Assembly (NCBI GenBank): GCA_030041005.1
Contig: JASHOR010000148.1
Location: forward strand, 1-64,000
Source: Xanthobacteraceae bacterium
Lineage (GTDB): Bacteria > Pseudomonadota > Alphaproteobacteria > Rhizobiales > Xanthobacteraceae
Direction of reading: 5' to 3'
DNA length: 64,000 bases
The notes below the pieces were generated by a model. That model saw nothing but the letters and a program-made list of their open reading frames with translations. It was not told the origin of the DNA and searched no databases. Below, piece by piece: positions 1 through 64,000 of the stretch. Each line of letters starts with the position of its first letter. Within the stretch, counting starts at the first letter, position 1. The position numbers and the translations under genes were made by a program.

Positions 1-187
1 GCTTGCCCCAGAGTTTGCTCAGGCGGTCGGCGAACATGCGCGCGGCGATGTCGGTTGCGCTGGCGGCGCCGTAGGGCAAGATGAAGCGTACGGTTCGCGT
101 CGGATAGACGTGCTGCGCCACGGCGCTGCATGCGAATTGCAGGCCCACGGCAATCGCCAATGCGGCCAACGCGATGAGCCGTCGCAT
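1..187 (-). CDS. Bug/TctC-family tricarboxylate-type solute receptor, N-terminal fragment cut by the window edge
   Basis: The first 62 codons are visible and the gene runs off the window. A signal peptide (MRRLIALAALAIAVGLQ, ending near AVAQ) is followed by YPTRTVRFILPYGAAS and then TDIAARMFADRLSKLWGK, the typical start of Bug/TctC receptors (a Y-P-x-R-x-(I/V)-x-x-(I/V)-x-P-(F/Y)-xx-G opening followed by D-xx-AR). These proteins bind carboxylates in the periplasm for tripartite TTT transporters, but many copies in alpha- and betaproteobacteria are orphans. The ATG at 187 is preceded by a strong Shine-Dalgarno (AGGGAGGA, about 6 nt away), which fixes the start. The ligand is unknown. Confidence 0.85.
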   Translation of the reverse strand, partial: MRRLIALAALAIAVGLQFACSAVAQHVYPTRTVRFILPYGAASATDIAARMFADRLSKLWGK

Positions 188-223
188 CGCGATCCTCCCT
201 GCCTGGATCGATCGTTCCGCCCG

Positions 224-295
224 GTGTGGCGGTTCGGAAGTCCGCATCATTCTTGCGGCGATCCCGTCATGCGGACTTCTGAACCAAAGCCACAC
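224..295. repeat. Short palindromic repeat A (MITE-like)
   Basis: An imperfect inverted repeat. The left arm (224-247) reads GTGTGGCGGTTCGGAAGTCC then GCAT. The right arm (269-295) is its complement with a 3-nt insertion and one mismatch. The core GGTTC(A/G)GAAGTCCGCAT resembles the arms of repeats B and C. It is separated from repeat B by ACACTAG...CTAGTGT, itself a 7-bp inverted repeat (292-317). Confidence 0.6.
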
Positions 296-310
296 TAGAT
301 CAATAAATTG

Positions 311-385
311 CTAGTGTCCTTCGATTCCGAAGTTCGCAAACGAGGGTGCCGCATAATGATGCGAACTTCGGAATCGGGACACTAG
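311..385. repeat. Short palindromic repeat B (MITE-like), nearly perfect arms
   Basis: A hairpin-forming element. The left arm 311-338 starts CTAGTGTCC and carries GATTCCGAAGTTCGCA. The right arm 360-385 is the reverse complement except for a 2-3 nt difference after GTCC. The ends are CTAG/CTAG and the loop is about 21 nt. It has no coding capacity and lies directly upstream of the truncated kinase. I interpret it as a non-autonomous mobile repeat; a structured terminator is possible but there is no T-tract. Confidence 0.7.
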
Positions 386-423
386 CGTAGAAATGCGCAA
401 TCCCGTCTTAATCCAAATCGGAG

Positions 424-1326
424 TTGCCTGTAGGACAAGTGCACCTCTTGCTCGATCACGTCGAGCGCGAGAAACAAGCCAAGCAGCATCAATATATCCT
501 GGCGAAGGAGTTGCATCATCGCATTCAGAATCTGTTCACGGTCATCCAGGGCGTGATCCGCTTCAGCCTGCCGGGTAACGGGCTGGTCCACGCAGCCGCG
601 ATCAGAGAGCGCCTGATGGACCGGTCGCAATCGATGTCGGCCGCCAATCGGGCGATCACCGATTCGATGGGCGACGGTGTTCGTCTGCTGGATCTGATTG
701 TTGGAGAAATCGACGGATTTCAGTCGCGGTTCGAGGTCACCGGCGGCTCCAGCCTGGTGCTGAGCGCGCAAATGACCCAAGACCTTTCCTTGGTCCTCCA
801 CGAGCTCGTTACCAATGCACTCAAATATGGCGCCCTGTCGGTTCCGCACGGCCACATAGACTTGCGGCTCGATTGGACGGACGGGATACTGACCTTCTCA
901 TGGCAGGAACGTGATGGCCCGACGATGATACAACCTCGCGGCTCTGGATTCGGCAGCCGGATTCTCGGCACTTTCGCCAAGGGCTTTTGCCGCGATATCG
1001 AGACGAGTTATGACCCAAGCGGGCTTCGCTACACATTGCAAATCGAATCCGACCGCATCAGATGCGTCGAACCTTCGCCGGGGAAACAGCCCCAAGGGCT
1101 CGCCCAGCAGCCGCGCTCGCGCCCAAAGTGCGCGATACTCTGCGTGCCCAAGCGCCGCACCCAAGCGAGATCCGCGAACCGGAGCTGGAAAGCTAGTGTA
1201 CCGTTTCCGGAGTTCGCATCATTGAGCGGCGTCCTTGTTTGCCAACTTCGGAATCCAAGGATCCTCCTTGGTTCAGAAGTCGGGGGCGCGACCAACGAAG
1301 CGCCGTTGTGGTGTCATGCAGCCTGA
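424..1326 (+). pseudogene. HWE/HisKA_2-type sensor histidine kinase, sensor part missing, probably a fragment
   Basis: Residues 24-40 contain the phospho-acceptor box ELHHRIQNLFTVIQGVI (His at about 31). HELVTNALKYG, the N box, follows, then WQERDGP and GSGFGSRIL, the G boxes of an HWE/HisKA_2 ATPase domain. Recognisable homology stops near TLQIES (about position 1055). No PAS, GAF or membrane sensor remains, and the frame opens only at a TTG at 424, 39 bp after repeat B. The last ~90 codons are unlike a kinase and run through repeat C, so the ORF end is not native. I read it as a kinase truncated at both ends by repeat-associated rearrangement. A short soluble HWE kinase starting at the TTG remains possible. 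Confidence 0.55.
1193..1258. repeat. Short palindromic repeat C (MITE-like), diverged copy
   Basis: Begins CTAGTGTACCGTTTCCGGAG then TTCGCATCATT, matching the reverse complement of the right arm of repeat B with a few substitutions. The opposing arm (about 1240-1256) carries CAACTTCGGAATCC. A further half copy, GGTTCAGAAGTC, follows at about 1270, matching repeat A. Repeats A/B and C bracket the kinase fragment. Confidence 0.55.
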
Positions 1327-1681
1327 AATCAGACGCATCGTGGTGGCGGAGGCGCATCGGCGGCGCACCGGCCGCTATCCTGTAGGCGTGCACTCTCTCG
1401 GCACCGGCGAGACCTTCAGCATAGAGCCTGCCGCCGGCGGCTTTGTCGATGTTGCGTCGGGGCTCAAGGTTCGCATCGAAGGCGATCGGATCGTCGTGCC
1501 GGCGCTGAACGCGACGGTCGATTTTGCTCTGGTCGACGACGTCGGATTCGGTGGCTACGATCACTTGAGCGGCGAGCCGTTTTCCGGCCGCGCCGGCGGC
1601 GGCGCCTCGGTCACGCTTTATAGCGCGGACCAAAGAGATTATTTTCAGTACGCCGTTGTCTCCCCCGACGATCGCATCTGA
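1316..1681 (+). CDS. Hypothetical protein (121 aa)
   Basis: I do not recognise this protein. It is 121 residues with no signal peptide or membrane segment, and its second half is rich in Gly and Asp with alternating hydrophobic residues (VRIEGDRIVVPALNATVDFA), suggesting a beta-rich fold. The chosen ATG at 1316 follows the repeat-derived sequence; an open frame extends further 5' into repeat C but that part is unlikely to be native. It sits 20 bp upstream of the SDR gene on the same strand, so the two are probably cotranscribed. The codon pattern (G/C-rich third positions) supports a real gene. Confidence 0.5.
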   Translation: MQPEIRRIVVAEAHRRRTGRYPVGVHSLGTGETFSIEPAAGGFVDVASGLKVRIEGDRIVVPALNATVDFALVDDVGFGGYDHLSGEPFSGRAGGGASVTLYSADQRDYFQYAVVSPDDRI

Positions 1682-1701
1682 GCAAACGCCGGCTGGAACG
1701 C

Positions 1702-2454
1702 ATGACACAGAAATTCTCGGGCAAGCGTATCGTGGTGACCGGCGCCGGGCGCGGCCTCGGCTTTGCGTTCGCCGAACGGCTTGGGCGCGAGGGCGCCGGC
1801 GTCATCGTCGCCGATATCGACCGCGCGCTCGGAGCCGACGCGGAGCGCAGGCTGACCGGTTCCGGCATCGAGGCGCGCTTTGTCGAAACCGACATTGCCT
1901 CGGCAGCCTCCGTCGAAGCGATGGCGGTGAGTGCCGCCAAGGATTGCGGCGGCATTGACGGCCTGGTCGCCAACGCCGGCTGGGCCAACAATGTCGGCGG
2001 CAAGGCCTACAACGAGATCGCTCCCGAGACCTGGGATCGCATGATGGCTATCAATGTGCGCGGCACCTGGCTCACCGTTCGCGCCGTGGGACCGCGGATG
2101 AAGGACGGCGGTGCGATCGTCATTGTGTCCTCCGACACCATTTACTGGGGCGCGCCCAACCTGCTGCATTACGTGACCAGTAAATCGGCGCTGGTCGGCA
2201 TGACGCGATCACTGGCCCGGGAACTCGGACCGCGAAACATCCGGGTCAATTGCCTGTTGCCAGGCTTGACCATCGGCGAGGCCACCAAGGACATTCCCGA
2301 CGCGCGCTGGAACGATTACGCCGAGCGCACCATCCTCAAGCGCAAGCAACGGCCCGACGATCTCGATGGCGTCGTGGCGTTTCTGCTTTCCGACGACGCC
2401 AAGTTCATCACCGGACAAACGCTAGCGGTCGATGGCGGCTTCTCTCTCCACTGA
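1702..2454 (+). CDS. SDR-family NAD(P)-dependent oxidoreductase
   Basis: A classical short-chain dehydrogenase/reductase of 250 aa, the usual length. The cofactor motif TGAGRGLG lies at residues 13-20, acidic D38 after the second strand suggests NAD(H) preference, NAG is at 91-93, the catalytic Ser at 143-144, and YVTSK gives Tyr157 and Lys161. The C-terminus TGQTLAVDGGFSLH is typical of FabG-like enzymes. The substrate is an alcohol or ketone that cannot be named. The start ATG is 20 bp after the preceding small ORF. It may act with the nearby nitroreductase and F420 genes, but nothing in the sequence proves this. Confidence 0.9.
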   Translation: MTQKFSGKRIVVTGAGRGLGFAFAERLGREGAGVIVADIDRALGADAERRLTGSGIEARFVETDIASAASVEAMAVSAAKDCGGIDGLVANAGWANNVGGKAYNEIAPETWDRMMAINVRGTWLTVRAVGPRMKDGGAIVIVSSDTIYWGAPNLLHYVTSKSALVGMTRSLARELGPRNIRVNCLLPGLTIGEATKDIPDARWNDYAERTILKRKQRPDDLDGVVAFLLSDDAKFITGQTLAVDGGFSLH

Positions 2455-2650
2455 GAGCAGGCCGCCTGCGGCAAGGCCCCCGCGGGACCGCGTTGATGCC
2501 TGGGTACGAACAGGCTTCTGAGGCGCCACACTCATCGCGATTGACACGATCATTGCGCTGCGCCGAGATGCCGCCATGGCCCTGCGCCGTGGTGCCAATC
2601 GCCACCGCAGCGGTTGCGCCGGCGCGGGGCCTTCACGGCAGTCAAACGTC

Positions 2651-3292
2651 ATGAACAGCGATCGCAAGCTCAGTGCCGCCATCGATGAACGCCAGTCGAT
2701 CCGCCGCTTCCGGCCGCAGCGGGTCGCGCGGACGGTTGTAAAACGGCTTCTGGCCGCGGCCATCCGCGCACCGTCGGCGCACAACCGCCAGCCGTGGCGG
2801 TTCGCCGTGCTCGACGAGGAGGCGACCAAGCAGCGCCTTGCGAACGCGATGGGCGAACGTTTGCGCTCCGACCGGATCGCCGACGGCGACGATGCGAATG
2901 CAATCGACGCCGACGTTCGCCGTTCCTATTCGCGGATCGCCGACGCGCCGCTGGTCATTGTCGTCTGCATCGATGCGCGGGTCATGGACCGATATCCCGA
3001 CGCTCGCCGCAACCAGGCCGAACATCTGATGGCGGTACAGAGCACGGCCATGGCGGTGCAAAACCTGCTGCTTGCCGCCCACAGCGAAGGACTCGGCGCC
3101 TGCATCATGTGCGCGCCGCTATTCTGTCCCGACACGGTCCGCGATGCGCTCGATCTGCCGCGGGAATGGCAGGCGCAGATGCTCCTCACAATCGGGGCGG
3201 CGGCGGGCGACGGCAAGGGACGCCCGCGGCGCGCCGCAGAGGAGATCGTCATCTGGGTCTCCGGCGAGGATGCGGTCCGAGCCCGCTCCTGA
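2651..3292 (+). CDS. Free-standing FbiB C-terminal-domain-like nitroreductase (probable dehydro-F420-0 reductase)
   Basis: An FMN-dependent nitroreductase-fold protein of 213 aa. The FMN-binding signatures are RQSIRRF (14-20) and PSAHNRQPWRF (41-51). The stretches MDRYPDARR, MAVQSTAMAVQNLLLAAH and MCAPLFCPDTVRDALDLP are the hallmarks I associate with the C-terminal domain of actinobacterial FbiB. In mycobacteria that domain reduces dehydro-F420-0, made from phosphoenolpyruvate, to F420-0. The cofE gene in this window encodes only the ligase domain, so this gene would supply the missing half. It is on the strand opposite the cof operon and converges with it. The ATG at 2651 begins the conserved domain; the 196 bp upstream hold no clear gene. 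The assignment to the FbiB-type group is strong; the enzymatic role is inferred. Confidence 0.8.
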   Translation: MNSDRKLSAAIDERQSIRRFRPQRVARTVVKRLLAAAIRAPSAHNRQPWRFAVLDEEATKQRLANAMGERLRSDRIADGDDANAIDADVRRSYSRIADAPLVIVVCIDARVMDRYPDARRNQAEHLMAVQSTAMAVQNLLLAAHSEGLGACIMCAPLFCPDTVRDALDLPREWQAQMLLTIGAAAGDGKGRPRRAAEEIVIWVSGEDAVRARS

Positions 3293-3332
3293 TCACTTAC
3301 GAATCGCCGCCGATCCGCTTCGCCAGCAAAGT

Positions 3333-4289
3333 TCAGGCGTGCTTGAGCCGAGGGATGATGTCGCGCGCGATGGTTTCGATCTGTTGCGTTTCATAGCGAT
3401 AGGGCACGAAGATAATCTTCTGCGTGCCGACGGCGAGATGTGCCTTGAGCTGCTCGACGCATTCGTCAACGGTGCCGAGAATGGCGCTGTCCTTGGTCGA
3501 CTCGCTCCAGGACGCATAGTCCCATTCCTTGCCAAGCCACTCCATCATCTCGCTCTCCACCGCGGCGCGCGACTTGCCGACGCGGATGGGGAGCTGCGAG
3601 GCGTTCAGCAATTTATCGGGATCCTTGCCGGCGTCTTTGGCGAACCCGCGGATCTTGGCCCACGACTTGGCGAAGCTCTCGGGCCGGTAGAAATAAGTGA
3701 GCCAACCGTCGCCGGTCACTGCAGCGCGCTGCAGCACGCGGTCGACGTAGCCGCCGATCAACAGCGGCGGATGCGGCTTCTGCACCGGCTTGGGGTACAT
3801 CACGCCGGCGGGGATCTTGTGGTACATCCATTCGCCTTTGACCATGTCCTCGGTCCAGAAGCGCTTCAGGATGTCGAGATTCTCGTCCATGATCTTGCCG
3901 CGCTTTTCGAACGGTATGCCGACCGCGTCGAACTCGCGCTTGTACCAACCCGAAGCCAGTCCCATGATCAGTCGGCCGTTCGACAGCAGATCCATGCTGC
4001 CGATCTGCTTGGCCAGGATAACGGGGTTGCGCATCGGCAGGACCAGAATGCCGGTACCGAGCTTGATCTTTTTGGTCCGCGCCGCGATCGCCGTGAGCAA
4101 AGTGAGCGATTCTATGATGGGAAAATTCGGCTGCACGCCGAGCAGGACATGGTCCCAGGCCCACAGCGAATCGAAGCCGAGCTGCTCCATTCTGATGCCG
4201 TAATCGATCAGCGCGCTGACATCGGGCATTTCCGGATAGGCGGTGAAATTACGCACCGCGATGCCGAACGTGTTGCTCAAGGGCGTCAT
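3333..4289 (-). CDS. LLM-class oxidoreductase, probably F420-dependent
   Basis: A luciferase-like monooxygenase-superfamily protein of 318 aa with a TIM-barrel pattern: GIAVRNFTAYP at the N-terminus, EQLGFDSLWAWDHVL, TKKIKLGTGILVLPMRNP, LSNGRLIMGLASGWYKREFDAVG, and PLLIGGYVDRVLQRAAVTGDGW. LLM enzymes use FMN or F420. The F420 operon directly upstream argues for F420, either as hydride donor in a reductase or as acceptor in a dehydrogenase. It is the last gene of the cof/CoA-transferase run, 32 bp after the CoA-transferase beta gene. No signal peptide, so cytoplasmic. The substrate is unknown. Confidence 0.85.
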   Translation of the reverse strand: MTPLSNTFGIAVRNFTAYPEMPDVSALIDYGIRMEQLGFDSLWAWDHVLLGVQPNFPIIESLTLLTAIAARTKKIKLGTGILVLPMRNPVILAKQIGSMDLLSNGRLIMGLASGWYKREFDAVGIPFEKRGKIMDENLDILKRFWTEDMVKGEWMYHKIPAGVMYPKPVQKPHPPLLIGGYVDRVLQRAAVTGDGWLTYFYRPESFAKSWAKIRGFAKDAGKDPDKLLNASQLPIRVGKSRAAVESEMMEWLGKEWDYASWSESTKDSAILGTVDECVEQLKAHLAVGTQKIIFVPYRYETQQIETIARDIIPRLKHA

Positions 4290-4321
4290 TCTTCGTTCTC
4301 CATGATTGAGGGGAGCGGCAC

Positions 4322-5092
4322 TCAGCCGATATAGAGCCGCAGCGGATCGAGCATGCGCAGCACGGACAGTTCGCGATCGGTGGGCGGCTCGGTGAGGCCG
4401 ACATCGGAATCGAAATCCAGCTTGAAGCCGGTATTGTCCTGCACCTGCTCCCGCGTGACGCCGAGATTGAGCGCCAACGGCTTTATCCGGTGCGTGTTCT
4501 CATCGAAGCCGAACACCGCAAGGTCGGTGACGACCCGGAACATGCCGCCGAACGGCAGTCCGCTTTGCCGCCTGGTATCCTTGCCGTGCATCCAGCCTGG
4601 GCTGGTGATGAAATCGACGTTCTCGACGAAACGCCGCTTCTCATGCTTCATCGCCACGATCATGTTGGCGAGGCTGGCGATATCGTTGCCGCCGCCGGTC
4701 CCCGGCAGCCGGACCGCCGGGTGGTTCGCGTCGCCGATGAACGAGCTGTTCAGATTGCCGTACTGGTCGATCTGCGCGCCGCCCATGAAACCGATGTCGA
4801 CGTAGCCGCGCTGCAGCAGCAGCAGCACGTCGGCGCTGCCGAGCACCATGTTGGCGCGCGCCGTGCATCGCTGGTCGTTGGTCGACGGCGGCAGCTTGCC
4901 GGGTTCGACGAAGGCGCCGACCACGCCGCCCTCAAACAGGATGGTGAGGCCCGGACAATGCAGCCGTTGCGCAAGGGTCGCCGCGAGCAGAGGAATTCCG
5001 ACGCCGGCAAAGACCACCATGCCGTCCTTGAGCTGACGCGCGCTCAGAATGGCGAGCAATTCGGCCGCGGTGTAATCGGGCTTATGCGTCAT
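4322..5092 (-). CDS. Class I CoA-transferase, beta subunit (GctB/IpdB-like)
   Basis: A 256-residue beta subunit of a family I CoA-transferase of the glutaconate/IpdAB group. Recognisable stretches are VFAGVGIPLLAATLAQ, ILFEGGVVGA (the Glu lies where the catalytic glutamate of this family occurs), FMGGAQIDQYGNLNSSFIGD and GTGGGNDIASLA. It should pair with the alpha subunit encoded immediately upstream, whose stop codon it overlaps by 11 bp (ATG at 5092). An open frame continues 90 nt further upstream but would run deep into the alpha gene. Related proteins transfer CoA between carboxylic acids, or in IpdAB hydrolyse a ring in steroid breakdown. The substrate is unknown; an acid produced by the cluster is likely. 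Confidence 0.85.
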   Translation of the reverse strand: MTHKPDYTAAELLAILSARQLKDGMVVFAGVGIPLLAATLAQRLHCPGLTILFEGGVVGAFVEPGKLPPSTNDQRCTARANMVLGSADVLLLLQRGYVDIGFMGGAQIDQYGNLNSSFIGDANHPAVRLPGTGGGNDIASLANMIVAMKHEKRRFVENVDFITSPGWMHGKDTRRQSGLPFGGMFRVVTDLAVFGFDENTHRIKPLALNLGVTREQVQDNTGFKLDFDSDVGLTEPPTDRELSVLRMLDPLRLYIG

Positions 5093-6083
5093 AGATCGAA
5101 TTTCCCAAACGCGCGGCGGCAAGCACTTCTTCGATGCCGATGAGGTCGAGGAACTCGGCCCAGGACTTCGGCCCGTAAACAAAGCGATCGAGATAATCGC
5201 GCATCCCGGCGATCGGATCCTTGTTCACCAGGCCGACGTAGTATTCCATGTGCCTGATCATCGGTTCGTAGACGCCGTAGCATTCGTGCGGAGCGCAGCC
5301 GAACGGCACTTCGACGATCGCGTCGACGGTGAAAAACGGAATTTTCGTCTGATCGGGTACCCGCCGGATCTGGTCGTTCGAGACGATGCGCTCGGTCGAG
5401 AGGATAACCTTGTTCGCCGCCATGGCGAGATCGATATCGACGAATTGCAGGCCATCGATCTGCGCGTTTCCGTAGGCATCGCATCGCTGCACGTGGATCA
5501 GCGCCACATCGGGGTTGAGTGCCGGGACAAGCAGCAATCTTTCGCCCGTGAACGGGCACTCCATCTCCTTGGCTTCCGGCCGCTGCTTGAGAACATCGGA
5601 GCCGAGCATCGTCCGGATCGGCATGAACGGCACGCCCATGGCGCCGGCGCGCAACCGCATGCCCATGGCGAGATGACTCCACTCCTCGAACCGCGCCTTG
5701 CCGCTCTCCACATGATGCCGCATCACCTTGGAAACACCCCATAGGATGCCTTGGCTGAACCAACTGGTGATGATGTGCTCGCAGGCCCCGGAGGCAAACA
5801 GCAGGTCTCCGTCGCTCGAGGTGATGCTGCGCGAGCAGGTAAGCTTCTTTTTCCCCGCGCGGATCAACGACCAGATCAGCGCCATCGGCGTGCGCGACAT
5901 GGTGCTTCCGCCGATCCCGACCAGATCGCCGTCGCGTACGAACGAGGCCACATCGTCGAGCGTGACCACCTTCTCGCGCAGGCTGCGATCGCGCTGCGCC
6001 AGATCCCTGCGCAGCTTCTCGTAAGGCTTGACTTGATTCACTTGAGTTGGCTCATGCCGGTGCGTTGCGTCCAATCTCGGCAT
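5082..6083 (-). CDS. Class I CoA-transferase, alpha subunit (GctA/IpdA-like)
   Basis: 333 residues. The N-terminal half shows DLVGIGGSTMSRTPMALIW, SSDGDLLFASGACEHIITSW and MGVPFMPIRTMLGSDVL. The C-terminal half shows NPDVALIHVQRCDAYGNAQI and SNDQIRRVPDQTKIP, all typical of glutaconate CoA-transferase A-like subunits. The ATG at 6083 has a good ribosome site (CGAGG, about 6 nt away) and overlaps the PLP-enzyme gene by 32 bp; a GTG at 6041 would remove the overlap but lacks a comparable site. It is coupled with the beta gene (11-bp overlap). Together they should form a cytoplasmic heteromer that activates or transfers a carboxylic acid as its CoA thioester. Confidence 0.85.
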   Translation of the reverse strand: MPRLDATHRHEPTQVNQVKPYEKLRRDLAQRDRSLREKVVTLDDVASFVRDGDLVGIGGSTMSRTPMALIWSLIRAGKKKLTCSRSITSSDGDLLFASGACEHIITSWFSQGILWGVSKVMRHHVESGKARFEEWSHLAMGMRLRAGAMGVPFMPIRTMLGSDVLKQRPEAKEMECPFTGERLLLVPALNPDVALIHVQRCDAYGNAQIDGLQFVDIDLAMAANKVILSTERIVSNDQIRRVPDQTKIPFFTVDAIVEVPFGCAPHECYGVYEPMIRHMEYYVGLVNKDPIAGMRDYLDRFVYGPKSWAEFLDLIGIEEVLAAARLGNSIYDA

Positions 6084-7548
6084 TGAAATCCTCGATCTGC
6101 CGATCCCAGGCGGGAATCGTGTCGACGAGCCGCCGCCAGAAGTCCTGTGTCCTGCGACTGTCGAAATCCTCGATCGACACGCCCTGCTGCTCGACCCAGG
6201 TGTAATAGCCGAGGTTGAATATCCGGTTGCGGTCGAGATGGGTCAGTTCCTGGACGCGATCGTCGGCGATGCCCTCGATATGACGTCCAAAAATCTCGCC
6301 GGCATTGACCTCGTCGAAGCCGTCCGGATATGTCCGTGCCCGATAGGTCTCCCGTTCGCTGCGATACATGGCGGCGCTGTCGGTCGCGACCGTCATGACC
6401 ACGTCGTCGGGCCCGTAGTCGAGGTGCTTGGCGAGCTTTATGGCGGCAACGATGTTCGCCAGGCTGGAAATTCCGAAGCATTCGAACAGACGAATCAGTT
6501 CCGCATCGATCTTGCGGCGCCTGGCGAGATAGGCGCGGCCGCAATCGTCACCGAACAGAAGATTGAGCGCATCGGTAGCCGCATCCGAGACCGCAACCAC
6601 GACATCGGTATTCATGACGTTATGAATGAGCGGAATGTGCTTGTCGCCGATCCCCTGGATGTTGTGCTCGCCATAACCGTTGCAATACATGGTGGGACAT
6701 TCGGCGGCCTCCACCGCGACAATCTTGCTGCCGTGCTCCTTCTTGAGGCGATCGCCGGCTGCGATCGTTCCGGCCGAGCCGGTCGCCGAGACGAAGGCAG
6801 CGAGCCGGTAGCTTTCGTGCTCGCGCCGCAGTTCCTCGAACACCCGGTCAAAGGCCTGACCGGTGCAATGATAATGAATCAGATAATTTGCAAACTCGGA
6901 GAACTGGTTGAAAATGACGTTATCGGCGTCACGCTCAAGCTCGGCGCATTTGTCGTAGATTTCCTTGACGTTGCTTTCGGTTCCGGGCGTGCGAATGATG
7001 TCGGAGGGATCGGCAACCCACTTCGCCAGCCAGTCGAACCGCTCGCGGCTCATGCCGGCCGGAAGCACGGCAACGCCGCGACAGCCGAGAATGCGCGATA
7101 TGGCGACGCCGCCGCGACAATAATTTCCGGTGGACGGCCAGATCGCGCGCTGCCGCGACGGATCGAAAGCCCCGGTGATCAGCCGCGGCACCAGGCAGGC
7201 GTATGCGGCGAGCACCTTGTGGGCGCCGATCATGGGAAAATTGCAACCGATCAGGACCGCAATCGGCGCCCTGACCCCGGTCAGTTCCGGCGGCAGCACG
7301 ACATGCATCGGCACATCGAGGCGCGACTTTCGGTCCGGCCCGTTGAACCAGTGCACCCGCCAGAGGTTGCCCACGTCGGGCGCATCCGCGTCGACTCGCG
7401 CAAGGTCGGGGGCTCTGCCGTTTGCGGCCTGCGCCGGATTGGCCAACTCGCTCCACGTCGGGAGGAATCCGCCGACCTGCTTGAGGCGGTCGAGCGCGGC
7501 ACGGCGGCGGCGGCGGTCGACGATCTCGGGCTCGATCACTAGGCTCAT
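6052..7548 (-). CDS. Fold-type II PLP-dependent enzyme (threonine synthase/cysteine synthase superfamily)
   Basis: A 498-residue protein of the tryptophan synthase beta/threonine synthase superfamily. The probable PLP Schiff-base lysine is K111 in NFPMIGAHKVLAAY. STGNYCRGG (139-147) is the cofactor-contacting Asn loop, and SATGSAGTIAAGDRL is the glycine-rich phosphate loop. It is longer than simple cysteine synthases; the C-terminal ~150 residues (RSERETYRARTYPDGF onward) are family-specific. The ATG at 7548 overlaps the stop of the CofCGH fusion by 4 bp (ATGA), so it is translationally coupled to F420 biosynthesis. It may perform a beta-elimination, deamination or racemisation on an amino acid-like intermediate. 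The exact reaction cannot be read from the sequence. Confidence 0.8.
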   Translation of the reverse strand: MSLVIEPEIVDRRRRRAALDRLKQVGGFLPTWSELANPAQAANGRAPDLARVDADAPDVGNLWRVHWFNGPDRKSRLDVPMHVVLPPELTGVRAPIAVLIGCNFPMIGAHKVLAAYACLVPRLITGAFDPSRQRAIWPSTGNYCRGGVAISRILGCRGVAVLPAGMSRERFDWLAKWVADPSDIIRTPGTESNVKEIYDKCAELERDADNVIFNQFSEFANYLIHYHCTGQAFDRVFEELRREHESYRLAAFVSATGSAGTIAAGDRLKKEHGSKIVAVEAAECPTMYCNGYGEHNIQGIGDKHIPLIHNVMNTDVVVAVSDAATDALNLLFGDDCGRAYLARRRKIDAELIRLFECFGISSLANIVAAIKLAKHLDYGPDDVVMTVATDSAAMYRSERETYRARTYPDGFDEVNAGEIFGRHIEGIADDRVQELTHLDRNRIFNLGYYTWVEQQGVSIEDFDSRRTQDFWRRLVDTIPAWDRQIEDFNAEIGRNAPA

Positions 7549-10500
7549 TGCACCGCCATGTTTGGTTGCGCGCCCGCAGCGAGGGCGCAGCGAGGTAAAA
7601 GCGAGGCTTGATAACGTTCGGCCGATACGTCGCCATAAACGGTGTTGCGTTGGCGCGGCGCCCTGCCGAGCGACCTGATGGTGCGTTCCATTTCTTCGGG
7701 CGTCATTTCCTGACCGTGCATGGCGCCAGCCGACCGCGTAATGGTCTCGTCCATCAACGTGCCGCCGAGATCGTTCGCCCCGGAACGAAGGCAGACCTTG
7801 ACGCCTTCCGGCCCCATCTTCACCCATGACGTTTGGATGTTCGGCAAGAGCGGGTGGAAGACAAGGCGCGCCACGGCATGCATCAGCACTGCCTCGCGGA
7901 ATGTCGGGCCGCGCCGCGCCCGACCCTTGAGATAAATCGGCGCCTCCATATGGACGAACGGCAGCGGCACGAACTCGGTAAAGCCGCCGGTCTCCGCCTG
8001 CAGCGCGCGCAAGCGCAGCAAATGCCGCGCCCAATGACGATAGTGATCGACGTGCCCGTACATGATCGTCGCGGTGGTCTTGAAACCGGTGCGGTGCGCC
8101 GCCCGCATCACCTCGAGCCAGCGACTGGTACCGATCTTGTCCGGGCACAGCACCGCGCGTACTTCGTCGTCCAGCACTTCCGCGGCCGTGCCCGGCAGCG
8201 TGCCGAGCCCCGCTTCCCTCAGTTCCAGCAGGAATTGCTCGACCGGCAGGTCCAGCGTCGCCGCGCCCTGGTGGACTTCCAGCGGCGAGAAGGCGTGAAC
8301 GTGCATGTCGGGCACCGCTTCGCGCACGGCGCGGCAAATCGCGAGATAGGTGCGACCGGTGAAGTCGGGATGGATACCGCCCTGCATGCAAACTTCGGTG
8401 GCGCCGCGCTGCCAGGCTTCGCGCGCCCGCGCGGCAATTTCGCCAAGGTCGAGATTGTAAGGCCGCCCGCGGAGGTTCTCGCTCGTCTTGCCTTTCGAGA
8501 ACGCGCAGAACTGGCATTTGAACGAGCAGATATTGGTGTAGTTGATGTTGCGGGTCACGACGTAGGAGACGGTATCGCCGCAGACGTCGCGCCGCAGCGC
8601 ATCGGCCGCTGTGCAGACAGCGGCGAACTCCTCTCCGCGGGCGCGAAACAAGCGGACAATTTCGTGCTCCGGCATCGTCCGGCCGGCCACTGCTCGATCG
8701 ACGATTCGCGACAAATCGCCAAGGACGATACGCGGCGCCGGCAACAATCGCTGCTCAACGGGCAGCGGTTGCGCTGTCCCCGGAGACCATTCATCGAGTC
8801 GCGGCCAACCATCGGCATCGATGCCATGAAGCAGCGCCGTGTGCAGCCTCTGATCGACCCATGTGCGATGGTCGGCGGCGTAGGCGGGATAGATCGCAAG
8901 CCGTTCGTGCAGCCGTTTGCCGGCAGCGGCCGTCGCGCGCTCCAACACCTGCAAGTGCGGCCATGGCGCTTCGGGATTGACGTGATCGGGCGTTACCGGC
9001 GACACGCCGCCCCAATCATTGATGCCGGCCTCGATCAACCGCGGCAGCGCACCAGCACTCAGATTAGGCGGCGCCTGGATGTTCATGGACGGCGGGAAGA
9101 TCAGCCGTGCCATGGCGACGGTCCACAAATGCTCGTCCTCGCTCGGGGCGGGAGCGTCCGCCATGCGCGTGCCGGGCTTCGGCCGGAAATTCTGAACAAT
9201 AATCTCCTGAATATGGCCGTAGGTCTCGTGCAGATCGCGCAGCGCCAACAGCGACTCGATCCGCTCGCGCCGCGTCTCCCCGATGCCGATCAGGATGCCC
9301 GTGGTCATCGGCACGCGCTGCTCGCCCGCCATGCGGATCGTGGCAAGCCGCGCCGCCGGCGCCTTGTCGGGCGATCCATGGTGCGGCCCGCCCTTCTGCA
9401 TGAGGCGAACAGACGCGTTTTCCAGCATGATGCCTTGCGAGATCGACACCTTGCGCAGAGCGGCAAGATCGGCGGCGTCGAGGAGTCCGGGATTGACGTG
9501 GGGCAGAAGCCCGGTTTCCTCGAAGACCAGGCGTGCCATCGCGGCGAGATACGACAGCGTCGTGCTGTGGCCGAGGCGCGCAAGCTCATCGCGCGCCGCG
9601 CGATAACGCCGCTCCGGTTTGTCGCCGAGCGTAAACAACGCTTCCTTGCAGCCGGCATCGCGTCCGGCACGGGCCACCGCCAGCACTTCGTCGGCCGACA
9701 TGAACGCCGCCTCGCCGGCCCGCGGGGGATGAGCAAAGACGCAATAATGGCAGACGTCGCGGCAGAGCTTTGTCAGCGGAATGAAGACTTTTCGCGAGTA
9801 TGAAACGATCGCGCCGTGTGTGCGGTCGCGGCGCTTGCGGGCGGCCGCCAGCAAAGGCTCGAGATCGGTCGAGGCGGCGAGCGCGAAAGCCTCCTCGCGC
9901 GTCAGATTCCGACTGTCGGGAAAGTCATGCAATAAGGACGGCAGACCGCTCGATTCCGATTCCATCGCAGGCAGCGACGTCAAAGACGTCAAATAGGAAA
10001 GAGTGCGCGTGGGGCGCCGAAGCGCGAGGAACGCTGTGAGATCGTCTGGCCCGTCGATATCGAGACCAAGGTCGTCGGCCGCCAACGCGCATAAACTCAT
10101 CTCATGCGCGCGTGCGAACCGGCAGTGCCGTTCGAAACTGTGCGGTCCGAAGCACAACGGAATCATGCCGGCCGGGCGGCATGCCAACAGATTGGTGCCC
10201 CCATCGCGCGTCGCCCGAACGACCGCCAGCGAGCGCGCGGCATCCACCGCGTTGACCGCGTCCGCTATGGCGCGCGGCGACAATTGCGGAATATCGGATG
10301 GAATGACCAGCACCGCGGCGCCACCGCGCTCGACGATGCAATCGACGCCGCGCCGGATCGCGGCATTGATATCATCGCAACCGCCATCCGAAACGACGAC
10401 GGCGTCATGCCGCGCGGCCAATCGCGCTGCCTCCTCGTCGGCGGTGACGACCACAACACCTGCAAGGTGCGCTTGGCTCCGCGAGAGCGCATCGAGCACG

Positions 10501-10625
10501 TCCTCGAACATCACCCGTGCCAAGTGTGCGCGTTCGCCTGCGCCGAGCGCTGGCATCAGACGACGCTTGGCGGCCGCGAAGCGCTTGACCGGCACCACCA
10601 CCCATGCGTCCGCAGGCCTGATCAT
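7545..10625 (-). CDS. cofC-cofG-cofH: Trifunctional F420 biosynthesis fusion: CofC guanylyltransferase + CofG + CofH FO synthase
   Basis: One uninterrupted 1026-codon gene carries three activities. Residues 1-200 are CofC/FbiD (WVVVPVKRFAAAKRRL, IPSDIPQLSPRAI, GGTNLLACRP, LGLDIDGPDDL), which activates a phospho-three-carbon acid with GTP. Residues ~240-600 are CofG with the radical-SAM cluster Cys288-xxx-Cys292-xx-Cys295 (CRDVCHYC). Residues ~640-1020 are CofH with Cys700-xxx-Cys704-xx-Cys707 (CSFKCQFC). CofG plus CofH condense tyrosine with 5-amino-6-ribitylaminouracil to give FO, as in FbiC. A Ser/Thr-rich linker (203-230) joins CofC to CofG. CofG-CofH fusion (FbiC) is well known; adding CofC is unusual. 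It overlaps cofD upstream and the PLP gene downstream by 4 bp each. Confidence 0.93.
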   Translation of the reverse strand: MIRPADAWVVVPVKRFAAAKRRLMPALGAGERAHLARVMFEDVLDALSRSQAHLAGVVVVTADEEAARLAARHDAVVVSDGGCDDINAAIRRGVDCIVERGGAAVLVIPSDIPQLSPRAIADAVNAVDAARSLAVVRATRDGGTNLLACRPAGMIPLCFGPHSFERHCRFARAHEMSLCALAADDLGLDIDGPDDLTAFLALRRPTRTLSYLTSLTSLPAMESESSGLPSLLHDFPDSRNLTREEAFALAASTDLEPLLAAARKRRDRTHGAIVSYSRKVFIPLTKLCRDVCHYCVFAHPPRAGEAAFMSADEVLAVARAGRDAGCKEALFTLGDKPERRYRAARDELARLGHSTTLSYLAAMARLVFEETGLLPHVNPGLLDAADLAALRKVSISQGIMLENASVRLMQKGGPHHGSPDKAPAARLATIRMAGEQRVPMTTGILIGIGETRRERIESLLALRDLHETYGHIQEIIVQNFRPKPGTRMADAPAPSEDEHLWTVAMARLIFPPSMNIQAPPNLSAGALPRLIEAGINDWGGVSPVTPDHVNPEAPWPHLQVLERATAAAGKRLHERLAIYPAYAADHRTWVDQRLHTALLHGIDADGWPRLDEWSPGTAQPLPVEQRLLPAPRIVLGDLSRIVDRAVAGRTMPEHEIVRLFRARGEEFAAVCTAADALRRDVCGDTVSYVVTRNINYTNICSFKCQFCAFSKGKTSENLRGRPYNLDLGEIAARAREAWQRGATEVCMQGGIHPDFTGRTYLAICRAVREAVPDMHVHAFSPLEVHQGAATLDLPVEQFLLELREAGLGTLPGTAAEVLDDEVRAVLCPDKIGTSRWLEVMRAAHRTGFKTTATIMYGHVDHYRHWARHLLRLRALQAETGGFTEFVPLPFVHMEAPIYLKGRARRGPTFREAVLMHAVARLVFHPLLPNIQTSWVKMGPEGVKVCLRSGANDLGGTLMDETITRSAGAMHGQEMTPEEMERTIRSLGRAPRQRNTVYGDVSAERYQASLLPRCALAAGAQPNMAVQ

Positions 10626-11611
10626 CGCGCGCCACCGGCCTTGCGCGCCGCGATCGGCTGCCGGGCAAATTGCTCGGCGAATGCCGCGACGTCGCGGGCG
10701 AGCCGTTCGCGATCCTCAAGAGTGCGCATCATCGTGCGCGTGACCATGATTGGAACGTCGGTCGTCGCCCGGTCGGCGGCATCCGCCTCGTCGATCACCA
10801 GCGCATCGATCAACCCACGATAATGCGCAGCAATCGCTTGCGTGTTCACCGCGATCCCAAGCTCATGCATGATCTTCGCGGTTGGTCCTTTGACCGCCTG
10901 GCCGCCGACGATTGGGGAGACCGCGATTACCGGAGCGCCGTTCGCGAGCGCACCACGAAGTCCCGGAACCGCCAGGATCGGATCGACACTGAGATAGGGA
11001 TTGGACGGACAGATCACGATCGCGCGTACGTTGCCGTGCGACAGCACGTCCAAGACGCCGGGCGCCGGCGTTGCCTTCGCGGCGCCGTCGAAGCGGATCG
11101 CTTTCACGGCCGGTTCACAGCGCCGGCGCACGAAATAGTGCTGAAACGGCAAATCGCCTTCCGCAGTCTCGACGACCGTGCGGACCCGATCGTCCGACAT
11201 CGGCAAAATTCGAGCGGCAATTCCGAGGGCGCGGCTGGCTCGATCCGCGAATTCGCCAAGCCTGCCGCCGGCGCACAACCACTGGGTCCGCGATACATGA
11301 GTGGCGAGGTCGCGATCGCCGAGCCGGAACCAAGTCTCACCGCCGAGGCGGCCGAACGCGTCTAGAAAGTTCCACGTTTCCTCCACCCGTCCCCAGCCGC
11401 GATCGGGGTCGGCGACGCCGCCGAGCGTATAAAGCACGGTGTCGAGATCGGGTGAGATGCGCAGCCCAAGATGATCGAAATCGTCGCCGGTATTGACGAT
11501 CACGCTCAACTGCCCCGGGTCGAGCACGCGATAGAGCCCGAGCGCGAGCTTGGCGCCGCCGACACCGCCGCATAGCGCAACCACATGCCCGCTGCGGATC
11601 TCGGTCTTCAT
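10622..11611 (-). CDS. cofD: 2-phospho-L-lactate transferase (CofD/FbiA)
   Basis: A 329-residue CofD-family enzyme. It joins the GDP-activated lactyl or enolpyruvyl phosphate group made by CofC to FO, giving F420-0 or dehydro-F420-0. Signatures are ALCGGVGGAKLALGL at the N-terminus, NTGDDFDHLGLRISPDLDT, LYTLGGVADPDRGWGR and VICPSNPYLSVDPILAVPG, all characteristic of CofD. The ATG at 11611 overlaps the cofE stop by 4 bp (ATGA) and fits the conserved N-terminus; an open frame extends 63 nt further upstream but would only overlap cofE more. Cytoplasmic. Confidence 0.95.
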   Translation of the reverse strand: MKTEIRSGHVVALCGGVGGAKLALGLYRVLDPGQLSVIVNTGDDFDHLGLRISPDLDTVLYTLGGVADPDRGWGRVEETWNFLDAFGRLGGETWFRLGDRDLATHVSRTQWLCAGGRLGEFADRASRALGIAARILPMSDDRVRTVVETAEGDLPFQHYFVRRRCEPAVKAIRFDGAAKATPAPGVLDVLSHGNVRAIVICPSNPYLSVDPILAVPGLRGALANGAPVIAVSPIVGGQAVKGPTAKIMHELGIAVNTQAIAAHYRGLIDALVIDEADAADRATTDVPIMVTRTMMRTLEDRERLARDVAAFAEQFARQPIAARKAGGAR

Positions 11612-12393
11612 CGGAAAAGATCCATTTCCTTGGGCCGCAGCAGCGCGGCCGCCGCAACCGCGGGCGCATCGCAAGCGAATCCGCGCACATGCACGGCCGG
11701 GACGCCTTCGGCAGCCTCGCCCATCAGCAGCGATGCCGCAGCGGCGATTTCATCGGCAACCGCCACCTCGGTCACGCGCATCTTGCGTCCGAACAGATCG
11801 GGAGATCCAATCAAGCTGCGCAGCGAGGGCACGCCGGCGGCGCCAAGGGCGACGCCGACGACGCCGTTACGCCAGGCGCGGCCAAAGCTGTCATTGATAA
11901 TAACGCCGAGATTGGCGCCGAATTCGTCATCAAGCTTCGCCTTCAGAGCGGCAGCCGAGCCGTCGGGGTCGCGCGGCAGCAACAGCACAAGCTCCGTGTC
12001 GCCTGGGGCCACGTTCGATTGGTCGACGCCCGCATTGGCCATGACGAAGCCGAGGCGATGCGCCATGATCAAGATATCCTGGCGCTGACGGACCACCTCG
12101 CTCGATTCCCCAAGAATGATCTCGACCAGCCGCGGGTCCTTGCCGGTCTCCTTCGCCAAAGCAATGGCGCGGGGCGAGGCTACCACGCGGGCGAGGTCGA
12201 CAAGGCGGCCTTCCGCCTTCGATACCACCTTCTGCGCAACAACCAGGATATCCCCGTCTTCCGGAGCAATGTCCCCGCGCCTGAGCGCCGTCGCCAGCAA
12301 CCCCGCCAGATCATCGCCGGCCGCTACCAGCGGCACGCCGGCCAAAGCGGTCAACGTCACACGCGTTGCGCCCATGTCAAGCTCACTGCGCAT
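11608..12393 (-). CDS. cofE: Coenzyme F420-0:L-glutamate ligase (CofE), ligase domain only
   Basis: A 261-residue CofE that adds gamma-linked glutamates to F420-0 with GTP and divalent metal. Typical stretches are GDILVVAQKVVSKAEGR, LGFVMANAGVDQSNV, GVIINDSFGRAWRNGV and GAAGVPSLRSLIGSPDLFGR. It ends where archaeal CofE ends, without the fused nitroreductase domain of actinobacterial FbiB; that domain appears as a separate gene at 2651-3292. The start at 12393 overlaps npdG by 11 bp; an in-frame ATG at 12375 is an alternative. Confidence 0.95.
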   Translation of the reverse strand: MRSELDMGATRVTLTALAGVPLVAAGDDLAGLLATALRRGDIAPEDGDILVVAQKVVSKAEGRLVDLARVVASPRAIALAKETGKDPRLVEIILGESSEVVRQRQDILIMAHRLGFVMANAGVDQSNVAPGDTELVLLLPRDPDGSAAALKAKLDDEFGANLGVIINDSFGRAWRNGVVGVALGAAGVPSLRSLIGSPDLFGRKMRVTEVAVADEIAAAASLLMGEAAEGVPAVHVRGFACDAPAVAAAALLRPKEMDLFR

Positions 12394-13057
12394 CGGAAGC
12401 CGGCAGGCCCGTGATGCGGATGCCGGCGCCCGGTATCTTGTAGCGCCGGTTGATGGCGATCAACACCGAGGTCAGCGCCTCGGCCGCCACGCTGTTGGCG
12501 AGCACGCCACCATGAACGCCGCGCGTCGCGACGACGTTGGCGAGCTGGATCACCTGATCCCTGACCGCGCTGTCATCGCAAAAGACCAGCACGTCGCAGT
12601 CGGCCTTCTCGCCGCCCTGCAGTTTCTTGGCGCCGACATTGTGAAAGGCCGCCGCGACGCGAACGTCGGCGCCGAGCAGACGCTGCGCCACCAAGGCCGG
12701 CGAGCCGGCGGCGGGCAACTGCACGGTCGATACCTTTGGCGGCATCAGGGGGACGACGGCGTCAATGAGAATTTTGCCGGACAGCACAGGCTTGATATCG
12801 GCGAGGATGGCGTCGTGATTGGAATAAGGCACCGCGAGCACGACGATGCCCGCGGCCTGCGCTGCGGCGCGATTGTCGTCGCCGGTCACCGCCGTCCCGA
12901 TCTGCAAGGTCAGGCCCTGGGCCGCGCTGCGGGCCCTGTCCCTGTCGCGCGAGCCGAGCACCACCCGATAGCCCGCAGCCGCCCACAGCCGGGCCAGCCC
13001 GGAACCCAGCTCGCCAGTGCCACCGACGATCGCGATAACCGGCTTTTCGTTGTCCAC
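12383..13057 (-). CDS. npdG: F420-dependent NADP reductase (NpdG)
   Basis: A 224-residue Rossmann protein that interconverts NADPH/F420 and NADP/F420H2. It opens PVIAIVGGTGELGSGLARLW, then GYRVVLGSRDRDRAR (basic residues fit NADP(H)), VVLAVPYSNHDAI, AAFHNVGAKKLQ and CDVLVFCDD, typical of NpdG/Fno. I place the start at the GTG 13057 because it precedes the first beta strand, is preceded by GCGAGGGAG, and leaves the operator 13103-13116 upstream rather than inside the gene. A frame open to 13168 would add a false hydrophobic segment encoded by that palindrome. First gene of the F420 operon. Confidence 0.9.
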   Translation of the reverse strand: MDNEKPVIAIVGGTGELGSGLARLWAAAGYRVVLGSRDRDRARSAAQGLTLQIGTAVTGDDNRAAAQAAGIVVLAVPYSNHDAILADIKPVLSGKILIDAVVPLMPPKVSTVQLPAAGSPALVAQRLLGADVRVAAAFHNVGAKKLQGGEKADCDVLVFCDDSAVRDQVIQLANVVATRGVHGGVLANSVAAEALTSVLIAINRRYKIPGAGIRITGLPASDAQ

Positions 13058-13102
13058 GGGCTCGGGCGCTCCCTCGCTTGCGAAAACACCGAACGTGTAA
13101 GG

Positions 13103-13116
13103 TACTAAGATTAGTA
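13103..13116. promoter_or_regulatory. Operator-like palindrome upstream of npdG/F420 operon
   Basis: TACTAAGATTAGTA is a perfect 6-bp inverted repeat with a 2-nt spacer, 45 bp upstream of the npdG GTG. Related copies occur at 14489-14502, 30587-30600 and 35353-35366. The length and dyad suit a dimeric GntR/HutC protein, and a gntR gene lies 1.4 kb away. Confidence 0.7.
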
Positions 13117-13146
13117 AGACAATACCTCCCGACGCCGCCAGAGGCC

Positions 13147-14421
13147 TCAGGCGCCCTCGATCCCGCACCAGTCATAAATGCTCAGCGCCATCACCTTGAT
13201 GGCCGTCTGATAGTCGTCGATGCTCACGTATTCGTCGTCGGAGTGCATCACCGCCGTGGACCCGGGCCCGAAGATCACCGTGGGCGTGTGGCCGTAGAGG
13301 TTCAGGAATCGGGTGTCCGCCGCGCCCTGCCGGCCGCTGACCTCGGCTTCCCGCCCGGTGACTTCCCGATAGTTCTTGCAGACCAGTTGAACGATCGCAT
13401 GCTCGCGCGGGATTTCGGAAGCCTGGGCGTCATAGCCGACGAAGCGGACCTTGGGCGGATGGTCCTTCATCCACGGATCCGCGGCGGCGACGCGGGCGAT
13501 ATGATCGACGAGACTCCGCTTGACGCCCTCGTGGTCTTCCCCGGGCACCGTGGCCATGCTGCCTTTCAACAGGCAGGTGGCGGGAAACGAGCTCGGGAAA
13601 TTTCCGGAATGAAACGCCCCGATCATGCACGGCAGCGCATCGATCGGCTTGGGATAGAGCGGGTGCTTGACCGTCGCCACCCTTTTCTGCTCCAGCGCCT
13701 CCACGGCCTTGGTGATCTTGTAACCGAGTTCGATGCCGCTCACGCCCTGATAGCGCCGCTGGATACCGGCGGGCTTGCCCTGGATTTCGATCTCGAACCA
13801 GATGCGCCCGATGCACGCCGGCTGCACCGCAAGCCCGCTGGTTTCGCCGGAAATGCCGGCATCGGCCGAGTAGCCGCGGATCACCGTGTCCAAGGTACCG
13901 TGGCCACTGACCTCCTCGTCGATGACGATATCTATGTAGACATCGCCCTTCGGCCGCAGGCCGGCGGCAATCAAATTCTCGATCGCCATGATGTGGCTGG
14001 CTACGCCGCTCTTCATGTCGCACGACCCGCGTCCGTAAAGCCGGCCATCCTTGATCGACGCCGACCACGGATTGTCGCTCCAGCCTTCGCCGTTGCCGAC
14101 CGGAATGACGTCGGTATGGCCATTGAACAGCAACGAGCGGCCGCCGCCAGTGCCTTTCCAGGTGGCGACGATGTTCGGGCGTCCTTCGTAACCGCGATCG
14201 ACCGGAATGTAGCCGGGATGCTTCTTGAGCTCTTCCCAATCGGACTCCCACATGTCAACCTTGAGACCCATCTTTCCGAGATACTCGGCGAGGAACCTCT
14301 GAATATTGCCCTCATCACCGGTCACGCTCGGGATCGACACCATCCGCTGCAGAAACCCGATCGACTTGTCGCGGCTGGCATCTATCTGCTGCAAAACCTT
14401 CTGCCGACTGTCGCTATTCAT
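13147..14421 (-). CDS. M20-family metallopeptidase/amidohydrolase (ArgE/DapE/CPG2-like)
   Basis: A 424-residue M20 hydrolase. Metal ligands and catalytic residues are visible: SLLFNGHTDVIPVG (His ligand and Asp), LYGRGSCDMKSG (bridging Asp), DIVIDEEVSGHGT (catalytic Glu and ligand Glu), and GSTAVMHSDDEYVSI near the C-terminus (His ligand). The middle ~110 residues form the dimerisation lid. Family members cleave N-acyl amino acids, peptides or carbamoyl amides. Starts at ATG 14421 or ATG 14436 fit equally. It lies between gntR and npdG with an operator-like palindrome 68 bp upstream, so its substrate is probably part of the same pathway. No signal peptide, so cytoplasmic. Confidence 0.87.
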   Translation of the reverse strand: MNSDSRQKVLQQIDASRDKSIGFLQRMVSIPSVTGDEGNIQRFLAEYLGKMGLKVDMWESDWEELKKHPGYIPVDRGYEGRPNIVATWKGTGGGRSLLFNGHTDVIPVGNGEGWSDNPWSASIKDGRLYGRGSCDMKSGVASHIMAIENLIAAGLRPKGDVYIDIVIDEEVSGHGTLDTVIRGYSADAGISGETSGLAVQPACIGRIWFEIEIQGKPAGIQRRYQGVSGIELGYKITKAVEALEQKRVATVKHPLYPKPIDALPCMIGAFHSGNFPSSFPATCLLKGSMATVPGEDHEGVKRSLVDHIARVAAADPWMKDHPPKVRFVGYDAQASEIPREHAIVQLVCKNYREVTGREAEVSGRQGAADTRFLNLYGHTPTVIFGPGSTAVMHSDDEYVSIDDYQTAIKVMALSIYDWCGIEGA

Positions 14422-14488
14422 AGTTCCATCCGTCATTGCTCGATCGAGCGACCGCGCGAACGGCACCTCGGTGCCCGTCGTCTCAAAA

Positions 14489-14502
14489 TTCTAAACTTAG
14501 GA
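14489..14502. promoter_or_regulatory. Operator-like palindrome upstream of the M20 peptidase
   Basis: TTCTAAACTTAGGA fits the same dyad as the npdG site (n-x-CTAA-nn-TTAG-x-n, one mismatch between the outer bases). It lies in the short gap between the gntR stop (14506) and the peptidase start. Confidence 0.55.
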
Positions 14503-14505
14503 CCA

Positions 14506-15351
14506 TTACGATTGCAATCGGGAACGCCGGCGAGAACGGCCGGCGCCCTTGGCCGACCCCGCGCCGACGCCGTCGCCCCCCGATGCTCGCTTTCGCCGCA
14601 ACAGATCGATGTGCAGTTGAATCGCGTCGCTGCGGTAGGTGATATCGGCGACATATATGGCGATGTTGTCGCGATCGATCAAAACGCAGCGGCATTCGGC
14701 CGTCGGCGCCCCGAGCGCTATTCCCAGGAGATCGGAACTGGTCGGATCGGCACTGCCGATGACGACCGTCTGATGCGCGTGCTGGATTTCGATGTTCTTC
14801 CAGCCGGCGACCACCGGCAGCGCGGGGTGCTCGCGGAACACATTGGGCGCGCGGTTGTAGATGGTGCTGGCGAGATGCAGGTTGACGATGCCGTAAGGCA
14901 TTGCATCCTTATACTGGACGCTGCGCAAGAACACATACTTGTCCGCCGGGTCGCCTTCACCGTCGCGCAGCGTCGGGAAGCGCGGGGCATTGTGCACCTT
15001 GATGGGTTTGCGAACGTTGTTCTTGATCGTCTCGATCAGCGCATCCCAGGTCGTTGCCAACTTGAACCAGTGACGATCGGCGGCCTTGTCCGCCGCAAAG
15101 GTGCCCCGCCCCTGTTGCGCGCGCAGCAACCCCTCTTCGCGCAGAATATCCACCGCCTGACGAACGGTGACGCGGGCGACCTGAAATTCACGCTCCAACT
15201 CCACCAGAGTCGGGATTTTCGTTCCCGGGCGCCACTGCTCTGTTTCGATGCGCCGGCGCATGACCGAAGCGACCTGGATGTACAGCGGAACGCGGCTGCG
15301 GTCATAGGCTCGGGAAAGTTCGGACATGGTCGCGTTTGCCAATAATTTCAT
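14506..15351 (-). CDS. GntR-family (HutC-type) transcriptional regulator
   Basis: A 281-residue regulator. Residues ~20-90 form the winged helix: VPLYIQVASVMRRRIE, GTKIPTLVELEREFQVARVT then VRQAVDILREEGLLRAQQG and RGTF, the GntR DNA-binding signature. Residues ~105-255 form a UTRA-type ligand domain typical of the HutC branch (YVFLRSVQ, VAGWKNIEIQHAHQTV, ALGAPTAECRCVLIDR). The tail is strongly basic (RSRRRSRLQS). ATG 15351 is used; ATG 15327 is possible. It is divergent from the UbiD gene and adjacent to the peptidase and F420 operon. I propose it binds the TACTAA-nn-TTAGTA palindromes found upstream of four transcription units in this window. Confidence 0.9.
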   Translation of the reverse strand: MKLLANATMSELSRAYDRSRVPLYIQVASVMRRRIETEQWRPGTKIPTLVELEREFQVARVTVRQAVDILREEGLLRAQQGRGTFAADKAADRHWFKLATTWDALIETIKNNVRKPIKVHNAPRFPTLRDGEGDPADKYVFLRSVQYKDAMPYGIVNLHLASTIYNRAPNVFREHPALPVVAGWKNIEIQHAHQTVVIGSADPTSSDLLGIALGAPTAECRCVLIDRDNIAIYVADITYRSDAIQLHIDLLRRKRASGGDGVGAGSAKGAGRSRRRSRLQS

Positions 15352-15523
15352 CAACGCCGATCGAAAACCCGGCAGGTCCTATTAGCACCTGGACATGCGG
15401 CGGACCAGCAGTCCGCGGCGCCCGATCGTGAAAAACGCCGGCCTTGCCGCCATGCCGCTCAAGGTCGCAGTTGCCAAGCGCACGATTCCAAACATACTAT
15501 CTTCTAGCCTATGGGCTCAATGG
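15352..15523. promoter_or_regulatory. Divergent gntR/ubiD promoter region
   Basis: This 172-bp intergenic stretch must carry both promoters. It holds one clean half-site TTAGCA (15382-15387), identical to the right half of the 30587 palindrome. A poor full-site candidate, TACTATCTTCTAGCC (15494-15508), has a 3-nt spacer and lies just upstream of the ubiD start. Autoregulation is plausible but not shown. Confidence 0.35.
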
Positions 15524-16939
15524 ATGTCGAGCATGCAGGAAAAGGCAGATAACCTGGACCGGCAAAGTCTGCGCGGCTTTCTGCGGATGGTCGAAAGCGA
15601 CTATCCCGACGAGCTGTTGAGAATCCGGCAACCCGTCGATTCACGCTTCGACATGACGGCGATCGTCTTCGAGCTGGAGCGTTCGGGCAAAAGCCCCGTG
15701 GTGCTGTTTGAACGGGTCGATGGCTACGCCATGCCCGTTGTCACCAACATTGCCGCGAACCGGCGACTGCTGGCGGCCTGTCTCGGCGTCGGCCAGCCCG
15801 ACCTGCCGGCCGCCTTCCGCGCGCGGTGCCAGAAATATATTCCATGCGAACTGGTGCCGCAGGCGGCCTGGAACGATGTCGTGCTCGAAGGCGACGACGT
15901 CGACCTCACGAAGCTGCCGATCATGCTGCAATTCACCGTCGATGGCGCTCCCTATATCACCGCCGGCCAGATTTCAGCGCGCGATCCGGTGAGCGGCGTC
16001 GACACGACGGGATTTCACCGGCTGATGCTCAAGGGCAAGAATCGCCTCGGCGTGTCGCTGCATTCGCGTCGCCGCATGTACGAATTTCATCGCCGCGCCG
16101 AAGAACGGGGCCAGTCGCTGCCCGCGGTCATCACGATCGGCACCCATCCGCTGCATTACATGGGGTCGATGGTCTACGCCTATCCGCCGAATACGAGGAA
16201 ATTCGAGATCATCGGCGGCCTTTTCGGGGAGCCCTATCGGTTGGCGCAGTGTGGCATCGACGGTCTCGAGGTCCCGGCCGGCGCCGAAATCGTGATCGAA
16301 GGCGAAATCCTTGCCGGGGTGAAGGAGCCTGAAGGGCCGTTCAGTGAATTTACCGGTTACGCGTCGTATCGCAGCACGCAGAACGTGTTCGTCGCCAAGC
16401 GCATCCGCATGCGCGGCGACGCCATCTACCAATCCGTTACCTCCGGCATGTCGAAGGACCATATCCTGGTATCCTGCGTCACCCGCGAGGGCGAAATCTT
16501 CAATGCGCTGCAGCGCAATTTGCCCAACGTCCGTGCCGTGCACGTGCCGCATACGACCTGCGGCGGCTTCATGGCTTTTATTTCGATGAAGAAAACGGCG
16601 GACGGCGAGCCGCAGATGGCCATCATGGCGACGCTGGGCACGGAACTCTATACCAAATATGTCATTGTCGTTGACGAGGATGTCGACATATTCGACATGA
16701 ACGACGTCATGTGGGCGATCGCCACCCGCGTACGAGCGGAGAAGGACATATTCTTCATCCCCGGCGCAAAGTCGGCCATTCTTGATCCCACATCCGACCC
16801 GAAGACGTTCACCGTGACCAAGATGGGCATCGATGCGACCCGTCCGACGGGTATCGATTTTGCCGAGCGTCTGGTTATCACCGACAAGCAGCGCGCGCGG
16901 GCGCGCGAAATTCTCGCGTCGGCGGGAATGGCTTTGTAG
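15524..16939 (+). CDS. UbiD-family decarboxylase (prenylated-FMN dependent)
   Basis: A 471-residue UbiD-family protein. These enzymes reversibly decarboxylate aromatic or alpha,beta-unsaturated acids with prenylated FMN and a divalent metal plus K+. Diagnostic parts are LRGFLRMVESDYPDELLRI, YITAGQISARDPVSGV, HYMGSMVYAYPP and EGEILAGVKEPEGPFSEFTG, which carries the conserved catalytic/metal glutamates. The open frame extends 129 nt further 5', but the conserved N-terminus begins at the ATG 15524 or 15533. No UbiX prenyltransferase is in the window, so the cofactor must come from elsewhere. Divergent from gntR. It supports an aromatic acid as an intermediate. Confidence 0.88.
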   Translation: MSSMQEKADNLDRQSLRGFLRMVESDYPDELLRIRQPVDSRFDMTAIVFELERSGKSPVVLFERVDGYAMPVVTNIAANRRLLAACLGVGQPDLPAAFRARCQKYIPCELVPQAAWNDVVLEGDDVDLTKLPIMLQFTVDGAPYITAGQISARDPVSGVDTTGFHRLMLKGKNRLGVSLHSRRRMYEFHRRAEERGQSLPAVITIGTHPLHYMGSMVYAYPPNTRKFEIIGGLFGEPYRLAQCGIDGLEVPAGAEIVIEGEILAGVKEPEGPFSEFTGYASYRSTQNVFVAKRIRMRGDAIYQSVTSGMSKDHILVSCVTREGEIFNALQRNLPNVRAVHVPHTTCGGFMAFISMKKTADGEPQMAIMATLGTELYTKYVIVVDEDVDIFDMNDVMWAIATRVRAEKDIFFIPGAKSAILDPTSDPKTFTVTKMGIDATRPTGIDFAERLVITDKQRARAREILASAGMAL

Positions 16940-16962
16940 CGCCGAGGGGCCAGCCCCTACAG

Positions 16963-17916
16963 CTATCCGGGTGTCGACTGATGCCCCGCTGCGTTCCACA
17001 AGTCCCGGAATTGCACCGCAACGACATCTTCATAGGACGGGCTGCAATCGAGGAGGCCCACGTCCGATGCAAAACCGTTGAGCGAGGCGATTGCGCGCTG
17101 CGACAGCGACGCATCGTAAAACGGCAGATCGCGCGCGACCAAGCTACCAATAAGCTCGGCCTCCAGCGCTGGGAACAACTTGCGTCCGACGACGGACGCG
17201 AGTGACAGGTCGTTCCGCAAGGCGGTGTGGCTCGCAACGACGGCGCGCACGACCGCAGCAACGGTCTCGGCCGAATTCCGGATCATCCGGTCCGTCGTGG
17301 CGACGGCCGGGAAGGTGTAGGAGAACGCTTGCTTCGGGCCGTCACCCCGGCGCACATCGAGAACGATCGTTCCGACGCCGCGGCGCACCGCAATTTCCGC
17401 GCCCATGCCGTTTGCCCAAAAACCGTCGATCGCGCCGCTCTCCAGCGCTTCGGCCGCAGTCACACCGGTGTTGACCTTCAGCTCAAGCCCTCCCGGTATC
17501 GGCGCAATGGCGATGCCCTCGCGCGCGGGGTCAAGCCCGGCCTCCAACAGCAGCCGCCGCAGCCCGAGTTCGACCCATGGCGCGGCGCCGATGCGGCGAC
17601 CGCGTACGCATTGCAGATCGCCGCGCCTGGCGCCGAGATCGGAACGCATCACCAGGAACCAGTACATGCCCTGCGCCTGGGCGCAGAGCAGCTTGACGCC
17701 GCGCCAGCGCGGAAACACCGCGAGCGCGGCGTGCGCCTCGGCGGCAACAAAGTCGACCTCGCCATCATCGAGCGCCCGATAGGCTTTGTCGGCCGGCGAC
17801 ATCAAAACGAGCGTCGCGTCCACGCCCTGCCCGCGCAGAAGGCCCAGTTCGCAGGCCGCAAGGACCGGAAAGTACGAATTCGAAATAAGATCCGGCACGG
17901 CGATCCTGATCGACAT
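16963..17916 (-). CDS. NMT1/THI5-like substrate-binding protein without a signal peptide
   Basis: A 317-residue protein of the ABC nitrate/sulfonate/pyrimidine receptor fold: IRIAVPDLISNSYFPVLAACELGL, ALDDGEVDFVAAEAHAALAVF, GRRIGAAPWVELGLRRLLLEAG and ALESGAIDGFWANGMGAEIAV. Unlike the upstream receptor it starts directly at the first beta strand (MSIRIAVPDL), so it appears cytoplasmic. It may be a sensor, a metabolite-binding accessory or an enzyme of the THI5-like group rather than an export-dependent receptor. Distal gene of the ABC block; it converges with ubiD. Confidence 0.7.
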   Translation of the reverse strand: MSIRIAVPDLISNSYFPVLAACELGLLRGQGVDATLVLMSPADKAYRALDDGEVDFVAAEAHAALAVFPRWRGVKLLCAQAQGMYWFLVMRSDLGARRGDLQCVRGRRIGAAPWVELGLRRLLLEAGLDPAREGIAIAPIPGGLELKVNTGVTAAEALESGAIDGFWANGMGAEIAVRRGVGTIVLDVRRGDGPKQAFSYTFPAVATTDRMIRNSAETVAAVVRAVVASHTALRNDLSLASVVGRKLFPALEAELIGSLVARDLPFYDASLSQRAIASLNGFASDVGLLDCSPSYEDVVAVQFRDLWNAAGHQSTPG

Positions 17917-18077
17917 CGCTCAGCTTCCGTTTAGCGGAACCTTTGATGCCGGCACGCCGCCGACGCGGGACCCGGGTGTCATTTTGAGCACCGGCGGCCG
18001 TTGTGCTTGCCGCTGCTGCCGGGGCCCTCGTTTCTCAACCGCTGAAGTCCCTCCGGCGGGGGGCACGCCAAAGCAGG

Positions 18078-19169
18078 CTATCCGACCGTCGATGGCAGCT
18101 CTTTCTTCACGCGCGCTTCCACCGTGGTCCATTGCTGCGGAGTGAGCGTCACCGATCCGACAAATTGGTCGGTATAGAGCTGGCTGGGCGGCGGCACATC
18201 CTTGATCCCCATATAGGTGATGACGGATTGCCTGGTGACGCTCGCAAGTGCCGGATCGATGTAGCCGAGCCCGTGCTGTTTGAACGCGTCGACGAAGCCG
18301 AGCGAGGTGCCGACCTCCTGCCCGTAGAACAAGACCTCGCGCGTGGCCGGGGCGCCGCCTTGAAATTCCTTCAAACTGTCGATGTGGATATCGATGGCCT
18401 TTTCCGGATTCAGGTAGACATACTTGAGCCCTTCCAGCAGGCCGGCGACGAAGTCCTTGCATACCTGCGGCCGCTGCGCGACCGTCTCGCGCTTGCAAGC
18501 GGCCACGATGCTGCACGATTTCACTCCGTAATCCGCATAAAACATGGCGTTGATGGGTATATGATTTGCCCAATAGGTCGGCGCTATGCTGCCGAAGAAA
18601 TTGCCGACGACCTTGATCTGCTTGGCGGCGGCGGCGCGCATCAGGCTCGCCGCATCCATGCTGACGATGTTCACTTTGCTGGCGTCGATGCCAGTCGCTT
18701 TTACGAACGCCGGCCACAGCGCATACTCGCCGCCGCCGACTTCGAAGCCGATCGACTGGCCTTCAAGCTGCTTGGGATGGGTGATGTTCAGTTCCTTGAG
18801 CGAAAAAATGCCGATGGGCGAGCGCGGCCAGATCCCCGCGATAGCGACGAGGTCGAGACCGCGACCGACGCAACCCGCCTGGACGGCCATGTCCAGCAGC
18901 CCGAAATCGTATTGGCCCTGGTCAACCGGAACGCAGACCTTGGTCGATCCGAAGCCGCGGTCGATGGTGACGTCGAGACCGCGCTTTTGCCAGTAACCCA
19001 GCTTCTTGGCGACAAACGTGAAGCTGTAGGTGCCAAGCGGCAACCACGGCAGCGTGAGTTTGATCGGAGTAGTAGCGGCGCGAGCGATTGCCGGCGCCGA
19101 GATTCCGATTGCGCTGCTGGTTCCAGCGATGCCGGCCAGCTTGAGAAAAGATCGCCGATGCAGTGTCAT
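18078..19169 (-). CDS. ABC transporter periplasmic substrate-binding protein (NMT1/SsuA type), Tat signal
   Basis: A 363-residue receptor with a twin-arginine leader, HRRSFLKLAG, and a cleavage region ending AIARA. The mature part shows IKLTLPWLPLGTYSFTFVAKK, GYWQKRGLDVTIDRGFGS, QYDFGLLDMAVQAGCV and KQLEGQSIGFEVGGGEYALW, typical of receptors for nitrate, sulfonates, hydroxymethylpyrimidine and aromatic acids. Tat export suggests a prefolded receptor. It sits 66 bp after the DUF1989 gene and belongs with the permease and ATPase upstream. A start ATG at 19169 with GGGAGA upstream is clear. Confidence 0.88.
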   Translation of the reverse strand: MTLHRRSFLKLAGIAGTSSAIGISAPAIARAATTPIKLTLPWLPLGTYSFTFVAKKLGYWQKRGLDVTIDRGFGSTKVCVPVDQGQYDFGLLDMAVQAGCVGRGLDLVAIAGIWPRSPIGIFSLKELNITHPKQLEGQSIGFEVGGGEYALWPAFVKATGIDASKVNIVSMDAASLMRAAAAKQIKVVGNFFGSIAPTYWANHIPINAMFYADYGVKSCSIVAACKRETVAQRPQVCKDFVAGLLEGLKYVYLNPEKAIDIHIDSLKEFQGGAPATREVLFYGQEVGTSLGFVDAFKQHGLGYIDPALASVTRQSVITYMGIKDVPPPSQLYTDQFVGSVTLTPQQWTTVEARVKKELPSTVG

Positions 19170-19235
19170 GTCGCGTTTCTCCCTGATGAGGTGCGGTCGA
19201 CCGCAAGCTTGCGAATTACAGTCCGATGCCGGCTA

Positions 19236-19856
19236 TCAGTACGCACTGTACTCGTAAATGACCGCCTTCAACGGTTTGAGGCGGAAGGCATTGCACGCGT
19301 TGTAGATCTGCGGACAGTTGGAAAACGCCGCGATCACGTCCATCTCGGCGCGGAAGTCGATATAGTCGCCGGCCTTGCTCTTGGGCGCCTGGATCGACCA
19401 GTTGCCGTCGGCGCCGACCGGGCAGTTCATGAACACGTTCATATTGAACGGCACATCCTTCCAGGCGACGCCCCACGGCTTGAGCGCTGCGGCCAGATTG
19501 TCGCGGCAGTTTCTGCTGTTCTTCACGCCGTAGCGCTTCTCGTTGGTGAAGCTCGAGCAGGCTCCGGCCAGCATGTCATGAACGCCGCACGTGTCGGAGA
19601 CGATCGTCATCATCGCACGGGCTTCGTCGGAGTAAAGTACATAGCCGACACGCGGGAACACCTGCTTGTTGAGGTTGATGGTATTCATAACCGACAGTTT
19701 CTCGGCGAGATTGGCGGCGCTCACGGTCACCAGATCGGCCACCTGCTGGCCTTCCAGATCGACGATGCGCAATACTTGGTTCTTGTGAATTTCGGCGGCG
19801 AAGTGCCCCGCCGGCTCGACGGTTTCCTCGCGTAAGACTTTCATCTGTTCCATCAT
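19236..19856 (-). CDS. DUF1989 (urea carboxylase-associated family) protein
   Basis: A 206-residue DUF1989 protein: GHFAAEIHKNQVLRIVDLEG, DLVTVSAANLAEKLSVMNT, GVHDMLAGACSS, NCRDNLAAALKPWG and FNMNVFMNCPVGADGNW, with conserved His and Cys residues suggestive of a metal site. Family members are found next to urea carboxylase and guanidine/urea transport genes; their biochemistry is poorly defined. Here it lies between an NMT1-type permease and its receptor, which argues for a nitrogen compound as transported substrate. The ATG at 19856 has GGAG 5 nt upstream; a second ATG follows at 19853. Confidence 0.82.
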   Translation of the reverse strand: MMEQMKVLREETVEPAGHFAAEIHKNQVLRIVDLEGQQVADLVTVSAANLAEKLSVMNTINLNKQVFPRVGYVLYSDEARAMMTIVSDTCGVHDMLAGACSSFTNEKRYGVKNSRNCRDNLAAALKPWGVAWKDVPFNMNVFMNCPVGADGNWSIQAPKSKAGDYIDFRAEMDVIAAFSNCPQIYNACNAFRLKPLKAVIYEYSAY

Positions 19857-20006
19857 TCGCTCCGGTTTACGCTCACCGTGTCCGGCAGTGCGGTACGAGC
19901 AGCAAGCGCGCGTCAAAGAATTATCAACCCGCCACACGACCTTCGTAAAGCGCAAAGTGAAACTTTGCGCGTAGAGAGAACGTCACGCACGCGACTCGGC
20001 CGCGCA

Positions 20007-20798
20007 TCAGCCGCCGGCGCTACCGCTGATATCGCTCGACTTCTGCCAGTAGACCGCCCGCTGCTCAACCAGTGCGATCAGCCCGTAAAGCAAAAGACCG
20101 GCAATGCTGAGAATCGTAATCGATGCCATCATCAGCGGCGTGTCGAGCATTCCGCCGGCGAGCTTTATCAGATAGCCGATGCCCTGCTGGGAGGCGACGA
20201 ATTCGGAAACGATCACGCCGATGATCGCCAGCGTGATCGATATCTTCATCCCGCCGAAAATATGCGGCAACGCATTGGGCATCCGGATTTTCCAGAACAC
20301 CTGCCATGGAGAAGCCATGAAAGTCCGCGCCATGAGATGGATATCCTCGTCGATGGACTGGAATCCGAGCGCGGAATTGATCGTCATTGGGAAAAACGTG
20401 ATCAGAAAGGCGAGCAGCAGGCAGGAGACCGCGCCGGTTCCGAACCACACGATGAAGAGCGGCGCGATGGAAATCTTCGGCACGACTTGCGAGACGATGA
20501 TGATCGGATAAAAACCCCGCCGCAGGAACGAGGAATAGGTGATCAGGACAGCGACCAGGATGCCGCCTCCGACCGACAAGGCAAATCCGATCACGGTGAG
20601 GTAAAGCGAGGGCCAAAGATTGGCCAACAACAGATCGTGACGCTCGATCAACGTCTCGACGATGCGTGAAGGCGACGGCAAGATGATACTGCGAACGCCA
20701 AGGGCGCGAACGATCAATTCCCATCCGGCGATCATCAACACGCTGATCAGGATCGGCCAGAGGAGGTCGAGAAACTTCTTTCGCGCATCAGTGAGCAT
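20007..20798 (-). CDS. ABC transporter permease (SsuC/TauC/NrtB type)
   Basis: A 263-residue inner-membrane permease with about six hydrophobic helices. The segments WPILISVLMIAGWELIV (helix 1), SLYLTVIGFALSVGGGILVA and IIIVSQVVPKISIAPLFIVW are visible, and the EAA-like cytoplasmic loop is TFMASPWQVFWKIRMPNALP. It starts at ATG 20798, overlapping the ATPase gene by 11 bp; the frame open upstream of that is inside the ATPase gene. It forms the importer with the ATPase (20788-21561) and the receptor (18078-19169). Confidence 0.92.
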   Translation of the reverse strand: MLTDARKKFLDLLWPILISVLMIAGWELIVRALGVRSIILPSPSRIVETLIERHDLLLANLWPSLYLTVIGFALSVGGGILVAVLITYSSFLRRGFYPIIIVSQVVPKISIAPLFIVWFGTGAVSCLLLAFLITFFPMTINSALGFQSIDEDIHLMARTFMASPWQVFWKIRMPNALPHIFGGMKISITLAIIGVIVSEFVASQQGIGYLIKLAGGMLDTPLMMASITILSIAGLLLYGLIALVEQRAVYWQKSSDISGSAGG

Positions 20799-21561
20799 GG
20801 CTGGCCTCGATTGCTTTGCGCAGCCGCCGAACGTAGGAATTGAAAGGCTCGCTCTCCATGAGGGCGATGTCCCTGGGCCGCGGCAGCTCGATCTTGACTT
20901 CTTCGACAATCGTTGCAGGGCGTCGGCCCATGACGATCACGCGATCGGACAGAAATGCGGCTTCACGGATACTGTGTGTCACGAACAGTACGGTCTTGCG
21001 GTTCGCCTGCCAGATGCGTGACAGCTCCACGCCCATTTCGTCGCGCGTGATCGCGTCCAATGCACTGAACGGCTCGTCCATGAGGAGTATGCCGGGGTCG
21101 TGGATGAGCGCGCGGCAGATCGATACGCGCTGGCGCATGCCGCCGGACAACTGCCGCGGCAGGTGATCGGCGAAATCGTGTATTTTCGCCATCGCCAGCA
21201 ACTCCATGGCGCGCTCGGTGTATTTGGCACGCGACGCCTTCAACAGCTCGATCGGGAACAGCACGTTGTCCAGAACCGTGCGCCAGGGCAGCAGCACCGG
21301 CTGCTGAAATACGACCCCGATATCGGGACGCGGACCGGTTACCGGCGCGTCATTGATCGAGATCTCTCCTGCCGACTTGTCGACGACGCCCGCAACCATC
21401 ATCAACAGCGTGCTTTTCCCGCACCCGCTCGGGCCGAGAATGCTGACAAATTCATTGGTTGCGACATCGAGCGACACATTTCGAATCGCCTCAAGGGCGC
21501 CGTAGAGCTTGCGCACGCTCTTGACGCGCAAAACCAGCGAGGCGGCTTCGATGCGCTCCAT
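20788..21561 (-). CDS. ABC transporter ATPase (SsuB/TauB/NrtD type)
   Basis: A 257-residue nucleotide-binding subunit. Walker A is GPSGCGKST, the Q loop is VVFQQPVLLPWRTV, the signature is LSGGMRQRV, Walker B is ILLMDEPFSALD and the switch is FVTHS. The start ATG 21561 follows the stop of the molybdenum hydroxylase gene by 1 bp (TGAGATG), so the transporter is translationally tied to the catabolic enzymes. This is good evidence that the imported compound is the enzyme substrate or a related one. Confidence 0.93.
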   Translation of the reverse strand: MERIEAASLVLRVKSVRKLYGALEAIRNVSLDVATNEFVSILGPSGCGKSTLLMMVAGVVDKSAGEISINDAPVTGPRPDIGVVFQQPVLLPWRTVLDNVLFPIELLKASRAKYTERAMELLAMAKIHDFADHLPRQLSGGMRQRVSICRALIHDPGILLMDEPFSALDAITRDEMGVELSRIWQANRKTVLFVTHSIREAAFLSDRVIVMGRRPATIVEEVKIELPRPRDIALMESEPFNSYVRRLRKAIEASHAH

Positions 21562-21562
21562 C

Positions 21563-23917
21563 TCACCCACGGCGGGGACCTTCCGCTTGCTGCTTGGCGC
21601 CGTCGAGGGCGGCAACGATGCGCTGCGGCGTCAACGGCAGATCATGAATCTCGATCCGGAATGGCCGAAGGGCGTCGTTCACCGCCGAAACAATGGCCGC
21701 CGGCGGCCCGACCGCGCCGCCCTCCCCTAATCCCTTGATGCCAAACTCCGTATAAGGCGACGGCGTAAGCATGTGCAGGACCTTGATGTCCGGCACATCC
21801 GGGGCGCTCGGCAACAGATAGTCCTGCAGAGTGGTCGCCAGCGGTTGGCCACGAGCGTCGAAAGGCGTAGCCTCGTAGAGGCAGGTGCCGATACCTTGCG
21901 CCGTTCCGCCGCGAATCTGTCCGTCGACAATCATCGGATTGACCAGCGTGCCGCCATCTTCGACAACGACATAGTCGAGTATCTCGATCGCCCCGGTTGC
22001 GGGATCGACCGCGACGGCAGCCGCATGCGCCGCATACGTGAACGTACCGCTGTCACGCGTTGCGCGATAGCCGGCAGTCACCTCCAAGCCTCCGGTATCG
22101 ATCTCCGGCGGCAGCATCTGCGGCTGCAGGTACCATGCGCGAGCCACCTCGCGCAGGGTAATGCTGCTGTTGCCCGCCATGACCTTGCCGCCGGCAACCC
22201 GCGCTTCGGTTTCGTTCGCCTGCATCAGCCAGGCGCCGATGCGTGCCGCGCGTTTGGCGAGCAACCGCGAGGCGGTGGCGACAGCGCCGCCCCCATGGAC
22301 CATCGACCGCGAACCCCAGGTCGAGGTCGAATACGGCGTGTAAAGGGTGTCGCCTTGAACGACGCGGATCTGATCGAATTCCACGCCCAGAATCTCGTGT
22401 GCGACCTGAGCGTAAGTCGTCTCGTGACCTTGACCGTGGGAGTGCGTGCCGACGTGAATCTCGATCTCGCCGTCGGGCGTCAACTTCATGTTGGCCTGCT
22501 CGTAGCCCGGCACCATCGGCCGTCCCCACGAGGCCAGCACCGACGTGCCCATTGCGCCCTGCTCGACGAAGAAGCAGATGCCGACCCCGATGAGGCGCCC
22601 GTCCTGTGCGGGATGCCGCTGGCGCTCACGCACCGCCTCCAGGCCGATCGCAGCGACGGCGCGACGCAGGCATTCCGGATGATCGCCGCTGTCGAAATGC
22701 TTGCCGACGATATTGTCGAAAGGCATCTGCTCGGGACGAACCATGTTGCGAAGCCGGACCTCATGAGGTTCCAGCCCGGCTTCGCGGGCGATGGCATCCA
22801 TGATCGATTCAATGGCCAGACAAACGCCTGTCCGGGCGACGCCGCGATACGGCAGGATCGGGCATTTGTTGGTGGCGACGGCGGACGAACGGCACCGGTA
22901 GGCCGACATAATATAGGGACCGGGCAGGAGGCTCGCGATTTGTGCCGCCTCCAGAGCCGATGAAATCGGGTAGCAGGAATAGGCGCCGGCATCGACATGG
23001 GCGACGCAGTCGATGGCTATGAGCTTTCCATCGGCCGTAGCGTAACCGTCGATCTGATAATGGTGCTCGCGGCAATTCGCGTTCGCAGTCAGGTGCTCGC
23101 GGCGATCCTCCAGCCAGCGCACGGGATAATCGACCTGCCGTGCGAGCCATGCCAGCGCCACCTCTTCGCGACACAATAGCCCCTTGTAGCCGAAGCCGCC
23201 GCCGACGTCGGGCGAAATGACCCGGATCTGTCCGTGATCAAGTCCGAGACATTCGCACAACCCCGTCTGCACCGAGTGCGGAAATTGCGTCGATGTGATC
23301 AGCGTGAGTTGCCGGAGGCGCGCATCCCGGTACGCGATCACGCCGCGGCCTTCGATAGGAACCATGCAATGGCGCGAAGTTCGGATACGCCTGCTGACCT
23401 TGATGGTCGCCGATCTGGCGGCCTCTTCGATCGGCCCTTCGTGCCTGAACTCGACGAAGATATTGTCGCCCCATTCTTCATGAACGAGCGGCGCGCCGAT
23501 CTCACAAGCGGCCAAGGCATCGGTCGCCACCGGCAGTTCATCGAATTCGAGCGTCACAGCAGCAGCGATGTCTTCCGCCTCCGCCCGACTGGACGCCACG
23601 CACATCGCAACGATCTCGCCGACAAAGCGAAGCTTGCCGACCGCGAGTATCGGCTCGCTCGACGATTTGAATCCCTTCAAGGTCGGTGCCGAGACGATCG
23701 GTCTGACCGCAATCAAGTCCTTCGCGGTGTAAACCGAGCTGCGAAACTCTTCGGGAACGCAAACCTGCTGCAGCCGCGCGTGCGCGACCGGACTGCGCAC
23801 GAACGCCACCTCACGCATGCCGGCAAGGCGGACGTCGGCGACATATTCCCCGCGTCCGCGCAGGAATCGATCGTCCTCCTTGCGAAGCACCGAGGCTCCG
23901 ATTCCGTATGACGGCAT
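21563..23917 (-). CDS. Molybdenum hydroxylase large subunit 1 (xanthine dehydrogenase/CoxL family)
   Basis: A 784-residue large subunit binding molybdopterin (usually the cytosine dinucleotide). Visible are GRGEYVADV, VRSPVAHARL, PDVGGGFGYKG, VRWLEDRREHLTANANCR, PYRGVART, TPYSTSTWGSRSMVHGGGA and the C-terminal KGLGEGGAVGPP with the catalytic Glu. CO dehydrogenase form I has AYRCSFR where this protein has PYRGVAR, so CO oxidation is unlikely; hydroxylation of an N-heterocycle, aldehyde or similar is more likely. The ATG 23917 aligns with its paralogue at 28207-30531. It needs the FAD and 2Fe-2S subunits encoded upstream. Confidence 0.9.
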   Translation of the reverse strand: MPSYGIGASVLRKEDDRFLRGRGEYVADVRLAGMREVAFVRSPVAHARLQQVCVPEEFRSSVYTAKDLIAVRPIVSAPTLKGFKSSSEPILAVGKLRFVGEIVAMCVASSRAEAEDIAAAVTLEFDELPVATDALAACEIGAPLVHEEWGDNIFVEFRHEGPIEEAARSATIKVSRRIRTSRHCMVPIEGRGVIAYRDARLRQLTLITSTQFPHSVQTGLCECLGLDHGQIRVISPDVGGGFGYKGLLCREEVALAWLARQVDYPVRWLEDRREHLTANANCREHHYQIDGYATADGKLIAIDCVAHVDAGAYSCYPISSALEAAQIASLLPGPYIMSAYRCRSSAVATNKCPILPYRGVARTGVCLAIESIMDAIAREAGLEPHEVRLRNMVRPEQMPFDNIVGKHFDSGDHPECLRRAVAAIGLEAVRERQRHPAQDGRLIGVGICFFVEQGAMGTSVLASWGRPMVPGYEQANMKLTPDGEIEIHVGTHSHGQGHETTYAQVAHEILGVEFDQIRVVQGDTLYTPYSTSTWGSRSMVHGGGAVATASRLLAKRAARIGAWLMQANETEARVAGGKVMAGNSSITLREVARAWYLQPQMLPPEIDTGGLEVTAGYRATRDSGTFTYAAHAAAVAVDPATGAIEILDYVVVEDGGTLVNPMIVDGQIRGGTAQGIGTCLYEATPFDARGQPLATTLQDYLLPSAPDVPDIKVLHMLTPSPYTEFGIKGLGEGGAVGPPAAIVSAVNDALRPFRIEIHDLPLTPQRIVAALDGAKQQAEGPRRG

Positions 23918-23980
23918 CCTGTCAGATTCCAAGGTTCAGCCCTGAGTCAACAAGCGGTTTGCGGTATCAGACTAACGTGT

Positions 23981-25219
23981 TCAACGAGAATCAAAGCGAT
24001 CGCTCCTCGTTATCGGATTAGCCCGCGGTCGGAGTTTCGCCAGGACGGCACGGATCCTGCCGCGTAGTGCAAGCCAAGCCAGCGACCCGGCCGTCAGCGG
24101 CTTATCCGAATCGTTGCCGCCAAGCGTGCCCGACAGCGCGGCCTTCAGGTTGTTTGCAAATACGCGCGTGAGATGATCGGCAACATCCTTTATCAGCCCC
24201 AGTCGGCCAAACTGAGCCAACGATCCGGCTAAAAGGAATTTCACCGAGACGTCGACTTGCGTGGCCGCTTCGCCCTGCGACTGCAAGCGATAGGAAATGA
24301 TCGCCCGCGCGTTCGATCCGCTTTTAGCGTCGCGACCCATGGCCCGCACCACTCCGGCATGGCGTGAAGGATCGCGCTCGATCTCGGCAATGCCCTTGAA
24401 CGCGCTGACAAAGGGACCAAGCTTGACGTTGACCTCGCCCTCGGCGCGATTGCCGACCGGAGAGCCGAGCAGGCGCGCACCGGGCATGCAACGCACGACG
24501 CGGTCGAGATGCTCGAAGTAGTTCCATACCACGTCGCGCGCGAACGGCACCTGGAACGATTGCCGTAATTCGACGCCTTCCGCCTCGACCGTGCGCCACT
24601 GTTGCGCGCTGACCGGCGCCGTCTGATCCAAGGGCGGCGCCGACGGCGCGGCCTCTGATCCGCGTCGGACCGCGGGGGCGCGCCCGCCCTCGCGCGACGG
24701 CCGCGCACCGACCGGGCCAAGCGTTTTGCACATCACGATTGCCGACGCACCGGTCGCCTTGCGCTTCTGTTGCACCGATTTGACGGCCGTCACGATGCCG
24801 ACATAGCCGGTGCAACGGCAAAGGTTGCCGGACAGTTCGCGTCGAATGCGAGCCTCATCGGCATCCGGCAAACGCATAAGGATATCGCGGCAGGAAATCA
24901 GCATGCCCGGCGTGCAATAACCGCACTGCAAGGCGTGATTGGCGGCGAAGGCCTCGCGCAGATCGGCCATGATCGGATCGTCGCGCAGCCCTTCAATGGT
25001 GGTGATCTGGGCGCCGTCACAGGCCACCGCAAAAGTGATGCACGAGCGCGCCGGAACGCCGTCGAGCAATACCGTACATGCGCCGCAAACCCCGTGCTCG
25101 CATCCGATATGCGTGCCGGTCAGATATTGTTGATTGCGCAGAAAATCCGCCAGGTGGGTGCGCGGGTCCGCCTGCGCGTCCGTGGTCTTGCCGTTGATTT
25201 CCAGACTGACGGGAATCAC
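23981..25219 (-). CDS. CoxS-like 2Fe-2S subunit fused to a CoxG-like SRPBCC domain
   Basis: A 412-residue fusion. Residues 1-160 are the small subunit of a molybdenum hydroxylase with two [2Fe-2S] clusters: Cys40, 45, 48, 60 (CEHGVCGAC) and Cys99, 102, 134, 136 (CGYC, CRC). Residues ~160-205 form a Pro/Ala/Arg-rich linker. Residues ~205-370 match CoxG-type SRPBCC proteins (FARDVVWNYFEHLDRVVRCM, PGARLLG, VKLGPFVSAFKG), which in carboxydotrophs anchor CO dehydrogenase to the membrane or aid maturation. The tail is basic. Start GTG 25219 overlaps the FAD subunit stop (GTGA). In most operons coxS and coxG are separate genes, so this is a notable fusion. Confidence 0.9.
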   Translation of the reverse strand: MIPVSLEINGKTTDAQADPRTHLADFLRNQQYLTGTHIGCEHGVCGACTVLLDGVPARSCITFAVACDGAQITTIEGLRDDPIMADLREAFAANHALQCGYCTPGMLISCRDILMRLPDADEARIRRELSGNLCRCTGYVGIVTAVKSVQQKRKATGASAIVMCKTLGPVGARPSREGGRAPAVRRGSEAAPSAPPLDQTAPVSAQQWRTVEAEGVELRQSFQVPFARDVVWNYFEHLDRVVRCMPGARLLGSPVGNRAEGEVNVKLGPFVSAFKGIAEIERDPSRHAGVVRAMGRDAKSGSNARAIISYRLQSQGEAATQVDVSVKFLLAGSLAQFGRLGLIKDVADHLTRVFANNLKAALSGTLGGNDSDKPLTAGSLAWLALRGRIRAVLAKLRPRANPITRSDRFDSR

Positions 25220-26055
25220 GATGCGCTCGCTTGTTTTGCCGCGCGCTTAAGCGCAACGGGGGCCAATTGCCTGGTGTATTCGTCGGTTACCGCTTTGGCA
25301 TCGAGCAGGGCGAGCACGGCATTAACGTCGAGGCGTTTGTCAAGGTCCGGTCCGAACGGACCGGCAAACAGCGTCGTAGCATCCGCAACAATGATCGGCG
25401 CCGTCTCGATGGCGCCGAGCACCGCGCGAAAGCGCCTATTGTCCGGATCGTAGAGAATGCCGCCGACGGCATGGGCGAATTCGCCAACTTTTTGATTGAA
25501 CTTGCAGAAGCCCCAGCGTGAACGGGGGGACATTTTCGGTATGCGAATTGCGCGGATGAGTTCGTCGGCTTCGAGCGTCGTCACGAACGACGAGACCATC
25601 GAACGCTCCGCCGCAATGACGCGAGCGCCGCGAGACGATTGTGTCAACAATTCGGCGCCAAGCAGCGGAATCGCCGAAATCCAATCCGCCGCCGGGTCGG
25701 CATGCGCCAGGCTCCCTCCGAGCGTCCCGCGGTTGCGCACCGCGCGGTAGGCAATGCCCCCGGCCACGAAGCTCAACAGGCCCAGCGACGGGTCCGGAAT
25801 GCGGCCGTCTTCGATGTCGGCATGCGTTACGCAGGCGCCGATCTCGACGTGGTCTCGATGTTCCGTAACAGCCGTCAACTCGGATATCGAGGTGAGGTCC
25901 ACCAGCAGTTCGGGTTGCGCGATTCTCAGGTTGAGCATCGGCCCGAGCGACTGGCTGCCGGCGATGGCCTTTGCAACTCCGCCGGCTTCGCCGAGCAGCC
26001 TGGCCGCTTCGTTGAGGCTCGCCGGGCGGACGAAATCAAAGCGGGATGGCTTCAC
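25216..26055 (-). CDS. Molybdenum hydroxylase medium (FAD) subunit, CoxM-like
   Basis: A 279-residue FAD-binding subunit. The PCMH-type flavin motifs are AIAGSQSLGPMLNLR near residue 35 and VRNRGTLGGSLAHADPAAD near residue 107. It begins FDFVRPASLNEAARLL, typical for this subunit. It passes electrons from the Mo/Fe-S subunits to an acceptor. The GTG at 26055 is preceded by GGAG. It is the only FAD subunit in the window although there are two large subunits, so both probably share it. Confidence 0.92.
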   Translation of the reverse strand: MKPSRFDFVRPASLNEAARLLGEAGGVAKAIAGSQSLGPMLNLRIAQPELLVDLTSISELTAVTEHRDHVEIGACVTHADIEDGRIPDPSLGLLSFVAGGIAYRAVRNRGTLGGSLAHADPAADWISAIPLLGAELLTQSSRGARVIAAERSMVSSFVTTLEADELIRAIRIPKMSPRSRWGFCKFNQKVGEFAHAVGGILYDPDNRRFRAVLGAIETAPIIVADATTLFAGPFGPDLDKRLDVNAVLALLDAKAVTDEYTRQLAPVALKRAAKQASAS

Positions 26056-26093
26056 TGCGAATGCTCCAAAACATCGGCCAAAAATTGCGCCAT

Positions 26094-26498
26094 CTACTTG
26101 CTCCGTATCGTCTGCATCCGACGGCGAAGAGTTGCGCCCCGCACGTCCGGTTCATTGGTATCAGTCAGCAGGTCACGCAGGACGCGCTGTTCTGGCACCG
26201 GGTCCAATTGGGTGAGACCGGGTTTCAGCTTGGCAATGCAGGCATATTCGACGACACCGTCGACCGTGATCGCGCATTCCTTGCAGACATTGGCGTTGAA
26301 GCAACTGAATTGAAATGCCAAGTCGGGCTGCTGCCCGAAGCGAATTCGCACCAGCCCGTCGAGCACCGAGTCGCCGTCCTCGAAATTAACGTCATATTCC
26401 TCATAACGGCCTTGCTCGCCCGCGCATCCTCGCCAAATGCGCAGCCGCGCGACTTTCAACGGCGCGGCGGCGACGGCATCACCGTAAGGGCCGGTCAT
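26094..26498 (-). CDS. Small 2Fe-2S protein resembling the N-terminal half of SdhB/FrdB
   Basis: A 134-residue ferredoxin-fold protein. The cysteines CFNANVCKEC and a fourth Cys twelve residues later (VEYAC) match the plant-type cluster loop of succinate dehydrogenase/fumarate reductase iron-sulfur subunits. The C-terminal 4Fe-4S/3Fe-4S half of SdhB is absent, and there is no membrane anchor gene. The ATG at 26498 has GGAGG 6 nt upstream and overlaps the flavoprotein gene by 20 bp. It probably transfers electrons to or from the FrdA-like subunit. Confidence 0.75.
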   Translation of the reverse strand: MTGPYGDAVAAAPLKVARLRIWRGCAGEQGRYEEYDVNFEDGDSVLDGLVRIRFGQQPDLAFQFSCFNANVCKECAITVDGVVEYACIAKLKPGLTQLDPVPEQRVLRDLLTDTNEPDVRGATLRRRMQTIRSK

Positions 26499-28188
26499 GA
26501 CCGCCTCCGTCAAAACTCGAAACGATCCGGCCGTCGACCAGCGCAAGCCGCTGGTTGATCTGATAGGCTTCAAGCGTTTCTGGAAAGTCCAATCGCTGAT
26601 GCGCACCGCGGCTCTCGCGGCGATTGAAAGCAGCGCATGTCACGGCCTCGGCGGCCTGAAGTCCGTTGCGCAGTTCGAACCACTCGATCAGGCTGGCGTT
26701 GTGGACGCTCTGCGGCGACACCGACAAATCCTCCAAGTCGCCATCCAACATATGGCGAATTCGCCCGCGTGCCGTCGCGAGGTCGCTCGCAGTGCGGAAC
26801 GCGCCGACCCGTTCCCACATCAGTTCCCGCACCTCACCAAGCATCTGGGCGGGCGGCACGCCTTGGCGCTCCCCTCTCGCCCGAATCCGCCGGATGACAT
26901 CGAGCCCGGCCGCCGCTGCACGATCACTCCAAGCTGGAGGTTTACGGCCCGCAGCAATCTTCCCGGCCGACTCGCCGGCGCGGGCGCCGAATACCATCGC
27001 CTCCGGCAACGCATTGCCGGACAGTCGGTTGGCGCCGTTGGCACCGCCGACGATTTCGCCGGCGGCGTAAAGGCCGGGCACGCTCGATAGCATGTCGGTG
27101 TCGACCTCAATGCCGCCCATCTGGTAGTGCGCGATCGGAAATATCTCCACCGGCGCCTTGGTCAGATCGATGCCGTTGCGCCTGAAGATGTTGAGTACCG
27201 GTCCGAGCGCCCGAGCAAGGTCTTGGGCAGGGATATGCTGGAATGACAGATAGACCCCGCCGTGCGGCGAGCCGCGGCCGGCCGCCACCTCGCGATAGAT
27301 GGCGTGGGTGAGCAAATCGCGCGTCGTGTCGTATTCGGCGCTGCCGCTGCCGCCGTATCGCGGCAGAAACTCTTCACCGAGGCTGTTAATCAGCCGACCG
27401 CCGAGCTTGACGCGAGTCGGCTCCCAGGTTGTCGGATCGAGCCCGACCATGCGCGGCGCCAAGTGTCCGTTCGGATAGAATTGCAGGAATTCCATGTCTA
27501 CAAGTCGCGCGCCGGCGCGTAGCGCGATGCCGACGCCATCCCCGGCGTTGTTGTTCGGCGCCGTGGTGCGCCGGAACATTTTCATCATACCGCCCGAACA
27601 CAACACCACAGCGTTGGTGCGGATCGCGACCGGCTCGGAGGTTGCAACATCGAAGCCGACCGCACCGACGACCTCGCCGTCACAAATGACAAGATCGGTC
27701 AAGCAGAAATGATTAAGGACTTGGATGGCTGAATCCTGCAGCGTTCGCAGTCGCAAGGCCGCGCAGATGGCCGCTCCGGTGCATAGGAAGTCGACGTAAA
27801 CGCAGCGCCTGCGGCTGTGCCCCGGCGCTTTGACCTGTCTGATCTTGCCGTTTTCGAGTCGCGCCCAATTGACGCTCCAATCGGCAAGTTCGCGTATGCG
27901 TGACGGACTCTGTTCGCACAACAGCGCGGCCAGCTTATCGTTGCAAAGTCCGCGTCCGGCTTCCATCGTATCGTTGAAATGCAGTTCCGGACTGTCGGGC
28001 TCGGTTTCGCCGAGCGCGGAAGCGCAAGTCATCTGCGCCATGATCGTCGCACCTCCGCGGCTGACGACGTTCTTGTCCACCAGCGTCACACTGGCGCCGG
28101 CACGCGCGGCGTAGAGCGCGGCAAACATTCCCGCGGCTCCGCCGCCCACAACGAGAACTCCGGTTTGCAGCGCGGAGGCGTCTGGCAT
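26479..28188 (-). CDS. FrdA/SdhA-like flavoprotein (FAD-dependent oxidoreductase)
   Basis: A 569-residue member of the fumarate reductase/succinate dehydrogenase flavoprotein family. The dinucleotide site is VLVVGGGAAGMFAALYAARAG, and further family motifs are AVVLCSGGMMKMF, EFLQFYPNGHL, TTRDLLTHAI, FPIAHYQMGGIEVD and GLYAAGEIVGGANGANRLSG. The His that covalently binds FAD in SdhA is replaced in SRGGATIMAQ, so FAD is likely non-covalent. It lies between the two molybdenum hydroxylase modules and partners the 2Fe-2S protein. It may oxidise or reduce a C=C or C-N bond of the pathway intermediate; true succinate dehydrogenase is unlikely. Confidence 0.82.
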   Translation of the reverse strand: MPDASALQTGVLVVGGGAAGMFAALYAARAGASVTLVDKNVVSRGGATIMAQMTCASALGETEPDSPELHFNDTMEAGRGLCNDKLAALLCEQSPSRIRELADWSVNWARLENGKIRQVKAPGHSRRRCVYVDFLCTGAAICAALRLRTLQDSAIQVLNHFCLTDLVICDGEVVGAVGFDVATSEPVAIRTNAVVLCSGGMMKMFRRTTAPNNNAGDGVGIALRAGARLVDMEFLQFYPNGHLAPRMVGLDPTTWEPTRVKLGGRLINSLGEEFLPRYGGSGSAEYDTTRDLLTHAIYREVAAGRGSPHGGVYLSFQHIPAQDLARALGPVLNIFRRNGIDLTKAPVEIFPIAHYQMGGIEVDTDMLSSVPGLYAAGEIVGGANGANRLSGNALPEAMVFGARAGESAGKIAAGRKPPAWSDRAAAAGLDVIRRIRARGERQGVPPAQMLGEVRELMWERVGAFRTASDLATARGRIRHMLDGDLEDLSVSPQSVHNASLIEWFELRNGLQAAEAVTCAAFNRRESRGAHQRLDFPETLEAYQINQRLALVDGRIVSSFDGGGHDRPLR

Positions 28189-28206
28189 GCGTAACGTTCC
28201 CAGAGT

Positions 28207-30531
28207 TCAATCGGTCCGACGCTGCGCCGCCAATGCCTGCACAATGCGACGCGGCGTTATGGGAATTTCCGTTATTTCGACCTGCAGGGGCCGCAGCGCG
28301 TCATTGACGGCGTTGGCGATCGCAGCGGCTGGCCCGATGGCGCCGCCCTCGCCTACGCCTTTGATGCCGAATTCGGTGTAAGGCGACGGCGTTTCCATGT
28401 GCAGTACGCGGATGTTGGGGACTTCGGCGGTGCCCGGCAACAGGTAGTCGGCCAGTGTCGACGCCAGCGGTTGACCCTGCTTGTCGAACGTCATCTGTTC
28501 GAACAATGCGCTGCCAATGCCTTGGGCGGTACCGCCGAAGATCTGCCCATCGACGATCATCGGGTTGACCAGCGTGCCGGCATCCTCGGCGACGACGTAA
28601 TCGAGAATCTCCACTGCGCCGACCTCGGGATCGACCGCAACGACCGCGGCGTGCGCCGCCCCGGTGTGGATGCCGGTCAGGCGCAATGGCGAGAAGCCGT
28701 TGGTGACTTCCAAGCCGCGCGGGTCGATGTCGCTCGGCAGTTCATTGGGCGACAGATAATAGGCTTGCGCGATGGCGCGCAGCGACACGCTGCCGTTCGG
28801 ACCGAAGACACAACTGTCGCGCAGGCTCACCGAAGCCTTTTCGGTTTGCAGCAGCGCCGCGCCGATCCTGGCAACCCGGTCGGCCAATTCCTTGCAGGCC
28901 TGCGATGTCGCGCCTCCGGCCCAGATCATGCCGCGCGAGCCCCAGGCACCGCTGGAATAGGGCGAGAGTTCCGTATCGCCGAGCTTGACCTGGATATCCT
29001 CGATGTCGAGTCCGAGAATTTCACTGCCGATTTGCGCCAGCGTGGTCTCAAGCCCCTGGCCAATGCTCTGGATGCCGGCCCGGATCTCAAGGCGGCCGTC
29101 GGGAGTAAGCCGCGCGAATGTTTGCTCGTAAAGCACGCGGCGTTTGCCATCGGCTGTCATGCCATGGCCGGTCTGCTCCGAGAACATCGACATGCCAAGC
29201 CCGATGAGCCGGCCGTCGCCCTCGCCGCGCCGCTGTCGCGCTCGCACCGCGTCCACGTCGATTGCCTCGACCGCCATGCGCAAAAGTTGCGGATAGTCGC
29301 CGCTGTCGAAATGTTTGTCGGTGACATTGTCGTACGGCATCTGTTCCGGTCGAACGAGGTTGACGTCGCGGACCTCATGCGGCTCTCGCCCGATTTCCCG
29401 CGCAATGGCATCGACCACGAGTTCCATCGCATAGCAGCAACCCGGCCGGGCGACGCCGCGATAGGGCAATTGCGGCGCCTTGTTGGTGGCGACCGCCGCG
29501 GTAGTGCAACGATAGACCGGGATGTCATATGGCCCGGGCAGGATGGCGCTGACCTGCGAAGCCTCGATCGCCGCGGTGAACGGATAAGACGAATAGGCGC
29601 CGGTATCGACCGCCGCCTTGGCATCGAACGCGAGAATTTTTCCCGTTCGATCCGCGTAAGCCGTGATGTCGTAATAATGCTCGCGACAGTTCGCGTTGGC
29701 GACGAGCATTTCGCGGCGGTCTTCAAGCCACCGCACCGGGTAATCAGCGCGCATCGCCAGCCAGCACAAACAGACCTCTTCGCCGGCCAGGACGGCCTTG
29801 TAGCCGAAACCGCCGCCGACATCCGGCGATACCACGCGAATCTTCAATTCCGGGATTTGCAGCACTTGCGCCAGCCCGCTGCGCACCACGTGCGGAAACT
29901 GGGTGGCGCCGTGCAGGATCAACTGGTCGAGCCGCTTATCCCACTGCGCGATGAAGCCGCGGCATTCGATTGGCGACATCACCTGACGCGAGGTCCGCAA
30001 CCGGCGGGTGACCTTCACCGGCGCCGTCTTGGCGACCGACTCCACATCGCCATCGTATGCGACATTGACGTACACATTGCCTTTGACGGTGTCGTGCACG
30101 AGCGGGGCGCCCGGCTTCTGCGCCTCGATCATGTCGGTCACGGCCGGCAATTCGTCGAATTGCAAAGCGACCTGGGCCGCGATGTCTTCGGCCTCAGCGC
30201 GCGTGTCGGCGACGCACATGGCAATCAACTCGCCGACCTGACGGATCTTGTCCACGACCAAGGGAGGCTGTTCGGAAATCTGGAATCCCGGCAGCGGCGA
30301 AACCGCCTTCAGCGGTAGAACGCCCGCAAGATCACGGGCGGTGAAAACCGCGGAACGCAAGCGTTCGGGAACGAGTACGGCGTTCAGCCGCGCGTGCGCC
30401 ACCGGGCTGCGCACAAAGGCGACCTCGCGCATCCTCGGGAACCGCAGGTCGCCGATGTACTGGCCTTCGCCGTAGAGAAAGCGGCTGTCCTCCTTCCGCC
30501 GGGCGCGCGCACCAACACCGTTCCTCGCCAA
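28207..30531 (-). CDS. Molybdenum hydroxylase large subunit 2 (xanthine dehydrogenase/CoxL family)
   Basis: A 774-residue paralogue of the protein at 21563-23917. The two are collinear with many identical blocks (PDVGGGFGYK, VRWLEDRRE, FDSGD, TPSPYTEFGIKG, GEGGA). Mo-cofactor motifs include LPYRGVARPGCCYAMEL and GAWGSRGMIWAGGATSQ; the form I CO dehydrogenase loop is absent. I place the start at TTG 30531 because AGAGGAGG ends 6 nt upstream and MARNGVGAR then aligns with MPSYGIGAS of the paralogue. It is the first gene of the ~13-kb catabolic/ABC run and has an operator-like palindrome 56 bp upstream. Confidence 0.9.
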   Translation of the reverse strand: MARNGVGARARRKEDSRFLYGEGQYIGDLRFPRMREVAFVRSPVAHARLNAVLVPERLRSAVFTARDLAGVLPLKAVSPLPGFQISEQPPLVVDKIRQVGELIAMCVADTRAEAEDIAAQVALQFDELPAVTDMIEAQKPGAPLVHDTVKGNVYVNVAYDGDVESVAKTAPVKVTRRLRTSRQVMSPIECRGFIAQWDKRLDQLILHGATQFPHVVRSGLAQVLQIPELKIRVVSPDVGGGFGYKAVLAGEEVCLCWLAMRADYPVRWLEDRREMLVANANCREHYYDITAYADRTGKILAFDAKAAVDTGAYSSYPFTAAIEASQVSAILPGPYDIPVYRCTTAAVATNKAPQLPYRGVARPGCCYAMELVVDAIAREIGREPHEVRDVNLVRPEQMPYDNVTDKHFDSGDYPQLLRMAVEAIDVDAVRARQRRGEGDGRLIGLGMSMFSEQTGHGMTADGKRRVLYEQTFARLTPDGRLEIRAGIQSIGQGLETTLAQIGSEILGLDIEDIQVKLGDTELSPYSSGAWGSRGMIWAGGATSQACKELADRVARIGAALLQTEKASVSLRDSCVFGPNGSVSLRAIAQAYYLSPNELPSDIDPRGLEVTNGFSPLRLTGIHTGAAHAAVVAVDPEVGAVEILDYVVAEDAGTLVNPMIVDGQIFGGTAQGIGSALFEQMTFDKQGQPLASTLADYLLPGTAEVPNIRVLHMETPSPYTEFGIKGVGEGGAIGPAAAIANAVNDALRPLQVEITEIPITPRRIVQALAAQRRTD

Positions 30532-30537
30532 GACCGG

Positions 30538-30545
30538 CCTCCTCT
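30538..30545 (-). promoter_or_regulatory. Strong ribosome binding site that fixes a TTG start
   Basis: AGAGGAGG on the - strand, 6 nt before TTG 30531. It decides the start of the second molybdenum hydroxylase large subunit; the open frame continues through it to a TTG at 30555 with no such site. Confidence 0.7.
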
Positions 30546-30586
30546 GCCGCCGCAAAAGTCGTCGCGGACCAACCGTGATATTATCG

Positions 30587-30600
30587 TACTAATATTAGCA
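30587..30600. promoter_or_regulatory. Operator-like palindrome upstream of the catabolic operon
   Basis: TACTAATATTAGCA differs from a perfect TACTAA-nn-TTAGTA dyad by one base. It lies between livF (ends 30632) and the hydroxylase start (30531), so this operon probably has its own promoter in addition to read-through from liv. Confidence 0.65.
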
Positions 30601-30631
30601 TGATTCAATCCGGCAGCGCCTCGCTCGCGAG

Positions 30632-31348
30632 CTACAGGCCGAGGTAGGCTTGACGGATCATCGGGTCTTTGGCCAGCATCTGCGTATTGCCGCGCATGCG
30701 CACGACGCCGGTTTCGATCACGAAACCGCGCCGTGCAAGTTCGAATGCAGTCATGACGTCCTGCTCGACGATGAGAATGGCAAGGCCGATCTTATTGACC
30801 TCGATCAGCGCCTCGCCGAGCCGCTCGACCATCCGCGGCGCCAAGCCCAGCGACAACTCATCAATCATGAGCAAGCGCGGGCGCGACATGATCCCGCGCG
30901 CCACCGCACACATTTGCTGCTCGCCGCCGGACAAGGTGGTCGCGTCCTGGTGCTGCCGTTCCTTGAGGATAGGGAAAATCGAGAACACGTAATCGAGATC
31001 GCGATGAATCTCGACTTTGTCGGACCGCAGGTAGGCGCCGAGAAGAAGATTGTCGCGCACGCTCATGCCGCGAAACAGTCGCCGTCCTTCCGGAACGTGC
31101 GCGATCCCGCGCGCCAGGATCTGATCGGCCGGGAGCCCCGCAAGCTCCACCCCGTCAAACAACAATTTCCCGGAGCTGACCGCCACCAGTCCCGACAGCG
31201 CTCGCAGCAGCGTGGTCTTGCCGGCGCCGTTCGAGCCTACGATACAGGCTATTTCGCCGGCTTCGATGTCGATGTCCACGCCCCACAGCACGCGCACCTC
31301 GCCGTAGCCGGCGTGAAGGCTTTCCACCTTGAGCAGCGGCTCAGGCAC
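30632..31348 (-). CDS. livF: Branched-chain amino acid-type ABC transporter ATPase LivF
   Basis: 238 residues. Walker A is GSNGAGKTT, signature LSGGEQQM, Walker B LLMIDELSLGLAP and switch IVEQD, the LivF pattern. It begins LLKVESLHAGYGEVRVLWGV. The GTG at 31348 overlaps the livG stop by 8 bp. With LivG it powers import through LivHM of a hydrophobic amino acid, urea/amide or aromatic acid; Liv-type systems near aromatic catabolic genes often carry aromatic acids. Confidence 0.9.
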   Translation of the reverse strand: MPEPLLKVESLHAGYGEVRVLWGVDIDIEAGEIACIVGSNGAGKTTLLRALSGLVAVSSGKLLFDGVELAGLPADQILARGIAHVPEGRRLFRGMSVRDNLLLGAYLRSDKVEIHRDLDYVFSIFPILKERQHQDATTLSGGEQQMCAVARGIMSRPRLLMIDELSLGLAPRMVERLGEALIEVNKIGLAILIVEQDVMTAFELARRGFVIETGVVRMRGNTQMLAKDPMIRQAYLGL

Positions 31349-32105
31349 CGGTAGCGCCTTCCTGGTACCGGCGGGCGAATTTCTCGCCGAGATAGGCTTC
31401 GATCACCCTTCGGTCATTGACCATCGCCACCGGATCGCCCTGAGCGACAAGTTCTCCCTGGTGCAGGACCAGGACTCGCTGGGCGAGCGACAAGATCACC
31501 TTCATCAGATGCTCGATCAACAGGATCGTCACGCCGCGCTCAGAAATCTTGCGGACGAGGGCAAGTGCTCGGTCGATTTCGGTGGAATTGAGGCCCGCGT
31601 TGACCTCGTCCAGCATCAAGAGCTTTGGCTGCATCGCCAGGCTCTTGGCGAGCTCAAGACGCTTTCGGCCGGCAATCGTAAGGCTGCCCGCCGGCTTGTC
31701 GGCGAGCGCCGCCAGCTCGGTAAATTCCAGTTGCTCGCGTGCGATGTCGGCTGCCCGTCTCACGTTCACCTCGCGGTCGGCGCCGCCGAACAACGCGCCG
31801 GCCATGACATTTTCCAGCACCGTCATGCGCGGGAACGGCTGCACGACTTGAAACGTGCGCGCGATACCTCTGCGTGCAGCCTGATATGGCCGCTGCGCGG
31901 TGACATTGGCGCCGCAGAAAATCACTTGACCGGCGGTGGCGCCGGTCACGCCGGTCATGACGTTGACGAGAGTCGTTTTTCCCGCGCCGTTCGGACCGAT
32001 CAGCCCGACGATTTCACCCTGATCGATCGTGAAGCTCACATCGCGCAGCGCGCGAATGCCGCCAAAGCTCTTGCTGACGCCGTTGAGCTCTATGATTGCA
32101 GTCAC
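31341..32105 (-). CDS. livG: Branched-chain amino acid-type ABC transporter ATPase LivG
   Basis: 254 residues from a GTG start at 32105 that overlaps the livM stop (GTGA). Walker A GPNGAGKTT, the LivG-specific ARTFQVVQPFPRMTVLENV, a diverged signature LTIAGRKRLELAKSL and Walker B LLMLDEVNAGLN are present. An open frame runs far upstream through livM in another phase but does not encode this protein. Electrically neutral, cytoplasmic partner of LivF. Confidence 0.9.
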   Translation of the reverse strand: MTAIIELNGVSKSFGGIRALRDVSFTIDQGEIVGLIGPNGAGKTTLVNVMTGVTGATAGQVIFCGANVTAQRPYQAARRGIARTFQVVQPFPRMTVLENVMAGALFGGADREVNVRRAADIAREQLEFTELAALADKPAGSLTIAGRKRLELAKSLAMQPKLLMLDEVNAGLNSTEIDRALALVRKISERGVTILLIEHLMKVILSLAQRVLVLHQGELVAQGDPVAMVNDRRVIEAYLGEKFARRYQEGATGA

Positions 32106-33079
32106 GGCACCGCCACGGGCCCGCCCTTGAGCCAGCGCCCAAGGGATCTGCGGAAGGATGCTCTCGGCCCTTTCCCGTCCGCAATCCCGAGCAAGCCGCC
32201 GGGCAAGAAGAAAATGATGATGACGATCACCGCGCCGAGAATGGCGCGGTTGTAGGCGAGAAAGTGCGACCAAAAGAATTCTTCGAGCAGCAGGAACGAC
32301 GCCGATCCCGCGACCGGTCCCAGCACCGTCCCTACGCCGCCGAGCATGCACATCACCGGAGTCTTGATCGTCATGATGGCATCGAACGCATCGGTCGGAT
32401 CGATGTAGCCGGTCCATGACGCGTAGGCGCCGCCGACCGTGCCGCAGAACATCGCCGACAGGACGAAAGCGACGATCTTGTATCGCGTCGTGTCGATCCC
32501 GACCATGTCGGCTGCATCTTCGTTCTGCTCGATGCAGCGCAGGCCGAAGCCGAGCCGACTGCGGTCGACCAAAATGGAAACGGCAAACGCAATCACCATG
32601 ATGCCGACCATTACCGCCAGGAAGATGCGCGCCACAAAATCCGGTCCGCCATGAAACAGCGGAACGTTCAGTCCATCGCCGCCGCCGGTCAGGCTGTCCG
32701 AGGACGAGATGACCAGACGCAGCACTTCCACCAATCCGAACGAGGCAATCGCGAAATAATGGCCACGCAGGCGAAGAATGATGAGGCCGAACAGCCCGGC
32801 GAAAATTCCGACGCCGGCCGTCGCACAGAGCCACGCCGCCGAAACCGGCAGACCCGCCCGCTGCGTCAGCGCGCCGACATAGCAGCCGAGACCGAAGAAT
32901 GCCGAGGTCGCGAATGACGGATAGCCGGCGAAGCCGCCGATAAAATTCCACGAGATCGCCAGCGTCGAGTACATGGCGATCGTGATGGCAAGATGAACGA
33001 TGTAGTTGTCGCCCCATAGCGGCGTCGACGCGAGCGCGAGTATCCAGACCGCAAAGACGGAACATCGCAGCCGCATCAT
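32102..33079 (-). CDS. livM: Branched-chain amino acid-type ABC permease LivM
   Basis: A 325-residue polytopic membrane protein with at least eight hydrophobic segments. Characteristic LivM parts are AISWNFIGGFAGYPSFATSA, LRGHYFAIASFGLVEVLRLV, RCIEQNEDAADMVGID and MLGGVGTVLGPVAGSASF. ATG 33079 overlaps livH by 4 bp; a second ATG follows at 33076. Confidence 0.92.
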   Translation of the reverse strand: MMRLRCSVFAVWILALASTPLWGDNYIVHLAITIAMYSTLAISWNFIGGFAGYPSFATSAFFGLGCYVGALTQRAGLPVSAAWLCATAGVGIFAGLFGLIILRLRGHYFAIASFGLVEVLRLVISSSDSLTGGGDGLNVPLFHGGPDFVARIFLAVMVGIMVIAFAVSILVDRSRLGFGLRCIEQNEDAADMVGIDTTRYKIVAFVLSAMFCGTVGGAYASWTGYIDPTDAFDAIMTIKTPVMCMLGGVGTVLGPVAGSASFLLLEEFFWSHFLAYNRAILGAVIVIIIFFLPGGLLGIADGKGPRASFRRSLGRWLKGGPVAVP

Positions 33080-33936
33080 TCGAATCCCTTCACTCCCGTC
33101 AACCCGGTCGGCATCGCCACGAGCAGGACAAGCATCAGCGCGAAGCCGGCCGTGAGCGCGTATTGCGGCCCCAGGAACTGGCCGGCGATGCTTTCGACCA
33201 ACCCGAGCACGAGCCCGCCGACTAGCGCGCCTTGAACACTGCCAAGGCCGCCGATGATGCAGACGATGAAGGCTTTGCCGAGAAAGGTGAAGTCGAGGTC
33301 CGTGGTCATCGGATAGACCATGGCGAACACCGCGCCGGTCGCGCCGGCCATCAGGGCGCCGATGCCGAAGGTGATCGCGTAGATATGCTCGACCCGGATG
33401 CCCATCAGCATCGCCGCCGAGCGGTCCATGCGCACGGCAACGATGGCGCGTCCGATGCGCGAACGGCGGAGCACGACGTACAGGAGACCGGTCAACAGCA
33501 GCGCGAGCACCATTCCCGCCAGCCGATCGACCGGCACAAATATGCCGCCCGCGTCGATCACGCCGAGATTGAGCGTCACCCGCACCGGCGTCGCCGTGAA
33601 GTACACAATCATGAAATTGTAGAGGATGAGATCGAGCGCGAAGGTCAACGTCATCGTCACCAGAACGGGCATGTCGACCACGCGGTTGATGAGTATGCGC
33701 TGAATTGCGTAGCCGAGCAGAAACAGAGCAAACGCGACCGCAAACAGCGCAATGAGCGGGTGAACCCCGTAGTCATGCCACGCCGTGTAGGTGAGGTAGC
33801 CGCCGAGCACGAGCAGCGAACCGTGCAGCATATTGATGACGTTAAGCACGCCCCAGACCAGCGAAAAACCGATCGCCAGGCACGCGTACAACGCCCCCAG
33901 CATGATCCCGTTGACGAGCATCTGGACGTACAGCAT
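33076..33936 (-). CDS. livH: Branched-chain amino acid-type ABC permease LivH
   Basis: A 286-residue membrane protein. Signatures are LVNGIMLGALYACLAIGFSL then VWGVLNVINMLHGSLLVLGG, and GKAFIVCIIGGLGSVQGALVGG. Preceded by GGGGGAACCGG before the ATG at 33936. It forms the channel with LivM. A 97-bp gap separates it from livK. Confidence 0.92.
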   Translation of the reverse strand: MLYVQMLVNGIMLGALYACLAIGFSLVWGVLNVINMLHGSLLVLGGYLTYTAWHDYGVHPLIALFAVAFALFLLGYAIQRILINRVVDMPVLVTMTLTFALDLILYNFMIVYFTATPVRVTLNLGVIDAGGIFVPVDRLAGMVLALLLTGLLYVVLRRSRIGRAIVAVRMDRSAAMLMGIRVEHIYAITFGIGALMAGATGAVFAMVYPMTTDLDFTFLGKAFIVCIIGGLGSVQGALVGGLVLGLVESIAGQFLGPQYALTAGFALMLVLLVAMPTGLTGVKGFE

Positions 33937-34033
33937 CCGGTTCCCCCGATCGGAGGGTTGGCGGCACAGCCGGCCAAAGTCCGCCCCGCCCCGAATGATT
34001 TCGATCCAGGGCGGCGTGCGCGATCCGGACGAC

Positions 34034-35242
34034 CTACTTCATCAGCTCAAGATCGGCGTTCTTCACGCCGTCCGGGTACAGCACCTTGATCTGCTTGTTT
34101 TGGATTTGAATGATCGGAATCGACCCCGCCTCGTTCAAGCCATTGGCGGCGTATTTGATCGGTCCGTAGAATGTCGTGATGTTGGTGCTTGCGAGCGCAT
34201 CGCGCACCTTCTGATGATCAAGCGTGCCGGCCCGCTCGATGGCGTTGGCCAGGATTACCCCCGCGGCCGCGCAAGAGGCATGGATGTAGTCCGGTTCTAC
34301 GTGCTCCTTGGCGACGAAATCCTTGACGAAGGATTGCGTTGTCGGCCACACGCCGACGCCCTGGTAATTGACCGCGGGATGCCACCACGTCCAGCTCGTA
34401 ATACCGTTGGCGAGGTTGCCGAGCGCGTCGGTGTACTCCTTGTAGGCGGGACCGGCCACCATGGTCACGACCGGGGCGGTCACACCGAGATCGCTCATCT
34501 GTTTGCGAATCAATATCAGATCCGAGGTATAGCCGGTAACATAGATCCAGTCCGGCTTGGCCGCCTTGATCGCCGACAGCCCGGACGAATGATCGATGGT
34601 GCCGACCGGATAATAGTTGTTGTAGGCCACATTCAGGCCCGCAGCCTTGGCCGCTTCGGCCACCCCGCTCGCCATCGACTTCGGGAACACGTCGTCGCGG
34701 CCGTAGATCGCGATCGACTTGATGCTCGGAGCCTTGGTCTTGATGTATTTGACGATGATGGCGTTGGAGGCGCCGTTCGCCGCTAACAACCCGAACAGAT
34801 ATTTGAAGCCCTGGTTGTAGACTGTTTCCGCCGACGACGAGCAGGCGATGAGCGGCATCTGATAACGCTCGGCGACAGAGGCGACAATCTTGGTATGGCC
34901 GGATCCGAACGGGGCAAAGAGGAAGTTCACCTTGTCGTCCGTTATCAGCTTTTCGGCGAGCTGAGCGGCACGCTGCCCATCGGACTGATAGTCATACTCA
35001 ACCAGTTTGACATTCATTTTCTTGCCGCCGACGTTGATCCCGCCCGAAGCATTGACCTTGGCAACCCACATATTCCAGACGACTTCCTGCTTTTTCGACT
35101 CCACCGCCAGCGGACCGGTGAGCGCCAGCGGCGCTCCGATCTTGATGACATCGTCGGCTTGGGCCGGCGCTCCCGAGAGCGCCATCACCGCGATGGCCGA
35201 AGCGAAAGCGAGCCATAAACAATGACGAGATACGAATTTCAT
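34034..35242 (-). CDS. Liv-type periplasmic substrate-binding protein (LivK-like)
   Basis: A 402-residue receptor with a Sec signal peptide (LWLAFASAIAVMALSGAPAQA, cleavage before DDVIKIG). The mature part has IGAPLALTGPLAVESKKQE, LVEYDYQSDGQRAAQLAEKL, FGSGHTKIVASVAERYQMPL and YATSDL-like YVTGYTSDLILIRKQM, of the Leu/Ile/Val-amide-aromatic receptor family. ATG 35242 follows a strong GGGAGGG. First gene of the liv operon with an operator-like dyad about 110 bp upstream. The ligand may be the pathway substrate rather than leucine. Confidence 0.9.
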   Translation of the reverse strand: MKFVSRHCLWLAFASAIAVMALSGAPAQADDVIKIGAPLALTGPLAVESKKQEVVWNMWVAKVNASGGINVGGKKMNVKLVEYDYQSDGQRAAQLAEKLITDDKVNFLFAPFGSGHTKIVASVAERYQMPLIACSSSAETVYNQGFKYLFGLLAANGASNAIIVKYIKTKAPSIKSIAIYGRDDVFPKSMASGVAEAAKAAGLNVAYNNYYPVGTIDHSSGLSAIKAAKPDWIYVTGYTSDLILIRKQMSDLGVTAPVVTMVAGPAYKEYTDALGNLANGITSWTWWHPAVNYQGVGVWPTTQSFVKDFVAKEHVEPDYIHASCAAAGVILANAIERAGTLDHQKVRDALASTNITTFYGPIKYAANGLNEAGSIPIIQIQNKQIKVLYPDGVKNADLELMK

Positions 35243-35352
35243 GGAACCCTCCCGACCCATTTTTTGCCGTAAGCGACAAACGTCACGCGTATCCTTGGCG
35301 GACGGGTTGCATGATTCATGCCAAGGCTTGCCGCTCAGCCGGAATTATATGT

Positions 35353-35366
35353 GATTAAGATTAGAA
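35353..35366. promoter_or_regulatory. Operator-like palindrome upstream of livK
   Basis: GATTAAGATTAGAA shares TAAGATTAG with the npdG operator and fits the dyad with mismatches in the outer bases. It lies in the 282-bp gap between livK and gcvP. The rest of that gap shows no gene. Confidence 0.5.
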
Positions 35367-35524
35367 TGACCATCCCACTTAGCGGAATGAATTTGCACGA
35401 AACGCCCCATGAAGGCGTCGCGGCGAGCGCTAGACCGCACGGTCCATGCGCGCCGACCAATCCTGCCACCTTTTGCAACGGAGCGTAGCTCAGCGTTACA
35501 TGACCGTTCGCCGGTTGAAACGGC

Positions 35525-38446
35525 TCAGCGTGAGACAACGGCATCGGTCTGCGGCGAAGTACACGTGCACATCAGATTGCGGTCGCCATAGGCGTTATCA
35601 ATGCGGTTGACCGGACACCAATACTTGTCGGCGGCTAGACCGGCCGGGAAGCACGCGGCTTCGCGCGAATATGGCCTTTTCCATTCCGCGTCCGCGAGAT
35701 CGGCCGCCGTGTGCGGCGCATTTTTCAGCGGATTGTCCTTTTTCGAGGCGTCGCCCGATTCGATTTGCCGGATTTCCTCGCGGATTGCGATCATGGCATT
35801 GCAGAACCGGTCAAGCTCCCACAGCGATTCCGACTCCGTGGGCTCGATCATCAGCGTGCCGGGCACCGGAAAGCTCATCGTCGGCGCGTGAAATCCGTAA
35901 TCGATCAGTCGCTTTGCCACATCCTCGACCGAAACCCCCGCACTGTCGCGAAACGGGCGAATATCGACGATGCATTCGTGCGCGACGCGATTGCTCGCGC
36001 CTTTGAACAGCAGCGGATAATGTGATTGGAGCCGAGCGGCGATATAGTTCGCATTGAGAATGGCGACTCTCGTCGCCTGTGTCAGTCCGTCTCCGCCCAT
36101 CAACGCCATGTAGGCCCATGCAACAGTCAGTATCGATGCCGAGCCGAACGGCGCGGCCGTGACCGGACCAACCGAGCCGGTTGCGCTGGCCTGATCGGTG
36201 AGCGGGTGGGACGGCATGTAGCTCGCAAGATGAGTCTTGACTCCGATGGGCCCCATTCCCGGCCCGCCACCGCCGTGCGGGATGCAAAACGTCTTATGCA
36301 GATTGAAATGGCTGACATCGGCCCCGTAGTCGCCCGGCCGCGCCAGCCCGACCTGCGCGTTCAGATTGGCGCCATCCAGATAGACCTGACCGCCATGCTG
36401 GTGCACGATGTCGCAGATCGAACGAATTGATGTCTCGAAGACGCCGTGCGTCGAAGGATATGTAAGCATGGCCGCAGCAAGCCGGTCGGAGGCGGCCTCG
36501 GCCTTTCGCGACAAGTCCTGCAGATCGACGCTGCCGTCGGCGTCGCATTCGACGGCGACGACGTCCATGCCCGCCATATGGGCAGAAGCCGGATTTGTGC
36601 CATGCGCCGAAGTGGGGATGAGGCAGATCGTGCGCTGCGACTGCCCCCTGGCGCGATGGAATGCGCGAATCGCCAAGAGCCCAGCATACTCGCCCTGCGC
36701 GCCCGAATTCGGCTGCAGCGACACCGCATCGTAACCAGAGATCGCGATCAGCTTTGCTTTCAGATCGGACATCATCTCGGCATATCCGCGCGCTTGCTCT
36801 GCCGGCACAAATGGATGGAGCCTGGCAAATCCGGGCCAGGTCAATGGTATCATTTCCGCGGTGCCGTTGAGCTTCATGGTGCACGAGCCCAACGGAATCA
36901 TCGTGCGATCGAGGGCGAGATCACGATCGCTCAGGCGCCGCAGGTAGCGCAGCATCTCTGTCTCGGACTGGTGCTCGTTGAAAACGCGATGGGTGAGAAA
37001 TTCAGACCGGCGCCTGAGCACGTCCGGAATTGCGTCCCCGATCGACAAGGGTGCGGCCTCGCCAACGCGTTCGATCGGGCGCCGCTCGACGCCTTTCGCC
37101 GGACCGAACGCCGCCCAAATACGCTCGACAACCTCTCGTGTCGTGGTTTCGTCGCAGCTAATACCAATCATCCCCGGCAGAGATCGCAAATTGATGCCGC
37201 TCTTAAGAGCGCGGTTCAACACCGCATCGCGCTGGTCGCCGGTCTCCACGACGAAAGTGTCGAAGTAGGACGGCGTCGGAATGCGCCAGCCCTGCTCGGT
37301 CAGGCCGCGCGCGAGCAGCGTTGCGGTTCGCGCCACGCGGCTGGCGATCTGCCGGAGGCCGGGGGCGCCGTGATAGACCGCATACAGCGATGCGATTATC
37401 GCCGGCAGCACTTCGGCCGTGCAGACGTTCGATGTCGCCTTTTCGCGACGAATGTGCTGCTCGCGGGTTTGCAGCGCCAGCCGCAACGCCGGGCGTCCGC
37501 GACTATCGATACTTGCGCCGACCAGCCTGCCGGGCAGCGCTCTCGCAAAAGCCCCGCGCGTGGCGATGTAGGCGGCGTGCGGTCCGCCATAGCCCATCGG
37601 TAACCCGAACCGCTGGGTCGAGCCCATGGCGATATCAGCCCCGAACTCTCCCGGGGGCGTGATGAGCACAAGCGCCAACGGATCCGCCGCGACTGCGGCA
37701 ATCGCCTGATGCGCGTGAAGCTTCGCGATCGTCTCCCGATACTCCACGAGAGCGCCGCTTGAGCCCGGATACTGCAGCATGGCTCCGAAAACGGCCGCCG
37801 GATCGAGATCAGTCGCTGGATCGCCGATCGTAATAGACCAGCCAAGCGGTTCGGCGCGGGTGCGCACGACCGCGATGGTCTGCGGGTGGCAATCCCGATC
37901 GACAAAGAACGCCTGCGCGGTCGACTGCGAAACCCGGCGCGCCATGGCCATGGCTTCTGCCGCAGCGGTCGCTTCGTCGAGCAGCGACGCATTTGCCACG
38001 TCGAGCCCGGTGAGATCGCAGATCATCGTCTGGAAATTCAGCAGCGCTTCCAGCCGCCCTTGGCTGATCTCCGCTTGATAGGGCGTATAAGCCGTGTACC
38101 AGGCGGGATTCTCCAATACGTTGCGCTGGATCACCGGCGGCAAGTGCGTGCCGTAATAGCCTTGTCCGATCATCGACGTCAGCACGACGTTTCGTTCAGC
38201 AAAGAGGCGCATTTTGTCGAGCAGTTCAGCCTCGGACAGCGGCGAACCGAACGTCAGCGGCTGCCGCTGGCGAATGTCGTGCGGAATTGCCTCCTCGACG
38301 AGCGCTTCGAGGCTTGACGCCCCGATGCACGCGAGCATGCGCGCGATATCATCCTGCCGCGGACCGATATGCCTGCCGACGAACCCGCCGCATGCCGTCC
38401 CAAAGGTCGGGGTTGCGAACGATCTTTGTTCCGCCTGCACGTTCAT
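35525..38446 (-). CDS. gcvP: Glycine dehydrogenase (decarboxylating), P protein
   Basis: A 973-residue single-chain P protein that decarboxylates glycine and passes aminomethyl to lipoyl-GcvH. The N-terminal half has [17 protein letters not shown] and [20 protein letters not shown]; the C-terminal half carries the PLP-lysine motif [20 protein letters not shown] and [17 protein letters not shown]. Full length compared with E. coli GcvP. Starts 2 bp after gcvH. Last gene of the operon. Confidence 0.97.
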
Positions 38447-38448
38447 GA

Positions 38449-38811
38449 TCAGCCGACCTTTGCCTTGTAAGCAGCTTCATCCATCATCCCATCGAGGTCC
38501 GATGGATTTGCCAGCCTGATCTTGAAGAACCATCCCTTGTCCATCGCATCGGAATTGATCAGGCCAGGTTCGCCGACCAGCGTTTCGTTGATCTCGATCA
38601 CTTCGCCGCTGACTGGCGAATAGACATCCGAGGCGGCCTTGACCGACTCGACGACAGCGGCCGTGACACCTTTTTCAAGCCTCCTGCCGCGTGCCGGAAG
38701 CTCGACGAAGACAATGTCGCCGAGTTGCTCTTGCGCATATGGCGTAATCCCGACCGTCGCGAGATCGCCTTCGATGCGCAACCATTCGTGTTCGTCCGTG
38801 AATCTAAGCAT
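38449..38811 (-). CDS. gcvH: Glycine cleavage system H protein
   Basis: A 120-residue lipoyl carrier. The lipoylated residue is Lys58 in [19 protein letters not shown]. It begins [20 protein letters not shown], as usual. The start ATG 38811 is fixed by the family N-terminus; the frame is open further upstream but that part has no homology. It shuttles the aminomethyl group from GcvP to GcvT. Confidence 0.96.
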
Positions 38812-38834
38812 CGCGATGTGCTCCAGGATAGGGA

Positions 38835-39983
38835 TTAGCGCCGGTAGCGATGAGCGACGAACGGCAGCGTTGTCACCTCGACCAAAACCCGTTGGCTGCG
38901 CACTTCCGCCACCAATTGGCTGCCGGGCAGCGCGTGCGCCGGTGCGACATATCCCATGGCGACGGGAGCGCCGACCGTCGGTCCGTACAGACCCGAGGTG
39001 ACCACGCCGATCGGGTCGCGATCGGAATGGCTTGCAAACAACAATGCACCGTTGCGGACCGGAACGCGTCCTTGCGGCCGCAGCCCGACACGACGCCGCC
39101 GCGGCCCGCAATCAAGCTCGTCAAGGATTCTGTCAGCGCCGAGAAAATTACCGGCGCGTCCGCCACCGGGGCGGCGGACTTTCTGTATGGCCCATTCGAG
39201 ACCGGCCTCCACGGGTGTTGACGCCTCGTCGATGTCGGCGCCGTAGAGGCACAGCCCGGCTTCCGTGCGCAGACTGTCGCGCGCGCCCAGTCCGACAAGC
39301 GCGATCTCCGGATGCTGAAGCAGCGCGCGCGCGAGCTTCTCCGCCCGTTCCGCCGGCACACTGATCTCGAAGCCGTCCTCGCCGGTATAGCCGGAACGCG
39401 ACACCACGCAGGGAATGCGGGCAAGCTCGAACTCGCCGACGTCCATGAAGCGCAAGCCGGCGACCGGCGCCGCCAACCGGGTCAGCACGGATTGCGCGGC
39501 AGGCCCTTGAACCGCCAGCAGCGCGCGATCGGCATTGTTTTCGAGTCTGCAAACCTGCGCCAGGTTGGTTCGCAGATGCTTCCAGTCCACCTCCGTGCGG
39601 CTCGCGTTGACGATGAGGAGGAAATGATCGTTGCGATGACCGATGATGAGATCGTCGATAATGCCGCCCTGGGCGTTGGTGAACAGCGCGTACCGTTCGC
39701 GCCCCGGAGCGAGACCGAGAACATCGACCGGCACGAGGCGCTCAAGCGCGCTCGCCAAGGCGGAGAGTTCGCCTGCTGCGGGGCGCAGCGTGATCTGTCC
39801 CATATGCGATACGTCGAACAGGCCCGCAGCCTCGCGCGTATGGAGATGCTCCTTGAGAACGCCAAGCGGATACTGGATGGGCATCTCATATCCCGCGAAC
39901 GCGGTCATGCGGGCGCCACGTTCACAGTGGAGCGCATGGAGCGGCGTGCGCCGCAGCGTTTTTGCCTCCGGGACAACGGTCAT
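38835..39983 (-). CDS. gcvT: Aminomethyltransferase, glycine cleavage T protein
   Basis: A 382-residue T protein. It moves the methylene group to tetrahydrofolate and releases ammonia. Motifs: [62 protein letters not shown] 39983 is chosen from the family N-terminus. First gene of the gcvTHP operon, directly behind the glycine riboswitch. Confidence 0.95.
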
Positions 39984-40121
39984 CGTTGCGGCCCGAAATC
40001 GCTCAGGTCGCGCAGACTGCAAGCATGCAGACCAGACCGCCGCGCGTAGCATTTCGGATTGTCAGTGGTCGATCGATGACGGGACTTCGGCATGGCACCT
40101 CACCAGCATTCGCTGAGTTGA

Positions 40122-40283
40122 TCGGTGCCCCCTCTGTCTTTTTGCCTGAGAACGTTATCCCGTCGGCGGACGCGTCGCGTCTCTTTCCAGAGTCTCAACG
40201 GGCATTGAGCGGTTCATGTGCCTGAGAGTTTCCGGGGCGGTTGCTCCTTCGGCGCCGGTCCAGGGCCGGCCTCTCCCGCGACA
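40122..40283 (-). promoter_or_regulatory. Tandem glycine riboswitch upstream of gcvT
   Basis: On the - strand two aptamer cores follow each other. The first runs from GGAGAGGCCGGCCC through GCGCCGAAGGAGCAACCGC to AACTCTCAGGCAC (about 40279-40212). The second runs from GGAAAGAGACGC through CGCCGACGGGATAACG to TTCTCAGGCAAAAAGACAGA (about 40196-40133). The paired GAGA...CTCTCAGGCA and CGCCGA(A/C)GG elements are the glycine riboswitch consensus. It normally turns on gcv expression when glycine is abundant. The remaining sequence between it and the + strand glgX remnant (40284-40525) shows no gene and must hold the gcv promoter. Confidence 0.92.
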
Positions 40284-40525
40284 ATGCCTAGGCAGTCTCG
40301 ATTTCGTCTCCTCGGTTGCCCGCGCGCGGTCTCATTACCGCAGAGTCGTCGCCTTGTCACCCGCTCCCAGCGACCGTTTTCCCGCACCCGCGAAAGCCAC
40401 TCCGCCAAGTGCCATCAGCGCCGGGCCCGTCGCGTCAGCAATGGAACCCGTCCAGCCTTTGTCCGTTGTGCCTTGGCACAGGCCAACCGATGGATGCCTG
40501 CGCTGATATCGTTGCTCCACAGGTG

Positions 40526-41240
40526 ATGCGCAAAGCACGTCTGCGTGAAGGCCTGCCGCACCCGCGAGGCGCGACATGGATGGGGTTGGGCGTCAACTTC
40601 GCCCTCTTCTCCGCCAACGCCGCCAAGGTCGAGCTGTGCATTTTCGACGAGCAGAGAGATCGTGAGATCGAGCGAATCGATTTGCCCGAATTCACCGACG
40701 AAATATGGCACGGTTTCCTGCCTGACGCGCGGCCGGGCACGATCTACGGTTATCGCGTCGAGGCACGGCTACCGCTTCAATCCCAACAAGCTTCTGCTCG
40801 ATCCCCACGCCAAGGCAGTGGTTGGCAGACTTGATTGGAATCCGGCTTCTGCGACAGAGCCGCTTTCTGACCGGCGGCTGGAGTGACGCATTAGGCGTCA
40901 AGGATAGCACTTGGCTCACGCCGGCCGGCGAGGAAATGACCCCGCAGCAGTGGCAGGATCCGGCAGCGAAATGCGTCGGTCTCTTGCGCGACGGGCGCGC
41001 CCAGATCAGCGGGATTACGCGGCGCGCCGGCGAAGCAACGCTGCTGCTCGTCACCAACGCCCATTATGACGTCGTTATATTTACCCTGCCCAAGGCGCCG
41101 GGCGGCCGCGGTTGGCTCCGGCTGGTCGACACCAACTTTCCGGATGAAGACGACGATGACGACGCGCCCACCTTTAAATTCGGATACCACTACCAGATGA
41201 CAGGCCGGTCGCTGCTCCTGTTTCTATTGCGCCGCGCGCC
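40526..41240 (+). pseudogene. glgX: Decayed glgX (glycogen debranching enzyme) with catalytic centre deleted
   Basis: Three frames carry consecutive GlgX pieces. 40526-40762 encodes the N-terminus (GLPHPRGATWMGLGVNFALF, ELCIFDEQ, WHGFLPDARPGTIYGYRV). After a frameshift, about 40764-40826 encodes HGYRFNPNKLLLDPHAKAVVG. A third frame from about 40840 encodes the C-terminus (RQSRFLTGGWSDALGVKDST, WLTPAGEEMTPQQWQDPAAK, LLVTNAHYDVVIFTLP). Roughly 500 codons with the GH13 catalytic domain are absent. An intact glgX lies at 50262-52370. The following ~220 bp to glgE (41241-41459) contain no recognisable gene. Confidence 0.85.
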
Positions 41241-41459
41241 CCCCCCCAGCGACGACCATCGCAGGACGAAGCCAGTTCTGAGCGAAGGGCCAAGTCACTG
41301 CCGTGACGCGACGCCAAGCCGAGCAGATTCGATCGGCCCACGCCGACATGGCAACATGGCGGAGATTGGCGTACCATCATGGCACTTTTTCGACCCAAAT
41401 GCCTTGGGGAGAAAAGGAAAATCAAGAGCCGGACGCGACCAGCCGGGGCAACTTTATCT

Positions 41460-44400
41460 ATGGCGATGGGCCATCGTGAAAGCGTGGGCGAAAGCCGGCG
41501 AGGGCTGTTTGCACCGAGAATCTATTACTTCCATCCCCTTTCCGCCGGTCCGCGTTCCGTCTGGCCGCAATATCTGCGCCATTACCGGGAGATGGGCTTC
41601 GATCATCTGCTGACCGCACCGCTGTTCGCGCCCGGTGCTGCTGGCGACCTGTTTCTGACCGCAGACCATGACAGGATTCATCCCGCCATCGATGATTCGC
41701 TCGGCGCCGATCAAGCCATCGCCGAACTGGCGCGGGATTGCCGCACGGCCGGCCTCAATCTTCTACTCGATATCGTAGTCGGTCGGATAGCGCAGGATGC
41801 TGGCGTGGTGCAATCGCACCCGGAGTGGTTTTCCAGCGACAAAATCAATGGCCGTGTCGTCGACCCGCGGAGCGCGCTGCCGCAACCCGCTGCGGCCTAT
41901 TTACGCTTCGACGAAAGCTCGACCGACCGCGCAGTCGAGTGGTGGATCGAACGCCTTCTTCGTCTGTCGCGCACAGGCGTTTCGGGATTCTGCTGTTCGC
42001 AGCCGCAACTGGTGCCGCGCGACGTTTGGCGGCGCGTCATCTCAGCGGTAGCGCGGGACTTTGCCGACATTCGCTTCATGGCCTGGACGCCGGGTCTGAG
42101 CTGGACGGAGATCGCAGCGCTGCGAGGAATAGGGTTCGATGGTGCCTTCTCCTCGGCACCCTGGTGGGACGGACGCGCCGGCTGGTTTGTTGAGGAACGC
42201 GAAATGTTGCGCGGAATAGGCTCGGTCGTTGCCTCACCGGAGGCTCCATTCGGGCCGCGACTGGCCCGGCAATTGGGCGACGCCGAGGACCCGATCCCGA
42301 TTTACAGGCATATGGTGCGGCGTGCGGCTGCCATCGGTGACGGACTCCTGGTGCCGATGGGGTTCGAATATGGATCGGCCAGGGATATGGATGCGCGCCA
42401 GGCAGGCCTCAGCGAAATCCCGCTTGTGCCGCCAAAAGGCAATGTCGATGTGTCGGCGGAAATTCGCGAGGCCAACACGCTGAGCGAGCAACTGGCCGCG
42501 TTTGGCGTCGATGGACAAATGCGCGCGCTGACCGATCCTGCCGAGCCCGTGACGGCTCTTCTACGTTCCGATGGACCGACACTGCGCGGAGCGGCGGCGC
42601 CCGTCGTCATCGTCATCAATTCCGAACTGCGGCGCGAAATGCCATTGCCGATCACTCTTGAGCCACTGCCGCCTGCGGCAGGCGTCGGTCTGACGGCAGA
42701 CAAGACGATCGCCGCCGATCGCGATATGAACGCGCCGCTGGCAGCGGGCGAAATTCGCGTGCTCCAGACGCATCGGAGCGAACCGATCAAGCTCGCCCAG
42801 CCGGAGAGCCAACCGAAGAAGCTCGTTACTGCTCCACGCATCGTGATCGACAATGTCGTTCCGAGCGTCGACGGCGGGCGGTTCGCGGCGAAGCGCGTGA
42901 TTGGCGAACGGGTGACTATCGAGGCTGACGTCTTTGCCGACGGTCGCGAGGTGCTCAACGTCGAGCTGCTCTGGCGCAGCGCGAACCGCAGGGACTGGTG
43001 GCGGTCGCCGATGCACCTCACCAACAATGATCGATGGCAGGCGACGATACTGCCGCAGCGGATCGGCCGGTATGAATTCACGGTAGAGGCATGGCTGGAC
43101 GGGTACGCTACGCTGGTTCGCGACGTTGAATTGAAACGCGCAGCAGGGGTAGACATCGCCAACGAAATCGTCGAAGCGCGGGCCATTCTCGAGCGAGCCG
43201 GCGAGCGCGTAAACTGCGGCGCCCGCGTGGTCATTGCCGGCGCCCTGAAATGGCTCGCCGACGCGTCGCCCGAGGCGAGCGCCGATATCCTGCTGACGCC
43301 CGACCTGCGCGAGGTGATGTACGAAGCCGAAGAACGCGAGTTCGTTTGCCGCCGCAAGCCGGCCTTTCCGCTGGATATCGAACGCCCGCAAGCGCTGTTC
43401 GCGACCTGGTACGAACTGTTTCCCCGTTCGGCTTCCAGCACGCCCGACCGTCACGGCACGCTCGACGATGTCATCGGCCGGCTGCCTGCTCTGCAGGAGA
43501 TGGGCTTCGACGTGCTCTATCTGCCGCCGATCCATCCGATCGGCACGACCAACCGCAAGGGCAAGAACAACGCCCTGCATGCGGACCCGAGCGATGTCGG
43601 CAGTCCCTACGCAATCGGCAGCAGTGAGGGCGGACACACCGCGATCCATCCTGCGCTGGGCACGATCGAGGATTTCCGGCGGCTGCAAGCGGCTGCCACA
43701 GCGCACGGCATGGAACTGGCCCTCGACTTTGCCATTCAATGTTCCCCCGACCATCCTTGGCTTAAGGACCATCCGGAATGGTTCGACTGGCGTCCCGACG
43801 GCTCTATCCGCTACGCCGAGAACCCTCCCAAAAAATACGAAGACATCGTCAATGTGGATTTCTATGCGAAGCGAGCCATCCCCGACCTCTGGTTCGCCTT
43901 GCGCGACATCGTCCAATTCTGGGTCAACGAAGGCGTGCGGATTTTCCGAGTCGACAACCCGCACACCAAGCCCCTGCCCTTCTGGGAATGGCTCATTGCC
44001 GAGGTGCGGTCGCAGCATCCGGAGGTGATCTTTCTGTCGGAAGCCTTCACCCGTCCCAAAATGATGTATCGGCTGGCCAAGGTCGGCTTTTCTCAGTCGT
44101 ATAGCTACTTCACGTGGCGCAACGCCAAGCAGGAGCTTACCGACTATTTCACCGAGCTGACAGCCTCCGAGGTCAAGGAATTCTTCCGCCCGCATCTGTT
44201 CGTCAATACGCCGGACATCAATCCGACCTTCCTGCAAACGTCCGGCCGTCCCGGCTTTCTCATTCGCGCTGCTCTGGCGGCCACCCTTTCCGGATTATGG
44301 GGGGTGTATTCCGGCTTCGAGCTGTGCGAGTCCGCGGCGCCAGCCGACCGCGAGGAATACCTCGACTCGGAGAAATATCAGATACGCACGCGCCAATATG

Positions 44401-44771
44401 ATGCGCCTGGAAACATCGTCGCCGAGATCACCCAGCTCAATCGCATACGCAAGTCTCACCTGGCGCTGCAGACTCACCTGGGGCTGCGCTTCTATTCGGC
44501 GCACAACGACCAGGTGATCTTCTATGGCAAGCCATCGCCGACCGGACGCAATTTCATTCTGTGCGCAGTCAACCTTGATCCCTTTCACGTCCAGGAGGCC
44601 ACGGTCGAAGTGCCGCTGTGGGAATGGAATCTGGCGGACTCCGCGAGCTTTGCGGTTCACGATCTGATGCGCGACAGCAAAACCGTCCGCTCCGGAAAAC
44701 TGCAACGCCTTCGTCTCGACCCGGCGGAACTACCATTCCTGATCTGGCGTATCGCACCATTGGGGGCCTGA
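41460..44771 (+). CDS. glgE: GlgE alpha-1,4-glucan:maltose-1-phosphate maltosyltransferase with a degenerate amylase-like N-terminal module
   Basis: About 1103 residues, against ~700 for mycobacterial GlgE. The C-terminal ~650 residues are GlgE: APRIVIDNVVPSVDGGRFAA, MGFDVLYLPPIHPIG, EGVRIFRVDNPHTKPLPFWE (nucleophile Asp), VIFLSEAFTRPKMM (acid Glu) and FVNTPDINPTFLQ. It extends glucans with maltose-1-phosphate. The N-terminal ~450 residues resemble a GH13 barrel (FDHLLTAPLFAPG, LNLLLDIVVGRI) but the nucleophile motif is GVSGFCCSQ and the acid position FMAWTPGLSW, so it is probably inactive. ATG 41460 is likely; ATG 41379 is possible. The stop is 2 bp before treS. Confidence 0.9.
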   Translation: MAMGHRESVGESRRGLFAPRIYYFHPLSAGPRSVWPQYLRHYREMGFDHLLTAPLFAPGAAGDLFLTADHDRIHPAIDDSLGADQAIAELARDCRTAGLNLLLDIVVGRIAQDAGVVQSHPEWFSSDKINGRVVDPRSALPQPAAAYLRFDESSTDRAVEWWIERLLRLSRTGVSGFCCSQPQLVPRDVWRRVISAVARDFADIRFMAWTPGLSWTEIAALRGIGFDGAFSSAPWWDGRAGWFVEEREMLRGIGSVVASPEAPFGPRLARQLGDAEDPIPIYRHMVRRAAAIGDGLLVPMGFEYGSARDMDARQAGLSEIPLVPPKGNVDVSAEIREANTLSEQLAAFGVDGQMRALTDPAEPVTALLRSDGPTLRGAAAPVVIVINSELRREMPLPITLEPLPPAAGVGLTADKTIAADRDMNAPLAAGEIRVLQTHRSEPIKLAQPESQPKKLVTAPRIVIDNVVPSVDGGRFAAKRVIGERVTIEADVFADGREVLNVELLWRSANRRDWWRSPMHLTNNDRWQATILPQRIGRYEFTVEAWLDGYATLVRDVELKRAAGVDIANEIVEARAILERAGERVNCGARVVIAGALKWLADASPEASADILLTPDLREVMYEAEEREFVCRRKPAFPLDIERPQALFATWYELFPRSASSTPDRHGTLDDVIGRLPALQEMGFDVLYLPPIHPIGTTNRKGKNNALHADPSDVGSPYAIGSSEGGHTAIHPALGTIEDFRRLQAAATAHGMELALDFAIQCSPDHPWLKDHPEWFDWRPDGSIRYAENPPKKYEDIVNVDFYAKRAIPDLWFALRDIVQFWVNEGVRIFRVDNPHTKPLPFWEWLIAEVRSQHPEVIFLSEAFTRPKMMYRLAKVGFSQSYSYFTWRNAKQELTDYFTELTASEVKEFFRPHLFVNTPDINPTFLQTSGRPGFLIRAALAATLSGLWGVYSGFELCESAAPADREEYLDSEKYQIRTRQYDAPGNIVAEITQLNRIRKSHLALQTHLGLRFYSAHNDQVIFYGKPSPTGRNFILCAVNLDPFHVQEATVEVPLWEWNLADSASFAVHDLMRDSKTVRSGKLQRLRLDPAELPFLIWRIAPLGA

Positions 44772-44773
44772 CC

Positions 44774-47700
44774 GTGGATGCCCAATCAGCAAAAGAGACC
44801 ACGCAGACCGATCGCCTCTGGTACAAGGATGCTTGCATCTATCAATTGCACGTCAAGTCCTTCTGCGACAGCAACAACGATGGGATCGGAGATTTTCCCG
44901 GACTCATTTCAAAACTCGACTATATTTCCGACCTCGGCGCCAACGCGATCTGGCTACTCCCGTTCTACCCCTCGCCGCTGCTGGACGACGGGTACGACAT
45001 CAGCGAATACCGCAACGTCCATCCGGATTACGGCACGCTCGCCGACTTCCGCCAGTTTGTGCGTGCGGCCCATGCTCGCGGCATCCGGGTGATAACCGAA
45101 CTGGTCGTCAACCACACGTCGGATCAGCATCATTGGTTTCAGCGCGCGCGACGGGCCAAGCCCGGTTCGTCGCACCGCAACTTCTACGTATGGTCCAACA
45201 CCGATCAGAAATATGCCGACACGCGCGTCATCTTCGTCGACACCGAGCGCTCCAATTGGACATGGGATCCGATGGCTGGCGCCTATTACTGGCACCGCTT
45301 CTACTCCCACCAGCCGGATCTGAATTTCGATAATCCGCAGGTGCTGCGGGCCGTCTTGAGCGTAATGCGCTTCTGGCTGCAGATGGGAGTCGACGGCCTG
45401 CGGCTCGATGCGGTCCCCTATCTGGTCGAGCGCGAAGGCACCACGAACGAAAATCTGCCGGAGACTCACGCGGTCCTCAAGCGATTCCGCGCGGAGGTCG
45501 ACACGGCGTTTCCCGGCCGAATGCTGCTCGCGGAAGTCAATCAATGGCCGGAAGACACGAAAGACTATTTCGGCGACGGCGACGAATGCCACATGGCCTT
45601 CCATTTTCCGCTGATGCCGCGCATGTACATGGCGATCGCGCGCGAGGACCGCTTTCCGGTCAGCGACATCATCCGTCAGACCCCGCCTATTCCCAATAAT
45701 TGCCAATGGGCGACCTTTTTGCGCAACCATGACGAGCTGACGCTCGAAATGGTGACCGACAATGAACGCGATTATCTATGGCAGACCTACGCCGCCGATC
45801 GACGCGCGCGCCTCAATTTGGGGATCCGTCGCCGGCTGTCGCCACTGTTGGAACGCGACCGCCGCCGTATCGAGTTGATGAACAGCCTTCTGCTTTCGTT
45901 GCTGGGAACTCCGGTGATCTATTACGGCGACGAGATCGGCATGGGCGACAACATCCACCTGGGCGATCGCAATGGAGTGCGGACGCCGATGCAGTGGTCA
46001 CCCGACCGCAATGGAGGATTCTCGCGTGCCGATCCGGCGACGCTCGCTTCACCGCCGATCATGGATCCGCTTTACGGCTATGGCGCCGTTAATGTCGAAG
46101 CGCAAACGCGCGACTCGCACTCGCTGCTCAATTGGATGCGGCGAATGCTCGCGGTGCGCCGCCGCCACCCGGCGTTCGGTCGCGGAACGCTGACGTTCCT
46201 CTATCCAAAGAATCGCAAGATTCTTGCATTCCTGCGCGAGTACGAGGGCGAGACTTTGCTGTGTGTCGCAAACCTCGCGCACAGCCATCAAGCTGTGGAA
46301 CTCGATCTGTCCGCTTTCGTCGGTCGCGTTCCAGTGGAACTTAGCGCCGGTACGTCGTTTCCTCCCATTGGAGAGCTCACCTATCTGCTGACGCTGCCGC
46401 CTTACGGATTTTATTGGTTCGTGTTGGGAACGGCTAGCGATTGGCCAGCGTGGCATACGCCGGCGCCTGACCCGTTGCCGGAATTCATGACGCTTGTCGT
46501 TCGCAAACGCCTGGCCGACACTCTCTCGACGCCCGATCGAGACGCCGTCGAGCGCGACGTACTTCCTCAATATGTTGCCAAGCGCCGCTGGTTCGGGCTC
46601 AAGGACGAAAAAATAGAGTCGACGCGACTAGCCCGCCTGACCGATGTCGGAGGCGCCGACGAAGAGCTTTTGCTGGGCGAAATCGAAGTCAAAACCAAGG
46701 CCGGCACGACGCTCTGGTCGCTCCCGCTCGCGATCCATTGGGAGGACGAACCCACCGCGGCGCTGCCGAGTCGCCTCGCCTTGGCCCGCGTGCGCCAACA
46801 TCGACGTGTCGGCCTGCTCACGGACGGCTTCGCGGTCGCAAGCTTTGCGCGTCGCTTCGTCGAGGCGCTGGCATCGGACAGGGAATTCAAGCAGGCCGAC
46901 GGCGTGTTGCGCTTCCGCAGCACGCCGGCTGGAGGAGATCGGCTTAGACTCCCGTCTGACGCGGAGGTGAGCTGGCTGGCGGCGGAGCAGTCGAACAGTT
47001 CCCTCACCATCGGCGACAGGGTCATGCTGAAAATCTACCGGCGCATCTCGCCGGGCGAGCACCCCGAAGCCGAAATGGAACGCTATTTGACCGCGCAAGG
47101 GTTTGCACATGCGCCGGCGCTGCTCGGTGACGTCGTGCGGATCGCGACCGACGGAACGCCTCACACGTTGGCTGTGGTGCTCGGCTTCATTCGCAATCAA
47201 GGCGATGCATGGTCCTGGACGCTTGATCAACTCAAGCGTGCCCTTGACCAGGTCGTCGCCGCGCCGAACGCCACGCCCGACATCGAACTTGCCGATTTGG
47301 AAGCCTTCATGACCACGATCGGCAGGCGCCTCGGCGAAATGCATGCGATCTTTGCCCGTGAGACCTCCGACCAAGCCTTCGCCCCGCAGCGCGCCAACGC
47401 AAAGAATGCGGCACAGTGGGCGGAAAAGATCGGGGAACGCCTCGTCAAGGCCTTGGCGTCGCTCGAAAGCCGGGACGCCTGGGAACGCGATCAGGACCGC
47501 GAGCGCGCCCATTCGATACTTGGCCTGCGCGAGCCGATGATCGGCACGCTGCGGCGGCTCGCCAAGAACGGCGACGGCGCGCCGATGCTCCGCATCCACG
47601 GCGATTTTCATTTAGGCCAGGTCCTTGTCGCCAGCGGCGATGCCTACATCATCGACTTCGAAGGCGAACCGGTGACCCCTATCGAAGAGCGACGGGCCAA

Positions 47701-48061
47701 GGCGAGCCCGCTGCGCGACGTGGCGGGGCTGCTGCGTTCGATCGACTATGCGGGCGCCACCTTGATGGATCGCAGCGACGCCAACGTCATTCCGCTTGAC
47801 GAAGGACGGCGGGATCAGTTCATCGCCCGTTTCCGGCGCCGCGCCTCGCAAGCGTTTTTGCGCGGCTATTGGGCGGCAAGCCCGTTGCGCGACACGACGG
47901 AGACGCACGCGCTACTTGACCTCTTTCTGCTTGAAAAGGCGGCTTACGAAATTGTTTACGAGGCCGCGAACCGGCCGAATTGGATCGCGGTGCCGCTCGC
48001 GGGACTGTCGCGGCTCTCCTCGCGAATCCTCAAGACGCAAACGACGGCAAGCCATGCCTAA
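44774..48061 (+). CDS. treS: Trehalose synthase-maltokinase fusion (TreS-Mak)
   Basis: 1095 residues. Residues ~1-560 are TreS (GH13): [52 protein letters not shown] (nucleophile Asp), [11 protein letters not shown] (Glu), [12 protein letters not shown] (Asp). It isomerises trehalose and maltose. Residues ~580-1095 are maltokinase, ending with [20 protein letters not shown] then IDFEGEP, the aminoglycoside kinase-like catalytic loop; it makes the maltose-1-phosphate used by GlgE. The GTG 44774 follows GGGGG and the glgE stop. The fusion is known in other bacteria. Confidence 0.95.
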
Positions 48062-50258
48062 GGCGCGCGTGAGGGCCTCCTGGCAGCTCGACGCCGCTTC
48101 GGCGCGCGCGCTTGCGCAAGCAGCCCATGGCGATCCTTTCGCCGTGCTCGGTCCCCACGACACCATTGACGGTCGGGTCGTTCGCGCGTGCCTGCCGGGG
48201 GCGACAAAGGTCGAGGTGTTGCGTCACGACGGCAGCGTCATGGGGCTCCTTGAACCCGGCGAGGAGCACGGCCTGTTCGAAAATCTCATTCGCGACAGCG
48301 CGCCCTATCGGCTGCGGATCACGTGGCCCGACGCAGTTCAAGAAACCGAGGATCCCTATGCGTTCGGGCCGCTGCTCGGCGACATCGACCTTCATCTTTT
48401 CAACGAAGGCCGCCATTTCGGATTGGCGCATTGCCTGGGCGCGCAGCCGATGCAGATCGACGGCGTCAACGGAGTCCGCTTCGCCGTATGGGCGCCCAAT
48501 GCCTCGCGGGTCGGTGTGGTGGGAGATTTCAACTCGTGGGATCGGCGGCGCCATCCAATGCGACTTCGTCATCCCGCGGGCGTCTGGGAATTGTTCATTC
48601 CGCACGTCACATCCGGCTCCCGCTACAAATACGACATTCGCGGGCCCGGCGGCGCCGAAATGCCGTGGAAAGCTGATCCGGTCGCCCGTCAGACGGAAGC
48701 GCCACCGAACACTGCGTCGATCGTACCGCTGCCGGATCGGCATCATTGGCACGATCAGCGATGGATGCGAGAACGCGCGCAGCGCCAGGCCGCAGATGCG
48801 CCGATCGCCATCTATGAAGTGCATCTCGGCTCGTGGCTTGGTCCGGATCGGGACGGCGCCGAAAATTCGCACTGGGATTTTGCCGTCCGGCGATTGGTAC
48901 CTTATCTGGTCGAGACCGGCTTCACCCACGTCGAGCTTCTGCCGGTAACCGAGCATCCCTTCGGCGGCTCGTGGGGCTACCAGCCCGTGGCGTTGTTCGC
49001 GCCGACGGCACGCTATGGCCCACCGCAGGGCCTTTCGCGCTTCGTCGATGCGCTTCATGCCGCGGGCATCGGTATCATACTTGACTGGGTGCCGGCACAC
49101 TTTCCCACCGACGCGCATGGTCTGGCGCGATTCGACGGCACCGCGCTCTACGAGCATCTCGATCCGCGCGAGGGACTGCATCGCGACTGGAATACCTACG
49201 TTTACAATTTCGGCCGGCGCGAGGTGCAGGGCTTTCTGATCGCGAGCGCCCTCTATTGGCTCGAACATTTTCATGTCGATGGACTGCGCGTCGACGCGGT
49301 GGCTTCGATGCTGTACCGGGACTATAGCCGCCGCACAGGCGAATGGATTCCCAACGTCCACGGCGGTCGTGAGAATCTGGAAGCAATCGGCTTTCTGCGC
49401 CATCTCAACGCCGTCGTCGCCGAGCGTTGTCCGGGCGCAATCGTGATCGCCGAGGAGTCGACAGCGTGGCCCGGCGTGAGCCGGCCCATTTCGAGCGGCG
49501 GACTGGGGTTCTCCTACAAATGGAATATGGGTTGGATGCACGACACGCTTCGGTACATGGAGAAGGAACCAATCCATCGGCAGTATCATCATCACGACAT
49601 GACATTCGGATTGCTGTATGCATTTTCGGAAAATTTCATTCTGCCGCTGTCGCACGATGAAGTCGTTTACGGAAAGCGATCACTGATCGGCAAAATGCCA
49701 GGCGATCGGTGGCAGCGTTTCGCCAATCTTCGCGCCTATTTCGGTTTCATGTGGGGTCATCCCGGCAAGAAGCTTTTGTTCATGGGCGGCGAATTCGCCC
49801 AGGAGCGCGAATGGAACCACGACCGCCCGCTGGACTGGGACCTGATCGGCGTGCCGGAGCACGCGGGCATTCAGCGCCTGGTCGGCGATCTGAATCGCCT
49901 TTACGCGCGCGAGCCTGCCCTGCATCGGCGCGACTGCGAGGGCAGCGGCTTTGCCTGGACGGTGGGCGACGATGGCTCCAATTCGGTGTTCGCGTTCCTT
50001 CGCTTCGCGGCCGAGCAGCAGCCGGTTCTCGTCGTCAGCAACATGACGCCGGTGCCGCGTGAACACTACCGCATCGGTGTCCCGCACGGCGGCCCCTGGC
50101 ACGAAATCCTCAATACCGATTCCGGCTATTACGGAGGATCAAACGTGGGGAATTCCGGCAAGGTCGCGGCTTCGGCGATTGGGGCACACGGTCAACCGTA
50201 CTCGCTGGAGCTCGTGCTGCCGCCGCTGGCGACGATCTTTCTGCGCCATGAGGGATGA
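48054..50258 (+). CDS. glgB: 1,4-alpha-glucan branching enzyme
   Basis: 734 residues, the common GlgB length. Two N-terminal CBM48-type domains ([30 protein letters not shown]) precede the GH13 barrel: [53 protein letters not shown] (nucleophile Asp), [11 protein letters not shown] (Glu), [15 protein letters not shown] (Asp). Introduces alpha-1,6 branches into the glucan made by GlgE. ATG 48054 overlaps the treS stop by 8 bp. Confidence 0.96.
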
Positions 50259-50261
50259 GCG

Positions 50262-52370
50262 ATGGCGGCCTTTCCGGCAAAGCTGGAACCGGGCGCGCCG
50301 AATCCACTCGGCGCCACGTGGGATGGCCTCGGCATAAACTTCGCGGTGTTTTCCGCCCACGCCGAGCGGATCGAATTGTGCGTCTTCGATCCCGCTGGGC
50401 GCCGCGAAGTCGCGCGCTACTGGATGCCCGAATGTACCGACGAGGTCTGGCACGGCTATCTGCCCGGTGCACGGATCGGCCTGGTCTATGGCTACAGAGC
50501 CTATGGCCCCTACAACCCGCAAGACGGGCACCGGTTTAATCAAAACAAGCTGTTGCTCGACCCCTACGCCAAGCAGTACGCCGGGACCTTTCGCTGGTCC
50601 GACGCCTTGTTCGGCTACCGCATCCATTCTCCACGGGCGGACCTGTCCTACGACCGCCGCGACAGCGCGCAAGTCATGCTCAAGGCGGTAGTCTGCGACG
50701 ACGTGTTCGACTGGGGGAATGATCGCCATCCCAACGTGCCGTGGTCGGACACGATCATCTATGAGGCGCATGTACGCGGCATGACGATGCTGCGCAACGA
50801 CATTCGCCCCGACGGGCGCGGCACGTTTGCGGCGTTGTCCAGTCCGAACGTCATCCGCCACCTGCAGAAACTCGGCATCACCGCGATCGAGCTGATGCCG
50901 ATTCATGCTTGCGTGCACGACCGCGCGTTGGTTGATCGCGGGCTGAAGAATTACTGGGGCTACAATACGCTGGGCTTTTTCGCGATCGAGCCGCGCTATC
51001 TCTCGGATGGATTGCGCAACGAGATGCGCATCGCGGTACGCCGACTCCACGCCGCGGGCATCGAAGTGATTCTCGATGTTGTTTACAACCACACTGGCGA
51101 AGGAAGCGAGCTGGGTCCCACACTTTCCTTTCGCGGCTTAGACAACGCGAGCTACTACCGGCTCGTCCCCGATAACAAGCGGCATTGCATCAATGATACC
51201 GGCACCGGCAATACGGTGAACCTCTCTCATCCGCGCGTATTGCAGATGGTCATGGACTCGTTGCGCTACTGGGTGACTTCCTTTCATATCGACGGATTTC
51301 GTTTCGATCTCGGCGTCACGCTGGGACGCGAGGCACTCGGGTTCGACCAGGGCGCCGCATTTTTCGACGCGATGCGCCAGGATCCCGTTCTCAATCAGGT
51401 CAAGCTCATCTCGGAGCCATGGGACATCGGCCCCGGCGGCTACCAGCTCGGCAATCATCCGCCGGGATTTGCCGAATGGAACGATCGCTTCCGGGATAGC
51501 ACCCGGCGATTTTGGCGCGGCGATGCCGGACAACGGCCGGAACTCGCCGCGCGTTTGGCCGGCTCCAGCGACCTGTTCGACAAGCGTGCCAGGCGCCCCT
51601 GGGCGTCCGTCAATTTCGTCACCTGCCATGACGGATTTACCCTTGCCGACGTCGTGAGCTTCGCTCACAGGCACAACGAAGCCAACGGAGAAGACAACAA
51701 AGACGGGGCGGCCGAGAATTACTCGGCCAACTACGGCGTTGAAGGCGTAACAAGCGATGCATCAATCCTGGAAACGCGCGCGTGCATTCAACGAGCCATG
51801 ATGGCAACCGTGCTTTTCGCCCAAGGCGCGCCAATGATCCTCGGCGGCGACGAATTCGGCCGCTCCCAGCAGGGAAACAACAACGCCTATTGCCAAGACA
51901 ACCCGCTATCCTGGTGGGACTGGGCGCAGGCGGAGACGGAACCGGGCCGCCAACTCACGGACTTCTTCGGCAAACTCATCGCCATCCGTCGGCAGAATCC
52001 GGCATTGCGCTGGCCGCACTTCCTGCATGGCAAAATCGAACTCGCTCCGGGCATACGCGACATTGCCTGGTTCGGCAGCGACGGCGCAGAAATATCCGAT
52101 CAATCCTGGAAGGATCCGAATCGGCGTCCGCTTTGCCTGCGTCGAGCCCTGATCGAGGAGCAAAGCGCAATATCGCTCTTCAACTTTCTTCTCAATCCGA
52201 CCGCCGAGGATCAATACTTCAATTTGCCTGAACCTGCGCTTCCCGGATTTATTCTGATCGATACCGCGCGGCCCGATGTCGGTGAAATTCCGCTTGCCGA
52301 TAACAAAGTCGCATTGCGCGCGCATAGTGCAGTTCTGACCTGTTCGAAATTTGAAAGATTGACACAGTGA
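50262..52370 (+). CDS. glgX: Glycogen debranching enzyme GlgX (intact copy)
   Basis: 702 residues, full length. CBM48 N-terminus GATWDGLGINFAVFSAHAER, catalytic motifs VILDVVYNHTGEGSELGPT, SFHIDGFRFDLGVTLGRE (nucleophile Asp), LISEPWDIGPGGYQ (Glu), NFVTCHDGFTLADVVSF (Asp) and GGDEFGRSQQGNNNAYCQDN. Cleaves alpha-1,6 links, releasing short malto-oligomers. Starts 3 bp after glgB. The C-terminus (HIDPNRRP-like SWKDPNRRPLCLRRAL) is somewhat diverged from the pseudogene copy at 40526. Confidence 0.95.
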   Translation: MAAFPAKLEPGAPNPLGATWDGLGINFAVFSAHAERIELCVFDPAGRREVARYWMPECTDEVWHGYLPGARIGLVYGYRAYGPYNPQDGHRFNQNKLLLDPYAKQYAGTFRWSDALFGYRIHSPRADLSYDRRDSAQVMLKAVVCDDVFDWGNDRHPNVPWSDTIIYEAHVRGMTMLRNDIRPDGRGTFAALSSPNVIRHLQKLGITAIELMPIHACVHDRALVDRGLKNYWGYNTLGFFAIEPRYLSDGLRNEMRIAVRRLHAAGIEVILDVVYNHTGEGSELGPTLSFRGLDNASYYRLVPDNKRHCINDTGTGNTVNLSHPRVLQMVMDSLRYWVTSFHIDGFRFDLGVTLGREALGFDQGAAFFDAMRQDPVLNQVKLISEPWDIGPGGYQLGNHPPGFAEWNDRFRDSTRRFWRGDAGQRPELAARLAGSSDLFDKRARRPWASVNFVTCHDGFTLADVVSFAHRHNEANGEDNKDGAAENYSANYGVEGVTSDASILETRACIQRAMMATVLFAQGAPMILGGDEFGRSQQGNNNAYCQDNPLSWWDWAQAETEPGRQLTDFFGKLIAIRRQNPALRWPHFLHGKIELAPGIRDIAWFGSDGAEISDQSWKDPNRRPLCLRRALIEEQSAISLFNFLLNPTAEDQYFNLPEPALPGFILIDTARPDVGEIPLADNKVALRAHSAVLTCSKFERLTQ

Positions 52371-54130
52371 GAAGCCTGCCGTGGCGTCCGTCGTTCGGAG
52401 CCAATGTGATTGGACCGAATCGGACCCGCTTTGCCGTATGGGCGCCCTCACAGAAGATGATCAAGCTGGCCATCGAAGGTCGGCCTCGCTTGGCGATGGA
52501 GCCGAGCGGCGACGGATGGTTTGCGGCCGAAGCCGCCTGTGGAGGCGGAACGCGCTATCGCTATGTCTTGCAGGACGGCACGACGATTCCCGATCCGGCT
52601 TCGCGTGCGCAGGACGGAGATGTCCACGGCGCCAGCATCGTGGTGGATCCGTCGTCCTATCGTTGGGGCAATCCGCAATGGCGCGGGCGTTCATGGCACG
52701 AAACGGTGCTGTACGAACTGCATGTCGGAATTCTCGGCGGTTATGCGGGCGTAGCGCGCGAATTGCCGCGGCTTGCTGCGCTCGGCGTTACCGCAATTGA
52801 ATTGATGCCGATCGCGGAGTTTCCCGGGGCGCGCAATTGGGGCTACGACGGTGCTTTGCTGTACGCGCCGGAGTGCAGCTATGGCACGCCCGATCAATTG
52901 CGCGACCTCATCGACACCGCGCATGGGCATGGCCTCATGGTCTTTCTCGACGTGGTGTACAATCACTTCGGACCGGACGGAAATTATCTGCCGATCCTGG
53001 CGCGCGAGATGTTTCGCGACGACGTGACGACGCCGTGGGGACCCGCCATTGATTTTCGCCGCCGCGAGGTCCGGCGTTTTTTCACCGAAAACGCGCTTTA
53101 TTGGCTTCTCGACTATCGTTTCGATGGGCTTCGCTTGGACGCGGTTCAAGCCATTACCCAACCCGATTGGCTCGATGAAATGGCCGCCGAAGTCCGTCGG
53201 ACAATTGGGCCCGGCCGCCACGTGCATCTCGTTGTCGAGAACGACAACAATGACGCCGCGCTACTGACCCGCGGCTTTGACGCACAGTGGGATGACGACG
53301 CGCATCACGTCTTACATGTATTGTTGACAGGCGAGCACGAAGGCTATTACGCGGATTACGCCGATGAGCCTGCTAGTCGGCTGGCGCGGTGCCTGAGAGA
53401 AGGGTTTATTTATCAAGGCGAACCCTCCCGGTATCGCCGCGGGAAGTCGCGGGGTTCTGCAAGCGACGCTCTTTCGCCCACAGCTTTCGTTTTCTTCCTG
53501 CAGAATCACGACCAGATCGGCAACCGCGCGTTCGGCGAACGGTTGACAACGCTGGCCGATCCGCGCGCCCTCGAAGCGGCTACGGCACTGCAACTGCTTG
53601 CGCCGCAGACCCCGCTCATATTCATGGGAGAGGAGACGGCCAGCGAAGCGCCGTTTCTCTTTTTCACCGATCATAACCCGGACCTTGCCGAGGCCGTCCG
53701 CGACGGACGGCGACGGGAGCTCTCCGGCTTTTCCGAGTTTTCCGACCCCAAGCTTCTTTCGCAACTGCCAGATCCGAACGCGATCGAGACGTTCGAACGC
53801 TCAAAACCAAAGGCGCAAGCCGAAAAGGCGGCGTCGCGCGCGCGGCTGTATCGACAGCTTTTGACAATCCGTCGCCAGGAGATCGTTCCCCGGCTTGCGA
53901 ACGCGCGAGCGCTCGACGCCTGCGCTCTCGGTTCTGCCGCTGTCGTGGCGCGATGGCAGATGCACGACGGATCGCGGCTAGCTGTTGCGTGCAATCTCGA
54001 CGGTTCAAGCGTCAACCTTCCGCCGCCGGCCGGGCGTTTGTTGTTTGCGACGCCTCCGGCCGCGGGAGAACGAGCCTTCGTGGGGGAGTTGCCCGCCTAT
54101 TCAACCGTTGCAGTGCTTGACTTGCCATGA
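52367..54130 (+). CDS. treZ: Malto-oligosyltrehalose trehalohydrolase
   Basis: 587 residues. Releases trehalose from the malto-oligosyltrehalose ends produced by TreY. Begins with the CBM48-like FGANVIGPNRTRFAVWAP, then [62 protein letters not shown] (nucleophile Asp), HLVVENDNND (Glu) and FLQNHDQIGNRAFG (Asp). GTG 52367 overlaps the glgX stop by 4 bp (GTGA). Confidence 0.95.
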   Translation: MRSLPWRPSFGANVIGPNRTRFAVWAPSQKMIKLAIEGRPRLAMEPSGDGWFAAEAACGGGTRYRYVLQDGTTIPDPASRAQDGDVHGASIVVDPSSYRWGNPQWRGRSWHETVLYELHVGILGGYAGVARELPRLAALGVTAIELMPIAEFPGARNWGYDGALLYAPECSYGTPDQLRDLIDTAHGHGLMVFLDVVYNHFGPDGNYLPILAREMFRDDVTTPWGPAIDFRRREVRRFFTENALYWLLDYRFDGLRLDAVQAITQPDWLDEMAAEVRRTIGPGRHVHLVVENDNNDAALLTRGFDAQWDDDAHHVLHVLLTGEHEGYYADYADEPASRLARCLREGFIYQGEPSRYRRGKSRGSASDALSPTAFVFFLQNHDQIGNRAFGERLTTLADPRALEAATALQLLAPQTPLIFMGEETASEAPFLFFTDHNPDLAEAVRDGRRRELSGFSEFSDPKLLSQLPDPNAIETFERSKPKAQAEKAASRARLYRQLLTIRRQEIVPRLANARALDACALGSAAVVARWQMHDGSRLAVACNLDGSSVNLPPPAGRLLFATPPAAGERAFVGELPAYSTVAVLDLP

Positions 54131-56199
54131 CTGACGAGGCCGTACAAGCGCTGGCGCGCCGCGCCGGGATAGCCCTCCGATGGCGAGACTACGCTGACAA
54201 GCCACACCGCGTTTCGATTGAAACCGCTCGGCGCATCCTCGGTGCATTGGGTCTACCCTGCAGCACGGCCGCAGACATCGCCCATAGCGAGCGGCAGCTC
54301 GAATCCTCGGCCATGCCGCCGCTGATAACCGCACCGGTCGGAGCGCCGATCGACGTGCCGATCAGAGCAGATCAGCCACCCGCTTCCGCGCGCATCGTCA
54401 CCGAAGATGGTGCGACCATGAAGATTACCGTCCGCCCGGGACCCAAAGGGGCGCAGCTCTCCGGCGTCGGCAGGCTTGGCTATCACATCCTCGAACTCGG
54501 CAAAAACTGCGTGACTTTGGCGGTAGCTCCGCCGCGTTGTCTTACCATCGCCGACGTGGCGCCCAATGAGCGCCTCTGGGGGCTGGCCGTTCAAGCTTAC
54601 GGACTCCGCAGCCCGGGCGATTGCGGCATCGGCGATATGGCGGGCGTGATCGCCCTCGCCAGACAAGCCGCGGAGCTGAAAGCGGATGCGCTGGCGCTTA
54701 GCCCCATGCACGCCCTGTTCACTGCCGATCCACATGTCTTCAGCCCTTATTCGCCGTCGAGTCGGCTCTTCTATAATTCACTCCACGCCGATCCTCGGCC
54801 GCTGTTTGGCGGAGATCGCGTGCAAAAAGCCGCGGCCGCAATTGGCGCTCTCGCCGCAGGCACTGAATGGACCGACCGACCGCTGATCAATTGGCCGCAA
54901 TCGGCCAACCTCAAGGTTTCGATATTTCGGCGCCTGTTCGAGGATTTTGCTTCGACCGATCTTGCAAGCGGCGCAACGCCGCTGGCGACGGATTTTCGCA
55001 AATTCTGCGATAGAGGCGGAGCGTTACTGCACGACCATGCGGTGTTCGAGGCGCTGCATGCGAAGCGTCTTGCGGGCGGCACTTCGGCTTCGAGCTGGCG
55101 GGAATGGCCTGCTCGGTGGCGTACGCCGAATAACGCGACCGTGAAACAATTCGCGCGCGATAACGGCAAGGAAGTTCTGTTCCACTGTTTCCTGCAATGG
55201 ATCGCCGATCGTTCGCTCGCGACCGCGCAACAGGCGGCGCTGCAAGCCGGAATGCGCATTGGGCTGATTGCCGACCTCGCGGTCGGCATGCGCTGTGACG
55301 GCAGCCATGCGTGGACCAGCCCGCAAGAGATATTGACCGAGCTTGAGATCGGAGCGCCTCCCGATCTCTATAATCGCAGGGGTCAGAACTGGGGTGTGAC
55401 GACCTACTCGCCGCGGGCGCTCGTTGGCGGCGGCTTTGCCTCATTCATCGCCACGTTACGCGCGGCCATGCGCCATGCCGGCGGCGTGCGCGTCGATCAC
55501 GCGATGGGACTGCTGCGTCTGTGGGTCATACCGCGCGGCGCCGATCCGCACGAAGGCGCATATCTCACCTATCCGATCGACGATTTGCTGCGATTGACGG
55601 CGCTTGAATCGCACCGCCACGCTGCCATCGTCATCGGCGAGGATCTCGGCACCGTGCCGGCCGGCTTTCGCGAGCGGCTGTCGCAGGCCGGCGCCGGCGG
55701 CATGCGCGTTCTCTGGTTCGAACGCCGCCGTGGTCGCTTCCTTCCACCACAGGACTGGACTGCGGATGCGGTCGCCATGACATCGACGCACGATTTGCCG
55801 ACGATCGCCGGCTGGTGGCGTGGACATGACATCGACACGCGCCAGCAACTCGATCTTGCGCCAAGCCTCGTAGAGGAAAAAGTCAGCCGCCAGCACGACC
55901 GCCAATCGCTCTGGCGCTCCTTTCGAGAAGCGAAAGCGGCCGACGGAGATATGCCGCCCGCGGGTGAACCGGGACGCGCCGTCGCAGCAGCTCTGAAGTT
56001 CGTTGCGCAAACGCGTTCCGACCTCGCGCTGGTGCCGCTGGAAGACGTACTTGGACTCGAAGATCAGCCCAATCTTCCCGGCACGATCGACGAACATCCG
56101 AACTGGCGCCATCGCTATCCCGCCGCGGCGGCAGACCTGCTCTCCCATCCTGAAAGCCGGCGGCGGATCGAACCGCTGACGCGACGAGGCGGACAATGA
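54127..56199 (+). CDS. malQ: 4-alpha-glucanotransferase (amylomaltase)
   Basis: A 690-residue GH77 enzyme. An N-terminal ~150-residue domain precedes RLWGLAVQAYGLRSPGDCGIGDM, SPYSPSSRLFYN, GLIADLAVGMRCDGSHAW, GGVRVDHAMGLLRLWVIPRG (nucleophile Asp), AIVIGEDLGTVP (Glu) and MTSTHDLPTIAGWW (Asp). Disproportionates malto-oligosaccharides, probably recycling GlgX products to lengths used by TreY. ATG 54127 overlaps the treZ stop by 4 bp. Confidence 0.95.
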   Translation: MTDEAVQALARRAGIALRWRDYADKPHRVSIETARRILGALGLPCSTAADIAHSERQLESSAMPPLITAPVGAPIDVPIRADQPPASARIVTEDGATMKITVRPGPKGAQLSGVGRLGYHILELGKNCVTLAVAPPRCLTIADVAPNERLWGLAVQAYGLRSPGDCGIGDMAGVIALARQAAELKADALALSPMHALFTADPHVFSPYSPSSRLFYNSLHADPRPLFGGDRVQKAAAAIGALAAGTEWTDRPLINWPQSANLKVSIFRRLFEDFASTDLASGATPLATDFRKFCDRGGALLHDHAVFEALHAKRLAGGTSASSWREWPARWRTPNNATVKQFARDNGKEVLFHCFLQWIADRSLATAQQAALQAGMRIGLIADLAVGMRCDGSHAWTSPQEILTELEIGAPPDLYNRRGQNWGVTTYSPRALVGGGFASFIATLRAAMRHAGGVRVDHAMGLLRLWVIPRGADPHEGAYLTYPIDDLLRLTALESHRHAAIVIGEDLGTVPAGFRERLSQAGAGGMRVLWFERRRGRFLPPQDWTADAVAMTSTHDLPTIAGWWRGHDIDTRQQLDLAPSLVEEKVSRQHDRQSLWRSFREAKAADGDMPPAGEPGRAVAAALKFVAQTRSDLALVPLEDVLGLEDQPNLPGTIDEHPNWRHRYPAAAADLLSHPESRRRIEPLTRRGGQ

Positions 56200-58817
56200 G
56201 CGTGCCGCGGGCCACCATGCGCCTGCAATTCCACCGCGGTTTTACCTTTGCGCAAGCGGCGTCGCTGGCACCATATTTTTCTTCGCTCGGGATCAGTCAC
56301 ATCTACTCATCGCCGATCATGACGGCGCGGCCGGGATCGCTGCACGGCTATGATATGATTGATGCTACGCACGTGAGCGCCGAACTCGGCGGAGAGGAAG
56401 GCCTGCGACGACTGGTTCGTGAATTGCGGCGACATGATTTGGGTCTGATCGTCGATATCGTCCCGAATCACATGGCGGTGGATCGCGGCAACGCCTGGTG
56501 GATGGACGTATTGGCGCGCGGTCGCAACAGCCGCTATGCAAAATATTTCGACATCGATTGGAGTCCGGCCGATCCGAGCCTGCGCGGCAAGGTATTGCTG
56601 CCGATTCTGGGCCGGCCGTACGGCATGGCGTTGGCGGCCGGAGAGATCGCGCTGGGCCTCGACGAGTCGCGGCAGCCGGTCGTTCGCCATTTCGATCAGG
56701 CGTTGCCGTTGTCCGTCGAGTGCACCGATGGCCTGGACAGAGACTCGCTTGCCGAAATTAGCGCCGGATCGGTCGCCGGACTCCAACGCCTGCACGCCTT
56801 GTTGGAGCGACAGCACTACCGGTTGGCGTGGTGGGAATGCGCCAACGACAAGATAAACTGGCGTCGATTTTTTGACGTCAATGAACTCGCGGCCGTTCGG
56901 GTCGAGAACGACGAGGTCTTCGAGGCCGTACACGCCGCGCTGTTTCGTCTCTATGCCGCAGGTCTGATCGATGGCGTCCGCATAGACCATATCGACGGGC
57001 TTTCGTTGCCGGGCAAGTACTGCCGGCAACTGCGTGCACGCTTGCACGCCTTGGAAAGACAACGCCCGCCCGATTGCCCGACCGGTCCAGCCTATTTCGT
57101 GGTCGAGAAAATCCTCGCGCACGACGAACAGCTTCCTAAAAGCTGGGAAACCGACGGTACGACCGGCTACGACTTCATGAACGAGATAAGCTTGCTGCAG
57201 CACGATAGCGCCGGCGAGCATCCGCTGAACAGCCTTTGGCGGCAGATCAGCGGCCGTGCCGACAATTTCAAGACTGAAGAAGAGCGATCGCGTCGAACGA
57301 TTTTGCAGCGCAGCTTCGCCTCACAGCTCGAAGCTGTGATCGATACGCTTTGCGAGATCGCGCAAGGCGACCTTACCACAAGGGATATTTCGCGCGCAGC
57401 GCTTCGCCGCAGTGTTACGGAGATCCTGGTTCAGTTTCCGGTGTATCGCATCTACGCGCAAGTGGGAGACAGCTCACAGGCCGACGTCGCCGCATTGTCG
57501 CAGGCCGTTTTGCGAGCGGCAAAGTCCTGTCTTCCGGGCGACCGGCGGCTCGTGGAACAGCTTGCCCGCTGGCTGATCGGAGAACGCATCCGCACGGACA
57601 CGGACCCTTTGCAAGGTATCGCGCTTACTCGATTTCAGCAGTTGAGCGCGCCACTTTCCGCGAAGGCCGTCGAGGACACGGCATGCTACCGCTACGGCCG
57701 TTTGATATCGCGCAACGACGTTGGTTTCGACCCCGGCCGCCTGGCCTGCTCCACAGCCGAATTTCACGACCGAATGCTGATGCGGCGAAAAAATTTTCCC
57801 CACGCCTTGCTCGCCACCGCCACACATGATCACAAGCGCGGCGAAGACGTTCGCGCCCGCCTGGCCGTGCTCAGCGAAATCGCCGAGGAGTGGGGAGAAA
57901 GACTGGAGCGCTGGATTGAGCTGAGCGCCGAGCAATTCGCCGCAACCGTGGGGGGCCCAATACCCGATGCGGCCGACCGGGCGATGCTGTTTCAAACGCT
58001 GGTTGGCACTTGGCCCATGAATCTCGAAACCGCCGATCAGGCGAGCATGAAGGAATTTGCCAAGCGCATCACAGCTTGGCAGCAGAAATCGCTCAGGGAA
58101 GCGAAATTGCAGAGTGATTGGTCCGCGCCGAACGAAGCCTATGAATGCGGCGCCGAACGATTTGTCTCGTGGCTTTTCGCCGCGCCGACGCTGCTGCTGA
58201 CGGAGATCGCGGGCTTCGCGCGTCGCGTGGCACCCGCCGGCGCGGTAAACAGCCTTGCGCAAGTCCTGGCGAAGCTCACTGCCCCCGGCGTGCCGGACCT
58301 ATATCAGGGGACGGAATATTGGGACTTCAGCCTGGTCGATCCGGACAACCGCGTGCCGGTCGACTTTGCTGCACGGCAGCGATTGCCGGCCGCATCCGCG
58401 ATCGCGTCAATGGCCGAAAATTGGACCGACGGCCGGATCAAGCAGTTCGTCATCGCCCGCGTTCTTGCCGCACGAAAAAAGACTCCGGAGCTCTACGCGG
58501 AGGGCGATTACGTGCCGCTGCAGACCGCGGGGACATTGGCCCGCCACGTCATCGCCTTCGCCCGGGTCTTGCCGGGCGCGACAGCAATCACACTAATGTG
58601 TCGGCACCCGGCCCGCTTGTTGGGTGGCGAGCAGGCCATCGCAATTGCGAAGGACAATTGGAAGGACACGCGGATCCTTCTGCCGCCCGACATCCAATCG
58701 GGCGAACTCGTCGATGTCTTAAACGGCGCCGAAATTCGCGCAAGCAGGACCGCCCTGGAGGCGGCACAGGTTTTTGCCGGCGTACCGGTCGCGCTTCTGA
58801 CGGCGCGGGCATCCTGA
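56196..58817 (+). CDS. treY: Malto-oligosyltrehalose synthase
   Basis: 873 residues. Converts the reducing-end maltosyl unit to a trehalosyl unit. Motifs: RLQFHRGFTFAQAASLAPYF, SHIYSSPIMTARPGSLHGYD, LIVDIVPNHMAVD, LIDGVRIDHIDGLSLPG (nucleophile Asp), YFVVEKILAHDEQL (Glu), TATHDHKRGEDVRARL (Asp) and the C-terminal GVPDLYQGTEYWDFSLVDPD. ATG 56196 overlaps malQ by 4 bp. Last gene of the run. Confidence 0.96.
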   Translation: MSVPRATMRLQFHRGFTFAQAASLAPYFSSLGISHIYSSPIMTARPGSLHGYDMIDATHVSAELGGEEGLRRLVRELRRHDLGLIVDIVPNHMAVDRGNAWWMDVLARGRNSRYAKYFDIDWSPADPSLRGKVLLPILGRPYGMALAAGEIALGLDESRQPVVRHFDQALPLSVECTDGLDRDSLAEISAGSVAGLQRLHALLERQHYRLAWWECANDKINWRRFFDVNELAAVRVENDEVFEAVHAALFRLYAAGLIDGVRIDHIDGLSLPGKYCRQLRARLHALERQRPPDCPTGPAYFVVEKILAHDEQLPKSWETDGTTGYDFMNEISLLQHDSAGEHPLNSLWRQISGRADNFKTEEERSRRTILQRSFASQLEAVIDTLCEIAQGDLTTRDISRAALRRSVTEILVQFPVYRIYAQVGDSSQADVAALSQAVLRAAKSCLPGDRRLVEQLARWLIGERIRTDTDPLQGIALTRFQQLSAPLSAKAVEDTACYRYGRLISRNDVGFDPGRLACSTAEFHDRMLMRRKNFPHALLATATHDHKRGEDVRARLAVLSEIAEEWGERLERWIELSAEQFAATVGGPIPDAADRAMLFQTLVGTWPMNLETADQASMKEFAKRITAWQQKSLREAKLQSDWSAPNEAYECGAERFVSWLFAAPTLLLTEIAGFARRVAPAGAVNSLAQVLAKLTAPGVPDLYQGTEYWDFSLVDPDNRVPVDFAARQRLPAASAIASMAENWTDGRIKQFVIARVLAARKKTPELYAEGDYVPLQTAGTLARHVIAFARVLPGATAITLMCRHPARLLGGEQAIAIAKDNWKDTRILLPPDIQSGELVDVLNGAEIRASRTALEAAQVFAGVPVALLTARAS

Positions 58818-59589
58818 CGCGCATTCCGCCATCGCGATATTCCAATCGTTTGCAACACAAGGATGGTTTTGTTGCAGCGCAGCTTGCGAGACTCACCGCA
58901 TGCGGCTAAATATTTGATTCGCATAATCGCGGCGGCGTGGAAACGCAGACACGCAGCTAGAGACGCACGGGAGCCGGGGGCCATGTGGGTGAGCGGCACC
59001 AAAAGCGGAAATCCGAGACGCAGCGGCCACTACCTCACGGTGCGTAGGTAGCGACAAAAGTGGCCAGCCGGAGTGGCGACCGGCCCGCGATGCATGCCCT
59101 TTCCGGCAGTGATCGTTCTGCTGCCGCTCCGCGCGCGGTCGGGAGCCGCTCCATCATCAAGGCCGTGGAGCAGGCTCTGGCAATGATCGACCGCAAATTG
59201 TCGCCGGAACTCGCAAGATCGCGCGCTGGATGTTCACATGTGCGCTTCTTGTTGAGGCGCAGAGAGCTGAAAAGCAGCGGGCCGGAGACCCCGCAGCTTT
59301 TTCAAAGCAATTGCACATCAATCGTTGCGGCATCGTACCGCCGATCCACTCTTACGCTTTGCTTCGCCTTTGACGCACGGCGGCAGCATCAAGCACGTCG
59401 AACATCTTCAGGCACCATTTGCTTCGGCGGGCGATGACGGCGAGCTAACAACCTCAGCGGGAAGACACGCGACAGAAAAGCGAGCAGCATTGACAAGCGC
59501 ACCCTGTAGGGAAACAATCAAATAATCGTGCTCCGCTGATGGAGTGCCCACATGCGCTCCACCAAAAAATACGATGGGGAGATTCCACT
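58818..59589. other. 772-bp intergenic region with no recognisable gene
   Basis: Between treY and the next ABC receptor. Open frames exist on the + strand (for example 59060-59437) but their translations are Arg/Ser-rich, have no ribosome site and match no family I know. The main structure is the hairpin at 59270-59302. The promoter of the downstream ABC operon must lie in the last ~250 bp. Confidence 0.6.
59270..59302 (+). terminator. Rho-independent terminator-like hairpin
   Basis: AAAAGCAGCGGG (59270-59281) pairs with CCCGCAGCTTTT (59290-59301) with one A-A mismatch, an 8-nt loop and a run of T at 59298-59302. It would end transcripts from the alpha-glucan operon or from an unrecognised short RNA upstream. 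The A-tract on the other side makes it potentially bidirectional. Confidence 0.5.
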
Positions 59590-60615
59590 ATGCGCAATCG
59601 TCGTTGCCGAGCCACCGTCAGCATGGCAGCCATCGCCCTCGTTGGCGGGCTTGCCTCGATGACCGGCGTTTTTCCGGCGCGGGCCGATGAGACGATTAAT
59701 TACGGCGTGCAGCCGGATACCGATCCCTCCTTCATCGCGATGGCGTTAGGTTATTTCAAGCCGATCGAAAGCAAATATCACGTCAAGATCGTATTTCGCC
59801 GTTTTTCTTACGGGGCGCCGGAAAACGAAGCAATGGGAGCCGGCGCGCTGCAGATAGCCTCCGCTGGAATGGGGCCAGCCGTTGTTGCAGCGTCGCGCCT
59901 TGCGGCGACGCTTGTCGCCATCAATATCCTCGAGCAGACTGCAATACTGGTGCCTGTCGACTCGCCGCTGAAATCGCCATGCGATCTCAAGGGCAAGACC
60001 GTCGCTTATCCGGGAGTCGGGTCACAGCAATACCCGTTATTGCTGAAAGCGCTAGCGAGCTGCGGGTTGACGTCGTCCGACATCTCGCTCTTCAAGTCAA
60101 CCGGACCTGACATTCCCACCCTTGTCGAGAACAAATCCGTTGCCGCCGGCATCACCTGGGATCCGTCGATCTCCGTCGGCTTGGCGACCGGCAAGCTGCG
60201 CATCCTGGCCAAAGCCGAACAGATTCTCCCCATCATGAATGGTCATTATGTCGGCAACGGCGTCTACGTTCTCGACAGTTTCATGAAGCAGCATCCGGAC
60301 ATCACGCAGGAAATCGTGACCGCAAACGTCAAGGCGATCAATTACATTCTTTGCCATCCGCAGGAGGCGGCAAAACTCTGGCATGATCAAATCGGAATAT
60401 CGGAAAAGGTCATCATGCTGTCGCTCGACAAGGGCGTGTCGGTATACAGCCTCAATGTCATCCCGACCGAGAAAACGATGACGACCTATACGAAGTTTCT
60501 CAAGGACGCCCAAATCTTGAGGCCGACGGATACGCCGAAGATCGAGGGATCCTTCGCCCAAAAAGCTCTTCAGGATGTCCAGAAGAGCAAGATCTGCGTG
60601 ACGACAGGCGAATGA
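59590..60615 (+). CDS. ABC transporter periplasmic substrate-binding protein (NMT1/SsuA/TauA type)
   Basis: A 341-residue receptor with a Sec signal peptide (ATVSMAAIALVGGLASMTGV, cleavage near ARADE). Mature sequence: INYGVQPDTDPSFIAMALGYF, GAGALQIASAGMGPAVVA, CDLKGKTVAYPGVGSQQYPL and NKSVAAGITWDPSISVGLATG. Binds a small organic anion such as a sulfonate or aromatic acid; the ligand is not deducible. ATG 59590 follows GGGGAG. Forms an operon with the permease and ATPase (4 bp before the permease). Confidence 0.9.
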   Translation: MRNRRCRATVSMAAIALVGGLASMTGVFPARADETINYGVQPDTDPSFIAMALGYFKPIESKYHVKIVFRRFSYGAPENEAMGAGALQIASAGMGPAVVAASRLAATLVAINILEQTAILVPVDSPLKSPCDLKGKTVAYPGVGSQQYPLLLKALASCGLTSSDISLFKSTGPDIPTLVENKSVAAGITWDPSISVGLATGKLRILAKAEQILPIMNGHYVGNGVYVLDSFMKQHPDITQEIVTANVKAINYILCHPQEAAKLWHDQIGISEKVIMLSLDKGVSVYSLNVIPTEKTMTTYTKFLKDAQILRPTDTPKIEGSFAQKALQDVQKSKICVTTGE

Positions 60616-60619
60616 ACGG

Positions 60620-61396
60620 ATGAGCAAAGCGGCGGCAAGTCAGCTCGGCCGCGCGCGAGCGGTGTTGCCGTTCATTATCGCGGCCGTTGTCATCGTCGTC
60701 GTGTGGCAGATTGTTGTCACGCTCACGCAGCCGGACCCTTCGGTGCTGCCGCCTCCGATCGCAGTCTTGAAGTCCTTCGGTCGGTTGCTTGGCAACGGTC
60801 AGCTCATCGTCGATGCGGCCTACAGTCTGGCCCGCGTGTTCTCGGCCTGGCTGCTCTCCGCAGCCATCGCCATTCCGCTGGGCCTGCTGATGGGCAGCTC
60901 GGAATCTCTCGACCGTCTGATCAATCCCTTCGTGGAGCTGTTCCGCCCGATTTCGCCATTGGCGTGGATCCCGATGGCCATCCTCTGGTTCGGCATCGGC
61001 GAGATCGGGAAAGTCTTTGTCGTGGCGATCGGAGTGTTCTTCCCGGTCCTGCTCAATACCATCGAAGGGGTCAAGAACGTCGACCCGACCCTGCTCAATG
61101 CCGGCCGGGTCTTCGGGTGCAACACGCGAGTTGCACTGTTTAGACGAGTCGTGGTGCCGGCATCCTTGCCGGCAGTCGTCGTTGGTTTGCGCATCGGCTT
61201 TGGTACCGGCTGGGCAGCCATCATCGCCGCGGAACTCGTAGCTGCTCAAAACGGCCTCGGCTTTCTCATTGCCAATGGGATGGATATCCTGCGGGCCGAT
61301 GATGTTGTTGTCGGTATGATCGTGATCGGGCTCCTGGGATTTCTTTTCGACGTATTCTTTCGCTACCTGCAACGTCGATTAGGTCACGCCCGTTGA
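60620..61396 (+). CDS. ABC transporter permease (SsuC/TauC type)
   Basis: 258 residues, about six membrane helices (VLPFIIAAVVIVVVWQIVV first). The EAA loop region is NAGRVFGCNTRVALFRRVVV then PASLPAVVVGLRIGFG, and AAELVAAQNGLGFLIANG follows. Its stop overlaps the ATPase start (TTGA). Confidence 0.93.
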   Translation: MSKAAASQLGRARAVLPFIIAAVVIVVVWQIVVTLTQPDPSVLPPPIAVLKSFGRLLGNGQLIVDAAYSLARVFSAWLLSAAIAIPLGLLMGSSESLDRLINPFVELFRPISPLAWIPMAILWFGIGEIGKVFVVAIGVFFPVLLNTIEGVKNVDPTLLNAGRVFGCNTRVALFRRVVVPASLPAVVVGLRIGFGTGWAAIIAAELVAAQNGLGFLIANGMDILRADDVVVGMIVIGLLGFLFDVFFRYLQRRLGHAR

Positions 61397-62223
61397 CCGA
61401 CCCGGCCCATAGCAGCGGCAAACCGCTGAAGATCGTCGGTGTCGCCAAAACGTATCAGACCCGCTCCGGCGCAACGGTGCCTGCTTTGGGGCCCATATCC
61501 GCAGACGTGGCCGCAGGCGAATTTCTCACCATCGTCGGCCCCAGCGGGTGCGGAAAAACGACGCTGTTGCATCTGCTCGCGGGTTTCATGTCGCCTAGCG
61601 ACGGCAAAATCATCGCAAACGGAATTCCGATCTCAGGCCCCAGCCTCGATCGCAGCATGGTGTTTCAGAGCTACGCACTATTTCCCTGGCTTTCGGTGGT
61701 CCAAAACGTCGAGTTCGGCCTGCGGAGCAAACGACTGCCGCGGCTGCGGCGGCGTCAGATTGCCTTGGACTATCTCCGACTGGTCGGCCTGCAAGACTTC
61801 GCCGAAAGGAGCATCGATGAGCTCTCGGGCGGCATGAAGCAGCGGGTAGCGATCGCGCGGGCTTTCGCGGTAGAGCCATCGATCCTCCTCATGGATGAAC
61901 CTTTCGGCGCCCTCGATGCATTGACCCGCCGGACTCTTCAACATGAGCTTCTTCGCATTTGGCAAGAACGACAGCGTATGGTCGTGTTCATAACTCATTC
62001 CGTCACGGAAGCGCTGTTTCTTGCGGATCGCATTATTCTGATGTCGGCTCGGCCGGGTCGGATCAAGGCCGAATGGCGTGTCAGCATCCCTCGTCCGCGC
62101 GATGTGACCTCGTCTGAGCTTGTCGTCATTGAGCGGCAGATCTATGCGTTGCTCGATGAAGAGCTCGCCCAGACCTTCGTCCAGGACACCACACCGACCC
62201 CCGCCGAAGGTCGGCAACGATGA
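61393..62223 (+). CDS. ABC transporter ATPase (SsuB/TauB type)
   Basis: 276 residues from a TTG start overlapping the permease stop by 4 bp. Walker A GPSGCGKTT, Q loop VFQSYALFPWLSV, signature LSGGMKQRV, Walker B ILLMDEPFGALDALTR, switch FITHS. Energises import by the preceding receptor and permease. A weak stem (TCATCC/GGATGA, 62228-62245) follows without a T-tract. Confidence 0.93.
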   Translation: MTDPAHSSGKPLKIVGVAKTYQTRSGATVPALGPISADVAAGEFLTIVGPSGCGKTTLLHLLAGFMSPSDGKIIANGIPISGPSLDRSMVFQSYALFPWLSVVQNVEFGLRSKRLPRLRRRQIALDYLRLVGLQDFAERSIDELSGGMKQRVAIARAFAVEPSILLMDEPFGALDALTRRTLQHELLRIWQERQRMVVFITHSVTEALFLADRIILMSARPGRIKAEWRVSIPRPRDVTSSELVVIERQIYALLDEELAQTFVQDTTPTPAEGRQR

Positions 62224-62471
62224 GGCTTCATCCCTGGAAGGATGAGTCCCCGGCCGTCGCGATAAGCATAGCGCCATCCTTAACTTGACATTTTGGGCCG
62301 GTAAGAGGGGTGATCCGCTCACGGAATGCAATCCGGCACCGCCAGTTGTTGGTTGGGTCGGCGCCAATGCCGTTGCAGTGGTGACAAGAGGCTCGATCCG
62401 CGTTCTCGATCTGGGTTAGGGTATCGGCCTGTCCGGTTTCTGGCGATGCGAACAATGAGGCGATCCGCAAT

Positions 62472-63863
62472 ATGACACGGCTTTTGGCCCGCGCTCTCCT
62501 GTTCGCGTTGGCAATGCTTGCGGGCGCCGCGGTCCTGCCCGTGCCGGTGCATGCGCAGTTCTTCGGCGGATGGGGCTCCGATGAGCCCGAACGGAGCGGA
62601 CCGCCCCCGCGGAGCTTCTTTTCCTTCCCATTCTTCGGGCGCCCTTATTCGCGATCCTACGCGCCGCCTGTCGAATCGTACCGGGCGCCGCCACCGCGCA
62701 AACTAGAGACACAGCCCGCCAGCACGGTGGTGGTGATCGGCGACTCGATGGCCGATTGGCTCGCTTACGGCCTTGAGGAAATCTACGCGGACAATCCGCA
62801 GATCGGAATCGTGCGCAAGGTCAAGCTGAACGCCGGGCTGATCCATTATGAACCGCGCAACGACTCATTGCAGTGGTCGCAAGTGATCAAGGACGCATTG
62901 GCGACGGAGCAGCCCAGCGCCATCGTTGTGATGCTCGGGCTGGACGATCGCCTGGCATTGCGCGCGCCTTCGCTCGCGCCCAAGGCGGGGGAGCACGAGG
63001 GCAAGCAATCTGCCGCGGCACCAAGTAAACAGAAGTCCGGCGAGGCTCCGGCGCAGGGGGATTCCGAAGGGGTGCAGCAGCCGGCCGAAAATGCTGCCGG
63101 TGATGCGTCGGCGGTGAAGCAGCCCGTGCCCGGCGATAGCTACGAATTTCGCACCGATGAATGGGCCAAGCTGTATGCGAAACGCATCGACGACATGATT
63201 ACGGCGCTCAAGAGCAAGGGTGTTCCGGTGCTCTGGGTCGGCCTGCCGGCGATTCGTGGGCCGCGCGCGACGAGTGACATGAGCTACCTGGACGATCTGT
63301 ATCATGAGGCCGCGGACAGGACCGGCATCACCTATGTCGACATCTGGGAAGGCTTCGTCAACGATGACGGACGCTACAGCGTGGAGGGGCCGGATTTCGA
63401 GGGGCAAATCCGCCGGCTCCGCACCAGCGACGGCGTGCATTTTACCAAGTATGGCGCGCTCACCCTGGCGCATCTGGTGGATCAGCAATTGGGCCGGGTC
63501 TTGACGAACCCGTCAGCGCCGGTTGCGTTGCCGTCGCCGCAGGCGTCCGCTCCCGCACAGCCGGGGGCCGCGCGCCCGGCCATCGGGCCGGTGCTGCCGT
63601 TGACCGCCGGCGGCGGCTATGTGCTCGACCCTGGCGCGAGTGCCTCTCTCTTGGGCAGCGGAGGCCAGCCAGCGCCGATCGCCTCCGAAGATCCGACTGT
63701 GCAAAGCGTGCTCGTTCATGGCGATCCGCTTCCCGCTCCCCTCGGCCGCGCCGACAATTTCAAGTGGCCGCCGACCGCAGCAGACGCAAAGCCCGCCCCG
63801 CAACCTAAGCCCGCATCGGCGGCCCCGGCATCGGACAGCGAAAAGGCCGACACAGACCATTAG
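62472..63863 (+). CDS. DUF459-type SGNH hydrolase-like exported protein
   Basis: 463 residues. A Sec signal peptide (LLARALLFALAMLAGAAVLP, ending VHAQ) is followed by a Pro/Phe-rich stretch, then the SGNH fold: VVVIGDSMADWLAYGLEEIY (Ser block), MLGLDDRLALR, VPVLWVGLPAIRG and DGVHFTKYGALTLAHLV (Asp/His block). A ~50-residue Ala/Glu/Lys/Gln-rich insert lies near residues 175-225 and the C-terminal ~110 residues are Pro/Ala-rich low complexity. Related DUF459 proteins are frequent in Bradyrhizobium relatives; acetyl ester hydrolysis or transfer on an envelope polysaccharide is possible. The last 137 bases of the window show no clear gene. Confidence 0.88.
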   Translation: MTRLLARALLFALAMLAGAAVLPVPVHAQFFGGWGSDEPERSGPPPRSFFSFPFFGRPYSRSYAPPVESYRAPPPRKLETQPASTVVVIGDSMADWLAYGLEEIYADNPQIGIVRKVKLNAGLIHYEPRNDSLQWSQVIKDALATEQPSAIVVMLGLDDRLALRAPSLAPKAGEHEGKQSAAAPSKQKSGEAPAQGDSEGVQQPAENAAGDASAVKQPVPGDSYEFRTDEWAKLYAKRIDDMITALKSKGVPVLWVGLPAIRGPRATSDMSYLDDLYHEAADRTGITYVDIWEGFVNDDGRYSVEGPDFEGQIRRLRTSDGVHFTKYGALTLAHLVDQQLGRVLTNPSAPVALPSPQASAPAQPGAARPAIGPVLPLTAGGGYVLDPGASASLLGSGGQPAPIASEDPTVQSVLVHGDPLPAPLGRADNFKWPPTAADAKPAPQPKPASAAPASDSEKADTDH

Positions 63864-64000
63864 GTCGTTGCGATCCGCCGGCCAAAGCCGCAAGCCGCAT
63901 GGCTTCGTCGCGAGTGCGTTTTGCGGGGGTCGCGAGGCGCAAACCGCATTGGCACGCGCGGTCAAGAACTTCGCCACCGGCCGCGCAGCGCGGCCCACGG

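Follow-up and report, generated by a model that had tools for sequence, protein, structure and literature searches.

An inverted repeat and a HutC-type GntR gene mark a putative regulon that links F420 synthesis with catabolic and uptake genes in Hyphomicrobiales

Four palindromic sites in a gene cluster of a Xanthobacteraceae bacterium very probably serve as operators of the GntR-type regulator encoded among them at 14506-15330, whose dimer, judging from sequence, would repress four transcription units until released by a ligand. The window, that is, the whole stretch of DNA analysed, comprises 64,000 nt of contig JASHOR010000148.1, from a genome assembly of 4,914,083 bases that is 95% complete. 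A sequence-only reading had proposed that one GntR regulon unites F420 synthesis with a catabolic and uptake block, and this proposal gains support from the joint recurrence of motif, GntR gene, and cluster in several families. A literature search found no published account of a GntR-F420 regulon.

Palindromic sites and the genes around them

The four 14-mers claimed at 13103, 14489, 30587, and 35353 are in place letter for letter. The motif itself exceeds those 14 bp: it is an inverted repeat, TNNTNCTAWNNWTAGNANNA, with the core form CTAW-NN-WTAG. The putative operators are listed below, each with a promoter-like pair from a hexamer-weight scan.

13098..13121 (core 13105-13114): putative operator 1, upstream of the minus-strand npdG-cofE-cofD-cofC/fbiC-PALP-CoA transferase-LLM unit; TTGTCT-17-TACACG, weak score 6.0
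14484..14507 (core 14491-14500): putative operator 2, between gntR and M20, upstream of minus-strand M20; TTGCAA-18-TAGAAT, score 12.1
30582..30605 (core 30589-30598): putative operator 3, upstream of the minus-strand Mo-hydroxylase/ABC operon; TTGAAT-17-GATAAT, score 12.5
35348..35371 (core 35355-35364, one core mismatch): putative operator 4, upstream of minus-strand livK; TGGTCA-17-TATAAT, score 12.8

Each site had been placed in a gap upstream of a transcription unit, which holds for sites 2 to 4, although site 2, at its full 24 bp, just touches the gntR stop codon. Site 1 lies inside the longest npdG ORF (GTG 13168) and falls in a gap only with a shorter start; the family match and relatives fit GTG 13057, 46 bp downstream of the site. 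With that start, the minus-strand units that follow the sites are npdG to LLM, M20, the Mo-hydroxylase/ABC operon, and livKHMGF.

3333..4289, minus: LLM-class oxidoreductase, F420-dependent subfamily TIGR03619 (194.8 bits, cut-off 166.9)
4322..5182, minus: CoA-transferase family subunit B (PF01144)
5082..6083, minus: CoA-transferase family subunit A (PF01144)
6052..8517, minus: PALP-fold PLP enzyme (PF00291); over-long ORF, conserved part about 490 aa, relatives 55-74%
7545..10625, minus: cofC-fbiC, one ORF (1026 aa), guanylyltransferase and FO synthase (PF01983, Radical_SAM, CofH_C)
10622..11674, minus: cofD (PF01933, 155 bits)
11608..12393, minus: cofE, F420-0:gamma-glutamyl ligase (PF01996, 257 bits)
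12383..13057, minus: npdG, NADPH:F420 reductase (TIGR01915, 168.4 bits, cut-off 149.8)
13147..14466, minus: M20 ArgE/DapE-type deacylase (TIGR01910, 268.7 bits, cut-off 217.6)
14506..15330, minus: GntR/HutC-type regulator; likely ATG start about 15330, longest ORF to 15354
15395..16939, plus: UbiD-family decarboxylase, divergent from gntR (TIGR00148, 319 bits)
16963..21615, minus: ABC transporter block with ATPase (20788), permease (20007), DUF1989 protein (19236), NMT1-type binding protein (18078), and NMT1-like protein (16963)
21563..26055, minus: molybdenum hydroxylase FAD (25216), FeS (23981), and large (21563) subunits
26479..28188, minus: SdhA/FrdA-like flavoprotein (PF00890, PF02910)
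28207..30555, minus: molybdenum hydroxylase large subunit, first gene after operator 3; family level, under equalog cut-offs
30632..35260, minus: livK (34034), livH, livM, livG, livF, branched-chain-type uptake system

All four F420 synthesis genes (fbiC, cofC, cofD, cofE) reside in the cluster, together with an F420 reductase (TIGR01915) and an F420-type reductase (TIGR03619), both over their cut-offs; the FbiC part is the sole match at E<=1e-100 in the source genome. Its gene content suggests a dedicated catabolic route that depends on F420. For the substrate path, routes of the uric acid, pyrrole, nicotinate, and imidazole types were weighed by reasoning rather than computation, and none accounts for all genes. 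Two other families (G332, G367) have livK, livH, livM, and livF in their cluster, with 56-72% identity to those here. The ORF at 17920-18717 was dropped, as it runs across the binding-protein gene in a different frame, and that at 16963-17916, taken at one point for an unknown family, resembles NMT1 proteins weakly (19.1 bits, cut-off 20.5) and has many paralogues.

The HutC-type gntR that the sequence-only reading saw among the sites lies between sites 2 and 3. Most orthologues align from about the residue of its likely start near 15330. The protein combines an N-terminal GntR winged helix (PF00392, 54.5 bits, cut-off 27) with a C-terminal UTRA domain (PF07702, 24.6 bits, cut-off 23.8; 26.3 to 36.5 in four relatives), and by these domains it is of the HutC type; among proteins of solved structure, its sequence comes closest to YvoA/NagR (E 3.3e-11) and DasR (E 1.7e-8). 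In the matrix scan of the window, no strong site precedes either gntR or the divergent ubiD, and a half-match in their gap (near 15380), spotted by eye, was dropped, as nothing there ranks high. At a Pseudolabrys locus (L076), a site scoring 27.9 lies between two UbiD-like genes.

The pattern CTAANNTTAG (CTAA-NN-TTAG) has three exact matches in the window, at 13105, 14491, and 30589 (shuffles: mean 0.03, largest 1), and six in the whole assembly versus 47 for a reversed control pattern. The Poisson chance of at least three matches in these 17.5 kb is 1.6e-6, and a crude chance for any three of the six places falling this close together is 7.6e-4. Site 4, judged by its core alone, shows no excess over chance: at <=1 mismatch the core has five places in the window, a number reached by 22 of 100 shuffles, and 83 across the genome. 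We nevertheless count site 4 as genuine because the cross-genome matrix scores 35353 at 19.3, the core-only test being non-significant. This 24-bp matrix, trained on five sites from other genomes and the only one free of window sites in its training, returns the four sites as the window's top four, at 30.7, 18.7, 32.9, and 19.3 for operators 1 to 4 (operator 4 ranking third), against a maximum of 11.5 in 60 random windows. A second matrix, partly trained on window sites, yields 32.9, 23.7, 35.3, and 24.4, and a further window scan 30.4, 21.7, 32.5, and 19.4; the three remaining exact genomic CTAANNTTAG places score -2.0, 5.2, and -8.7 on the extended matrix. The random genome-wide spread that the sequence-only reading had set against its own proposal is absent, the 20-bp consensus having a single exact place (site 3) and six places with <=1 mismatch, a set that includes sites 1 to 3 (control: 4).

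Recurrence of motif, regulator, and cluster

Computation shows directly that the sites exist and are conserved, and that they occur together with GntR and the cluster. Of 30 other genomes examined, 25 have the TNNTNCTAWNNWTAGNANNA repeat in their orthologous cluster, among them Sinorhizobium meliloti, S. fredii, and eight that belong to seven other families; the motif is common to many soil and root-nodule bacteria. Twenty stretches from 11 relatives (356,874 bases) hold 34 non-overlapping sites scoring at least 15, five of them the training sites, and 36 scoring at least 13 (random sequence: 0). Around GntR in the eight genomes of seven other families, 309,191 bases contain 25 sites of at least 15 where 0.33 are expected, and all eight genomes have sites. 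Pooling 46 stretches, window included, gives 85 sites of at least 15: 64 were oriented (one manually), 16 are flanked by a pair of outward-pointing genes, and five are without a matched gene within 450 bp. Only one site falls inside a matched gene, and this is site 1 of the window, where the npdG ORF is over-long. Loci differ in gene order, and the units preceded by the motif are npdG or pxpA-npdG, M20, Mo-hydroxylase subunits, PALP, CoA transferase, and livK.

Within the family, FbiC is found in 22 of 22 genomes with GntR at E<=1e-60 versus 17 of 127 others (p 4.5e-16), and TACTAANNTTAG in 11 of 22 versus 11 of 127 (p 1.5e-5), kinship among the genomes being left in these p values. At the looser E<=1e-25 the proportions are 29/41 versus 10/108 for FbiC and 13/41 versus 9/108 for the motif (p 7e-4). 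GntR and FbiC share a contig in 16 of the 22 genomes, lying <=17 kb apart in 15, and are separated by <=14 kb in all eight genomes of the order. None of seven same-genus genomes has GntR or FbiC at the thresholds used, so the cluster is an accessory trait here.

The association has exceptions. Among 18 family genomes that carry a GntR orthologue and were scanned over at least 8 kb, five have no site of at least 15 (best scores 14.9 in G035, 12.6 in G147, and 10.7 in G079; the others are G132 and G133), and G053, G100, and G084 have none in about 3.7 kb each. Sites also occur apart from the cluster, in G142 (17.1) and G033 contig 44 (29.9), where no cluster gene matched, and in G040 and G065. 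In a set of 22 closer loci, each spanning 2 to 4 kb, eight have a site of at least 15, the window's own included. Of eight more distant family loci (about 3.7 kb), three have a site of at least 17 (L039; L044 and L045, of one genus), so this group cannot serve as a clean negative control and motifs of this type extend beyond the cluster. Two control GntRs, at 36% (Bradyrhizobium, other gene context) and 38% (Variovorax), have no sites, the maxima being 10.1 and 3.4.

Promoter geometry lends the operators modest support. The best predicted promoters at oriented sites average 9.21 versus at most 8.24 with shuffled flanks; the sense score exceeds the antisense score in only 37 of 64 sites. The best promoter overlaps the operator in 61 of 64, which says little, since 132 of the 153 placements examined would qualify as overlapping.

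A predicted GntR switch and its rivals

Binding by GntR, repression, a ligand, co-induction, and a catabolic role constitute the most likely interpretation. A GntR dimer would bind TNNTNCTAWNNWTAGNANNA within each unit's promoter and block transcription; the pathway substrate, or a product made from it, would bind the UTRA domain and free the repressor, whereupon the four units would be transcribed together. LivKHMGF and the NMT1-type ABC system would then take up the substrate, the Mo-hydroxylase would attack and M20 deacylate it, and the F420 unit would supply the cofactor (CofC/FbiC, CofD, CofE), reduce it (NpdG), and use it (TIGR03619 LLM reductase).

It is distinctly unlikely that another transcription factor binds the repeat and GntR is a mere neighbour. 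One genome (G015) does carry FbiC with an adjoining TACTAANNTTAG place and no GntR match at E<=1e-25, but sites track GntR through seven other families, a similar palindrome (17.0 to 18.1) stands next to gntR at the more distant loci L039, L044, and L045, and the gene table of the annotated S. meliloti R28 stretch, though incomplete, names no regulator other than GntR from pyrC through gntR. Most HutC proteins are repressors released by effectors. Activation by GntR, of all units or of some while others are repressed, is accordingly unlikely, even if the distance from site to best predicted promoter varies; the window's best promoter-like pairs flank or overlap each site, partly by construction, and NagR of the same family represses and is released by effectors, as given in the accessible part of its description (PMC4333415).

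That the motif is no operator but a conserved promoter, or an AT-rich element of another kind, we consider highly improbable. The sites do lie in promoter regions, with outer bases ATA/TAT resembling a -10 element, but both repeat halves share the same strong bases at most sites (forward base frequencies), and the 20-bp consensus occurs at only 1 to 5 places in each of eight genomes or records, the reversed control at 0. Chance resemblance has next to no probability: the one-mismatch class of the core is of ordinary number, but conservation across families, the exact core counts in window and genome, the first four ranks under the other-genome matrix, and the GntR-FbiC co-occurrence all contradict it.

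With GntR as the preferred binder, a broader and tentative possibility is that these Hyphomicrobiales make F420 on demand and not as a housekeeping cofactor, with synthesis, reduction, and use forming a single cassette together with a degradation route that depends on F420 (its target perhaps an N-heterocycle of soil and roots) behind one GntR gate, an arrangement that could underlie the nodule-competitiveness association in S. meliloti. The available portion of the 2021 F420 review states that no bacterial F420-dependent reductase outside Actinobacteria has been studied experimentally, reports F420 only in traces in two alphaproteobacteria, and suggests a niche-specific role (PMC8498797). A substrate-inducible switch could account for such traces, and ligands that release GntR would offer a handle on the substrate.

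Comparison with known systems

NagR (YvoA) of Bacillus subtilis and DasR resemble the window protein in joining a GntR winged helix to UTRA, and their palindromic operators stand before uptake and catabolic units, as do the candidate sites here. The dre-type operator of NagR, GTGGTCTAGACCAC in the excerpted source (PMC4333415), differs from the CTAW-NN-WTAG found here; dre is a subgroup trait. At the position of NagR Arg38, which reads guanines with Arg48, the window protein has Val, as do the five or six relatives nearest to it; the others have Glu, Gln, Asp, or Gly. The siteless GntRs L083 and L084 have Glu at this position, so the residue is no discriminator.

The actinobacterial picrate cluster reportedly has npdG inside it under the control of an IclR-type NpdR, a regulator different from GntR, and is said to contain an F420 reductase with F420 biosynthesis absent. 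In the accessible part of the F420 review, picrate degradation by Rhodococcus and Nocardioides places F420-dependent LLM reductases in a catabolic route, a likeness to the present cluster (PMC8498797). The reductive uric acid pathway comprises XdhD, YgfK, SsnA, HyuA, YgeW, YgeY, and YgeX, with a putative F420-dependent LLM in Chloroflexota, and, as far as the available text goes, shares with our cluster the combination of Mo hydroxylase, M20, PALP, and F420-type LLM (PMC12507026). The cluster has in addition CoA transferase, UbiD, and F420 synthesis, and SsnA, HyuA, and YgeW did not turn up in the profile scans run over window ORFs; its M20 protein fits generic ArgE/DapE models better than the YgeY model, whose cut-off it misses.

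A further parallel is a 26-kb pSymA region of S. meliloti GR4, KH35c, and KH46 that is statistically linked to nodule competitiveness, with a COG list that includes FbiC, CofD, LivF, M20, DAP ammonia-lyase, a Mo subunit, CoA transferase A/B, LLM, and COG2188 GntR (PMC8407117, in part). This list matches the cluster we find on pRmeGR4c, a likeness judged by gene content, and the S. meliloti version of the cluster is apparently that region. The accessible part of the same study gives the genes as association hits and describes no operator or regulon (PMC8407117); a GntR switch would make the association a testable mechanism in a tractable plant symbiont.

Predicted operators at four transcription units

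The sequence-only reading proposed a palindromic core shared by 14-mers at window positions 13103, 14489, 30587 and 35353. All four read exactly as given; three match the core, CTAANNTTAG, and the fourth (35353) departs from it by one mismatch. The core is encountered six times in the assembly (4,914,083 bases in 188 contigs; reversed control, 47), with three of these places inside one 17.5 kb stretch of the window. As up to one mismatch admits 83 places across the assembly, site 4 is not acceptable from the core alone.

Predicted 24-bp operators and their promoter-like pairs:
13098, site 1, upstream of the npdG unit; TTGTCT-17-TACACG (weak)
14484, site 2, upstream of the M20 unit; TTGCAA-18-TAGAAT
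30582, site 3, upstream of the molybdenum (Mo) hydroxylase unit; TTGAAT-17-GATAAT
35348, site 4, upstream of the livK unit; TGGTCA-17-TATAAT

At E<=1e-25, 41 of the 149 family genomes contain a relative of the HutC-type GntR regulator encoded among these sites (14506..15330, minus strand); the stricter E<=1e-60 leaves 22, the window's own included, and seven other genomes of the window's genus have none. Stretches of 8 to 20 kb, twenty in all from 11 GntR-bearing family genomes, contain five exact CTAANNTTAG places, each between matched genes. Trained on those five non-window sites alone and run across the window, a symmetrical 24-bp matrix recovered the four proposed sites as ranks 1-4 (32.9, 30.7, 19.3 and 18.7); the best non-overlapping other place scored 4.4, and among 60 random windows matched in dinucleotide composition the maximum was 11.5.

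Conservation and extent of the motif

The sites are conserved in other genomes, where they co-occur with GntR and the cluster of F420, Mo-hydroxylase and transport genes. A nine-site matrix, built from those five and the window's four, located 34 non-overlapping sites at >=15 in the 20 stretches (356,874 bases), five of them training sites, and zero on random sequence. Comparison was extended to 30 other genomes or records encoding a GntR orthologue at >=40% identity, each covered over at least 8 kb; two of these, S. meliloti R28 and GR4, represent one species, and the rest may include kin of named strains. Sites at >=15 are present in 13 of the 18 family genomes in this set; none was found over at least 8 kb in G132, G035 (14.9), G133, G147 (12.6) or G079 (10.7). 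Elsewhere in the order, all eight genomes, from seven families (f14, f18, f29, f31, f32 twice, f39 and f50), carry sites, amounting to 25 at >=15 per 309,191 bases vs 0.33 expected. Pseudolabrys (locus L076), S. fredii SMH12 and both S. meliloti strains carry sites as well. Among the units they precede are those of livK, Mo-hydroxylase subunits, PALP, CoA transferase, pxpA, npdG, M20 and gntR itself, in loci that vary in gene order. GntRs below 40% identity (e.g., those of L083, L084, G023 and G075) fall outside the 30, as do G053, G100 and G084, which showed no sites within the 3.7 kb covered.

The strongest half-site positions, T -10, T -7, C -5, T -4, A -3 and A/T -2, come from 78 distinct non-window sites picked by a matrix that had the window sites in training, and yield the consensus TNNTNCTAWNNWTAGNANNA. 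Exact copies number 1 to 5 per genome or record in the eight examined (reversed control, 0). They lie inside the cluster at three of four places in G065, at both places on the S. meliloti GR4 plasmid and at the sole place in the window's genome (site 3), and within the cluster stretch covered at just one of five in G040. Allowing one mismatch, the window's genome contains six places, including sites 1-3 (control, 4); site 4 has two mismatches. Exact 20-bp copies beyond the stretches examined, at G040 C2:346510, C8:70877, C11:365108 and 368302, G065 C1:2284349 and G340 C2:1681886, are possible further targets or paralogue sites. Two other sites, L110:9905 in G142 (17.1) and L108:215 on contig 44 of G033 (29.9), have no cluster gene matched beside them. 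In G015, at C17:7893-10358, FbiC is adjoined by a TACTAANNTTAG place and no GntR was matched at E<=1e-25; gntR may be absent from this assembly rather than from the genome.

The GntR regulator and its predicted action

The window protein matches the Pfam GntR (54.5 bits) and UTRA (24.6 bits; cut-off 23.8) models, and four relatives reach 26.3 to 36.5 bits for UTRA. Its closest solved proteins by sequence are NagR/YvoA and DasR. PMC4333415 names Arg38 and Arg48 as the NagR guanine readers in GTGGTCTAGACCAC; in an ungapped alignment counted by hand, these correspond to Val43 and Arg53 of the 274-aa window protein. Valine at the Arg38 position recurs in L017 to L020 and L076, and other GntRs mostly have Glu, with Gln in L034 to L037, Gly in L028 and Asp in L039. 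A non-NagR operator would be in keeping with the apparent loss of Arg38; alone, this loss does not set the group apart, because the GntRs of L083 and L084, which lack sites, also carry Glu. For the more distant GntRs (33-37%) of L044, L045 and L039 (and L115, L116), a similar palindrome (17-18) lies between gntR and an ABC permease; at L115, no F420 gene was matched within the 20 kb covered. A wider GntR subfamily with a common operator type may exist.

Over 64 oriented sites, the mean promoter score is 9.21 vs <=8.24 with shuffled flanks, and the sense score exceeds the antisense in just 37. The best promoter overlaps the operator in 61 of 64, which says little because 132 of 153 possible placements would overlap anyway. 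On the simplest reading, for which we infer binding by this GntR, repression, a ligand and a substrate, GntR on the sites would occlude the promoters and a pathway ligand would release it.

Gene content, F420 linkage and parallels

Cluster units and neighboring genes in the window:
F420 unit: NpdG, CofE, CofD, CofC-FbiC, PALP enzyme, two CoA-transferase subunits, TIGR03619 LLM
Other units: M20; Mo-hydroxylase FAD, FeS and two large subunits; SdhA-like flavoprotein
Transport genes among these other units: NMT1-type ABC system plus a DUF1989 protein; livKHMGF
7545-10625: CofC-FbiC, single ORF of 1026 aa
16963-17916: 317-aa protein, NMT1 match below threshold
2576-3289, plus strand: nitroreductase-fold protein similar to the C-terminal domain of FbiB (144.4 bits, under the cut-off of 249.55)
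41379-52370: GlgE-like and alpha-amylase-type glucan genes, past the gcv genes

A single match spanning CofC and FbiC also occurs in G033 (L049) and G391 (L138), and two pieces in several other relatives. The 317-aa protein is matched in 32 of the 149 family genomes; the nitroreductase-fold gene lies beyond the predicted regulon and has a relative near cofD in G033.

FbiC is encoded by all 22 family genomes with GntR at E<=1e-60 vs 17 of 127 others (p 4.5e-16, kinship ignored), and at the looser E<=1e-25 by 29 of 41 vs 10 of 108 (kinship likewise ignored). Since those 17 (or 10) genomes stand outside the GntR set, F420 synthesis occurs also without this GntR, and F420 may not be confined to this pathway. 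The gntR and fbiC genes lie on one contig in 16 of those 22 genomes, at <=17 kb in 15, and within 14 kb of each other in the eight genomes from elsewhere in the order.

Relatives' clusters add PxpA, PxpB, L-serine ammonia-lyase and a second PALP, and that of S. meliloti R28 adds PntAB and dihydroorotase. The F420-type LLM and Mo hydroxylases, the deacylase, the amino-acid lyases and PxpAB in relatives suggest a role in the reductive breakdown of an N-heterocycle.

GntR is carried by R28 and further S. meliloti strains, and the cluster in L080, L081 and L082 sits on S. meliloti and S. fredii plasmids typed conjugative, consistent with its movement between strains. PMC8407117 describes a 26-kb pSymA region, tagged by competitiveness k-mers and found among the strains studied only in GR4, KH35c and KH46; regulatory-region matches in that study included COG2188 (GntR) and COG1529 (Mo subunit). 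The COG list of this region agrees with the cluster on the GR4 plasmid pRmeGR4c, from which we infer that they are the same. Joint control of F420 synthesis and a catabolic pathway had been proposed as new, and searches of a partly accessible literature found no paper linking F420, GntR and a regulon. A parallel is offered by the uric acid route, for which PMC12507026 gives a putative F420-dependent LLM in Chloroflexota.
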